The notes beneath the pieces were generated by a model. It ran no database searches, was not told where the DNA came from, and saw only the letters and a program-made list of their open reading frames with translations. A stretch of 40,608 nt of DNA. Origin: an uncultured Eubacterium sp. GTDB taxonomy: Bacteria > Bacillota > Clostridia > Peptostreptococcales > Anaerovoracaceae. Shown here one piece after another: positions 1 to 40,608 of this stretch. Positions within the stretch are counted from its first letter, which is position 1; every line of letters begins with the position of its first letter. The translations under genes and the position numbers were made by a program. The DNA is taken from contig CAMNSS010000022.1 in the NCBI GenBank assembly GCA_946555345.1, forward strand, positions 1-40,608, in the 5' to 3' direction.

Positions 1-146
1 GGAACGCTTCCCTGCGGCAACGCCGTTCCAATCATTGCGTTCCTTATACCATGAATCCCCTCTGTCCTTCCGATTGGCATTCATGATTCAAGGAACGCTT
101 CCCTGCGGCAACGCCGTTCCAATCATTGCGTTCCTTATACCATGAA
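1..146 (-). repeat. 91-nt tandem repeat, palindromic family, left end
   Basis: Positions 1-55 and 92-146 are identical over 55 nt, giving a 91-nt period. Read on the minus strand each copy runs from a TATAAG box into GGAACGC, then a small hairpin (CGGC-GTT-GCCG), then the complementary arm GCGTTCC. The same family lies in the opposite orientation at 40463-40608. The 36-nt segments between copies are also related at the two ends, so this is a tandem repeat and not a CRISPR array. The contig begins exactly at a copy, so the true copy number is unknown. Positions 147-240 hold nothing I can identify. Confidence 0.85.
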
Positions 147-240
147 GCTCCCCTGTCCCGCCTCGTGTCCATTCGGAAGCAAATGCGGCAGTCACTTTCG
201 TCTGTCCGCCGCACCGCCTGACAATTCACAAAATGCCCGC

Positions 241-1125
241 TCACTCGATATTCTGCACCTGCTCGCGGATTTTTTCGATCTCGCTCTTCGTTTCCAGCAT
301 CAAAGAGGTAATCTCCAGGTCATTAGCCTTCGAGCCGATCGTATTCGCTTCCCGATTCATTTCCTGCACCAGAAAATCCAGCTTCTTCCCCACTGGGCCA
401 TTGCTCGCGGAGAGGATGTCCGCAAGCTGCTTCATGTGGCTGTCAAGCCGCACCAGCTCCTCCGTGATATTAGACTTGTCCGCAAACACGGCGGCTTCCG
501 CCAAAATCCGTTCCTCCGGGATAATCGAAGCATCGCCCAAAAGTTCCTGCATACGGCCGTTCAGCTTTTCCACGTAATCCTTCACCACCAGCGGCGCACG
601 GGTCTCTATCTTTCCCACAAGCTCCCGCACAAGCCCGCCGCGCATCATCAAATCCTCCGAAAGCTTCCCGCCTTCTGCCAGCCGCATCTCGTCCAGATTA
701 TCTGCCGCAAAGCGCACCGCCTGGCCGATTGCCGCAATCACTTCATCCTCATCCGCCACATCCGGCACGCTTTTCATCACGTCCGGCATACACGCCAGCA
801 ATTTAAGGTCGATCTCGCCTGCAAGCTGGTAGGTGCGCTTTAGCTCCGCCAGATTATCCATGTACTGCTTTGCCGCAAGCGCATTGAGCTTGATCAGCAT
901 ATCGTCCTCTGTAATATTCTCCACGATAACGGAAACCTCCGCCTTCCCGCGCCTCACCTTTTCCCGCACCAGCGCCCTGATTTTTTCTTCTGCGAAGGAA
1001 TACCGCTTAGGCATCTTGATATTAATGTCCGCATAGCGGTGGTTTACCGTCTTGATTTCAGCGATTACATTCCGCTTGCCATCGGAATATTCCCCGCGGC
1101 CGAAACCTGTCATGCTTTTTATCAT
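241..1125 (-). CDS. yicC: YicC-family endoribonuclease
   Basis: A 294-residue protein with the typical YicC N-terminus (MIKSMTGFGRGE) and the conserved C-terminal block around EMNREANTIGSK, which belongs to the DUF1732 part of the family. Members are ribonucleases that act on RNA and mRNA turnover. The frame is open 15 codons further upstream, but the start at 1125 is preferred because GGAG lies five bases before this ATG and homology begins here. It diverges from rqcH with a 69-nt gap. In many Clostridia yicC is followed by gmk and rpoZ; here the downstream side is repeat DNA at the contig end, so that neighbourhood cannot be checked. Confidence 0.93.
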   Translation of the reverse strand: MIKSMTGFGRGEYSDGKRNVIAEIKTVNHRYADINIKMPKRYSFAEEKIRALVREKVRRGKAEVSVIVENITEDDMLIKLNALAAKQYMDNLAELKRTYQLAGEIDLKLLACMPDVMKSVPDVADEDEVIAAIGQAVRFAADNLDEMRLAEGGKLSEDLMMRGGLVRELVGKIETRAPLVVKDYVEKLNGRMQELLGDASIIPEERILAEAAVFADKSNITEELVRLDSHMKQLADILSASNGPVGKKLDFLVQEMNREANTIGSKANDLEITSLMLETKSEIEKIREQVQNIE

Positions 1126-1194
1126 TTTTTCTCCATGGCCTTTCCGTTTGTGATAAAATAAGTATAGCACAGATACTGTAAGGAGGAAAGAAAT

Positions 1195-2886
1195 ATGTCA
1201 TTTGACGGCATGGCCACATTAGCGGCAGTAACAGAATTTAAAGATAGGCTTACCCTGGGCAAAATCGAAAAGATCTACCAGCCGCAGCCGGAGCAGCTCG
1301 TCTTTATCATCCATACGAAAGCGGGCAAGCAAAAGCTTTTCATCTCCGCCAGCGGCAGCCACGCTGCAATGTACCTGATCGAAAACACGCCGGAAAACCC
1401 GCCTGCGCCGCCCGTCTTCTGCATGGTGCTGCGAAAGCACCTCAGCGCCGCGCGCATCACCGATATCGTGCAATACGAAAACGACCGCATCGTGGAAATC
1501 CTCCTCGAAACCGTAAACGAGCTGGGCTTTTCCGTGAACAAAAAACTCACCGTGGAAATCATGGGGAAACACAGCAACGTATTTCTCATCGATGTCGCTA
1601 CGGATAAGATCATCGACAGCATCAAGCACGTTTCCATCGACGTCAACCGGGCAAGGCAAATTTTGCCGGGAAAAACGTACCAATACCCGCCTTCCCAAAA
1701 AAAGACGCCTTTCATGGAAATCACGCAGGAGGATATCGAACGCTTCCTCACCGGCCAGCTCCAGCCAGAGCGCAGCCTCCTGGCAAACATCCAGGGGATT
1801 TCACCTGCCCTGGCGGAAAGCATCGCCGCCAAACAGGATGCCCATAGCTGCTATGAAACGCTGAAAAACCTAGCCAGTGCGGCGGCAAACGGGAACATTT
1901 CCCCCGTCGTTTACACCGACGAAAACGGCCGCCCCGTGGACTTTCATATCATGCCGCTTTCCGTATACGAGAATGCCTGCCGCGCGCTGTCCTTCGAGAC
2001 GCTAAGCCAGGCAGCCAGCTACTATTTCAGCAACCGGGAATCTTCCAATACCATCAAGCAGAAAGCAAGCGACCTGCTTCGCATCGTCAAAGCGCACTTG
2101 GATAAACTGCAGTTAAAAATGCAACGTCTGGGCGAGGATTTGCACAAAGCAGAAAACGCAGAGAAGTACAGGTTGTACGGAGAGCTTCTGACCGCCAACC
2201 TCCATATCGCCAAGGCGGGCGCTTCCTCCGTCACCGTCACCAGCTATTACGATGGAAACCCGCTCGACATCCCGCTCGACCCCAAGCTTTCGCCTGCGAA
2301 AAATGCACAGCGTTATTACAAAAAATACGGCAAATCGAAAACCGCCGTCAAGGAAAAGAAATTACAGCTTTCCGAGACCACCCGCGAAATCGAGTACCTG
2401 CAATCCGTGATGAGCTATATCGAAAAGGCGGGCAGCATCGAAGAAATCGAGCTTTTGCGGCAGGAGCTGACCGAAACGGGCTTTATCCGCTACAAGAAGA
2501 GCCGCCAAGAAAAAAACAAAAACGCCAAGCCGAAGCCTTACACCTACCGCCTGCCATCGGGAAGAACCGTGCTGGCCGGCAGGAACAACAAGGAAAACGA
2601 TTGGCTCACATTCAAAAAAGCCGCTACAAGCGACATATGGTTCCATACGAAGGATATTTCCGGATCTCACGCCATCCTCGTCCTGGACGGGCAAGAACCA
2701 ACAGAGGAAGATCTCTTTGCCGCTGCCGCCATCGCAGCATATCACAGCAAAGGAGCGGATTCGGAAAACGTCCCGGTGGACTATGCGAAAGCCCGCTATG
2801 TAAAAAAACCATCCGGGGCAAAGCCGGGGATGGTCATCTTCACGCATAACCGCACATTGTACGTCAACCCTAAGCTGCCGGAATGA
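1195..2886 (+). CDS. rqcH: NFACT-family ribosome quality control protein RqcH
   Basis: A 563-residue full-length NFACT protein. The order is an NFACT-N domain (about 1-130), a helix-hairpin-helix region (about 170-230), a long coiled coil (about 285-440) and a C-terminal NFACT-R domain (about 445-560). Residues D97-R98, in the context YENDRIVEI, match the DR pair that bacterial RqcH uses to recruit tRNA-Ala. By family knowledge RqcH binds stalled 50S subunits and adds C-terminal alanine tails; older annotations call it a fibronectin-binding protein. The ATG follows AGGAGG at good spacing. The gene is monocistronic and divergent from yicC, which fits two RNA or ribosome quality-control genes sharing a promoter region. 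Confidence 0.93.
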   Translation: MSFDGMATLAAVTEFKDRLTLGKIEKIYQPQPEQLVFIIHTKAGKQKLFISASGSHAAMYLIENTPENPPAPPVFCMVLRKHLSAARITDIVQYENDRIVEILLETVNELGFSVNKKLTVEIMGKHSNVFLIDVATDKIIDSIKHVSIDVNRARQILPGKTYQYPPSQKKTPFMEITQEDIERFLTGQLQPERSLLANIQGISPALAESIAAKQDAHSCYETLKNLASAAANGNISPVVYTDENGRPVDFHIMPLSVYENACRALSFETLSQAASYYFSNRESSNTIKQKASDLLRIVKAHLDKLQLKMQRLGEDLHKAENAEKYRLYGELLTANLHIAKAGASSVTVTSYYDGNPLDIPLDPKLSPAKNAQRYYKKYGKSKTAVKEKKLQLSETTREIEYLQSVMSYIEKAGSIEEIELLRQELTETGFIRYKKSRQEKNKNAKPKPYTYRLPSGRTVLAGRNNKENDWLTFKKAATSDIWFHTKDISGSHAILVLDGQEPTEEDLFAAAAIAAYHSKGADSENVPVDYAKARYVKKPSGAKPGMVIFTHNRTLYVNPKLPE

Positions 2887-2994
2887 ACGCCCTGCGCCCT
2901 CTTTGCTGCGCCGCCTTGATACCAGCTTTTCTGCGCCTGCTTTGCCGTCCGGTCCCGGGCAAAAAATGCGGCGGGCTTTTCAATCGTTTTTTGC

Positions 2995-3852
2995 TTACAA
3001 AGCCTCCATCCATTCGATCATCTTGGCAATCACCTCATCGCCCCGGCTGTCTGCATTGCCGTTATGGATTTCATGGAACAGGCCTGGCCACTCGATGTAT
3101 GTAATGGCATCGCCTTTTTCGGCCAGGCGTTTTGCGATGCGCCTGCTGCCTTCAATGCTGCAAATCTTGTCAGCATCGCCGTGCATCAAAAGCAACGGAA
3201 TGGCGGACGCCCTCCCGTTATCCTCCTGTGTGCCATCTTCAAGGCGCAGCCCGATCTCGAAGCCATCCACGGCGCACAAGGCCGATATCCTGTTATGAAC
3301 CATCGGGTTATCCTTGTACGGCTTCACCGACTGCGGATGGCCCAAGGTGTTTTCGTTGACCTCGGAACTAATGGTAAAGGATGGCGCAAACCTTGCGATA
3401 AGCTTTACCAGCTTGTACAGCGCCGCTGGAACGGGACGCACCAGCCTGATCCAGGGAGCGGATATGATATAAGCGGACAGTTTGTCATTCATCGCCCCCC
3501 TGTTCCTGTAATCCAACACGATGTTTCCACCCATGCTGTGGCCATACAAAACGATATCCTTCTGCGGGTACAGATGCGATGCATATTCCAAAAGTGCGCT
3601 GATATCCGCCAGCACTTCGTTTCTCGGCGCACAATGCCCTTTTTTGCCGATGGAATCCCCATGGCCCCGCAGATCAAGGGCGAGCGATGCGATCCCCTGC
3701 TGGCGAAAGCGTTCCGCCACCCGATCGAACCTGCCGCCATATTCCCCGATCCCGTGAACGATGCAGGCCACTTTCTGCGGATCTTCAAAAGGCCAGGAAT
3801 ACCCTTGGATCTTTCCTTCCGCAAGCTGTCTCAAAATAAAAGTTTCATACAT
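2995..3852 (-). CDS. Monoacylglycerol lipase-like alpha/beta hydrolase
   Basis: A 285-residue serine hydrolase of the alpha/beta fold (Hydrolase_4, monoacylglycerol lipase or lysophospholipase type). HGIGEY (about 33-38) is the oxyanion segment, GHSMGG carries the nucleophile S106, HGDADKI supplies D228 and the GLFHEIHN segment supplies H260, so the catalytic triad is complete. There is no signal peptide, so it is probably cytoplasmic and acts on lipid esters; the exact substrate is unknown. The ATG at 3852 follows GGAG at 8 nt. The gene converges with rqcH, and an A/T-rich inverted repeat (2959-2966 with 2987-2994) lies between the two ends, which I do not call a terminator with any confidence. 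Confidence 0.85.
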   Translation of the reverse strand: MYETFILRQLAEGKIQGYSWPFEDPQKVACIVHGIGEYGGRFDRVAERFRQQGIASLALDLRGHGDSIGKKGHCAPRNEVLADISALLEYASHLYPQKDIVLYGHSMGGNIVLDYRNRGAMNDKLSAYIISAPWIRLVRPVPAALYKLVKLIARFAPSFTISSEVNENTLGHPQSVKPYKDNPMVHNRISALCAVDGFEIGLRLEDGTQEDNGRASAIPLLLMHGDADKICSIEGSRRIAKRLAEKGDAITYIEWPGLFHEIHNGNADSRGDEVIAKMIEWMEAL

Positions 3853-3939
3853 ACCGCCGTCTCCAAATCAAGCAAATTTTCAAAAACCACTGCAACGGTT
3901 CAATAGATTTCCTAATTATTACAATCACCGTGCTTTTTC

Positions 3940-3968
3940 TTGAAAATTTTTCCTTTAAAAAATAAAAT
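3940..3968 (+). promoter_or_regulatory. Promoter of the small zinc-ribbon gene
   Basis: TTGAAA (3940-3945), a 17-nt spacer and TAAAAT (3963-3968) form a housekeeping sigma-type promoter in an AT-rich stretch about 75 nt before the 44-codon gene at 4045. Confidence 0.6.
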
Positions 3969-4044
3969 TCTCTTACACAACTTCATTCGCTAAAATCCGA
4001 CAAAATTCTACAGATGCCCGATCATCTGGGAAAGGAGGCGCACG

Positions 4045-4179
4045 ATGAAAAAAGCATGTACATTATGCGGCTGCACGTACGGGATACACACTTTCAAAGC
4101 CGGCCATGTATGTGAGGACTGTCTGCAAGAACTGAAAACAGATTATCAGTCTGACAGTCATGTGCACACCAAGAAATAG
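4045..4179 (+). CDS. Small CxxC-type zinc-ribbon-like protein
   Basis: A 44-codon gene. The ATG at 4045 follows a very strong shine-dalgarno (AAAGGAGG, 7 nt spacing) and a good promoter at 3940. The protein starts MKKACTLCGCTYGIH and has a second CxxC (VCEDC) about 19 residues on, then a lysine- and histidine-containing tail. Four cysteines in two knuckles suggest a structural zinc site. Small proteins of this layout, often uncharacterised, occur in Clostridia. It converges with the flavin reductase gene, whose stop is 11 nt away. No function is assigned; translation is well supported by the signals, the cysteine pattern and the codon content. Confidence 0.7.
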   Translation: MKKACTLCGCTYGIHTFKAGHVCEDCLQELKTDYQSDSHVHTKK

Positions 4180-4190
4180 TACGAAAAGTG

Positions 4191-4820
4191 CTATCTTTTG
4201 CGTCGGTTTTTCTGAATGGAGTTGTGCTTTTTCTGGGCATTTAACCGCTTTCTCGTCTTTGGCTTCATCACCGAAAACCCAAACCTGCCCAGCGGCGTTT
4301 TCGCAAGGGCGAAATAATGCCCGTGGTTATAGGCCACAAGCCCTGCCTCCTCAAGGCACAGCCTGCCCGTTTCATCCATCAGCGCTTCATCTACCGATAC
4401 GTTGACGATTTCCGCCAGGAACATATCATGCGAACCCAGCTCTTTCACCTCTGTCACCCGGCACTCGATATTGACGGGCGACTCTGCAATGGACGGGCAG
4501 GAAACCTCCTTGCTTTCTGCCGCCGTCAGCTTCAGCGCTTCAAATTTATCGATATCACGCCCGGACTTCACGCCGCAGTAATCAGCGGCAAATGCCAGCT
4601 TTTCCGTCACAAGGTTGATGACAAACTCTCCCGCAGCTTTGATAAACCTGTAGGAATGCCGCTCTTTCCTCACCGAAATATACGTCATCGGCGGCTCGGA
4701 ATTGACGATTCCCGTCCAAGCGATCGTGATAATATTTTTTTCTTCTCCAGTTCCACACGAAACCATCACAGCAGGCACCGGATTCAACATCGTTCCCGGT
4801 TTAAACGCTATCTTCGCCAT
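4191..4820 (-). CDS. Flavin reductase-like FMN-binding split-barrel protein
   Basis: A 209-residue member of the flavin reductase-like (FlaRed, FMN-binding split barrel) family. It begins with FKPGTMLNPVPAVMVSCG, followed by the ITIAWTGIVNSEPP segment and a PVNIECRV strand typical of the family, and ends in a basic tail rich in K and R. Members bind FMN and reduce flavins or act as electron-transfer flavoproteins; the partner is unknown. The ATG follows AGGAGG. It is the last gene of the minus-strand operon, 14 nt after rluD. Confidence 0.85.
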   Translation of the reverse strand: MAKIAFKPGTMLNPVPAVMVSCGTGEEKNIITIAWTGIVNSEPPMTYISVRKERHSYRFIKAAGEFVINLVTEKLAFAADYCGVKSGRDIDKFEALKLTAAESKEVSCPSIAESPVNIECRVTEVKELGSHDMFLAEIVNVSVDEALMDETGRLCLEEAGLVAYNHGHYFALAKTPLGRFGFSVMKPKTRKRLNAQKKHNSIQKNRRKR

Positions 4821-4834
4821 GCAAATTTCCTCCT

Positions 4835-5776
4835 CTATAAAACGCCGCTTCCAAGCAGGCGCAAAACCTTGCGAAAGTCCTCGGGCAGCGGGCTTTCAAA
4901 TTCCATATATGCTTGTGTTACAGGATGGGTAAACCCTAAAACGCCTGCATGCAGCATCTGCCGCTTCACGTGCAGCTTATCCGCCGCCTTGTGTTTTGCA
5001 GGCCCGTACAGCGCATCTCCCAGAAGCGGATGCTTGATATATGCCATATGAACCCTGATCTGATGCGTCCTTCCCGTTTCCAACGCCGCCTCTATGAACG
5101 TAAACTGCCCCAGCCGCTCCAGCACCTTATAATGCGTGACGGCATTTTTTGAATGGATGTCCGTAACGGCATTGCGCAGCCTGTTTTTGGGGTCGCGCCC
5201 GATCGGCGCATCTATCGTGCCTTCACCATCTTTGATATTATTATATACGATCGCACGGTAACGCCTGGTAATCGTATGCGCCGCAAGCTGCTGTGATAAA
5301 GCGCCATGCGCTTTGTCGTTTTTTGCCACCATCAGAAGTCCGCTCGTATCCTTGTCGATCCGATGCACGATGCCCGGGCGGATCACGCCGTTGATCGAAG
5401 ACAAATTCTCCCCGCAATGATGCAAAAGTGCATTGACCAGCGTCCCTGAAGCATTCCCGGCCGCCGGGTGGACGACCATCCCGGCAGGCTTATCGACCAC
5501 TAAGACGGATTCATCCTCGTATACGATGTCGAGGGGAATGTCCTCCGCTTCCGCAGAAAGCCGCCGCGGCTCTGGAATCCGCAAGCTGATTTTATCCCCC
5601 GTTTCCGCCTTGCGCTTTTTTTCCCTGCAAACGCTCCCGTTCACCATGACGCCATCCTGCGCAAAAAGCTTCTGGATAAAGCTTCGGGAAAAATCCTCCA
5701 AAGCCGCAGAGAGAACCAAATCCAGCCTGGTTCCGCTCATCTCTTCCGTTATGTCAATTTCTACCCGCTGCGGCAT
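4835..5776 (-). CDS. rluD: RluD-type 23S rRNA pseudouridine synthase
   Basis: An S4 RNA-binding domain (about residues 10-75) is followed by the RluA/RluD catalytic domain with the HRIDKDTSGLL motif, whose aspartate is the catalytic nucleophile. By family the enzyme makes pseudouridines in 23S rRNA. The frame is open to 5806 (TTG) with an ATG at 5785, but the ATG at 5776 has AAGGA eight bases upstream and leaves the usual short lead before the S4 domain. With this choice the gene starts just beyond the lspA stop; with 5785 it would overlap it, so translational coupling with lspA is likely either way. The lspA-rluD order is common in Clostridia. Confidence 0.92.
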   Translation of the reverse strand: MPQRVEIDITEEMSGTRLDLVLSAALEDFSRSFIQKLFAQDGVMVNGSVCREKKRKAETGDKISLRIPEPRRLSAEAEDIPLDIVYEDESVLVVDKPAGMVVHPAAGNASGTLVNALLHHCGENLSSINGVIRPGIVHRIDKDTSGLLMVAKNDKAHGALSQQLAAHTITRRYRAIVYNNIKDGEGTIDAPIGRDPKNRLRNAVTDIHSKNAVTHYKVLERLGQFTFIEAALETGRTHQIRVHMAYIKHPLLGDALYGPAKHKAADKLHVKRQMLHAGVLGFTHPVTQAYMEFESPLPEDFRKVLRLLGSGVL

Positions 5777-5777
5777 A

Positions 5778-6233
5778 TCATGCATCCTTGTTATGCTTCC
5801 TTTCAAAAAACAAGATATCCAGCACCATCAGCCCGCAGCCGGTGCAGATAAAAATATCGGCGATGTTAAATACGGGAAACACCCTGAAATCAAAAATATC
5901 CACCACATACCCCAGGCTCATGCGGTCGATGAGGTTTCCCAGGCCGCCCCCGCAGATAAATGCGATGGAAGCCAGCATCAGCTTATCCCACGATTTCCGC
6001 TTGCGAAACAATAGCACCAGCCCGGCGGCAATTACGGCGAGGGGAAGAGCCTCTAAAACCAGCCACTGTCCTTCCCACATACTGAACGCCGCGCCCTTGT
6101 TTTGCACGTACGTGAAATGAAAGATGTCCTCGATCACGGGAATCGTCTCCCACGGGTTCAAGTTGGATACCACCAAGTATTTCACCACCCTGTCAAACAC
6201 GATGACAAAAGCGGCGATCAGATAATAAACCAT
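5778..6233 (-). CDS. lspA: Prolipoprotein signal peptidase (signal peptidase II)
   Basis: A 151-residue membrane aspartyl protease with about four membrane segments. Family signatures are D14 and K18 in the first helix, NKGAAFS (45-51), GGLGNLIDR (96-104), VVDIFDF with the first catalytic aspartate (D112) and FNIADIF with the second (D126). It cleaves signal peptides of lipoproteins; the class D beta-lactamase-like lipoprotein at 38.4 kb would be a client. The start is the only plausible one, but its ribosome-binding site is odd: AAAGGAGG lies 25 nt upstream and a GC-rich hairpin sits between it and the ATG. Confidence 0.95.
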   Translation of the reverse strand: MVYYLIAAFVIVFDRVVKYLVVSNLNPWETIPVIEDIFHFTYVQNKGAAFSMWEGQWLVLEALPLAVIAAGLVLLFRKRKSWDKLMLASIAFICGGGLGNLIDRMSLGYVVDIFDFRVFPVFNIADIFICTGCGLMVLDILFFERKHNKDA

Positions 6234-6266
6234 ATGAAAATGGGGCGAAACCGCCCCGCCTCCTTT
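6234..6266 (-). promoter_or_regulatory. Ribosome-binding site of lspA bridged by a hairpin
   Basis: On the minus strand the divIVA stop overlaps AAAGGAGG. It is followed by one base, then a 6-bp GC stem (GGGGCG, loop GTTT, CGCCCC; 6242-6257), then eight bases and the lspA ATG. Linear spacing is 25 nt, too long; with the hairpin folded it becomes about 9 nt. The alternative reading is a weak attenuator between divIVA and lspA, but no U-run follows. Confidence 0.55.
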
Positions 6267-6879
6267 AGAATTTTACATTTCTTACGCTTCTCACTGTATT
6301 CTTGTTGTTTTGGCCGCGATTGCTCTCCGCATAATTATATGTTCCCCGTGATGGCTGCGGCGCATTGCCGCCGCTAGCGGCCGCGCTCCCGCCCGGCAAA
6401 TCATCGAAATCATCCACGCCCAGTTCTGGGAACATCTCGCCGCTGAGCGATTCAAACCGTTGCAGCTCTGATTCCAGAAGCTGTTTATACCTGGTCCTGA
6501 AATTGATGAACCTGGCCTTCATCGCCTCGCTTTCCTCGCTGATCCGATCAGCCATATCCCGCGCTTCCTTCTGCATCAGCTGTGCGTCCAGTTCTGCGTT
6601 TTTCAAAAGGATTCCAGCTCTTTTTTCTGCGCTGGCCGAAATATCCGCCATCAGGGTCTTCGCCGTTTCAAGCGTTTCCAGCACTGTCCCTTCCGTTCCC
6701 CTGTACCGTTCCAGCTCCTCTACCAGCCTGCTGTTTTCTTCTTTCGTCTGCCGCAGCTCGTCCAAAAGCCTTTCCAAATCGATGGTGATTTCATCGAGAA
6801 ATTCATTCACTTCCTCTTCTTTGTATCCGCGAACGACCCTCGTAAATTCCTTTTCCTGTATATCGATTGGCCTGATCAT
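6265..6879 (-). CDS. divIVA: DivIVA-family cell division/polarity protein
   Basis: A 204-residue protein. The N-terminal lipid-binding segment (MIRPIDIQEKEFTRVVRGYK, 1-20) has the R and F residues typical of the family, followed by a long coiled coil (about 25-150) and a disordered C-terminal tail rich in G, N, S and R. DivIVA binds curved membrane at division sites and poles and recruits partners. It lies between sepF and lspA, 26 nt after sepF, in the canonical Gram-positive division cluster. GGAGG precedes the ATG. Confidence 0.93.
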   Translation of the reverse strand: MIRPIDIQEKEFTRVVRGYKEEEVNEFLDEITIDLERLLDELRQTKEENSRLVEELERYRGTEGTVLETLETAKTLMADISASAEKRAGILLKNAELDAQLMQKEARDMADRISEESEAMKARFINFRTRYKQLLESELQRFESLSGEMFPELGVDDFDDLPGGSAAASGGNAPQPSRGTYNYAESNRGQNNKNTVRSVRNVKF

Positions 6880-6905
6880 ATTCTGCCTCCTTTGCTTTCA
6901 TCAAA

Positions 6906-7409
6906 TCACTTCCACGGATTCACGTCATCGGCGTTGCTACCGGCAAAATTATACGGCTTGCTGTCTCCCTGCGCAGAGATCGCTACGTTTTCAGGGGCAA
7001 AAATGAAGATATTGTTTGCGACCTTCTGCACGTTCCCGTTCAACGCATAGGTCGCGCCGCCTAAAAAGTCAAAGATTTTTCGTCCCGTGTCAGCATCCAG
7101 CTTCTCCAGGTTGACAATAATCGGTTTCCTGCTTTTGAGGCTGTCCACCAGCTTGGCGCATTCATCAAAACCCTTCGGTTCAATCACTACGAGCTTAAAC
7201 GCATTGGTCAATGCTTTCACCGTCCTGTTCTGCATAGGAACTACATTCGTCATATCGTATTTTGGGGCAGGCGCAACGGTCTGCCGCGTCTCGACTGGCT
7301 TCCTGTCATAATAGCTGTTTTTCTGGCTGTACTCTTCTTCTGCTTCTATTTCTTCCTCATCGTAATCCTCAAATCCCATTAAATCCTTAAATTTTGAAAA
7401 AACGCCCAT
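6906..7409 (-). CDS. sepF: Cell division protein SepF
   Basis: A 167-residue protein with the amphipathic membrane-binding N-terminus (MGVFSKFKDLMGF), an acidic linker (about 14-50) and the SepF core (about 65-150), which includes KPIIVNLEKLDADTGRKIFDFLGGATYAL. SepF anchors FtsZ to the membrane and polymerises into rings. Start signal AGGAGG. It directly follows yggS, with a gap under 10 nt, and precedes divIVA. Confidence 0.95.
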   Translation of the reverse strand: MGVFSKFKDLMGFEDYDEEEIEAEEEYSQKNSYYDRKPVETRQTVAPAPKYDMTNVVPMQNRTVKALTNAFKLVVIEPKGFDECAKLVDSLKSRKPIIVNLEKLDADTGRKIFDFLGGATYALNGNVQKVANNIFIFAPENVAISAQGDSKPYNFAGSNADDVNPWK

Positions 7410-7418
7410 GGCTACCTC

Positions 7419-8120
7419 CTATTTATTGTAGTTCCTCTCTCCGAATATTGCGCTGCCCACCCTGACCAGGTTCGATCCAGCCTCGATCGCAACAGGAAAA
7501 TCGTGCGACATTCCCATCGACAAGTATTTGAAATCCAGCCTTGGGTGATCGATCTTGCCAAACAGGTCATACTGTTTTTTTACCGCTTCAAAATATACCC
7601 TGATATCTTCCGGGGCATCCGCATAAGGCGCAATGCACATCAAGCCCCTGATCCTGACATTTTCACACGCCTCCAGGATTTTCTTGATCAGCGCTTCCGT
7701 TTCATCGGTGCTAATGCCGAATTTGCTTTCTTCCCCTGCGGAATTGACCTGGATCAGGATGTCCATGGTTTTATCGTGCGCCGCCGCCCGTTTATTGATC
7801 TCCTGCGCCAGCTTATACGAATCAACCGAATGAATCATGGATACCTTGTCGATGATGTACTTCACCTTATTGGTCTGCAAATGCCCGATCATGTGCCACC
7901 TGACGGGTTTTACCGCATCAAACTTGTCCATGATTTCCTGGACCTTGTTCTCGCCGATATCCGTAACCCCGGCGTCTATGGCGATGTTGATCTCCTCCGG
8001 CGTCCTCGTCTTGCTGACCGCACAAAGAAGCACATCGTCTGCGGCTTTCCCGCATTGCTGCGCGCAAGCGCTGATCTGTTCGTTGATTTTTGAAAGGTTC
8101 TTTCTGATATCCTCCATCAT
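7419..8120 (-). CDS. yggS: YggS-family pyridoxal phosphate homeostasis protein
   Basis: A 233-residue PLP-binding TIM-barrel protein. LLCAVSKTRTPEEI contains the Schiff-base lysine K37, and the family blocks VRWHMIGHLQTNK, GLMCIAPY and LSMGMSHDF are present. It regulates vitamin B6 and amino-acid pools and has no known enzymatic reaction. The ATG overlaps the stop of the upstream hlyD-like gene (ATGA arrangement) with AAGGAG inside that gene's end, so the two are translationally coupled. Its place ahead of sepF is conserved in Firmicutes. Confidence 0.95.
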   Translation of the reverse strand: MMEDIRKNLSKINEQISACAQQCGKAADDVLLCAVSKTRTPEEINIAIDAGVTDIGENKVQEIMDKFDAVKPVRWHMIGHLQTNKVKYIIDKVSMIHSVDSYKLAQEINKRAAAHDKTMDILIQVNSAGEESKFGISTDETEALIKKILEACENVRIRGLMCIAPYADAPEDIRVYFEAVKKQYDLFGKIDHPRLDFKYLSMGMSHDFPVAIEAGSNLVRVGSAIFGERNYNK

Positions 8121-9178
8121 TCATTCTCCTTTTTCGTCTGTTTTTCTGCCTTCTTCTGCGCTTCCTTTTCCAATTCTTTCTCCAGTGCGCTTGCCGGATG
8201 CTTCAAAACCTCGTCGTATACATCCACCGTATACACCTGGTTTCCTTCTTCATCCATGAACGTAACGTCGTCGATCACGGACTGCTCTTGATTGTATGCG
8301 ATAATCCTGATCCTGGTAAAGACGTTGCGCCCGTTTTTATCGATGACGTAGACGCCCTTCTGCCCGTCCTTTTCGATGATGCACTTGTTATCGATGATAA
8401 GCCCTTCATTATCGCTGGTAACGATGCTCATTTCCTCTGCCCGGCTTTCGCTGAACGCCTCATAAAAAACATTGAGGTAAAAAATAACGCGGAAGTCATC
8501 GCTGTCCTTTTCCTTGCTGATGCTCTGGATCTTTGCCTTCACGCTGCCTTCCGGTAATTCCAGGGTAACGCTGCGGCCTTCGCTGTAAGTCTCCGCCGTA
8601 TCCCGGTCCACCCAGCATAATATGTACCAGGCGTCATCCCAGGACACCTTGTAGACAGGCTCGCCCTTGATCACGGATTTCCGCTCCAGGCTGGCCGGAT
8701 GATAAGAAAGGCTTTCTACCTTCTCCCGTTTTATTTTCTCCATCCGCGCCGGAGTAAAGTAATCCTCATAACCGTCGATTTGCAGGCTGAAAACCCCGCT
8801 CATCGGCGATGTGTATTCTTCGGAAAGGCCATCGTAACCTTTCAGCCGCTTGGTATATTCGCTAAACCTGGGTTCTTCCTCACTTTCCCCTCCCTTTGGC
8901 GTTACGGAAACGAGGGGCGTGCCTTTTTTAATGGAAGACCCCTCCGCCACAAGGTAGCCGATATCCCCTGATTCTGCGGCAATCCCGATCTTTTCATCCT
9001 TGATAAAATATCCTGTCGTATCATAGGATAACTTGAGGTTGCCTGGTTTCAGGGTCTGTGTGGTTTCAAAGATATCCGTAACCCGCGGCAAAACTTCGAC
9101 AACCACATATAGTAGAATTAACAGCACAACATAAATACATATTGCCTTTTTGGTATGTTTCGAAAGCTTGTTCTTCAT
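8117..9178 (-). CDS. HlyD-like single-span membrane adaptor protein
   Basis: A 353-residue protein with a short basic N-terminus, one membrane helix (about 12-31) and an extracytoplasmic region with biotinyl/lipoyl-like barrel segments, resembling HlyD-family periplasmic adaptors. It ends in a highly charged E/K/Q coiled tail. Proteins of this type precede yggS-sepF in many Clostridia, with no known role; the neighbourhood suggests cell-envelope or division work. The start is the only Met before the membrane helix, and no shine-dalgarno is seen. A good promoter whose -10 ends six bases before the ATG suggests a leaderless message. Confidence 0.82.
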   Translation of the reverse strand: MKNKLSKHTKKAICIYVVLLILLYVVVEVLPRVTDIFETTQTLKPGNLKLSYDTTGYFIKDEKIGIAAESGDIGYLVAEGSSIKKGTPLVSVTPKGGESEEEPRFSEYTKRLKGYDGLSEEYTSPMSGVFSLQIDGYEDYFTPARMEKIKREKVESLSYHPASLERKSVIKGEPVYKVSWDDAWYILCWVDRDTAETYSEGRSVTLELPEGSVKAKIQSISKEKDSDDFRVIFYLNVFYEAFSESRAEEMSIVTSDNEGLIIDNKCIIEKDGQKGVYVIDKNGRNVFTRIRIIAYNQEQSVIDDVTFMDEEGNQVYTVDVYDEVLKHPASALEKELEKEAQKKAEKQTKKENE

Positions 9179-9184
9179 TGTCTT

Positions 9185-9213
9185 ATTTTACACCAAAGAT
9201 TTCCGGCTTGCAA
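9185..9213 (-). promoter_or_regulatory. Promoter of the hlyD-yggS-sepF-divIVA-lspA-rluD operon
   Basis: On the minus strand TTGCAA (9213-9208), 17 nt, TAAAAT (9190-9185). It lies in the 39-nt gap between the trmD stop and the hlyD-like ATG. The -10 box ends only 6 nt before the start codon, so the transcript would begin at or next to the ATG. Confidence 0.6.
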
Positions 9214-9217
9214 TGCG

Positions 9218-10411
9218 CTATGTCCTTATTTTCTCTATTTCTTCGACGATTTTAGCCTCGTCCTTGGAAAACCGGCTTTTATCCTGTATAAATTGATCGT
9301 ATAAATCAGGACGGCGCTGTTTCGTCAGCAAAAGAGCCTCCCGGAATCTCCACAAGGCAATCAGCTTATGGTTGCCGGAAACCAGCACTTCGGGAACTTG
9401 CATCCCGCAGTATTCCCGCGGCTTCGTATATTGCGGATGTTCCAAAAGCCCCGAATAAATGGATTCATCCAGGGCAGAATGTTCATTGCCCAAAACGCCG
9501 GGCAGCATCCTGGCGACGGAATCGATCAGGACCATAGCTGGAAGCTCCCCGCCCGTAAGGACGTAATCGCCGATCGACACTTCTTCGATGTCCCAATAAT
9601 CCAGCGCCCGCTGGTCCACGCCCTCGTAATGCCCGCACAGGATCACAAACGAATCGAGCTTTGCCAGCTCCTTAATCTTTTCAGCATCGAGGATTTTGCC
9701 GCGGGGCGACATATATACGATTTTCTTCTCCGCCGCATCTACCGATTGCAGTGCGCCGAAGATGGGATCAGCCATCATCACCATGCCCCCGCCGCCGCCA
9801 AACGGATAATCATCGGCTTTGTTGTGCTTGTCATGGCTGAACGCCCTGATATCCGTAAATTGCAACTTTAGAAGACCCTTTTCCACAGCTCTTCCCAAAA
9901 TGCTGCTTCCGATTACCGAATGGAACATCTCCGGAAACAGCGTCAGTACATCTATGTTCATCGCCTTGCGACCGTTTTCTCCCAGCGGCGGATTATATGG
10001 GCCATACGCCCCGCTGGCGGCTGCGGGCAGCTCGCTGGCAGGTGATGCAGCTCCCCCGCTTTCCCGCTCGCCCAGCGGTCCGTTTGCCCGCTTTTCTTTC
10101 TGTCCGGCTGTGCGCTGCGCATTTTCCCCATTTTCCGCCGCACGCTGCATACATTCACCTTTTGGCGCATCACGCTCCGCCAGTAGCGCGCTTTCTTGTG
10201 CTGTGGGCGGTACGTTTCCCCCATTTTCCTGTAGCTTATCTTCGGGCTGCGCACCTGCGTTTTCTTCCCCTGCGTCAGGCCGCTTCACATCCCGTTCGGT
10301 TGTGGATTGCCCGTCTGTGGGCCGTCCGGCTTCCCCATCTGCACATTTCGCATTTTGCCCTGCCCTGCTCCTCACCCATTTGCATACGATGCATTTATTC
10401 CAACTGCCCAT
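9218..10411 (-). CDS. trmD: tRNA (guanine-N1)-methyltransferase with a long N-terminal extension
   Basis: Residues 151-397 are a complete TrmD: the core starts MNIDVLTLFPEMFHSV at 9961 and holds the trefoil-knot SAM-binding segments (YMSPRG, ILCGHYEGVDQRA, EEVSIGDYVLTGGELPA). It methylates G37 of tRNAs. The frame stays open for another 150 codons upstream, encoding a hydrophilic segment rich in E, G, A, N, Q and P with internal repeats. The ATG at 10411 has AAGG at 7 nt and lies 30 nt after rimM, whereas the ATG at 9961 has only a poorly spaced AAGG. I therefore call the longer form, but the core start cannot be excluded. rplS, the usual downstream partner, is absent. Confidence 0.85.
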   Translation of the reverse strand: MGSWNKCIVCKWVRSRAGQNAKCADGEAGRPTDGQSTTERDVKRPDAGEENAGAQPEDKLQENGGNVPPTAQESALLAERDAPKGECMQRAAENGENAQRTAGQKEKRANGPLGERESGGAASPASELPAAASGAYGPYNPPLGENGRKAMNIDVLTLFPEMFHSVIGSSILGRAVEKGLLKLQFTDIRAFSHDKHNKADDYPFGGGGGMVMMADPIFGALQSVDAAEKKIVYMSPRGKILDAEKIKELAKLDSFVILCGHYEGVDQRALDYWDIEEVSIGDYVLTGGELPAMVLIDSVARMLPGVLGNEHSALDESIYSGLLEHPQYTKPREYCGMQVPEVLVSGNHKLIALWRFREALLLTKQRRPDLYDQFIQDKSRFSKDEAKIVEEIEKIRT

Positions 10412-10441
10412 TCGCACACCTTACGTCCTTCCCCGCAAACA

Positions 10442-10939
10442 TCAGAGATCGAGAAGCCCTGCTGGAAGCCTCACCTCGATTTCTCCCTGCCGCATATCGA
10501 TATTTATCACAAATTCATCCACCTTGGGAATCAAAAGCTGTTTTCCGTTTTCCCGCTCCACCTCAAAGATATCCTGCGCCGTATTTTGCAGGACATTGAC
10601 AACCTTGCCGAGCGGCGTGCCGTCCTGCTCCTTTACAGCCATGCCGATCAGGTCCCGCACATAAAACTGCCCTGCGGGAAGCACGGGCAGGTCCGCCTCC
10701 GTGATAAAAAGATCCTTGCCCTTGGCCGCTTCCGCACCGTTCCGGTCGTCGATCCCGGAAAGCTTTAAAATCACCATGTGCTTTTGCAGCCTCACGTTTT
10801 CCACTGCAAGAAGCGCATCCCCCATATAGATAGCATCCGCTCTTTCATATGCCTCCGGGCTATCCGAATAGTTGTAGACCTTGACCTCGCCTTTCAGCCC
10901 CACCGCATTCACGATTTTTCCAATTTTTATCTTTTCCAT
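10442..10939 (-). CDS. rimM: Ribosome maturation factor RimM
   Basis: A protein of about 165 residues. The N-terminal RimM barrel begins KIKIGKIVNAVGLKGEVKVYNYSD, and a PRC-barrel C-terminal domain includes GQFYVRDLIGMAVKEQDG and the QLLIPKVDEFV block. It assists 30S maturation near the 3' domain head and binds S19. The frame is open to 10969, but the ATG at 10939 is preceded by GGAAA at a usable distance and starts at the conserved region. It lies between khpA and trmD in the standard order, with a strong hairpin upstream (10964-10994). Confidence 0.93.
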   Translation of the reverse strand: MEKIKIGKIVNAVGLKGEVKVYNYSDSPEAYERADAIYMGDALLAVENVRLQKHMVILKLSGIDDRNGAEAAKGKDLFITEADLPVLPAGQFYVRDLIGMAVKEQDGTPLGKVVNVLQNTAQDIFEVERENGKQLLIPKVDEFVINIDMRQGEIEVRLPAGLLDL

Positions 10940-10963
10940 TTCGATTTCCATATAATACAGCAC

Positions 10964-10994
10964 AGGCACATATACCGTAACAATATATGTGCCT
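10964..10994 (-). promoter_or_regulatory. Perfect 11-bp hairpin between khpA and rimM
   Basis: Arms AGGCACATATA (10964-10974) and TATATGTGCCT (10984-10994) are perfect complements around a 9-nt loop. No U-run follows on the minus strand, so it is not a standard terminator. It may set mRNA processing or stability between khpA and rimM. A weak promoter (TTACGG-17-TATTAT) overlaps its downstream arm. Confidence 0.5.
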
Positions 10995-11016
10995 CTTATG
11001 CATCTCTTATGTGTCT

Positions 11017-11247
11017 TTATTGAACGATTTCAACCACTACCTTGGCGTTCGCTTTCGTGGCTGCCGCTTTCACGACGGTACGGATAGCCTTGGCGATCCT
11101 GCCCTGCTTTCCGATGACTTTTCCCATGTCTTCCGGCGCTACTTTCAGTTGTATCACCGTAGTGCCGTTTGACTGCGATTCTGAAATTTCAACTGCCTCC
11201 GGATGTTCAACCAGCGACTCTGTAATTGCACGAACTAACTCTACCAT
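11017..11247 (-). CDS. khpA: KH-domain RNA-binding protein KhpA
   Basis: A 76-residue protein that is one KH domain with the signature loop IGKQGRIAKAIR (GxxG type). KhpA pairs with KhpB and affects cell elongation and small-RNA biology in Gram-positives. The frame includes two earlier GTG codons; the ATG at 11247 is chosen because GGTGA lies six bases upstream and the family begins MVELVRAITESLV. It follows rpsP by 15 nt and precedes rimM, the normal Firmicutes order. Confidence 0.93.
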   Translation of the reverse strand: MVELVRAITESLVEHPEAVEISESQSNGTTVIQLKVAPEDMGKVIGKQGRIAKAIRTVVKAAATKANAKVVVEIVQ

Positions 11248-11262
11248 TGGTTTCACCACTTT

Positions 11263-11502
11263 CTATAAGATGCCGCTTTTTTTGAACAGCTTCTTTACTG
11301 TATCTGTTGGCTGCGCACCGTCTCCTAGCCATTTTTTCGCTCTTTCTTCATCGATTTTGATGTCGGCAGGATCGGTCAGTGGGTTATAATAGCCGATTTC
11401 CTCGATGAACTTGCCGTCGCGCGGCGCCCTCACGTCTGCAACTACCACGCGGTAAAAAGGTTTCTTGTGCGCTCCCATTCTCTTCAGTCTGATCTTAACC
11501 AT
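11263..11502 (-). CDS. rpsP: 30S ribosomal protein S16
   Basis: A 79-residue, full-length S16 with the N-terminal family pattern [20 protein letters not shown] and the GYYNPLTDP loop. It is an assembly protein of the 30S body. GGAGG precedes the ATG. It sits between ffh (58 nt away) and khpA in a conserved ribosome and translocation operon. Confidence 0.98.
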
Positions 11503-11559
11503 TCTCTTATTTCCTCCTAAATATCATAATTTAATAATTGTTTATCCTGTACAGGGATG

Positions 11560-12900
11560 TTAAAACCCCCGGAACATTCGATTCATTTTGCCGCCCTTGC
11601 CCATGAAACGCTTCATCATCTTCCGCGATTCTTCATAACGTTTCACAAGCTGGTTGATTTTCGAGACGGGCTGTCCTGACCCGGCGGAGATCCGCCGCCT
11701 CCTGCTGGCGTTGAGGATGGATGGGTTTTCCCGCTCCTTCCTGGTCATGGACTGGATAATCGCTTCCATCTGGGCGAACTCTTTTTCGCTTTTTTGCATA
11801 TCCATGTTCTTCATCGCCTTATTGTTTGCGCCCACGCCCGGCATCATGTCCAGCACTTTGCCAATGCCGCCCATTTTCTTGATTTGCCCCATCTGCTCCA
11901 GAAAATCCTCCAGCGTAAAGCTGCTTTTCCGTATTTTCCGTTCCAGTTCGAGGGCTTTCTTTTCGTCGTAATCTTCCTGCGCTTTCTCAATCAGGGTCAG
12001 CATGTCCCCCATGCCCAGGATTCTGCCCGCCATCCGTTCCGGATGGAACGGTTCTAAAGCGTCAAATTTTTCGCCTACGCCGACGAATTTGATCGGCCTT
12101 CCCGTCACTTTTTTCGTGGAAAGCGCTGCGCCGCCCCTCGAATCGCCGTCCATCTTGGTCATGATAATGCCGTCTATGCCGAGCTTATTATGGAAACCTT
12201 CCGCCGCATTTACGGCATCCTGCCCGGTCAGTGCATCCACCACCAAAAGGATCTCGTGCGGCTTGACCGCTGATTTGATGGTAACGAGTTCTTCCATCAG
12301 TTCTTCATCGATTTGGAGGCGTCCCGCCGTATCGACGATCAGCACATTACAGCCTCTGCGCTCCGCTTCCTTCATTGCCGCCAGTGCGATCTTCTCCGGC
12401 TTTTGGCAGTCCCGCATGGTGAATACCGGCGTATCCACAGCGTTCCCGACGACTTCCAGCTGGTCGATCGCCGCAGGCCTGTATATATCGCAGGCGCAGA
12501 GCATTGGGTTCTTGCCGTTTTTCTTCAAATAGTTTGCCAGCTTGCCGCAGGTAGTCGTCTTACCTGTACCCTGAAGACCGACCATCAGGTAAACGGTAAA
12601 ACCTTTCGGGGAATAGGTGAGCTTGCTTCCCGTGCCGCCCATCAGCTCGGTCAGCTCTTCGTTTACGATTTTGATAACCTGCTGTCCTGGCGTCAGGCTA
12701 GCCATGACTTCCTCGCCCAAGGACTTCTCCTTGACGCCTGCCACAAATTCCTTCACGACCTTGAAGTTGACGTCCGCTTCCAAAAGCGCCAGCTTGACTT
12801 CGCGCATGGCAGCGTTGATATCGGCTTCCGTCAAGCTTCCCTTGCCTTTCAGCCCTTGAAATACGCCTTGCAGTTTTTCTGATAATCCTTCAAATGCCAT
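11560..12900 (-). CDS. ffh: Signal recognition particle protein Ffh (SRP54)
   Basis: A 446-residue protein with an N-domain helical bundle (1-~90), the G domain with GLQGTGKTTTCGKLA (G1), DTAGRLQIDEEL (G3) and TKMDGDSRGGAALS (G4 region), and the methionine-rich M domain (about 300-446) ending FMGKGGKMNRMFRGF. It binds 4.5S RNA and signal sequences and delivers ribosomes to FtsY. AGGA precedes the ATG. It follows ylxM by 4 nt, so the two are cotranscribed. The gene encoding 4.5S RNA is not in this window. Confidence 0.98.
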   Translation of the reverse strand: MAFEGLSEKLQGVFQGLKGKGSLTEADINAAMREVKLALLEADVNFKVVKEFVAGVKEKSLGEEVMASLTPGQQVIKIVNEELTELMGGTGSKLTYSPKGFTVYLMVGLQGTGKTTTCGKLANYLKKNGKNPMLCACDIYRPAAIDQLEVVGNAVDTPVFTMRDCQKPEKIALAAMKEAERRGCNVLIVDTAGRLQIDEELMEELVTIKSAVKPHEILLVVDALTGQDAVNAAEGFHNKLGIDGIIMTKMDGDSRGGAALSTKKVTGRPIKFVGVGEKFDALEPFHPERMAGRILGMGDMLTLIEKAQEDYDEKKALELERKIRKSSFTLEDFLEQMGQIKKMGGIGKVLDMMPGVGANNKAMKNMDMQKSEKEFAQMEAIIQSMTRKERENPSILNASRRRRISAGSGQPVSKINQLVKRYEESRKMMKRFMGKGGKMNRMFRGF

Positions 12901-12904
12901 CGGA

Positions 12905-13492
12905 TTATTCCTCCAAATTATCTATAATTTCTTTTGCTTTCTTTAGCTCCCTGATTACGGCGGCCAATGTGCCTTGCGGTGCGGCGGATTCCATGCAATC
13001 GGCTGCTTGCAACGCTAAAAAACCTGCTCCAGCGGGCTTTGCATCCGGATGCACGGCGGCGGCCTCTGCCGCCTCTGCGCCCTTTTCAGATATTGCGGGT
13101 TTTCCAGCCTTTGCGGCTAAAAGGCCTTCCAAATCCGCTCCCCCGCCAAAACACCCTGCCGCAAGCCCCATATCTTGCGCCTCTGGAACGCCGTCTCTTT
13201 GCAGCTGCGCAATTACGCCATCTATAATTTCATCGATTTCGCTGATCGCAGTCCGGCTTTTTTCAAATTTCGCCACAAGCCCCAGCTTCGATTCGTATTC
13301 ATGCAACGCCTTTTCGGCATTCTTAAGCGCATCATGGACGCCCTGCCTGCTGATCTGAAATTCCCCGGCAATCTCCGACAGCGTGAGATTTTCTTCGTGA
13401 TATAGCGCAATCACTTCCCGCTGCCGTTTTGGAAGAAGCTGCCCATAAAAATCGTAAAGCAGGCTTGCCTGTGTAATGTCATCTATCTTCAT
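12905..13492 (-). CDS. ylxM: YlxM-family SRP-associated HTH protein with an insertion
   Basis: A 195-residue protein. Residues 1-100 are a sigma-70 region 4-like helix-turn-helix domain (LTLSEIAGEFQISRQGVHDAL) followed by a coiled coil, as in YlxM/UPF0122. Most relatives have about 110-130 residues. Here residues about 101-175 form an A/G/E-rich low-complexity insertion, and the usual C-terminal helix resumes at about 176 (LAAVIRELKKAKEIIDN). YlxM modulates SRP activity. ATG 13492 is chosen over the TTG at 13510 because AAAGGA lies 7 nt before it. It is the first gene of the ffh operon. Confidence 0.9.
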   Translation of the reverse strand: MKIDDITQASLLYDFYGQLLPKRQREVIALYHEENLTLSEIAGEFQISRQGVHDALKNAEKALHEYESKLGLVAKFEKSRTAISEIDEIIDGVIAQLQRDGVPEAQDMGLAAGCFGGGADLEGLLAAKAGKPAISEKGAEAAEAAAVHPDAKPAGAGFLALQAADCMESAAPQGTLAAVIRELKKAKEIIDNLEE

Positions 13493-13533
13493 CTCATCAT
13501 CCTTTGACAAGTAAAAACACTTGACGCTATGCC

Positions 13534-13562
13534 AGTATACAATATTGTTCCTGCATTGTCAA
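13534..13562 (-). promoter_or_regulatory. Strong promoter of the ylxM-ffh-rpsP-khpA-rimM-trmD operon
   Basis: Minus strand TTGACA (13562-13557), 17 nt, TATACT (13539-13534): near-consensus boxes. The predicted start is about 35 nt before the ylxM ATG, leaving a short leader that contains a 5-bp hairpin (CAAGT/ACTTG). Confidence 0.88.
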
Positions 13563-13580
13563 GCTTTTTTGCTTTGCATC

Positions 13581-14330
13581 TCAACTGGAGGCCTCCCCCC
13601 TTTTCTTCATCTGCCGCAACTCCTCTTTCTGGCAAGGTGTGAGCCGAAAACTCTCCCTTGCCTTTTGCAATGCTTTGTTATAGGTAAAAGCATCCAGCGT
13701 GCAGCTCTGCATAAATGCCCTGGTTTCATCGTAAAACTTCACGAAGCAGACCGAAAGCAGCCATGCGACAGCCATTTTCACATAATATCCCCCATGGGTA
13801 ATGCTTTCGGCGATCCGGAAAATACGTTCCAAATAGTCTTCCTTTACATAATAATCCAGCAGCATCACAACGCCGAAGCGGACATCATATTCCGAACCAG
13901 AGGCAAGGTATTTCTGCAAAAATGCATAAGTTTCATCCGGATATTTCTTCACTTCCTTTAGTCCTGCGCAGAAAGTATCGCAAACCGCCCAGTTTCTGAT
14001 TTTCGGGACAAACGCTTCGATCTGATGGAAAAAAGCATCCCGTTCAGGCTTTTTCTGGACGCCGATGAGCATTCCCTGGAGCATGATTTCTTCGTAGTAA
14101 TCATCGCCGGTCATGGCAATCAGGCTGTCTACGTCTTTATCCCATTTTTTGGAAAGCTCTTTCGCATACTGCCGCAGAACCGGCACCCGCACGCCGACGA
14201 TGGCCTGCTCCCCCGGAACAAGCTGGCTGTGAAATTCCTTGTATGCCTCGTCCCGCAAAGAAAAAATATCGTCCCGGATCGTTTTCTTTGTAATCATTTC
14301 GTTCGTTCCAACCGTAATGTTTTGATTCAT
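13581..14330 (-). CDS. DNA alkylation repair (AlkD-like HEAT-repeat) protein
   Basis: A 249-residue all-helical protein of the DNA alkylation repair family (AlkD/AlkC-like HEAT-type repeats). Recognisable blocks are GVRVPVLRQYAKEL, YYEEIMLQGMLIG, IRNWAVCDTFCAGL and YYVKMAVAWLLSVCFVKF. AlkD relatives excise bulky or positively charged alkylated bases; many clostridial homologues are untested, so glycosylase activity is inferred. The ATG has AAGGA 11 nt upstream; a second in-frame ATG at 14297 has GGAACGA upstream and could be the real start. It has its own unit, and its end faces the ylxM promoter. Confidence 0.85.
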   Translation of the reverse strand: MNQNITVGTNEMITKKTIRDDIFSLRDEAYKEFHSQLVPGEQAIVGVRVPVLRQYAKELSKKWDKDVDSLIAMTGDDYYEEIMLQGMLIGVQKKPERDAFFHQIEAFVPKIRNWAVCDTFCAGLKEVKKYPDETYAFLQKYLASGSEYDVRFGVVMLLDYYVKEDYLERIFRIAESITHGGYYVKMAVAWLLSVCFVKFYDETRAFMQSCTLDAFTYNKALQKARESFRLTPCQKEELRQMKKRGEASS

Positions 14331-14471
14331 TTCTATTTTTTTCCTTTTTTTCTTTTATTGCTTTTTAATTCCTGTTGTTTTTTCCACACACTTATGGTAT
14401 TTATTATAGTACAGTGCCGGCATAACCACAAGCAGGCACAAGCATTCTCACAGAAAGCGAGGCCATGAAGC

Positions 14472-14969
14472 ATGAGACGAAAAGACAGGGAAATGAACAA
14501 AGAATTTGCGTTAAGCATAGCGGATAAATGCGAATATGCCACACTGGCAATGGTTGACCCTGGCGGCAAGCCTTATTGCGTGCCAGTCACCATCGCCTGT
14601 GACGGCGGCGCCGTTTACTTTCATACCGCCAAGGAAGGGCAGAAAATAGATGCGCTCCGAAACAACCCTGCTGTATGCATGAGCTGTGTCGGGGACACCT
14701 GCCGGGCGACGGATAAATTTACCACCGAATTTGAATCAGCCATCCTGTATGGAAATGCTGCCGAAGTGAGTGCAGATAGCGAAAAGATCCATGCGCTCCG
14801 CCTGATCTGCCAGCGGCATACACCCGCCAATATGCACCAGTTCGACGCATCCATCGAAAAGAGCCTTTCCCGCACCGGCGTATGGAAAATAGAAATCACC
14901 AGCATCACCGGGAAACGGAAAAAATACGACAGACGCGGGGAAGAAATGAAGTTCGGCCGCATGGAGTAA
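14472..14969 (+). CDS. Pyridoxamine 5'-phosphate oxidase-like (NimA-type) flavoprotein
   Basis: A 165-residue FMN-binding split-barrel protein of the PNPOx-like/nitroimidazole-resistance family. The N-terminus MRRKDRE is the hallmark start of this family, so ATG 14472 (AGCGAGG 8 nt upstream) is preferred over ATG 14493. The core includes CEYATLAMVDPGGKPYCVPVTIACDGGAVYFHTAKEG (14539-14649), with the usual histidine, and a C-terminal GVWKIEITSITGKRKK block. Members bind FMN or heme; the substrate is unknown. It is divergent from the AlkD-like gene. Confidence 0.88.
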   Translation: MRRKDREMNKEFALSIADKCEYATLAMVDPGGKPYCVPVTIACDGGAVYFHTAKEGQKIDALRNNPAVCMSCVGDTCRATDKFTTEFESAILYGNAAEVSADSEKIHALRLICQRHTPANMHQFDASIEKSLSRTGVWKIEITSITGKRKKYDRRGEEMKFGRME

Positions 14970-15234
14970 CATAAAAAATGCAGAGGCAAATGGAGGCTAG
15001 TTGTACAAAGCAATGAAGGCCAGGCGTATAAAAACAGCAAAACAAATCAAAACCAAGCGCCGCAATCAGACAGTAAAAATACAGCGCACAAATCGAAAAA
15101 AGATGACTGACATAGGAAATGCGCCAGGCAAATGAATACAGCGGACAGTCAATCCGGCAGACAATTTAACATAAAGCCAACCGCCTGCCTTCCGCCTCAA
15201 CCAATGAATCAACAGATAAAAGGAGAAATTTATA

Positions 15235-16131
15235 ATGAAACGAAAAATCATTAAGATAAATGAAGAAAAATGCAACGGCTGCGGCCTTTGTGCAAAAGCC
15301 TGCCATGAGGGGGCAATCGGCATGATCGGCGGCAAAGCAAAGCTGCTGCGCGATGATTACTGTGACGGACTGGGCGACTGCCTTCCAGTATGCCCGGCAG
15401 ATGCCATATCCTTCGAGGAAAGGGAAGCTGCCGCTTATGACGAAGCCGCCGTAAAAGCCAACATGGCGCAAAATGCCAAAGGACAAACACACGCACATGA
15501 TTCCGGTGCGCCAAACACCGAAGCGCAGGCGCACGGCGATTGCGAATGCCATCACGGGCATCCGCATGAAGACAATCATGGACACGGCAAATGCGAAAAG
15601 CAACATGAACACGTGCATGGCCATAGCGGCGGCTGTATGTCAACAGCCTTCAACGGCGCAATTTCCAAAAACACAAGCTCTGGTTGCGGCGGCCACAATG
15701 CGCCTGCCGGTAAAGAAAACGCTGAATGCGGCGGCCACAATGCGCCCGCCGATTCCGCCGATATCCCTAGCGCACTCACGCACTGGCCGGTACAAATCAA
15801 ACTAGCTCCCATTCATGCACCGTATTTTGACGATGGGGATCTGCTGATCGCCGCTGACTGCTGCGCATATGCTTACGGCAATTTCCACGGAAAATTCATG
15901 GATGGCAAGATCACGCTCATCGGCTGTCCGAAGCTGGATATGATCAATTACGCCGAAAAGCTGACGGAAATCATCAAATCCAACCACATCAAAAGCATTA
16001 CCGTAGCCAGGATGGAAGTCCCATGCTGCGGCGGTATGGAACACGCTGTCAAGCAGGCGGTCGCAAGCAGCGGCAAAGATATCGCGCCAGAGATCATCAC
16101 CATCGGAATCGACGGCAGTTTAAAGGAATGA
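15235..16131 (+). CDS. 4Fe-4S ferredoxin-like protein with a His/Cys-rich insertion
   Basis: A 298-residue protein. Residues 1-60 are a dicluster ferredoxin-like module (C13xxC16xxC19xxxC23, then C43, C49 and C53). Residues about 181-298 are the conserved domain of an anaerobe family with LLIAADCCAYAYGNFH, ITLIGCPKLD and VPCCGGMEHAV motifs. Between them, residues about 79-175 are a His-, Cys-, Gly- and Asn-rich low-complexity stretch with runs such as HHGHPHEDNHGHG and a duplicated CGGHNAPA, which could bind metal. Its biochemical role is unknown; the family is often called an electron-transfer or ATP-binding ferredoxin protein. Start signal AGGAG. The preceding 265 nt hold no gene I can support. 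Confidence 0.85.
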   Translation: MKRKIIKINEEKCNGCGLCAKACHEGAIGMIGGKAKLLRDDYCDGLGDCLPVCPADAISFEEREAAAYDEAAVKANMAQNAKGQTHAHDSGAPNTEAQAHGDCECHHGHPHEDNHGHGKCEKQHEHVHGHSGGCMSTAFNGAISKNTSSGCGGHNAPAGKENAECGGHNAPADSADIPSALTHWPVQIKLAPIHAPYFDDGDLLIAADCCAYAYGNFHGKFMDGKITLIGCPKLDMINYAEKLTEIIKSNHIKSITVARMEVPCCGGMEHAVKQAVASSGKDIAPEIITIGIDGSLKE

Positions 16132-16156
16132 CAATAAGCAGAAAGATTGCCGAAGG

Positions 16157-16254
16157 GGATTAAAGAGGGTAACAGCCTGCGAAATGATTGCAGGGAATTT
16201 AAAGAGACAACAGATGAAAGAATTGCAAGGGATTGAAATGGGCAACAGCCTGCG
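16157..16254. repeat. Degenerate 72-nt direct duplication
   Basis: The 303-nt gap between the ferredoxin-like gene and the DUF554 gene holds no gene. Two copies of a GGGATTAAAGAGGGTAACAG-like sequence start at about 16157 and 16229. Only about 25 nt match well. Confidence 0.45.
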
Positions 16255-16434
16255 GAGGGATAACGGGTAAAACCGCCCAGACATAACAACTGGTAAATTT
16301 CTAAAAGCATAAAAGTTAATATGCGCTAACCAATACCGCTCTTTCAGAAACACTTACTGCAAACAAAACGGGCAGATGCGGCAAAGCCTTGGCTTGGTTG
16401 CATGATCAGGCCAGGATTTTGCCCGCATTTTTGC

Positions 16435-17109
16435 CTACCCGGCTATTATGCACCACGCCACTGGGATTGCCAGCGATGGCAGCATATTCAATGTTTTGCA
16501 GTCTTTTATATTCAAAATGGCAAGCCCGGAACTCAAAATCAGAAAACCGCCGACGATGGACAGCTCCGTCATCATCGTATCGGTAATGAAATTCCCCAAA
16601 AGCATCGTCAAGCCATAGATGCTGCCTTGCCAGGCAAACAAAATCACAGCCGCCAGCATCATGCCAATGCCATAAGTGGACGCCAGCACCATGGCAGTGA
16701 CGAAATCCAGCATGGCATTGGTGAACAAATACGTATGATCCTGATACAGTGCGCTTTGCACGGGTCCCAAGATGGAAAGCGTTCCCACACAAAAAAGCAA
16801 CGACCCAGTGATGAGGCCTTCCCCTAATCTCCCGTCCCCTGGCTTTCTGGCGGAAGCCTTGCTAATCCTCGTATCCAGTTTCAGCAAATTGCCGATCAGC
16901 GTTCCTACCGCCAGGCTTGCGATGAAAAGCACGGGATACTTGCTGTCAGGCATATTCTGCACCACTGCGTTTATGCCGAGGCCAAAGGCAGCCAGTCCCA
17001 TGGCCGTATAAAGGCTTTGGCTGTATTCTTCTTTTAACACCTTTTTCACGAGGCCGCCAAGCAGGCTGCCCGCAACGATAGCGCCTACATTTACAAATGT
17101 CCCGATCAT
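16435..17109 (-). CDS. DUF554 (YdfK/YqgA-like) membrane protein
   Basis: A 224-residue polytopic membrane protein of the DUF554 family. It starts MIGTFVNVGAIVAGSLLGGL and has the family block EGLITGSLLFCVGTLSILGPVQSAL, then several membrane helices with FTNAMLDFVTAMVLASTYGIGMM. The function of DUF554 is unknown; transport has been proposed. AAGGAG precedes the ATG. It appears to be a single-gene unit. Confidence 0.9.
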   Translation of the reverse strand: MIGTFVNVGAIVAGSLLGGLVKKVLKEEYSQSLYTAMGLAAFGLGINAVVQNMPDSKYPVLFIASLAVGTLIGNLLKLDTRISKASARKPGDGRLGEGLITGSLLFCVGTLSILGPVQSALYQDHTYLFTNAMLDFVTAMVLASTYGIGMMLAAVILFAWQGSIYGLTMLLGNFITDTMMTELSIVGGFLILSSGLAILNIKDCKTLNMLPSLAIPVAWCIIAG

Positions 17110-17179
17110 TTCATGTCTCCTTCTGTATCGCCTTCTAAATTTTCAAGCAAAACGCAATCACCTGCCGCCCAGGCACGCC

Positions 17180-17373
17180 GCCAGGCTTGCGATGCAAAGC
17201 ATAGCGGCTAGTCCCAGCTTGCTCAATATGCTTTTATCTGCCGCACGCCACCAATCCAATGCAGCCGCTAGCCGCCGAAGAACCCGCCGCAGCCGCTGAT
17301 CCGTTCAATCACTGCTATTCAAATATGACAGCCAGTCCCAGCTTACCCGTGATGTTTTTATCTGCCGCACGCC
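17180..17373. repeat. Direct repeats and degenerate duplicate in the DUF554-niaR gap
   Basis: The 341-nt gap contains no gene. About 40 nt beginning AGTCCCAGCTT recur at 17210 and 17334 (offset 124). The stretch at 17180-17215 also resembles part of the neighbouring DUF554 gene (GCCAGGCTTGCGATG, near 16910), as if a fragment had been duplicated and decayed. Confidence 0.5.
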
Positions 17374-17450
17374 GCCCAATCACCGCCGCTAAATTCAATC
17401 AAAAACTGCCAAGCATTTTTCTAAACCCAGCCGCACGCCACAGCACGCCA

Positions 17451-17987
17451 TCAATGAAATTCCACAGGCTCATAATCCTGAAGCCCCGCCAGAAACCCTT
17501 TCTCGTCGAGTTTTTCCTGAATCAAATCCAGGAGCTGCACGCTGTCGGCGAAGACCGTATGATAATGATAACCCGATGTCACGTTCATCAAAAGGCTCGA
17601 TTTCCCCGATGCGATTTTCTCCGTAAAACGCTCGATATCCAGCCGTGATTTGATATCCATGTCCGCCCTGAGCACGCCATAAGCCTTGTGATACACGAAG
17701 ACATCCTTGATCGAGCCGCCCAGATCCACGATCAAGCCCAGCTCTTCTTCCACCTGGTCTTCCGCATGGATCACCTTGAACACGCGGCTGATCCGCTGGC
17801 CTGACTGGATCAAATAGCCTTGGTTCATGGACAATATATCATTTCCGGCAGCCCGCAGCAATGCGATATCCTGCACGATCACCTGCCTGCTGACATGAAG
17901 CTGCCTTGCCAGGGAAACGCCGGAAATCGGGCGTCTGCCGTCTGCCAAAAGTTTCAGTATTTTCTCCCGCCTTTCTATTCCTTTCAT
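17451..17987 (-). CDS. niaR: NiaR-type NAD biosynthesis repressor (HTH + 3H domain)
   Basis: A 178-residue protein with an N-terminal HTH_11 winged helix (about 5-60: PISGVSLARQLHVSRQVIVQDI) and a C-terminal 3H domain. H74, E82, H141 and H143 match the spacing of the metal-binding residues known in the Thermotoga NiaR structure (H79, E87, H146, H148). With nicotinic acid as co-repressor, NiaR shuts down NAD synthesis genes. It starts 15 nt after nadC behind AAGGGG, so it is the third gene of nadB-nadC-niaR and probably autoregulated through the nadB operator. Confidence 0.93.
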   Translation of the reverse strand: MKGIERREKILKLLADGRRPISGVSLARQLHVSRQVIVQDIALLRAAGNDILSMNQGYLIQSGQRISRVFKVIHAEDQVEEELGLIVDLGGSIKDVFVYHKAYGVLRADMDIKSRLDIERFTEKIASGKSSLLMNVTSGYHYHTVFADSVQLLDLIQEKLDEKGFLAGLQDYEPVEFH

Positions 17988-18002
17988 CTATCCACCCCTT
18001 TC

Positions 18003-18857
18003 CTAAATTGCATGGAGATTTTTTAGGGAAATATCGAGAATCGGGGAAGAATGGGTCAATGCGCCGCTGGAGATATAGTCCACGCCCAGATCGGAAAGCG
18101 CCGCAATATTTTCCGCCGTAACATTTCCCGACACCTCGATTTCCGCCCTGCCGCCGATGTATGCGGCCGCTTCCTGCATCTCTTCATGCGTCATATTATC
18201 CAGCATAATGATATCCGCGCCCGCCGCTACGGCTTCCTTCACCATATCCATATTTTCCACTTCAACTTCTATCTTGCGGACGAAAGGCGCATATTCTTTC
18301 GCCATTTCGACCGCTCTTTTCACGCTGCCCGCCGCACCGATGTGATTGTCCTTTAACATCACGCCATCGGACAAATTCAAACGATGATTGCTGCCGCCGC
18401 CGACCCGCACCGCATATTTTTCAAAAATGCGGTTGTTCGGCGTCGTTTTCCTCGTATCCAGCAGCTTGATGTCCGTTTCCGCCAGCAGCTCCGCCATCGA
18501 ACGCGTGCAGGTCGCGATTCCGCTCATCCGTTGCAGATAATTGAGCGCCGTGCGCTCCCCGCAAAGAATCGCCCTGATGTCACCCCGAAGCTTTGCCATG
18601 ACCTGCCCGGCCTTTACCGCATCGCCGTCTTTTACATGAAGCTCCAGCTCCGAACCATCGTCGAGCAGCGCAAAAACCCGCTCGAACACCTGCAAGCCGC
18701 AAACGATACCGGCCTCTTTACAGATTAAATCCGCTTCGCCCCGCTGCGGCATCCGCATCACGCTGTTTGCGGACACATCCTCGCTAGTGATATCCTCACG
18801 CAGCGCGCTCATGATGAGCGGATCTACATTCAATTTTAACGCAACCTGATCAAACAT
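18003..18857 (-). CDS. nadC: Nicotinate-nucleotide pyrophosphorylase (quinolinate phosphoribosyltransferase)
   Basis: A 284-residue enzyme: quinolinate plus PRPP gives nicotinate mononucleotide. The family blocks are LREDITSEDVSANS, ERTALNYLQRMSGIATCTRSM, LLDTRKTTPNNRIFEKYAVRVGGGSNHR and the C-terminal IEVSGNVT/DYISSGALTHS. The frame is open to 18935, but ATG 18857 is the true start by homology and by GAGGAGG inside the end of nadB. It overlaps the nadB stop by 8 nt. Confidence 0.96.
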   Translation of the reverse strand: MFDQVALKLNVDPLIMSALREDITSEDVSANSVMRMPQRGEADLICKEAGIVCGLQVFERVFALLDDGSELELHVKDGDAVKAGQVMAKLRGDIRAILCGERTALNYLQRMSGIATCTRSMAELLAETDIKLLDTRKTTPNNRIFEKYAVRVGGGSNHRLNLSDGVMLKDNHIGAAGSVKRAVEMAKEYAPFVRKIEVEVENMDMVKEAVAAGADIIMLDNMTHEEMQEAAAYIGGRAEIEVSGNVTAENIAALSDLGVDYISSGALTHSSPILDISLKNLHAI

Positions 18858-20346
18858 TTTCTTCACGCCTCCTCGCCGTTTCTTCCATTTTATCAAATAC
18901 CAACTGCCGATACAGCCGTTCAAGCTGCTTGGCATCCTTATAGTCTTCCAAATTCACGTATTGCGATACATCTTCGGCCTTTGCGTTGGCAGCCGCATTA
19001 GCGTCGCCAGCTTCGGCCTTCATATCGGCAGACGCACCCTCAGCAGCCGCACCAGCAACGGTCTCGTCCTTTGCACCAGCGCCAGCAACCCCGGCCTTTG
19101 CACCAGCATGGAAAGCCGCACGCCCAGTTCTTGCATCAACACCAATATCCCCGGCCTTCGCATCAACATCAGCGCCCGCACCTTCCGCTCCGCGCGAAGC
19201 CATGTCCTGCGCTGCACGGCCTGCAAACACCAAGCTCTCCAACAGGGAATTGCTCGCAAGCCGGTTCCTGCCATGGACACCATTACACGCCGTCTCCCCG
19301 ACCGCATAGAGCCTGTCCATCGATGTCCTGCCCTGGTGATCCACCTGGATGCCGCCCATAAAATAATGCTGCGCCGGCACGACCGGAATGCATTCCTTCG
19401 TCACATCGTACCCCATCTGGCGGCAATGCCCCGCAATGTTCGGAAAATGGTTTTCGATCTCCTCATCGGGAATGCCCCTAAGATCCTCCCATACAAACTC
19501 CGTGCCGTCCTTTTCCATCTGCTTTTTAATCGCAGCGGTCAGCCTGTCCCGCGGCATCAACTCATCTGCAAATCGCTCCATGTTCTTATCGTACAGGCGC
19601 GCTCCTTCCCCGCGGACGGATTCGGAAATTAAAAAGCTCCTGCCATCCGCTTCATCATACAGGGTCGTCGGATGAATCTGCACATAATCGAGATCCCGGC
19701 ACGCAATCCCATGCTTAATAGCGATAGCAATGGCATCCCCCGTCAAATGCCTGTAGTTGGTCGAATGCTCATATAACCCGCCGATTCCGCCGCAGGCCAG
19801 CACCACATCACCCGCCGAACAAGCCGCAAGGCTTCCATCCTTCATCCTGACCACAGCGCCAACGCACCGATTCCCGCAACATATAATATCGACCAGCGTG
19901 GTATATTCCAGCATGGTAATATTGCTACATTGCCGCACGGCGGAAAGCAACTTGCTCGTGATTTCCTTTCCCGTGATGTCTTCATGGAAAAGCACACGGC
20001 TTTCCGAATGCGCGCCTTCCTTGGTGAAGGCGAGGGAACCATCCTCGTCCCGCTCGAAATCAACGCCAATCTTCAAAAGATCCTCCACCACATCGCCGGA
20101 AGAGCGTATCATGATCTCGACGGACTTGCGGTCATTTTCATAATGTCCCGCACGCAGCGTATCCTCAAAATATGCCTCGTAATCGTCCTCGTCCTTCAGC
20201 ATACACATACCGCCCTGCGCCAAATAGGAATCATTGCTTTCCAGATCGGCCTTGGTGATGAGCAATATCTGCTTTTCTGCAGGAAGCTTGAGCGCACAGT
20301 AAAGCCCTGCGCATCCGCTCCCGGCAATTAAAATATCTGTTTTCAT
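18850..20346 (-). CDS. nadB: L-aspartate oxidase with a low-complexity C-terminal insertion
   Basis: Residues 1-383 are the FAD-binding part of NadB: ILIAGSGCAGLYCAL at the N-terminus, the YLAQGG segment, QIHPTTLYDEADGRSFLISE, and a C-terminal FAD block ETACNGVHGRNRLASNSLLE. It oxidises L-aspartate to iminoaspartate for NadA. Residues about 384-460 are a strongly A/G/D/K-biased repetitive segment, and a short helix (LEDYKDAKQLERLYRQLVF) stands where the usual C-terminal helical domain would be. The ATG has only a weak shine-dalgarno. It is the first gene of nadB-nadC-niaR. Confidence 0.93.
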   Translation of the reverse strand: MKTDILIAGSGCAGLYCALKLPAEKQILLITKADLESNDSYLAQGGMCMLKDEDDYEAYFEDTLRAGHYENDRKSVEIMIRSSGDVVEDLLKIGVDFERDEDGSLAFTKEGAHSESRVLFHEDITGKEITSKLLSAVRQCSNITMLEYTTLVDIICCGNRCVGAVVRMKDGSLAACSAGDVVLACGGIGGLYEHSTNYRHLTGDAIAIAIKHGIACRDLDYVQIHPTTLYDEADGRSFLISESVRGEGARLYDKNMERFADELMPRDRLTAAIKKQMEKDGTEFVWEDLRGIPDEEIENHFPNIAGHCRQMGYDVTKECIPVVPAQHYFMGGIQVDHQGRTSMDRLYAVGETACNGVHGRNRLASNSLLESLVFAGRAAQDMASRGAEGAGADVDAKAGDIGVDARTGRAAFHAGAKAGVAGAGAKDETVAGAAAEGASADMKAEAGDANAAANAKAEDVSQYVNLEDYKDAKQLERLYRQLVFDKMEETARRREENV

Positions 20347-20413
20347 GGTTATCGCCTGTCCCTATGCTCGTACTCCTTGTACGTATCCTGTTACAATAGC
20401 TTCATCGTGCCAT

Positions 20414-20451
20414 AGTATACCACGTATATTGCCACCTGACAAGACATCTGT
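20414..20451 (-). promoter_or_regulatory. nadB promoter with NiaR-like operator
   Basis: Minus strand TTGTCA (20442-20437), 17 nt, TATACT (20419-20414). The 20-mer ACAGATGTCTTGTCAGGTGG (20451-20432) covers the -35 box and closely matches a second copy over the nadA -35. Its position and the nearby niaR gene support a NiaR site; I have not compared it with a formal motif model. Confidence 0.75.
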
Positions 20452-20466
20452 TTATATGAATAATTT

Positions 20467-20504
20467 ACATTTGTATTGACACCTGGCGGCCGCTTCTATA
20501 TAAT
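20467..20504 (+). promoter_or_regulatory. nadA promoter with NiaR-like operator
   Basis: TTGACA (20476-20481), 17 nt, TATAAT (20499-20504), near consensus. ACATTTGTATTGACACCTGG (20467-20486) covers the -35 and shares the pattern ACA-N2-TGT-N-TTG-N-CA with the nadB site. Confidence 0.78.
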
Positions 20505-20589
20505 CACACGTAATGGCAAGTATTTCACGGCAATTATTTAACAATTATTTGACAGTTATTCACGAAATACCGTTTTGGAGGTAATAAAG

Positions 20590-21507
20590 GTGTTGACAAA
20601 AGAGATGCAGGAAGAGATCCTGCGATTAAAGAAAGAAAATGATGTTTGTATTTTAGTGCATGCCTACCAGAGCCACGACATATGGGAGGTCGCCGACTAC
20701 ATGGGCGATTCCTACGGATTGAGCCTGAAAGCGGCAAAAGCCCCGCAGAAAACGATATTGATGTGCGGCGTGCGTTTTATGGCAGAAACCGTCAAGATCC
20801 TGTCCCCTGAGAAAAAAGTCCTGCTCGCAAACCCGCTGGCCGGATGCGCCATGGCCGACCAGCTGGACGCCGCCCGGCTAACGGAATTAAAAAAGCAATA
20901 CCCTGGCCATACCGTAGTGGCCTACATCAATACGACGTCAGAGCTGAAAACCATATGCGACGTATGCGTCACCTCATCGTCAGCGCCGAAAATCATTAAA
21001 AATATGAAGGAAAAAGATATCCTTTTCGTGCCGGACTGCAATCTGGGCGCATGGATCGCAAAGCAAGTGCCGGAAAAAAACATCCAGCTGATCGACGGCG
21101 GATGCCCTGTCCATGCGAATGTCACCATCGATGCCGTCCGCAAAGCGAAAAAGCGCCATCCAAATGCACTGCTCCTGGTTCACCCGGAATCGCTGCCCGA
21201 GGTCACGGAAAACGCCGATTATGCGGGAAGCACGACAGGGATCATGGATTTTGCGAAAAAGAGCGAAGCGAAGGAATTTATCATTGGAACGGAAAACAGC
21301 ATCGTGCAGCATTTGCAGTTTGAATGCCCGGACAAGACTTTTTACCCGCTTTCCAAGGGCTGCGTATGCAACGATATGCGCCTGACAACGCTGGCTGATG
21401 TATATGGCTGCGTCAAAGGAACCTGCGGAGAGGAAATCACGCTGGCAAGCGATGTGATGAAAAAGGCCAGAAGGTGCATCGATACGATGATCGAGTTAGG
21501 AAAGTGA
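20590..21507 (+). CDS. nadA: Quinolinate synthase
   Basis: A 305-residue [4Fe-4S] enzyme that condenses iminoaspartate with dihydroxyacetone phosphate to quinolinate. The three cysteine sites are in NPLAGCAMA, IDGGCPVHAN and SKGCVCNDM; VHAYQSHDIWEVADYMGDSYGLS is the N-terminal substrate region (starting near 20656). The open frame extends slightly upstream. GTG 20590 is chosen because GGAGG lies 8 nt before it; the TTG at 20593 is also possible. It is divergent from nadB, so the pathway enzymes are under a shared control region. It is monocistronic. Confidence 0.95.
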   Translation: MLTKEMQEEILRLKKENDVCILVHAYQSHDIWEVADYMGDSYGLSLKAAKAPQKTILMCGVRFMAETVKILSPEKKVLLANPLAGCAMADQLDAARLTELKKQYPGHTVVAYINTTSELKTICDVCVTSSSAPKIIKNMKEKDILFVPDCNLGAWIAKQVPEKNIQLIDGGCPVHANVTIDAVRKAKKRHPNALLLVHPESLPEVTENADYAGSTTGIMDFAKKSEAKEFIIGTENSIVQHLQFECPDKTFYPLSKGCVCNDMRLTTLADVYGCVKGTCGEEITLASDVMKKARRCIDTMIELGK

Positions 21508-21774
21508 TGGATGCGGCGTGCGGGAAATGATGGGCGCGGCGCATCGAACGACTTTAGGTGCGGGGCACAGGTAGAAAGCGGCGGGCGATGCGGGCGAGGA
21601 ACGGCAGGGTGCGGCGCGCAAGTGGAAAGCGGCGCATCACGCAAGTGCTTTATCCGCATTATGCGGCGCATGAAAAGCGGCGCGCAGCGCGCGGTGTGCA
21701 CCGTTGCTTTAACCCGTTATCGCTTTATCGCTTTGCCTCCGCATCACGCAAGACTTGGCATCACGCCACCTGCT
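21508..21774. repeat. GC-rich low-complexity intergenic region
   Basis: The 267-nt gap contains repeated AAAGCGGCG-like words (near 21577, 21628 and 21673) and GCATCACGCAAG twice (near 21636 and 21742). All frames on both strands are largely open because of composition. No gene is supported. Confidence 0.55.
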
Positions 21775-23703
21775 TCATGTTAGCTTAACCGCTTCCACAT
21801 TTCCCGTTACCGGGTTTCGTTTCGTATAATCAAACAAATAATAGGAGTCCCCCAGCCGTTCCAAATGGGTGCGTTTCCTCAAAACACGCGGGTCTGCGGT
21901 ATTTTCATGCTGCAGACCTTTTAAATACAGGTGATCTTTTGCCTCTGCGCTGTAAAACCCCTTGGCAAAAGCCTTCCCGACACGCTCCGCCCCGAAAAAC
22001 GCCGGCCTGTTCTTCTCATTGTCGCGGGCATAATAATCATATATGAGAGCCTCCTTTAACAGCTCCTTCTGCCGCCCTGCAAGACAACCCTCCCCGAACC
22101 GAAGCAAATGTTCATACCGTTGATTCCGTGAAAAATGCAAAAGAGCCAGTCCATTTTCCCGATACCATGCGCCTAGCTTTTCAAAAAACGCAAACGGCGT
22201 CCCAAAAGCGTCCAGTAACACCTCCAGCCCTTGCGTATACTGCCCGCTGTTGTAATAGGTTTCCACCATTTCTTCAACTGTTTTCAAATGCAAAAGCTGC
22301 CCGTATGAAATCCATTTGGTTTCCAACACTTCATACGGCGGGGCATCGCTGTATTTCAATCCGTACGCAACGCAATTTTCCGCCAGCGGCGAGCCTTTCA
22401 ACACTTTTAAAAAACCGAGCTGGAGCTGATGCGGCCGCAAAGAAAACACCTCGTTAAAGGAATGTTTGAAGCTTTCCAGATCCTCATACGGCAGGCCCGC
22501 TATCAAATCGAGGTGGATATGGATATTGCCAGGCTGTTTTAACCTGCGCACAGCCTGTGAAAGCTTTCCAAAATCGGCCGGGCGGTTGATTTCCCTAAGC
22601 GTCCGTTCATTGACAGACTGTACGCCCACTTCCAGTTGCACCTGCCCCGGGCGCATTGTTTCGAGCAACGCCAGCTCGGCGTCCGTCAAAAGCTCGCCTG
22701 CAATTTCAAAATGAAAATTTGTAACGCCGTTATCGCATTCTTTCAAATATTGCCAGACTGCCAATGTGTGGCCGTGATTGCAGTTGAACGTCCTGTCGAT
22801 GAATTTGACCTGTTTTACGTTATGCGCCAGAAAAAACGCAAGCTGCCGCTTCACCAAATCCAAGCTTTTAAAACGCAGGGATTTTTCGATCGAAGAGAGG
22901 CAATAACTACAGCGGAACGGGCATCCCCTGCTGCTTTCGTAGTATATGATGCGGTTGGAAAAATTCCCTAAATCCTCATAGGGAAAAGGTAGCGCATCCA
23001 TGGAAAGTGGCTTCTGCGCTTTGATTGCGGCCAGTCTGCCCGTCTGCAAAAGGGGCGGCTGCGCTTCGGATAGGTCCTCTGTTTCCAAATGCGAAAGCGG
23101 CTGCGCTTCGGATAAGCAATTTGATGCAAAAGGCGCTTGCAACTGTTCTTGGCCAGCGCCTTTTAATGCCGCATTGCTTGCGGCACGGATTTCATGCATG
23201 CTCGAAATCGCTTGCAGCCTTGCAGAAACTGGCTCGTTCAAATCCTTTCCCGCACCTGCACCGCCATGATTTCCACCAGCATATGCAAATCCATTGTTTT
23301 CATAAGCCTGCACCAACCTGAAAAAAGCTTGCTCCCCCTCGCCGCGGATGATACCCGTAGCGTTTGCAAAAGCTTCCGGTGCATCCGGCATATCAAAAGA
23401 AACCTCCGGCCCGCCCAGCCAGATATCCGTATCGGGGCTGATCTTGCGCAAATCCCCCATAAGCCGTTCAACTTCCCGCCGATTCCAGATATAACAAGAA
23501 AAAAACAGGACGTCCGCTTTTCTTTCATAAATACCAGCAAGAATCTTCGATAATGGCTGGTTGATGGTATATTCCACAATTTCAATTTGCGGCGGCTTGC
23601 CGCCCATTTTCTGAAACTGCTCCATGCAGTACCCTTTCAAGCTGTGTACCGCAAGATTGGAATGAATGTATTTCGCATTCAGCGCCGCTAACAAAAATTT
23701 CAT
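21775..23703 (-). CDS. B12-binding radical SAM protein (DUF4080 type) with linker insertion
   Basis: A 642-residue protein. Residues 1-~135 are a B12-binding-like domain (MKFLLAALNAKYIHSNLAVH, DIWLGGPEVSFD, GEGEQAFFRLVQ). Residues about 255-460 are the radical SAM domain with C261xxxC265xxC268 (GCPFRCSYCLSS), followed by a DUF4080-like C-terminal domain. Such enzymes bind a [4Fe-4S] cluster and probably cobalamin; the substrate is unknown. Residues about 142-232 are a low-complexity linker with a duplicated LSEAQP motif. GAGGGGA precedes the ATG. It has no close operon partner. Confidence 0.88.
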   Translation of the reverse strand: MKFLLAALNAKYIHSNLAVHSLKGYCMEQFQKMGGKPPQIEIVEYTINQPLSKILAGIYERKADVLFFSCYIWNRREVERLMGDLRKISPDTDIWLGGPEVSFDMPDAPEAFANATGIIRGEGEQAFFRLVQAYENNGFAYAGGNHGGAGAGKDLNEPVSARLQAISSMHEIRAASNAALKGAGQEQLQAPFASNCLSEAQPLSHLETEDLSEAQPPLLQTGRLAAIKAQKPLSMDALPFPYEDLGNFSNRIIYYESSRGCPFRCSYCLSSIEKSLRFKSLDLVKRQLAFFLAHNVKQVKFIDRTFNCNHGHTLAVWQYLKECDNGVTNFHFEIAGELLTDAELALLETMRPGQVQLEVGVQSVNERTLREINRPADFGKLSQAVRRLKQPGNIHIHLDLIAGLPYEDLESFKHSFNEVFSLRPHQLQLGFLKVLKGSPLAENCVAYGLKYSDAPPYEVLETKWISYGQLLHLKTVEEMVETYYNSGQYTQGLEVLLDAFGTPFAFFEKLGAWYRENGLALLHFSRNQRYEHLLRFGEGCLAGRQKELLKEALIYDYYARDNEKNRPAFFGAERVGKAFAKGFYSAEAKDHLYLKGLQHENTADPRVLRKRTHLERLGDSYYLFDYTKRNPVTGNVEAVKLT

Positions 23704-23908
23704 ATAAAATTTCCCCTCAAGTAATTACGCTGCGGGCTTCAAAAAACAAAGCAAAAGCGCCTTGCGTCCCGCCGGGCATCCTCTGGACATTTTGAAGCAT
23801 TTTCCAAACAACCTTCAAACGACCCTTGCCGCTTTCAGCCGCCCCAGAAACAACGTGATCGACCGGTTGCCCCTGGAAGCAGCTTTTCCTGCCGCCGACC
23901 CCTGCGTC

Positions 23909-23948
23909 AAAAAGGGCGGCTCGTTGCAAACCCCGGCAACAAGCCGCC
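23909..23948 (-). terminator. Intrinsic terminator after the CobW-like gene
   Basis: Minus strand stem GGCGGCT plus GTTGC (12 paired bases with one mismatch), 8-nt loop, then CTTTTTG. It lies 34 nt beyond the stop of the CobW-like gene. Confidence 0.75.
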
Positions 23949-23981
23949 TCCCTCATCTGCCACTGCTTTCTGCCGATTGCT

Positions 23982-25109
23982 TCAATAACGGGATGCCTTA
24001 GCCAAATTGCTGCTTCCTTCCTCCATCATGCCGAAGCTTTCCATGAAGAAGGTTCTTGCCTTCATATCGTATTTGCCGCAAACATCCTCAACCGCATCGC
24101 TGACGATATCCGCCATCACGACAGCATCCGCCGCGCACCTGGCATTGATGATCAAGGAAAGCGCACTGTACTTCCGATCAAGCTTGCGGTCATATTCCAC
24201 CTCGTAATCAACGCCGATCAAGCTCGCCTTAAAAAAGTCCGTCAGTTCTTCCGCACTGTCCGCCGCAAACATTTTCAAATGCGGCACATTGCTGTCATTT
24301 CGCTTCAAGCCTTCCCGGATTCTTTCAAAAATATCGGCAATCACCTGGTTGAAATCCAGGTTTTTATCTTCACGCTGCTGCATGAAAACCCTGGTGTTGA
24401 ACCAGCTGAGCTGATTTTCAGCGGCAATAAATTCCGCGGATTGATACCCGATTTCCCGATGCTCAGCTTTCGATCTGTGGCTTAAAAGGTAATCCACGAC
24501 CGCTCCCACGCCCCTGCCTTTCATCGCCGACATCGCCATCACCGGGATATGCGGATAAACGCCCCGGAGGAAATCAACGATCTGCGCTGTTTCCTCCTCG
24601 CTAATCGTATCGATTTTATTGAGAACGATCAAGTCGGCCTCCGCCATCTGCGCATCCAGAAGGAACTTTAGCTCTTCAGGCAGGTTGATATCTGCTTGTT
24701 CAGGCATGACCATGCGGAGGCGTTCCGGGTCTACAATACAGGTAAATGGCATCAAGCTAAATTCATCCGGCTCATTGTCCGCAAGTTCCAGATACACATG
24801 ATCCCTGCCGCCGATCCCGCAACCAGGAATATCGGAAAAAATCACGTCAGCCCCTGCCGCCTCCAGTTGGTGCAGCTTGCCCACCAGGTTTTCATGTTGA
24901 TAACAGATGCAGCCGCCTGAAATCGGCAGTGTCATAATGCCTGCCGCCGCGCAAAACGCAGCGTCAACAACATGGCCTGCACCGAGGTCATTGGCAATAA
25001 TTGCCGCACGCCCCAGATTGCGCCGATTGACTTCCCTGCAAAAAGCAATCATGGAAGTCGTTTTCCCCGCACCCAAAAAACCGCTCGTCACCATATACTT
25101 TGTGTTCAT
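23982..25109 (-). CDS. CobW/HypB/UreG-type GTP-binding protein
   Basis: A 375-residue G3E-family P-loop GTPase. The Walker A is GFLGAGKTTSM (8-18), IFSDIPGCGIGG marks switch II, and NKID gives base specificity. The CxCC-type metal motif is degenerate (GGCICYQHE), so only two cysteines remain. The C-terminal half (about 230-375) is unlike the COG0523 CobW_C domain and may be specific to this subgroup. The family moves metals or cofactors into enzymes. It lies 11 nt after the radical SAM gene with AGGAG in the gap, so the two form a two-gene operon and may act on one cofactor or enzyme. Confidence 0.88.
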   Translation of the reverse strand: MNTKYMVTSGFLGAGKTTSMIAFCREVNRRNLGRAAIIANDLGAGHVVDAAFCAAAGIMTLPISGGCICYQHENLVGKLHQLEAAGADVIFSDIPGCGIGGRDHVYLELADNEPDEFSLMPFTCIVDPERLRMVMPEQADINLPEELKFLLDAQMAEADLIVLNKIDTISEEETAQIVDFLRGVYPHIPVMAMSAMKGRGVGAVVDYLLSHRSKAEHREIGYQSAEFIAAENQLSWFNTRVFMQQREDKNLDFNQVIADIFERIREGLKRNDSNVPHLKMFAADSAEELTDFFKASLIGVDYEVEYDRKLDRKYSALSLIINARCAADAVVMADIVSDAVEDVCGKYDMKARTFFMESFGMMEEGSSNLAKASRY

Positions 25110-25120
25110 CTCTCATTCTC

Positions 25121-26908
25121 CTATTCATTTCTATAGATGCTATTATATGCGCAGAACGGAATCAGCTTATTATCCTCTGACAACACCTGCACCCGGCATC
25201 GTTTGAGGCGTTCCGCATCCAGGTTAGAAACATCCTGAAACGCCATTCCCGTCACCGTAAACGAATTGAGCCTGTAATAGCGCAGAAAATCATCCAGCGC
25301 TGTAATCTCCTGGCTGGACTTGTATTGGGAAAGATCTGCCGCCTCATCTGGCGAAGCAACCTCCCATTTGTTCAACACGAAATCCCGGTCCCTTCGGATC
25401 ACCTCCGCCCGGCCGATCTGCGGCAGGCTCCGCCGGCCTGCGCCATCTGCTTGCTGCAAATGCGGGCGCAAGCCTCCGCCTGGCGCATCACCCATTCCCT
25501 GCGAAGGAAGTGCATCACAGCAACTGATGCCAGCTTCCTTCTGCGCATTGGACAGCGTACAGCGCACGCTTCCGTCCGGCTCCCTGATATAAGTGCTGTA
25601 AAAACAACACAGCGTATGCCCCGTAGCGATAGGACAGAAATGTTCGTATTTAAAATCTGAGCGTTGTGCTTCCAGCTCCCGCAAAAGCCCAAACATCGTT
25701 ACCCTTCCTGGGAAATCCCCAGTACGGACCGCACCCGCATACTCTGCTTTGCTACCGCCAGCCTCATGGTTCTCCATTCCCGCTCCGCCACCGGCGCCGT
25801 TTCTGCCAATGCCATCACAATTTCCATCGCCTTCGTTTCCGCCGCCCTCTGCACGGCCTTCCCTTTCACGATTGCCAAAGCCGCTGGTACGGTTTTCATC
25901 TCCGCCACTGCCAGCGCACGCCGCACGGCCTTCGTCCCCCGTGTCACCGCCAATGCCATCATGCCCTTCCGTCCCCGGTCCACTGCGCCTTGCCGCTACT
26001 TCCGGATGCCTGCCAAAAAAACTGACCGGCTGAAAATGGATTCCTTTCACGACATTGATATGCGCTAGCGCAAAATCCATTATTTCGCCGATATTGTCTA
26101 CATTAACACCCTTCACGAGCGTCGGCACGAGCGTTACAGGAAGGCCGGCCTTTTCGCAATTTTGAATCGCTTTCTTCTTGTTTTCAAAAAGCGGTTCACC
26201 GCGCAAGGCTTCATAAATATCATCCCTCGTGCCGTCAAACTGCATGAAAATGACGGAAGCGCCCGCATTCACAAGAACCTTTGCATATCCTTCCTCCAGC
26301 GCCAGCCTTCTGCCATTGGAATTGATTTGCACATAAGAAAAGCCCTTCTCTCTTGCCATTTTGATAATTTGCGGCAAATCATCGCGAAGGGTCGGTTCTC
26401 CGCCGGAAAGCTGAATGTTAAAAGGACGTTCCTCACCCAGCTCCAGCAACAAGTCGTATTTTTTTTCGATTTCTTCCAGCGTCGGTTCACCAAGCCAGCG
26501 GGCGTTTTCCGCCAAGCCCGCAGGCACGGCGTTTTCATCCTGCCCTGTGGAAATCACGCCCTTCTCCGATTGTGCAAAACAATAAGGACAATGCTGATTG
26601 CAGCGGCTGGTCACATCGATCAACACACAACACGCAGTCTGCAAATGGTTTTCACAAGTGCCGCAATGTAGCGGACAGCTTTGATCCTGCGGATCGCCCG
26701 CCGCCAAAGCCATTTTGGGCGCAATATTGATAACCGGATGCTTCACCCATTGCTGATAATCCTCAGCATTTTCCGCAACCGTCGTTTGAAATGTACCATG
26801 CTGCGGACACGTTTTCATAAAGCAAACCCTGCCATCCTCCGCAATGTAATGGGCCTTCAATGGCCTGTGGCAGACCGGGCAAATGCTCTGTGTTGTATTT
26901 AAAATCAC
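25121..26908 (-). CDS. Radical SAM protein (Tes/MJ0619-like) with large low-complexity insertion
   Basis: A 595-residue protein from a GTG start (GGGAG at 8 nt). An N-terminal zinc-ribbon-like module (C10, C13, C34, H37) is followed by extra cysteines (C78, C82, C85, C93, C94) and the radical SAM motif C103xxxC107xxC110. The layout matches the group that includes archaeal tetraether lipid synthase and the MJ0619 pterin methylase, so C-C coupling or methylation of an unreactive carbon is possible; the substrate is unknown. Residues about 302-396 (25721-26005) are a G/E/N/R-rich insertion inside the core, and another atypical patch is at about 475-505. It is cotranscribed with the CobW-like GTPase. 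Confidence 0.86.
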   Translation of the reverse strand: MILNTTQSICPVCHRPLKAHYIAEDGRVCFMKTCPQHGTFQTTVAENAEDYQQWVKHPVINIAPKMALAAGDPQDQSCPLHCGTCENHLQTACCVLIDVTSRCNQHCPYCFAQSEKGVISTGQDENAVPAGLAENARWLGEPTLEEIEKKYDLLLELGEERPFNIQLSGGEPTLRDDLPQIIKMAREKGFSYVQINSNGRRLALEEGYAKVLVNAGASVIFMQFDGTRDDIYEALRGEPLFENKKKAIQNCEKAGLPVTLVPTLVKGVNVDNIGEIMDFALAHINVVKGIHFQPVSFFGRHPEVAARRSGPGTEGHDGIGGDTGDEGRAACAGSGGDENRTSGFGNREREGRAEGGGNEGDGNCDGIGRNGAGGGAGMENHEAGGSKAEYAGAVRTGDFPGRVTMFGLLRELEAQRSDFKYEHFCPIATGHTLCCFYSTYIREPDGSVRCTLSNAQKEAGISCCDALPSQGMGDAPGGGLRPHLQQADGAGRRSLPQIGRAEVIRRDRDFVLNKWEVASPDEAADLSQYKSSQEITALDDFLRYYRLNSFTVTGMAFQDVSNLDAERLKRCRVQVLSEDNKLIPFCAYNSIYRNE

Positions 26909-27165
26909 AAGTTTAACTCCCTGTTTTCATCATTTTGCATGAACGCAACGATTAGTTCGCATTTAGGCATTCAAATATGAATTGTTTCATTTTAACATAT
27001 TTCCTTGGTGAAAACAAACCAGGAGGCTTTTTCAAGCAAACTACCCTAGAGAAGCAATCAGCCGGACGGAAATGCATATTGCCCGCTAGAAAAGGCGTAT
27101 AACGTAAGATAAGCATAAGAAGCGACACGCTTTCCAGTGTCAATAAATTGAAAGAAAAAATAAAA

Positions 27166-27330
27166 AACAAAGCCGTCTTCGCCGATTCCATTTTAACGGC
27201 AGGCTTTGTTGATATTCCCTGAATATCTGGGGAAACCGAATATATCGTAAATAACATTCCCTGAATATCAACCGAAGGTTCGGGCAAATCCCAGGATGTT
27301 CCCTGGACATCCTAGGAAGGCCGAAAACAT
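27166..27330. repeat. Hairpin repeat, family also at 36757-37022
   Basis: Outer arms AACAAAGCC (27166-27174) and GGCTTTGTT (27202-27210) enclose GCCG and CGGC arms. Then come CCCTGAATATC-type and CCCTGGACATCC-type short palindromes. The same order recurs at 36.8-37.0 kb. The whole 26909-27582 gap (674 nt) has no supported gene; it also holds an AGGCCC-TTAC-GGGCCT hairpin at 27483-27498. Confidence 0.65.
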
Positions 27331-27582
27331 CAGGCGCCCCGATTGCCAGGAACATACCGCAATCAGGGCGCAATTTCATCTTAACGCTGAACAGCATCAA
27401 TACATTATCAATATATTTTTCACCAAAAACTTGCCCAGCTCAAGGGATGCGCCGCAAACCCGCCCGCAACAATCATGGCCTGAGGCCCTTACGGGCCTGC
27501 TCCCAGCCGCCGTGGCCTTGAACGTGCCGCAAACGCACTCCCAGAAACCTTTGCCTGAACCTACTGAAACGGGCAAAACAGA

Positions 27583-27945
27583 TCAATCCGCAGACTCAGC
27601 CTGAAATATGCTGATCGCATCAATCACTCTCTGATAGTCTTCCGTCACCTGCTTCATAAGAGGATCTGCCTCCGGCGTATAGCCTTCACGCAACGCTTCG
27701 GTTAAAGAACTGCTCGACTCCTGCAATTTGGTAAAGCTCAGATTCTGGCACATTCCTTTAATGGTGTGCGCAGCGCGAAAAGCTTCGGTATAATTTTTCT
27801 GGTCAAAAGAAACGTACAGCAAACTATAGCTTCCATCGTCAGGAAATTTTAATACGAATTTTTTTATCAGTTGTTCACTGCGCAAACGGCCAAGCACATC
27901 TTCATAATCGCCGCCTAAGGCTGCATAACACTCTTGCAATGTCAT
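27583..27945 (-). CDS. Hpt-domain phosphotransfer protein
   Basis: A 120-residue histidine-containing phosphotransfer protein: AAHTIKGMCQNLSF carries the phospho-accepting histidine and the HxxKG signature. The rest is helical. The open frame runs to 28002, but ATG 27945 has AAGGAG at 7 nt. It starts 28 nt after the REC/HD-GYP/GGDEF gene. Hpt proteins pass phosphate from a hybrid kinase to a receiver, so its likely partner is the neighbouring REC domain; the kinase is not in this window. Confidence 0.88.
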   Translation of the reverse strand: MTLQECYAALGGDYEDVLGRLRSEQLIKKFVLKFPDDGSYSLLYVSFDQKNYTEAFRAAHTIKGMCQNLSFTKLQESSSSLTEALREGYTPEADPLMKQVTEDYQRVIDAISIFQAESAD

Positions 27946-27973
27946 GGAAATACTCCTTCCATCTTTTACTACA

Positions 27974-30067
27974 TTATATTTCTTTGTCTTTATCGCTGTC
28001 AATAGATGAAATGACAGAAAACATATCTTTCATGGAGTTATCATAAAAACAATATTGCCTCCTGCCGTTACGCTTTGCGGAATAAAGCGCTTGGTCAGCG
28101 GCATGGAATAATGCATCATAGGAAAATCCTACCACGGAGGCCCGGGCAACCCCCATGCTGATAGAAATCGGAAAATCCTCATACATCCCCGTCAAGGAAT
28201 CGAAGATTCTCTTGATCACCGGTTCGATGTCATCCGTATATTCCAGCAAAAATAGAAATTCATCCCCGCCTACGCGAGCCACGATATCGTTCTCCCTGGT
28301 ATTCTGCCACAGTTTAGATGCAATATGCTTTAAAACGCAGTCCCCGAAATGATGGCCGTAATTATCATTTGCGGATTTGAAATAATCCAAATCGCAAATT
28401 ACCAATGCGAAAGATCCGCCAGGATTTTCCGCCATCCGCTCCAGAATCCGTTCTTTGGCATAAGCCTGGTTGAGAAGCCCCGTCAACCCATCGTGCGCCG
28501 CCCGCTGTTCGAGTTCTTCCAGCTTCGTCTGCGAGTCGTGAATGTCCACCGCTTTTCCAATCGCACCGGAAAATTCCGGATGCTCGCTTTCCGACCAGAT
28601 CGCGCGGGTGATAATGCGATACCATCGTTCCTGTCCGTTATAATGGAGCTTACACTCGTATTTTACAATCGGATACGCTGGAGAAGTATTATGTAGCAAA
28701 CCGCATATCTTCTTCCATGCATCCTTGCCCAAAATCCGTGCAATATCATCGTTGTGATCCGGGTCCATGACCACTTCATCCATTCCCAGCTTCTGCGCAT
28801 CTAGACCAGACAATGTAAGCATCGGCGGGGACGGCGTATATTCAAACTGGATCTCATCAGCCATCGAAGCGAAAAAGTTGTACTTCATCCGCTCGTAATC
28901 CAAGAGGCGCAAGGAACGCTCCGACACGATCAAATCCTCATCGTAGAGCATTTCCTGCGTCGTATTCCATATTTCGCGCTGGTTGACCGATGCGGACAGG
29001 CCGTTGCTCAACTCTGTTTCCAGCGTATCAGACATATCGGACAAGCATTCCAGAAGCAAAGGGTTGAATGTACCGCACTTCCCATCCATAATCATTTCAA
29101 CCGCAATTTTATGCGAAAATGCTTTCTTGTAAACCCGGTCGCTTGTCAGCGCATCATAGACGTCTGCCAGCGCTACGATCTGGGCGGAGATCGGAATCTC
29201 ATCCCCGGAAAGGCCATCCGGATAACCCCGCCCATCATAACGCTCATGATGCCAGCGGCAAATCTGGTAAGCGGTTTTAACAAGCGGCTCTTGCTGGTAA
29301 AATTGCAAATTTTCCAAGATCTCCGCACCCGCCAGCGAATGCCCTTTCATGATCTCAAATTCCTCCGGCGTCAATTTTCCCGGCTTATTCAAAATCTTGT
29401 CATCAATGGAAATCTTGCCAATATCATGCAGTGCGGACGCCGTGCTGATCAACGAAATTTCCTCAGCGGAAATATGATAGTCTTCCGTTTTTTCCGCCAG
29501 ATGCTTGAGCAAAAGCTCCGTCAGGATACGGACGTGCAGGATATGCACGCCGCTTTCCCCATTGCGGAACTCCACAATATGGCTCAGGATATCGATCATC
29601 ATGTTTTTCCGCTGTTCCGATTCATAAATCTGGTCCGCTACCATTTCAATCAGCTTTTGCTGCTTCGCATACAGCAAAATGGTATTGACTACCCGGCGGT
29701 GGACGATCAAGGCATCAAATGGACGCGTAATAAAATCCACAACCCCCAGATCATAAGCCTTCTGTATTTGCGCCGAACCGTTTTCAGCAGAAATCATGAT
29801 GACAGGGATATTTTCGATCCAGTTGCCTTGGTTCATTACCTCCAGCACTTCAAATCCGTCCATCCTAGGCATCACTACATCCAAAAGCACGAGCGATATC
29901 TCGCTCTCCTGTTTTTTGAGGATCGTAATCGCCTCAATACCATCCTCCGCTTCGATGATCTCATACTCCTTTCCCAGCATATCCGCCAGGATCGAGCGGT
30001 TCATTTCGGAATCATCAACAATCAGGATTTTCTGTTTTCGTATATTATTCGCAGAAATAATGCTCAT
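27974..30067 (-). CDS. Response regulator with HD-GYP, PAS and GGDEF domains
   Basis: A 697-residue protein. An N-terminal receiver (about 12-130; phospho-acceptor D63 in LVLLDVVMPRMDGFEVL) is followed by an HD-GYP phosphodiesterase (ALHDIGK and GRGYPDGL intact), a PAS-like domain (about 410-520) and a C-terminal GGDEF domain with intact RVGGDEF and an RxxD inhibitory site (REND) five residues before it. Both synthesis and breakdown of c-di-GMP look possible. It is cytoplasmic, with no membrane segment. AGAGGAGG directly abuts the ATG (zero spacing). It precedes the Hpt gene. Confidence 0.92.
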   Translation of the reverse strand: MSIISANNIRKQKILIVDDSEMNRSILADMLGKEYEIIEAEDGIEAITILKKQESEISLVLLDVVMPRMDGFEVLEVMNQGNWIENIPVIMISAENGSAQIQKAYDLGVVDFITRPFDALIVHRRVVNTILLYAKQQKLIEMVADQIYESEQRKNMMIDILSHIVEFRNGESGVHILHVRILTELLLKHLAEKTEDYHISAEEISLISTASALHDIGKISIDDKILNKPGKLTPEEFEIMKGHSLAGAEILENLQFYQQEPLVKTAYQICRWHHERYDGRGYPDGLSGDEIPISAQIVALADVYDALTSDRVYKKAFSHKIAVEMIMDGKCGTFNPLLLECLSDMSDTLETELSNGLSASVNQREIWNTTQEMLYDEDLIVSERSLRLLDYERMKYNFFASMADEIQFEYTPSPPMLTLSGLDAQKLGMDEVVMDPDHNDDIARILGKDAWKKICGLLHNTSPAYPIVKYECKLHYNGQERWYRIITRAIWSESEHPEFSGAIGKAVDIHDSQTKLEELEQRAAHDGLTGLLNQAYAKERILERMAENPGGSFALVICDLDYFKSANDNYGHHFGDCVLKHIASKLWQNTRENDIVARVGGDEFLFLLEYTDDIEPVIKRIFDSLTGMYEDFPISISMGVARASVVGFSYDALFHAADQALYSAKRNGRRQYCFYDNSMKDMFSVISSIDSDKDKEI

Positions 30068-30194
30068 CCTCCTCTACAAAATAGACACACCGCCAGGGCC
30101 ATCCGGCGCTTTTGCGATGCCGTACAAAAGCCTTTTTTAATACTTTATTATATTACTGCACTTTTGCCACTGTCAAGTAGAAGAATACGCAGAA

Positions 30195-30223
30195 ACGCTG
30201 TTTTCCAAAAAGGAAAACAGCGT
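30195..30223 (-). terminator. Terminator after the metal ATPase
   Basis: A perfect 12-bp stem (ACGCTGTTTTCC / GGAAAACAGCGT) around an AAAAA/TTTTT loop, 48 nt beyond the ATPase stop. On the minus strand it is followed by TTTCT. Confidence 0.7.
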
Positions 30224-30270
30224 CCATTTTTCATTGGCAAATGTCCGAAAACATTCCCCCGTACTGCATT

Positions 30271-32286
30271 TTACAGCTTCTTCACGAACAGGCAGCGGAT
30301 CGCATTCAGCACCGCCAGGACCATCACGCCGACATCGGCGAAAATCGCCAGGTACATATTCGCAATGCCGGCAGCGCCCAAGACAAGGCAAATGAATTTG
30401 ACGGCCAATGCCCCGGAAATATTCTGGTAGACGATGCGCAGGCATTTCCTGGAAATCCGGATTGCTTTCGCAATCTTCACCGGGTCATCATCCATCAGGA
30501 CGATATCGGCCGCTTCAATCGCTGCATCCGAACCCATCGCACCCATGGCAATGCCGATATCCGCCCTGGAAAGAACCGGGGCGTCGTTGATCCCATCTCC
30601 TACAAAGGCCAGCTTCGCTTTTTCCTGTTTTCGGCGAATCAGTTCTTCGACCTTTTCCACCTTACCGGCAGGCAATAGCCCGCTGTAAGCCTCGTCGATA
30701 CCGAGGGATGCCGCCACCTGGTCCGCCACCTTTTTCGCATCGCCCGTCAGCATGACCGTCTTTTCGATCCCCGCTTTCTTCAAGGAATCAATCGCAGCCT
30801 GCGCATCCGGCTTTACTATATCGGAAATAACGATATGCCCTGCATAACGCCCGTTGACCGCCATATGAATAATGGTTCCTGTTTGATGGCAATCAATATA
30901 AGGAATGGAAAGGCGCTGCATCAGCTTGCTGTTTCCCGCTGCAACCGCTGTGCCATCCACTTTTGCAATCACGCCATTGCCGCTGATTTCCTGGATATCG
31001 CTTACACGGCGCAGATCCAGCTCTTTGCCATAAGCACGCTGGAGGCTTTTACTGATCGGGTGGGAGGATGCGCTCTCCGCCAACGCCGCATATTCGATGA
31101 GCTTTTCCTTCTCCATCTCATTGTGATGGATTCCGTTAACTTCAAAAACGCCCTGCGTCAGCGTACCCGTTTTATCGAACACGACGATTTTGACCTTAGA
31201 AAGAAGTTCAAGGTAGTTCGAGCCTTTTACCAACACGCCCTGTCCGCTTGCACCGCCGATCCCTGCGAAAAAGCTGAGCGGGATGCTGATGACGAGCGCA
31301 CAAGGGCAACTGATGACGAGAAAGGTCAGCGCGCGGTAAATCCAAACGCCCCAATCTGCGGCAAGCCCAAGGCAAAGCATACGGATAAGCGGCGGCAGGA
31401 TTGCCAGCGCCAGTGCGCTATAGCAGACAACAGGCGTATAGATCTTCGCAAATTTAGAGATGAAATCTTCTGATTTCGATTTGCGGGAGCTTGCGTTTTC
31501 CACCAGATCCAATATCTTGGATACGGTAGATTCCCCGAACGCTTTTGTCGTTCGTATTTTCAAAACACCGGTCATGCTGATGCAGCCGCTGATCACTTCA
31601 TCGCCGGCCTTTGCGTCCCTTGGCAGGCTTTCCCCTGTTAAAGCGCTGGTATCCAAGCTGGAATTTCCTGAAATGACAACCCCGTCAATCGGCACTTTTT
31701 CACCGGGCTGGACGACGATCACGCTGCCCGTTTCCACTTCGTCCGGATCGGCCTGCACCAGCCTGCCATCCCGTTCGATGTTCGCATAATCCGGGCGGAT
31801 ATCCATCAAGCTGCTGATATTCTTGCGGCTCTTGCCGACCGCATAACCCTGAAACCATTCGCCGATTTGGTAAAAGAGCATCACTGCGATCGCTTCCAGG
31901 TATTCCCCGTTTTCATAAACCGCCAATGCCATCGCACCGATAGTTGCCACCGCCATGAGGAAATTCTCATCGAATACCTGCCTGTTTTTAACGCCCCGCA
32001 ACGCTTTTTTCAAAATATCATACCCGATAATGAAATAATCAGCCAAGTAACATGCGAAGCGAATCCACCGCCCCGCTGACGGAAATAAATACTGGTCGAG
32101 CGCACTGAACATTTCAACAGTGACAAACTGGAGCGCAAACAGCACGGCGGCGGATATGAAAATACGGCGCATCATCTTTTTTTGCTTTTTCGTCATGCCG
32201 CCTTTGCGCCTGCCGATCACGATGAGCAGAAGCGCGGCGGCAACCATCACGGCGCCGAGCAAAATACCGATTATCAATTCCTGCAT
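30271..32286 (-). CDS. P1B-type heavy-metal (Zn/Cd/Pb-like) ATPase
   Basis: A 671-residue metal pump with the order membrane helices, actuator domain (ALTGESLPRD), CPC membrane site (VISCPCALV), phosphorylation motif DKTGTLT, SSHPISKSL nucleotide-domain HP motif and GDGINDAP. CPC with the ZntA/CadA-like arrangement suggests Zn2+, Cd2+ or Pb2+ export. There is no N-terminal HMA domain; a separate HMA protein is encoded upstream. AAAGGAG lies 6 nt before the ATG. It forms an operon with the HMA gene, divergent from an ArsR regulator. Confidence 0.93.
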   Translation of the reverse strand: MQELIIGILLGAVMVAAALLLIVIGRRKGGMTKKQKKMMRRIFISAAVLFALQFVTVEMFSALDQYLFPSAGRWIRFACYLADYFIIGYDILKKALRGVKNRQVFDENFLMAVATIGAMALAVYENGEYLEAIAVMLFYQIGEWFQGYAVGKSRKNISSLMDIRPDYANIERDGRLVQADPDEVETGSVIVVQPGEKVPIDGVVISGNSSLDTSALTGESLPRDAKAGDEVISGCISMTGVLKIRTTKAFGESTVSKILDLVENASSRKSKSEDFISKFAKIYTPVVCYSALALAILPPLIRMLCLGLAADWGVWIYRALTFLVISCPCALVISIPLSFFAGIGGASGQGVLVKGSNYLELLSKVKIVVFDKTGTLTQGVFEVNGIHHNEMEKEKLIEYAALAESASSHPISKSLQRAYGKELDLRRVSDIQEISGNGVIAKVDGTAVAAGNSKLMQRLSIPYIDCHQTGTIIHMAVNGRYAGHIVISDIVKPDAQAAIDSLKKAGIEKTVMLTGDAKKVADQVAASLGIDEAYSGLLPAGKVEKVEELIRRKQEKAKLAFVGDGINDAPVLSRADIGIAMGAMGSDAAIEAADIVLMDDDPVKIAKAIRISRKCLRIVYQNISGALAVKFICLVLGAAGIANMYLAIFADVGVMVLAVLNAIRCLFVKKL

Positions 32287-32316
32287 AAAAAACTCCTTTC
32301 AAAATAATGAAGCAAA

Positions 32317-32368
32317 GCATCCCTTTAAAATAGCATCCCCAGACTGTCAAAACGCAGCCTTGGGATGC
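32317..32368 (-). promoter_or_regulatory. Competing hairpins between HMA and ATPase genes
   Basis: On the minus strand GCATCCC (32368-32362) can pair with GGGATGC at 32339-32333 or with another GGGATGC at 32323-32317. The first structure is followed by TATTTTAAAG; the second ends about 20 nt before the ATPase shine-dalgarno. The two pairings exclude each other. Confidence 0.4.
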
Positions 32369-32410
32369 CATTCGGGAACAAAGGCTTTTTCCGCTAAGCG
32401 ATTTCACCTG

Positions 32411-32629
32411 TTAAAAAGAAATTTCGCAATCCGGCTCAACCTTTTTGCAAGCTTTCAGCACATCCTTCATCACGCGTTTCTGGTCCTGTCCATCAGCAAA
32501 CTCAACGATCATTTTCTGCGTCATGAAATTCACGGTAGCCGACGCAACGCCTTCGGTTTTTCGCGCTGCATCTTCCATCAGGTTCGCACAATTCGCACAA
32601 TCCACCTCAATCTCATAAGTCTTCTTCAT
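32411..32629 (-). CDS. Free-standing heavy-metal-associated (HMA) protein
   Basis: A 72-residue ferredoxin-fold metal-binding protein with the CxxC site DCANCAN (about 10-16). It matches the HMA domain of P1B ATPases but is encoded separately, 124 nt upstream of the pump. It probably buffers metal and delivers it to the ATPase. AGGAGGAG precedes the ATG. Confidence 0.9.
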   Translation of the reverse strand: MKKTYEIEVDCANCANLMEDAARKTEGVASATVNFMTQKMIVEFADGQDQKRVMKDVLKACKKVEPDCEISF

Positions 32630-32677
32630 AAAATCTCCTCCTGTCTTTCCATTCTATCATTTTCTCATTTTGATTTT

Positions 32678-32718
32678 ACAATTAAGCACTTGTTTAATTG
32701 TCTTGCTTGCAGTATAAT
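32678..32718 (+). promoter_or_regulatory. arsR-araC promoter with palindromic operator
   Basis: TTGTTT (32690-32695), 17 nt, TATAAT (32713-32718). ACAATTAA (32678-32685) and TTAATTGT (32694-32701), separated by 8 bases, form a palindrome over the -35, typical of ArsR/SmtB operators. It lies between the divergent HMA-ATPase and arsR genes, so it may control both. The remaining leader to 33025 (about 300 nt) holds no confident gene. Confidence 0.7.
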
Positions 32719-33025
32719 GCAAACAAGGCGGGCAGTCAATGCAAAGCGCGCGCATCCTGCTAAATGGGCGGAAAGTATTTCTTTTTGGGCGAATTTTGGA
32801 CAAAAAATCCCTGATGTCAATTTATGCAAAAATAAAGATTCTGTGTTAAGAAACTTAGATGGGTTTTATGAGCAGGAAGGGAGCGGTTTTCGAGTGAAAA
32901 AGGCAGAAAGCTTTATCAGCGGACAGATAGATATTTTATCGAGCAAAGGAAAATCTTTTTAGGGCAGAAAAAGAGGAATTTTGCATCGAGTAAAGAAGGG
33001 CTTTTTATAAAAAGGAGGAGATCCC

Positions 33026-33415
33026 ATGAACAAAAATAAATTGCCGCATGATCATGGAGAAACGGGAAAAATTGCGGTTATACAAGAACACATCAGCCGC
33101 GTGGACAGCTTTCAAACCGTGGCGGATATCTTTAAGCAGCTCGGCGATACCACGAGAATCCGCATTTTCTGGCTTCTTTGCCACTGCGAGGAATGCGTAA
33201 TCAACATTTCCGCAATGCTGGATATGTCAAGCCCCGCCATCTCCCACCACCTGCGCCCGCTCAAGAACAGCGGCCTTTTAATCTCCCGCCGCAAAGGGAA
33301 AGAAGTTTACTACCGTGCAGCCGATACCCCGCAGAGCCAGCTTTTGCATCAAATGATCGAACAGGTCATGGAAATCGCTTGTCCCGAATTGCGAGGTGAA
33401 CCACATGAACGATAA
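33026..33415 (+). CDS. ArsR/SmtB-family metal-sensing repressor
   Basis: A 129-residue winged-helix protein. LLCHCEECVINISAMLDMSSPAISHHLRPLKNSGLL (about residues 50-85) is the helix-turn-helix, with a CHCEEC metal-binding cluster in the position of the CadC/ArsR alpha-3 site. The N-terminus has extra H and D residues (HDHGE). It probably releases the palindromic operator when Zn or Cd is bound, derepressing the divergent HMA-ATPase operon. AAAGGAGGAG precedes the ATG. It overlaps araC by 11 nt. Confidence 0.93.
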   Translation: MNKNKLPHDHGETGKIAVIQEHISRVDSFQTVADIFKQLGDTTRIRIFWLLCHCEECVINISAMLDMSSPAISHHLRPLKNSGLLISRRKGKEVYYRAADTPQSQLLHQMIEQVMEIACPELRGEPHER

Positions 33416-34325
33416 ATTGCTGCAAACCAGAAAAAACATTGAAAAATTAAATGAGGAATCACAGAATGAACGGATTCCGCTTTTCCCTGGCATAAAGCTT
33501 TCGTATCTTGCCTTTGAAACAAGCTCTTTTTCCATGCGGCACAAACACGACGCCATGGCGCATATGATGCAGGTCAATTACTGCAAGTCCGGGCAAATGG
33601 AATGGAAAATGGAGAATGGAAATTCGATCTACCTGAATCCGGGCGATTTTTCCCTGCATACGATGACTGCCTGCAAAAATTCCCTGATCTGCTTTCCAAG
33701 CGGACAATACGCCGGACTGACGATCTACATTGATTTGCAGGAAACGGCTGCGAATCCGCCTGCACTGCTGCACGATGCGAATATTTTCACGAAGCGTTTG
33801 CAAGAGAAATTTTGCCCAAACGATACAGTCTCTTTCCTCGCCGGAAACGAACAAACAGAAAGCATTTTTTCCGCTTTTTACGGACAGCCCCCTAACTTGC
33901 AGCGGCCGTACCAGGCGATAAAAACATTGGAACTGTTTCTTTACCTCGCCAAGCTGGAATTTACGCCGGAAAACCAGCTAATGCCTTGCCAGGCGGAGCA
34001 AATTGAAATCATACGGAAAATCCATGACCGCTTAACCAGCCAAATGAATGAAAGGATCACCATCGAAGCGCTTTCCAAAGAGTATTTAATCAACCCGACT
34101 ACATTAAAGGCCGCCTTTAAAACGGTTTACGGGGCTTCGATCGCAGCGCATATCAAACAGCACCGCATGGAACAAGGCGCCAAAATGCTGCGGGAGTCCG
34201 ACCTGCGCATCGCTGAAATCGCACAGGCTGTCGGCTATGACAGCCAAAGCAAATTCTCCGCTGCATTTAAAGGCTTTTTTGGCATCCTGCCGAGGGAATA
34301 CCGCAGAAAACATAAACGAACTTGA
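33405..34325 (+). CDS. AraC-family transcriptional regulator
   Basis: A 306-residue regulator. The N-terminal cupin-like region (about 1-180) includes PGIKLSYLAFETSSFSMRHKHD, and two helix-turn-helix motifs at the C-terminus include ITIEALSKEYLINPTTLKAAFKTVYG and RIAEIAQAVGYDSQSKFSAAFKGFFGILPREYR (about 215-300). ATG 33405 is preferred over the in-frame GTG at 33396 because GAGGTGA precedes it. It overlaps the arsR end, so it is expressed with the metal repressor. Related AraC proteins regulate siderophore or metal uptake; the target here is unknown. The 34326-34679 gap holds only hairpins. Confidence 0.92.
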   Translation: MNDKLLQTRKNIEKLNEESQNERIPLFPGIKLSYLAFETSSFSMRHKHDAMAHMMQVNYCKSGQMEWKMENGNSIYLNPGDFSLHTMTACKNSLICFPSGQYAGLTIYIDLQETAANPPALLHDANIFTKRLQEKFCPNDTVSFLAGNEQTESIFSAFYGQPPNLQRPYQAIKTLELFLYLAKLEFTPENQLMPCQAEQIEIIRKIHDRLTSQMNERITIEALSKEYLINPTTLKAAFKTVYGASIAAHIKQHRMEQGAKMLRESDLRIAEIAQAVGYDSQSKFSAAFKGFFGILPREYRRKHKRT

Positions 34326-34518
34326 AAATCCCAGCGATATCCCTGATGCATTCTGCGGGGCAGATAAAGAAAAAAACGGGCAAAAGAGTATGCCCTGTCT
34401 CAACGAAGCCACGCCCCTCTTTGCCAGGAAACCCAACACATCAGCACAAGCATATTTGCCCAGGCGCACCAACGGACCGGCCCGCTTCACCATGGCGGAG
34501 CGGGATCATATGGCGATA

Positions 34519-34556
34519 GAAAAACATGGGACGCAAGGCCATGCCCTCCGTCCCAT
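34519..34556 (-). terminator. Terminator after the XRE-type gene
   Basis: Minus strand ATGGGACG ... CGTCCCAT (8 bp, 34526-34533 with 34549-34556) enclosing GGC/GCC, then GTTTTTCT. It lies about 125 nt beyond the gene end. Confidence 0.65.
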
Positions 34557-34679
34557 AAAAAGTTTGACGCATAGCGTCTTCTGTCCCTGATCCGGGGCAG
34601 TTTCAAAAAAAGATGAGTCATGAATATAGCAGTCCCATACCGGAAAACCTTTTGGACAGCAGGCATCCTGCCGTTCTGC

Positions 34680-35014
34680 TCACCTGTCCATTAGCTTCCA
34701 AATTTCAACAATTAACTCTGCGATTTTTCCCCTCGTTTCCTCGGGAAGGGACGTAAACCAAGTACCTGCCTGTTCCATATGCTTCAGGATAAACTGCTTG
34801 TCCGAAAACCGCTTGTCATACACCAGCCTATCCAGCCCCATCCCCATATTCACTGCAATGCGGATAGCAGTATCAAAGGTTGTGTTGCCGTCCTTCAAGA
34901 TCGCCCTCAATGTTGATTTTGGCACGCCAAGTTCCTCCGCAAATTCCATGAGTGACACCCCTTGCGATTTCTGGCATGCTTTCAGGTTTTTGACAAAAAA
35001 TTTTCTTTTTCCAT
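34680..35014 (-). CDS. XRE-type regulator, start and body in different frames
   Basis: The body (34680-34994) encodes an HTH_XRE domain: VKNLKACQKSQGVSLMEFAEELGVPKSTLRAILKDG (to about 34888) and a TAIRIAVNMGMGLDRLV block. Its frame has no good start. A fine start exists in the adjacent frame: ATG 35014 with AAAGGAG at 9 nt encodes MEKENFLSKT and stops at 34982. A run of six T on the coding strand (34995-35000) forms U UUU UUG in phase; a -1 slip there joins the parts as MEKENFFVKNL. This could be programmed frameshifting, transcriptional slippage, a mutation or an assembly error. A short internal start at 34949 behind AAGGGG is also possible. The upstream extension of the frame to 35396 is not coding-like. 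Confidence 0.7.
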
Positions 35015-35478
35015 TTTCTTCGACTCCTTTTTTCTTTTTATGATAAAAGAACCCGAATGAAAATAAGCTGCTATTTTTCAACAATTCTGTGCGGTTTTCG
35101 CCCGTTCCTGGTTTTAGGAAAAGGCGGAAAAACGAACAGCCCTGCCAGGATGCCACATGGTTCAGCGGCCTGCTCCTTCGCTTCTTTTTACGGGCATTCC
35201 GCATGAACAGCGAGGCATTCCACTGCTTTGCCATGCAAAAGGCCTGCGGAAAAATCCGCAAGCCTTTACATTTTCGTTTCAGCGTTCCATAAACATGGAC
35301 TGGTCTTTCTATTCCTTCAACATTCACAGCATGGAACAATCCCATTTGCCCATCACGCTTCATCTTCACGCTGTTCCGCCTATAGCAACATACCATTCAT
35401 CCATCCGAGCCGCGCTTCGCAAGGCGCTCTCTTGAAAGAATGTGGAAATAACGAAAACGATATTTCCGCAGCTTATTA

Positions 35479-35543
35479 AAAATGACCGACAGTTTACAAC
35501 CATCCTTTGCAAGAAGTATGTCCATTAAACTGCCAGTCATTTT
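35479..35543 (-). terminator. Terminator-like long hairpin after rplT
   Basis: Arms 35526-35543 and 35479-35496 pair over 18 bp (with two G-U pairs on the minus strand) around a 29-nt loop and end in UUUUUAA. It lies 48 nt beyond the rplT stop. Confidence 0.6.
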
Positions 35544-35590
35544 ATGATTCGTTTCTATCTATCCGCAATCCGTATATCCGCGACCAGGGC

Positions 35591-35944
35591 TTACAGCGCC
35601 TTTTTCGCAGTTTCACAGAGCTGCGTGAATGCAGCAGGGTCGTGAATTGCCATTTCCGAAAGCATCTTCCTGTTGATTTCGATATTGGATTTCTTCAGCC
35701 CGTTCATCAGCCTGCTGTAAGAAATGTCGTTCATTCTTGCAGCAGCATTGATCCTTGCAATCCACAGCCTTCTGTATTCCCTCTTCTTGTTCTTCCTTCC
35801 TACATAAGCTGAACGGAGCGCTCTCATGACAGCTGGCTTAGCGGCTCTGTATGTTTTGCTCCTTGCGCCGTAATATCCCTTCGCCAGCTTTAAAACCTTC
35901 TTATGTCTCTTATGTGCGTTTACACCTTTTTTTACTCTTGCCAT
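35591..35944 (-). CDS. rplT: 50S ribosomal protein L20
   Basis: A 117-residue, full-length L20 with the N-terminal basic block [20 protein letters not shown] and the conserved GARSKTYR and [11 protein letters not shown] segments. It assembles early on 23S rRNA and acts as a repressor of its own operon by binding the leader upstream of infC. It is the last gene of infC-rpmI-rplT, 12 nt after rpmI. Confidence 0.98.
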
Positions 35945-35956
35945 TTCATTTCCTCC

Positions 35957-36157
35957 TTACTTGCTTAATACCGCTTTGATTCTCTTCAGATCTGCATTTG
36001 TTAAAGTTGTTGCTTTCCTCAAGCCCCTCTTTCTCTTCGAGCTCTTTTTCGTAAGGATATGGCTCTTGTATGCTTTATGTCTCTTTACTTTTCCTGAACC
36101 TGTTATCTTGAATCTTTTGCATGCGCCTCTATGAGACTTCATTTTGTTCTTTGCCAT
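35957..36157 (-). CDS. rpmI: 50S ribosomal protein L35
   Basis: A 66-residue L35, highly basic: [30 protein letters not shown] (from about 36148) and [17 protein letters not shown]. It follows infC by 34 nt and precedes rplT, the invariant bacterial order. Confidence 0.98.
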
Positions 36158-36191
36158 GTTATATTTTCCTCCCGTATTATATATTTTTAGC

Positions 36192-36707
36192 TTATTTATC
36201 GCTTTTTGGCGTAAGAATCATCGTAAGGCTGCGGCCTTCAAAACTAGGCTTTTTATCGATATCGCCCACAGCGGAAACGGCTTCGGCAAACTTGTTCATT
36301 ACCTCCATGCCCCTGGCCACATAATCGCGCTCCCTGCCCCGGAATCTTAGGCTGACTTTCAGCTTATCGCCATCCTTGAGGAATTTTGAGCCTGTCTTCG
36401 CCTTCACCATGATATCATGGTCTTCAATAAAAGTAGACAGCCTGATTTCCTTGACTTGCGTCGTCTTCTGTTTTTTACGCGCTTCCTTTTCTTTTTTTTG
36501 AAGCTCGTACTTGTATTTGCCGTAATCCAGAATTTTACAAACAGGCGGACTCGCTTTTGGCGCAATGCAAACCAAATCCAGTTTTTTCTGCTCCGACAAA
36601 TCAAGCGCTTCTTGCCTTGACATGATTCCAAGCTGCGTCCCGTCCGTATCGATAACTCTCAATTCCTTTGAACGAATTTCTTCGTTGATCATAGCTGTTC
36701 TGCTAAT
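36192..36707 (-). CDS. infC: Translation initiation factor IF-3
   Basis: A 171-residue IF-3 with an N-domain ([32 protein letters not shown]), a lysine-rich linker ([17 protein letters not shown]) and a C-domain with [19 protein letters not shown] and RFRGRE. Its start appears to be the rare codon ATT at 36707, in frame five codons before the first ATG (36692): GGAGG lies nine bases upstream of ATT but too far from the ATG. An AUU start is the known basis for IF-3 autoregulation. The leader at 37.0-37.2 kb is the L20-type attenuator. Confidence 0.95.
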
Positions 36708-36756
36708 TTTCTTGCACCTCCATTAACCTGCACCGCAAATCGAAGATTTGAACAGG

Positions 36757-37022
36757 TCAGAACAAAGCCGGTTTCACCGGTCCCTTTTGAACGGCATACC
36801 TTAATACATTTCCTGGATGTTCACGGAACGCCCAGGGCAAACCCTTCCATCGCCTACAGCGGCATTTCCTGCATGAGAACAAATCCGGCTTTGCCGATTC
36901 TGTTTCAGCGGCAGGTTTTGTTGATCTCCCCTGCGTATCCGCTGGATGCGCAGGGCAAGCCCGAAATATCCACTGGATGTCCGGGACAAACCCGATATAT
37001 CGTAAACGATATTTCGGGCATC
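36757..37022. repeat. Hairpin repeat array between the L20 leader and infC
   Basis: Two units begin with AACAAAGCCGG (36761) and AACAAATCCGG (36878). Each continues through a GCCG/CGGC-type palindrome into CCTGGATGTTC or CGCTGGATGCG elements and ends AGGGCAAACCC or AGGGCAAGCCC. A third partial unit reads CCACTGGATGTCCGGG. The second unit has AACAAATCC pairing with GGTTTTGTT (36914-36922), parallel to the AACAAAGCC/GGCTTTGTT arms at 27.2 kb. The array is unlike the usual compact leader. Confidence 0.6.
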
Positions 37023-37023
37023 A

Positions 37024-37168
37024 TAAAAAAGAGCGGATACAAGTATCCGCTCCAAATTACGTTCATCAAGGCATCATAATAACACAATATGCACCTAAAA
37101 TTTACCGTTATGAACCCAGGTAGCTTGCGCCTCCAGGTGAGAAGCGGATGACTTCTTCTTTCTTACTT
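37024..37168 (-). ncRNA. L20-type ribosomal leader of infC-rpmI-rplT
   Basis: The minus-strand leader contains AAGAAGTCATCCGCTTCTCACC and GGGTTCATAAC, as in Firmicutes L20 leaders, and ends in a strong terminator: GAGCGGATA, CTTG loop, TATCCGCTC (37052-37031), then six T. L20 binding favours termination and lowers the operon's expression. Promoter at 37174-37202. Confidence 0.82.
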
Positions 37169-37173
37169 TAGGT

Positions 37174-37202
37174 ATCATACCACGGAAAAACCGAAAAAGC
37201 AA
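37174..37202 (-). promoter_or_regulatory. Promoter of the L20 leader/infC operon
   Basis: Minus strand TTGCTT (37202-37197), 17 nt, TATGAT (37179-37174) with an extended TGG before the -10. It lies immediately upstream of the L20 leader. Confidence 0.75.
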
Positions 37203-37363
37203 GAAGAAATTTTACGCTTTATCCCGCTCCCCGCTACAAAAAAACTCCCTGGGTTCTGGTTCATTTTCCTTCCGATTCCTCCCAGAAAGCTTTTCCCCGG
37301 CGCCTGGCTGGCAGGTTTCCTAGGCCTTCCCATCTCTGCTTAGATGAAAACGCCAACGTGCCG

Positions 37364-37753
37364 CTACAGCTCTGTTTTCCACAAACCGTGTTCGTTACAG
37401 TAAGCGTATACTGCCACTGGTTCATCCGCAGGTTCTTCACCGGAAACGCCAAAGGTAGCCCGTGGTTCCTGCCCAGCCTTCAGGCGCACGAACTGCCCGC
37501 CTCGTTTCGTCTGGAGGTAAATCCATTCGATCAAATGCTGGTCCTCCATCGGATGGCTGATTTCACCTACGTCTACCCTTACCGTGCCTTCATGGCGGGA
37601 CACTTTCGGCAAGTGCTTTTCCCCCGCGCCTTCCGTGTTTTTCGCATGAAGCTCCGACATTTCGTCGCCACAGCACTTTACATTATCCCCATTGCCCGTT
37701 AAAAAAGTAATCGTGCTTCCGCATTTCTCACACCTCAAAAATTTAACATCCAT
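37364..37753 (-). CDS. dfx: Desulfoferrodoxin (superoxide reductase)
   Basis: A 129-residue two-iron superoxide reductase. The N-terminal rubredoxin-like centre I has C8, C11, C27 and C28; centre II, which reduces superoxide to peroxide, has H47, H67, H73, C119 and H122 in the expected order (EKHLPK, HPMEDQHLIEW, CNEHGLW). It protects the anaerobe from oxygen stress without making O2. AAAGGG precedes the ATG. It is separated from trxA by a 26-nt repeat array but has the same orientation; thioredoxin may assist oxidative-stress defence. Confidence 0.95.
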   Translation of the reverse strand: MDVKFLRCEKCGSTITFLTGNGDNVKCCGDEMSELHAKNTEGAGEKHLPKVSRHEGTVRVDVGEISHPMEDQHLIEWIYLQTKRGGQFVRLKAGQEPRATFGVSGEEPADEPVAVYAYCNEHGLWKTEL

Positions 37754-37784
37754 TTTCTAATCCCTTTCCTTTCCTGTTCATTTG

Positions 37785-37920
37785 GCAAACCGCCTGATTG
37801 GTTGCAAAACGCAGACCGCCTGTTCTGCTACAAATAGCAAGCTGCCTAGGCTGGCTGCAGAGAGCAGGCCGCCTATTTTTTTGCAAAGCGCAAGGCGCCT
37901 GATTTGCTACAGCGCAAGAG
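37785..37920. repeat. 26-nt tandem repeat array between trxA and dfx
   Basis: Degenerate units of about 26 nt, with GCA near the start and CCGCCTG in the middle, start at 37785, 37811, 37837, 37864, 37890 and 37914 (periods 26, 26, 27, 26, 24). The last unit overlaps the trxA stop (37907) and its final codons. Each unit also carries GTTGCAAA- or CTGCTACAAA-like tails. Confidence 0.65.
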
Positions 37921-38218
37921 CCTGCGCAATCTGATCCTTGGAACGAAGCCCCACGAGCGTTTCAGCGGCCTTCCCTCCCTTGAAATACATCAGGGTCGGA
38001 ATGCTGCTTACGCCGTATTTCATCGCCAGCTCCTGCTCCTCGTCAATATTTATTTTGCCTACTTTTATCCCATCGTATTCATTGGCGATCTCCTCTAAGA
38101 CTGGGCCTTGCATCATGCACGGGCCGCACCACGCCGCCCAGAAATCCACCAGCACGGGAACATCAGCGTTTTGCACTTCATTTTCAAAATTGTCTTTCGT
38201 GATTTTAATGATTTCCAT
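37907..38218 (-). CDS. trxA: Thioredoxin
   Basis: A 103-residue thioredoxin with the canonical WCGPC active site (30-34) in VLVDFWAAWCGPC, the cis-proline segment GVSSIPTLMYFKGG and the KINIDEEQELAMKY block. It is a disulfide reductase of the cytoplasm. AGAGAGG precedes the ATG. Its last codons (QALAL) lie inside the 26-nt repeat array, suggesting the array began from, or grew into, the gene end. Confidence 0.97.
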   Translation of the reverse strand: MEIIKITKDNFENEVQNADVPVLVDFWAAWCGPCMMQGPVLEEIANEYDGIKVGKINIDEEQELAMKYGVSSIPTLMYFKGGKAAETLVGLRSKDQIAQALAL

Positions 38219-38288
38219 ACTTACCTCTCTTCTTTTTCATTATGTTATCCAGTTTTTTGCATATCATTACAGTTTCTCTCTATAATAT

Positions 38289-38316
38289 ATATTACACTTT
38301 TAATCTGGACTGTCAA
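38289..38316 (-). promoter_or_regulatory. Promoter of trxA
   Basis: Minus strand TTGACA (38316-38311), 16 nt, TAATAT (38294-38289), about 70 nt before the thioredoxin ATG. Confidence 0.65.
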
Positions 38317-38388
38317 GGTAAAATTTAGAAAAAATGATATTTCCCGCTTTTTCGTAATCCGCAGCAAGGGTATTGCTGGGCGCGTCTT

Positions 38389-39306
38389 TTAATCCCAATA
38401 ACCTGAAATTATTTTGATAGCGATTTCCTTCGCTTTCATGCTGGACACGTTTTGGCTGTCCGTTTCGCCCAAATACACGCAAAAGCTTACTCTCTTCTCA
38501 TCTTGCTCTGCAAAACCTGCAAACCATGCGTCAACGACGATGCCCTGTGCTTTTCCCATTCCGGTCTTGCCATAAATTGAAATACCCGCTTCCCTTTGCT
38601 CCGATAGCAGCATAACTTGCCTCAGCTGGTTTACCGATTCTTCTGCGTAACCTGTTTCCCCGCTGAAGATCCGTTCGATTACATCTGCCTGTTCTTTCGG
38701 TGAAATGAGCAGAGACGATTCGATCCAAAACCCGGTTAGCGCCGGATTTTGATTATTCGTATTGAGCCGCCCTTCCCAGTCTGAAATATCGCAGTTGCCA
38801 TAGCGAAGCCGGTCCAATTCCTTTTGCATTGTTTCTTTGCCGATTTCATCGATGGCCTCCCGGAAATACCAGACGCATGAGGCATGAAATGCATCGGAAA
38901 AATCAAGATCCCGGTTCCACTCCGCATTCCAGAAAATTTCTCCGCTCCACTCACGAACGGATTGGCCTGGTTTGATGATTCCATTTTCTAATGCGATCAA
39001 AGAAGAAACGATCTTAAATGTAGAACACGGCGAACGCCGGGCGTCCGCTAATTCCTGGTTGTAAACCCAATAACGATTTTCCGCCGCCTCATAAAAAACA
39101 GCCGCACCGTTGAGCCCCTCGAAATAATGCGACCAGTCTTTTTCTTCTATAGCCGGCTCTGGCTGCGCTGCCGCCTCCTGTTTCGGCAAATTTTCCGCCG
39201 CCTCGTTGCCTGGGTGTGCATTTTCTCTCCCGCATCCCGCCAGGAGTAAGGCTGCAACGATAAAAACGAATACGCAAATTCTATATAATCTACCCGTTTT
39301 TCCCAT
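38389..39306 (-). CDS. Class D beta-lactamase-like lipoprotein
   Basis: A 305-residue serine hydrolase with a lipoprotein signal (LLLAGC, lipobox C25) and all class D motifs: STFK (S95, K98), SCV (143-145), YGN (169-171), the W194 segment GFWIESSLLISPKEQ, and KTG (247-249). It resembles the chromosomal OXA-type enzymes of clostridia and bacilli. It would be tethered outside the membrane and hydrolyse beta-lactams; a sensor or peptidoglycan role cannot be excluded. AAGGAG precedes the ATG. No blaI or blaR1 gene is nearby. Confidence 0.9.
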   Translation of the reverse strand: MGKTGRLYRICVFVFIVAALLLAGCGRENAHPGNEAAENLPKQEAAAQPEPAIEEKDWSHYFEGLNGAAVFYEAAENRYWVYNQELADARRSPCSTFKIVSSLIALENGIIKPGQSVREWSGEIFWNAEWNRDLDFSDAFHASCVWYFREAIDEIGKETMQKELDRLRYGNCDISDWEGRLNTNNQNPALTGFWIESSLLISPKEQADVIERIFSGETGYAEESVNQLRQVMLLSEQREAGISIYGKTGMGKAQGIVVDAWFAGFAEQDEKRVSFCVYLGETDSQNVSSMKAKEIAIKIISGYWD

Positions 39307-39415
39307 ATTTTGCTCCTTTTTCCTTATCTGTATGCTTCCATGACGATAGCGCCATGGCCAAATTATTATGAAAGGAAATACTGTCCCATTTTCGCCGCAA
39401 ATTGGAATTTATATT

Positions 39416-39454
39416 GAAAGCCAGCCCCAAGCCGTTATTTCCTATTTGGCTTTC
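39416..39454 (-). terminator. Possible terminator at the DUF3788 gene end
   Basis: GAAAGCCA (39416-39423) and TGGCTTTC (39447-39454) are perfect complements that overlap the gene's last codons. No clear U-run follows. Confidence 0.3.
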
Positions 39455-39848
39455 TTTTAATTTCCAATAGTTTAATCAAATCATTGAACATTGATGTATC
39501 AGCCGGTTCAAACATTATCCACTTGCCATCATGGTATGTTTGCGCTTCGTCATAGATTTTTTGAACTTGTTCAGAATAATTATTTCGTTCTGCTTCAAAT
39601 TTTGCCCTCTCATTTTTTCCAAAGATAATCATAAAACCTATGCAATTTTCCCTAGCATACAGCGAACAAAGTGTTTTGCCGCCCCGGCGATATTTATACT
39701 CATAAGTCCATGCTTTGCCGCCTTTATTCCACTGGCATTCCATTTCATATTTTTCGTCAATTAAGGCGCACAGCTTATTCCATACATCGTATAATTGTTG
39801 CCCGGCTAAAGCAGTCATTTCCCTGGCATTAGGTATTTTATCAAGCAT
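39435..39848 (-). CDS. DUF3788 family protein
   Basis: A 137-residue protein of unknown function. It starts MLDKIPNAREMTALAGQQLYDVW and has the family blocks WTYEYKYRRGGKTLCSLY, NCIGFMIIFGKNER and HDGKWIMFEP. It is cytoplasmic, with no known partner. Base composition is visibly more AT-rich than its neighbours, which hints at horizontal transfer. No clear shine-dalgarno is seen upstream of the ATG. Confidence 0.88.
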   Translation of the reverse strand: MLDKIPNAREMTALAGQQLYDVWNKLCALIDEKYEMECQWNKGGKAWTYEYKYRRGGKTLCSLYARENCIGFMIIFGKNERAKFEAERNNYSEQVQKIYDEAQTYHDGKWIMFEPADTSMFNDLIKLLEIKRKPNRK

Positions 39849-40057
39849 AGTTGCTTCGCCTCCATAATTTTCAATTTGTTCATTTGATTATAGCACTTCC
39901 ATTTCTCATTTGCCACTTAAAAAATATAAGGGCATAGCGCCCGCCGCTCCCTATATTTTTATCGCTTTAACGCCTTCCCAGTTTTCTGGTTCTGCCTTTT
40001 CAAGCCATTCTCCTTCAATGCCCGCCTTCAATAAATGAATGCTATTTTTATGATGCT

Positions 40058-40256
40058 ATGGACGCTTCCTAACAGTAACGCCGTTGGAATGCCCTGCGTT
40101 TGCTATAACGAGCAGGCGCGGCGAGTTCCAGCAAACGCTTCCCTGCGGCAGCGCCGTTGAAATGCCCTGCGTTTGCCATAACGAGCAGGCACGGCGAGTT
40201 CCAGCAAACGCTTCCCTGCGGCAGCGCCGTTGGAATGTCCAGCGTTTGCTATAACG
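40058..40256 (-). repeat. 73-nt tandem repeat, same palindromic family
   Basis: Three copies at 73-nt period (CCGTTG marks at 40081, 40154 and 40227). Copies 2 and 3 have arms CAAACGC and GCGTTTG, with the same CTTCCCTGCGGCA core as the left-end family. The 39849-40608 stretch has no supported gene. Confidence 0.8.
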
Positions 40257-40443
40257 CTCTTTATTCGCTTTGCCACCATAAAAAACATGGCATATCACGG
40301 CCGCCGTATCCGCATAGTGTATGCATTCACATTGCTTCATTTTGGCGATTCCGCCATTTTCAAAATTCACGGCATGAGCCAGCTTGCCTGTAAAAAACAC
40401 CGTTCATGCCGAAAGCCTCTGCATTTCCATTCACAAACATGTG

Positions 40444-40472
40444 TTTACTTTTTGTTCGCATTATGGTATAAT
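40444..40472 (+). promoter_or_regulatory. Promoter-like boxes ahead of the right-end repeat
   Basis: TTTACT (40444-40449), 17 nt, TATAAT (40467-40472) with extended TGG. The second copy (40558-40563) keeps the extended -10 but lacks a -35. Confidence 0.5.
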
Positions 40473-40608
40473 GAACGCAATAGTTGATACGGCGTTGCCG
40501 CAGGGATGCGTTCATTGAATCATGAATGCTGATTAAAATGGCAGGGGAAATTCATGGTATAATGAACGCAATAGTTGATACGGCGTTGCCGCAGGGATGC
40601 GTTCATTG
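40463..40608 (+). repeat. 91-nt tandem repeat, palindromic family, right end
   Basis: Positions 40463-40517 and 40554-40608 are identical (55 nt, period 91). The unit has arms TGAACGCA and TGCGTTCA around a CGGC-GTT-GCCG hairpin. Orientation is opposite to the left-end copies. Confidence 0.85.

Follow-up and report, generated by a model that had tools for sequence, protein, structure and literature searches.

Inserts and spacers in the window

Within the window, the whole stretch of 40,608 nucleotides that was analysed, A/G-rich hydrophilic segments occur in six proteins and are absent from the compared orthologues (Table 1). The original prediction had described these segments as repetitive, and the open reading frames and family identities that it gave for the six proteins were borne out. 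Three expanded spacers lie in the same stretch.

Table 1. Inserts and expanded spacers in the window, with positions counted from its first letter
Feature	Positions	Strand	Basis or remark
TrmD N-terminal extension, 152 residues (456 nt)	9962..10417	-	Fills the 480-bp rimM-trmD gap
YlxM insert, residues 106-182, at the border of the HTH domain and the C-terminal helix	12965..13195	-	Relatives' lengths
Ferredoxin-like protein, His/Cys-rich linker insert, residues 81-146	15475..15672	+	Reaches about 15765 against G054
Ferredoxin-like/DUF554 expanded spacer, 303 vs 103 bp (G022)	16132..16434	.	42-nt diverged direct repeat, 79%, lag 75
DUF554-niaR expanded spacer, 341 bp vs 11 bp in G022	17110..17450	-	51-nt diverged direct repeat, 82%, lag 125
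NadB insert, residues 386-463, at the border of the FAD domain and the C-terminal part	18958..19191	-	Relatives' alignments
Convergent nadA/B12-radical-SAM expanded gap, 267 bp	21508..21774	.	Matches in G022 lie no more than about 36 bp apart (match coordinates)
DUF4080 B12-binding radical SAM protein insert, residues 137-229, at the border of the B12 and radical SAM domains	23017..23295	-	
Tes-like radical SAM protein (HMPTM-type zinc ribbon) insert, residues 303-397	25718..26002	-	

The TrmD extension starts at a GTG located 24 nt past the rimM stop, and relatives begin at the canonical ATG; it occupies a gap of 480 bp in the source genome (G000) that ranges from -11 to 71 bp across the 42 other loci in which rimM and trmD were both detected. 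Its reading frame contains no stop, and it holds an internal diverged direct repeat (80% over 30 nt, lag of 93 nt). This DNA had been said to be open in several frames, and two reverse-strand frames were indeed fully open, but stops were found in the two other same-strand frames and in one reverse frame. YlxM was present in 43 of 49 genomes of the genus, a set in which no second genome of the same species as G000 appeared. The tail of this protein is 96 aa long in G000, and its length at 36 other loci is 22-53 aa; no other match continues beyond residue 121, and the insert measures 71-76 residues against relatives.

The insert of NadB amounts to 66-68 residues against relatives and that of the ferredoxin-like protein to 47-89, varying with the relative compared; the DUF4080 protein showed a net gain of 27 + 37 aa, and the Tes-like protein one of 73 residues at the insert plus 18 elsewhere. 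At the latter site, the flanking matches are about 40 nt apart or less in 13 orthologues with at least 66% identity. Repeated 8-mers exceeded the values from dinucleotide shuffles in the inserts of NadB (24 vs 1.7), the DUF4080 protein (14 vs 1.9) and the Tes-like protein (13 vs 2.7, with direct repeats at lags of 72 and 144), and the YlxM and ferredoxin-like inserts showed no repeat excess of their own. A late loop of the Tes-like protein (residues 462-501) was dropped as a candidate insert, as the G022 match continues across it with a net gain of zero; it had no repeat excess. Three intergenic gaps had also been put forward as holding similarly biased repeats: the one at 17.2 kb is expanded, and that at 21.5 kb is longer and rich in repeats (30 repeated 8-mers vs 3.1 expected), but at 37.8 kb we found a mild excess, within G000 alone.

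Comparison with related genomes

Intrinsic entropy scans gave little separation between the genomes (in one setting, the low-complexity fraction was 0.0168 in G013 vs 0.0146 in G000), and orthologue pairs were therefore chosen as the measure. Genomes were sampled in 20-kb stretches, and G000 was compared with G022, the relative with the best sampling, in 206 orthologue pairs, with 37% of G000 sampled. Relatives of the source bacterium are found in animal guts. The main count was restricted to internal insertions of at least 20 aa; N-terminal insertions of this size (29 in G000 vs 19 in G022) were kept out of it because start calls are arbitrary. There were 44 such internal insertions in G000 and 1 in G022 (sign test, about 3e-12), and with a cut-off of at least 40 aa the counts were 31 and 0. 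Internal or C-terminal insertions of at least 20 aa relative to G022, which make up the set of 48 inserts analysed below, were found in 35 of the 206 orthologues; at least four of them (185, 65, 51 and 29 residues) resemble ordinary domain or family sequence, as judged by eye. Among pairs with at least 80% identity, only 3 of 88 genes had internal inserts. Against the smaller G054 sample, the lineages were not separated by counts (4 events in 38 pairs for G000 and 5 in 33 for G022), and the inserts of G000 were longer (48-102 aa vs 25-51 aa).

No regional hot spots were detected, the sampled 20-kb stretches being free of heterogeneity (permutation p of 0.51 and 0.66). Spacers had grown as well: 40 of 124 syntenic gaps were more than 100 bp longer in G000, compared with 3 of 124 in G022, and the mean gap was 127 bp vs 35 bp. 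The affected orthologues, the lack of clustering and the spacer growth support the proposal of a genome-wide process of insertion or expansion of repetitive DNA that is tolerated inside housekeeping genes. In the proteins tested across the genus, the segments were not found in orthologues of related genomes, with the Rho insertion region as a partial exception; judging from these alignments, the inserts are confined to G000, with that same reservation for Rho. The Rho and YlxM sites are variable in length across the genus in any case. Alignment with relatives gave no indication that the segments of these proteins are family features conserved in many genera.

The original prediction also held that all segments stay in frame. 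In agreement, the 14 insertions detected by split alignment, where no open frame was required, were all in frame and stop-free, and none was found in the reverse direction. The inserts are enriched in A, G, P, Q, S and N and depleted in Y, I, W, F, L and M, a composition typical of disorder. Judged by codon usage, frame 0 ranked first among the three frames of its strand in 39 of 48 inserts and in 47 of 47 controls; among all six frames, it did so in 36 of 48 and 46 of 47, respectively. Another frame scored slightly above frame 0 in the ferredoxin-like and Tes-like inserts, and frame 0 was a narrow leader in the TrmD extension. Since frame preference is weaker in the inserts than in the conserved parts, codon usage alone is no proof of translation.

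Repeats, repair genes and substitution rate

The 48 inserts contained 107 repeated 9-mers vs a mean of 17.6 in codon shuffles (maximum of 31 in 200 shuffles), or 2.23 for each insert, compared with 0.32 in each matched conserved segment. Repeats were found at lags of roughly 20-190 nt, and 94 of the 107 lags in the inserts were multiples of three. Intergenic lags in G000 were spread over phases 0, 1 and 2 (757, 555 and 810, respectively), without codon phasing, and the density of intergenic 9-mer repeats was 13.7 per kb in G000, 4.0 in G022 and 15.0 in the small G008 sample. Tandem arrays numbered 211 per Mb in G000, 94 in G022 and 84-150 in four smaller samples. A local direct-repeat excess over composition-matched controls, as slippage or duplication would leave, was present in the inserts in aggregate and individually in 10 of 48. 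Direct self-similarity was observed in 12 of 48 inserts vs 7 of 144 shuffles, leaving 36 with no direct self-match, and in 18 of 41 spacer-type segments vs 5 of 123 shuffles; the inverted form was seen in 1 insert and 3 spacer-type segments. Likeness of the inserts to their own flanks was weak (11 of 48 vs 16 of 144 shuffled). Because most single inserts, including those of YlxM and the ferredoxin-like protein, have no recognisable repeat, repeats may not account for every insert.

Candidate causes were sought among repair genes. Loss of mismatch repair was rejected, as both genes are present in G000, with MutL matching model positions 1-553 of 555 and MutS domain V, which lies in an 895-codon open frame, matching 2-188 of 188; G000 also has RecJ and XseA, and none of these genes differed from the relatives searched. 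Insertion by end joining was discarded, as a Ku gene was found in none of 7 genomes, G000 included. SbcD was not found in G000, G022 or G023, and since the last two have no inserts, its loss is not a sufficient cause. None of the repair genes tested distinguishes G000 from both G022 and G023, and the root cause of the inserts was not found among them. There was no sign of a substitution mutator, as amino-acid substitution was not clearly faster: in a 23-taxon tree of four proteins, where root-to-tip lengths ran from 0.653 to 0.845, that of G000 was 0.737, and in 20 triples the mean identity to G054 was 74.0 vs 75.0%.

Origin of the inserts and known systems

On balance, we lean towards lineage-specific local duplication at tolerant sites, followed by divergence and filtered by selection to in-frame hydrophilic linkers. 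After the split from the sister species, the lineage would have gained short-range local direct duplications, which would settle in inter-domain linkers, loops, termini and intergenic spacers, and the copies would then diverge through ordinary substitution into 'cryptically simple' DNA. Within genes, selection would retain in-frame, stop-free, hydrophilic and disorder-like versions alone, and between genes every length and phase would persist. Duplication may have made each insert in its entirety, and its rate, rather than only the tolerance of duplications, was presumably raised in this lineage.

The main competitor, relaxed selection, would keep duplication at its usual rate and leave extra DNA unpurged in this lineage, for instance through small population size. 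The 2.85-Mb genome of G000 is the largest among the genus members compared (others 1.1-2.7 Mb), its coding density is 0.81 vs 0.88 in G022 (G054 and G008, at 0.82 and 0.84, are nearly equally low), and spacers with a cross-locus match are commoner (101 of 531 vs 37 of 321 in G022). However, this reading predicts faster amino-acid substitution, which was not clearly observed, and the excess over G022 is very large; we regard it as rather unlikely, if worth serious attention. A dispersed intergenic repeat family does occur in G000, and this, together with in-frame insertion into unrelated metabolic genes, is what a dispersed mobile element family of the Rickettsia palindromic element type would leave after many insertions and decay. 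A test for DNA words shared between insertions and intergenic repeats had been suggested, and BLAST among inserts and spacers led us to reject an origin from shared words or a dispersed element: none of the 48 inserts matched another, which argues against a dispersed element, two matched intergenic sequence (in one case the stretch next to the insert), and a single pair among 40 expanded spacers was similar. Inverted self-matches are rare and insert sizes and compositions vary freely, so that the mobile-element reading is very improbable, and the DNA looks to have been made locally at each site.

An adaptive gain of disordered linkers, with longer ones favoured for solubility, condensation or a host-related lifestyle, would fit the composition and the maintained frames, yet non-coding spacers also expanded and the affected proteins are functionally unrelated (Rho, AroB, AroA, a MoeA-type protein, IspH-S1 and NadB), and we consider it improbable. 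An artefact of metagenome assembly or binning is hardly credible: the genome is in 36 contigs, but the inserts differ at each locus, keep frame as described above and are distributed over 8 of the 12 contigs yielding pairs, and completeness is 96% with 0.75% contamination.

Local duplication followed by divergence can be set beside known systems. Hydrophilic low-complexity segments, thought to have grown by slippage, occur within the housekeeping proteins of Plasmodium and Dictyostelium, eukaryotes with extreme A+T content. The G000 segments are similar in nature and setting, but they belong to a bacterium with 49% GC in the sample and are diverged and rich in A, G, S, P, Q and N. Tautz, Trick and Dover reportedly described in 1986 a cryptic simplicity produced by slippage, in which coding and non-coding DNA alike hold local direct repeats that have become scrambled and have diverged; such repeats occur in both kinds of DNA in G000, where the gain is, in contrast, large, one-sided with respect to the sister species and spread over about one conserved gene in six. 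Rickettsia palindromic elements are about 150 bp long and form ten families, and R. conorii has 44 insertions of them in metabolic genes that are unrelated to one another (PMC10969869). These resemble the G000 inserts in being many, in frame, in unrelated metabolic genes and in one bacterial lineage, but copies are related within families, whereas the G000 inserts are mutually dissimilar, with repeats that are direct rather than inverted (inverted self-match in 1 of 48). Prokaryote simple sequence proteins, a further case of simple sequence in bacterial proteins, are shaped by duplication and base composition and negatively associated with metabolism, according to a survey (PMC1524752); in G000, by contrast, metabolic and information-processing enzymes are affected.

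A limited literature search recognised no report of lineage-private, genome-wide linker growth in bacteria. In the usual view, bacteria keep their genomes compact through deletion bias and through selection that removes useless DNA, and their low-complexity sequence lies mostly in surface proteins. The G000 comparison demonstrates that a bacterium can undergo such linker growth across its whole genome. Tentatively, replication or repair may have changed heritably in a single species, raising the rate of short local direct duplications genome-wide with substitutions unchanged, giving about one sixth of the conserved proteins new disordered linkers and loosening operons; if true, this would be a bacterial counterpart to the low-complexity-rich Plasmodium proteome. 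With core enzymes and operon spacers swollen, the best-sampled sister not, and conserved sequence evolving at the usual pace, insertion bias is separated from substitution rate, and the lineage is a natural experiment for learning where disorder is tolerated in proteins and how duplication rates evolve.

Insertions in the window proteins

The original prediction had named six unrelated window proteins carrying repetitive segments, and their identities were confirmed as TrmD, YlxM, a 4Fe-4S (ferredoxin-like) protein, NadB and two radical SAM proteins, the fifth of the set being a B12-binding DUF4080 protein and the sixth a protein with an HMPTM-type zinc ribbon (Tes-like). The window is one entire contig of the source genome, G000 (2.85 Mb, 36 contigs, 96% completeness, 0.75% contamination), and the genus comparison set comprised 48 other species. 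Named TrmD relatives were mostly metagenome genomes (Bacillota, Clostridiales, Clostridia), several with goat gut or horse faeces as their source, and TrmD of Emergencia timonensis gave a 67% match; such relatives probably indicate the family Anaerovoracaceae.

The alignment proposed with the prediction was done against orthologues from two relatives, G022 (the best sampled) and G023, or from G022 only for the B12 protein, and every segment proved to be inserted sequence, situated in a linker or loop or at a terminus. NadB shared about 80% identity with its G022 and G023 counterparts, and the matches of all seven other genus members with NadB ended at residues 383-391. For the Tes-like protein, the two flanking matches were separated by no more than about 40 nt in 13/13 good orthologues. 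YlxM was present in 43 of 49 genus genomes; its tail had 96 residues in G000 versus 22 to 53 in 36 other loci, and past residue 121 only G000's own match continued. The rimM-trmD gap measured 480 bp; the 42 other loci in which the two genes could be located had gaps of -11 to 71 bp. In these comparisons, the window inserts are private to G000. The G022 and G023 linkers of the ferredoxin-like protein were shorter, with Cys present.

In TrmD, the GTG listed in the table occupies roughly the position of the trmD start in relatives, where a GGAG lies near the ATG; in G000 this GGAG is much farther from the canonical ATG. The AAGGA motif before the GTG and the distant GGAG favour the N-terminal extension being real, as read from the sequence.

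Coordinates of features in the window and in other sampled genome stretches (L numbers)
Feature	Location	Observation
TrmD GTG	window 10417	AAGGA motif upstream; 24 nt past rimM stop
Ferredoxin-like insert	window 15475-15672	His- and Cys-rich; resembles metal-binding tail
B12 radical SAM insert	window 23017-23295	19-bp exact match to L097:6423-6441
Partner of 19-bp match	L097:6423-6441	directly after another gene, itself with C-terminal insert
Gene adjoining long gap	window 36192-36692	
Long gap	window 36693-37363	matches briefly three further stretches of the sample (L108, L097, L104)
31-bp tandem repeat	window 36936-37001	within long gap
Both contig ends	window 1-155 and 39849-40608	dispersed GCGTTCATT...GAACGC-type intergenic repeat family; related copies at several further intergenic sites of sampled G000
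73-bp tandem array	window 40079-40256	within contig-end repeat region
Rho	L233:7906-9654	polar N-terminal insertion of 106 aa
MutL and MutS	L250:9405-13990	polar low-complexity linkers, seen in G000 sequence alone

Insertions and spacers across the genome

Genes were called by a simple hexamer model in samples of 1.04 Mb (37%) from G000 and 732 kb from G022. Reciprocal best hits with 45% identity or more were taken as orthologues, which gave 206 pairs at a median identity of 77.5%. At minimum lengths of 10, 20 and 40 residues, internal insertions numbered 58, 44 and 31 in G000, against 5, 1 and 0 in G022. Those of at least 20 residues fell in 31 genes of G000 and 1 of G022, and the corresponding gene counts were 20 versus 1 among pairs with at least 60% identity (n = 180), 14 versus 0 at 70% (n = 153) and 3 versus 0 at 80% (n = 88). 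When C-terminal insertions were included, G000 had 48 inserts comprising 2976 residues; at least 4 of these (185, 65, 51 and 29 residues) resembled ordinary domain or family sequence by eye, and they were kept in all insert counts. The predicted genome-wide spread was thus upheld in the sampled 37% of G000, with internal or C-terminal insertions of at least 20 residues in 35 of 206 orthologues, one-sided with respect to G022.

At the same threshold, G000 had 8 internal insertions versus 2 in G023 (42 pairs), 4 versus 0 in G013 (17 pairs) and 1 versus 1 in G008 (11 pairs), while G022 gave 1 versus 1 with G023 (40 pairs), 1 versus 0 with G013 (12 pairs) and 0 versus 0 with G008 (11 pairs). Against G054, G000 showed 4 versus 0 (38 pairs) and G022 5 versus 1 (33 pairs), so that counts alone did not tell the two lineages apart in these pairs; the insertions of G000 were of 48-102 aa and low-complexity and those of G022 of 25-51 aa, two of the latter in a single poorly conserved protein.

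Insert-bearing proteins included Rho, AroB, AroA, a MoeA-type protein, an IspH-ribosomal protein S1 fusion, an amidohydrolase and a D-serine ammonia-lyase homologue. This last, encoded outside the window, carries an insert of 102 aa at residue 104; in 35 other genomes (counted by eye), the matches flanking that insert were no more than 66 nt from one another. Rho is a partial exception to privacy, as its N-terminal insertion region differs in length among genus members.

The spacers were also longer. Over 124 adjacent gene pairs common to both genomes, the mean gap was 127 bp in G000 and 35 bp in G022, with 40 gaps longer by more than 100 bp in G000 and 3 in G022; several G022 gaps of -41 to +3 bp were 200-451 bp in G000. 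Expanded spacers were enriched next to insert-bearing genes (odds ratio 2.6, p 0.022), and neither these (p 0.51) nor inserts (p 0.66) clustered by sampled stretch.

Reading frame, composition and repeats

In a frame-independent search of G022 proteins against G000 DNA (217 mapped), 14 split alignments had at least 60 nt extra in G000, and the reverse search (206 mapped) gave none. All 14 insertions were in frame and stop-free, against an expectation of roughly one in three in frame without constraint. For most inserts codon usage agreed with the frame, though the signal was weaker than in conserved segments. The inserts contained more A, G, P, Q, S and N and less Y, I, W, F, L and M; the shortage of T lay mainly at the second codon position (0.147 vs 0.309), as expected from selection against hydrophobic residues.

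Repeated 9-mers numbered 107 in the inserts versus 17.6 in codon shuffles (maximum 31, 200 shuffles), and 94 of the 107 were spaced by a multiple of three; G000 intergenic repeat lags in phases 0, 1 and 2 numbered 757, 555 and 810. In the 45 best self-BLAST matches listed, direct repeats of 11-70 nt at 71-100% identity were offset by lags of about 59-194 nt, and 12 of the 13 that came from inserts had a lag divisible by three. Direct self-matches were found in 12/48 inserts versus 7/144 shuffles, indicating that most inserts lack a still recognisable repeat, and in 18/41 spacer-type segments versus 5/123 shuffles, the TrmD extension being counted there with the 40 expanded spacers. The check for words shared between inserts was negative, with 0/48 resembling another. 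Intergenic repeats per kb were 13.7 in G000, 4.0 in G022, 3.9 in G023, 2.5 in G054 and 4.6 in G013; the small G008 sample (L148-L152) had 15.0, on par with G000.

Possible causes and known parallels

On balance, we lean towards local duplication with a lineage-specific rise as the explanation of the inserts, a confidence slightly lowered by the repeat density of G008 and the ordinary-looking segments. Alternatively, duplications would arise at normal rates and be purged less stringently, which seems rather unlikely. Clearly faster evolution of conserved protein parts in G000 was not seen in root-to-tip lengths (0.737, range 0.653-0.845) or in 20 triples, where mean identity to G054 was 74.0% for G000 versus 75.0%, and G000 was lower in 12/20. 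MutS, MutL, RecJ and XseA are all present in G000, Ku was absent from 7/7 genomes searched, and SbcD was not found in G000, G022 or G023. SbcD was found in G054 and another genome, G048.

The nearest bacterial parallel, Rickettsia palindromic elements (PMC10969869), is defined by homology among copies, unlike the mutually dissimilar G000 inserts. Simple sequence proteins are known in prokaryotes, with a negative association with metabolism reported in PMC1524752. In our literature search, we recognised no report of such extent, privacy and housekeeping-gene reach in one bacterium. Slippage produces low-complexity regions in some protists; the process in G000 may work in a similar way, and the type of mechanism behind its inserts is familiar.
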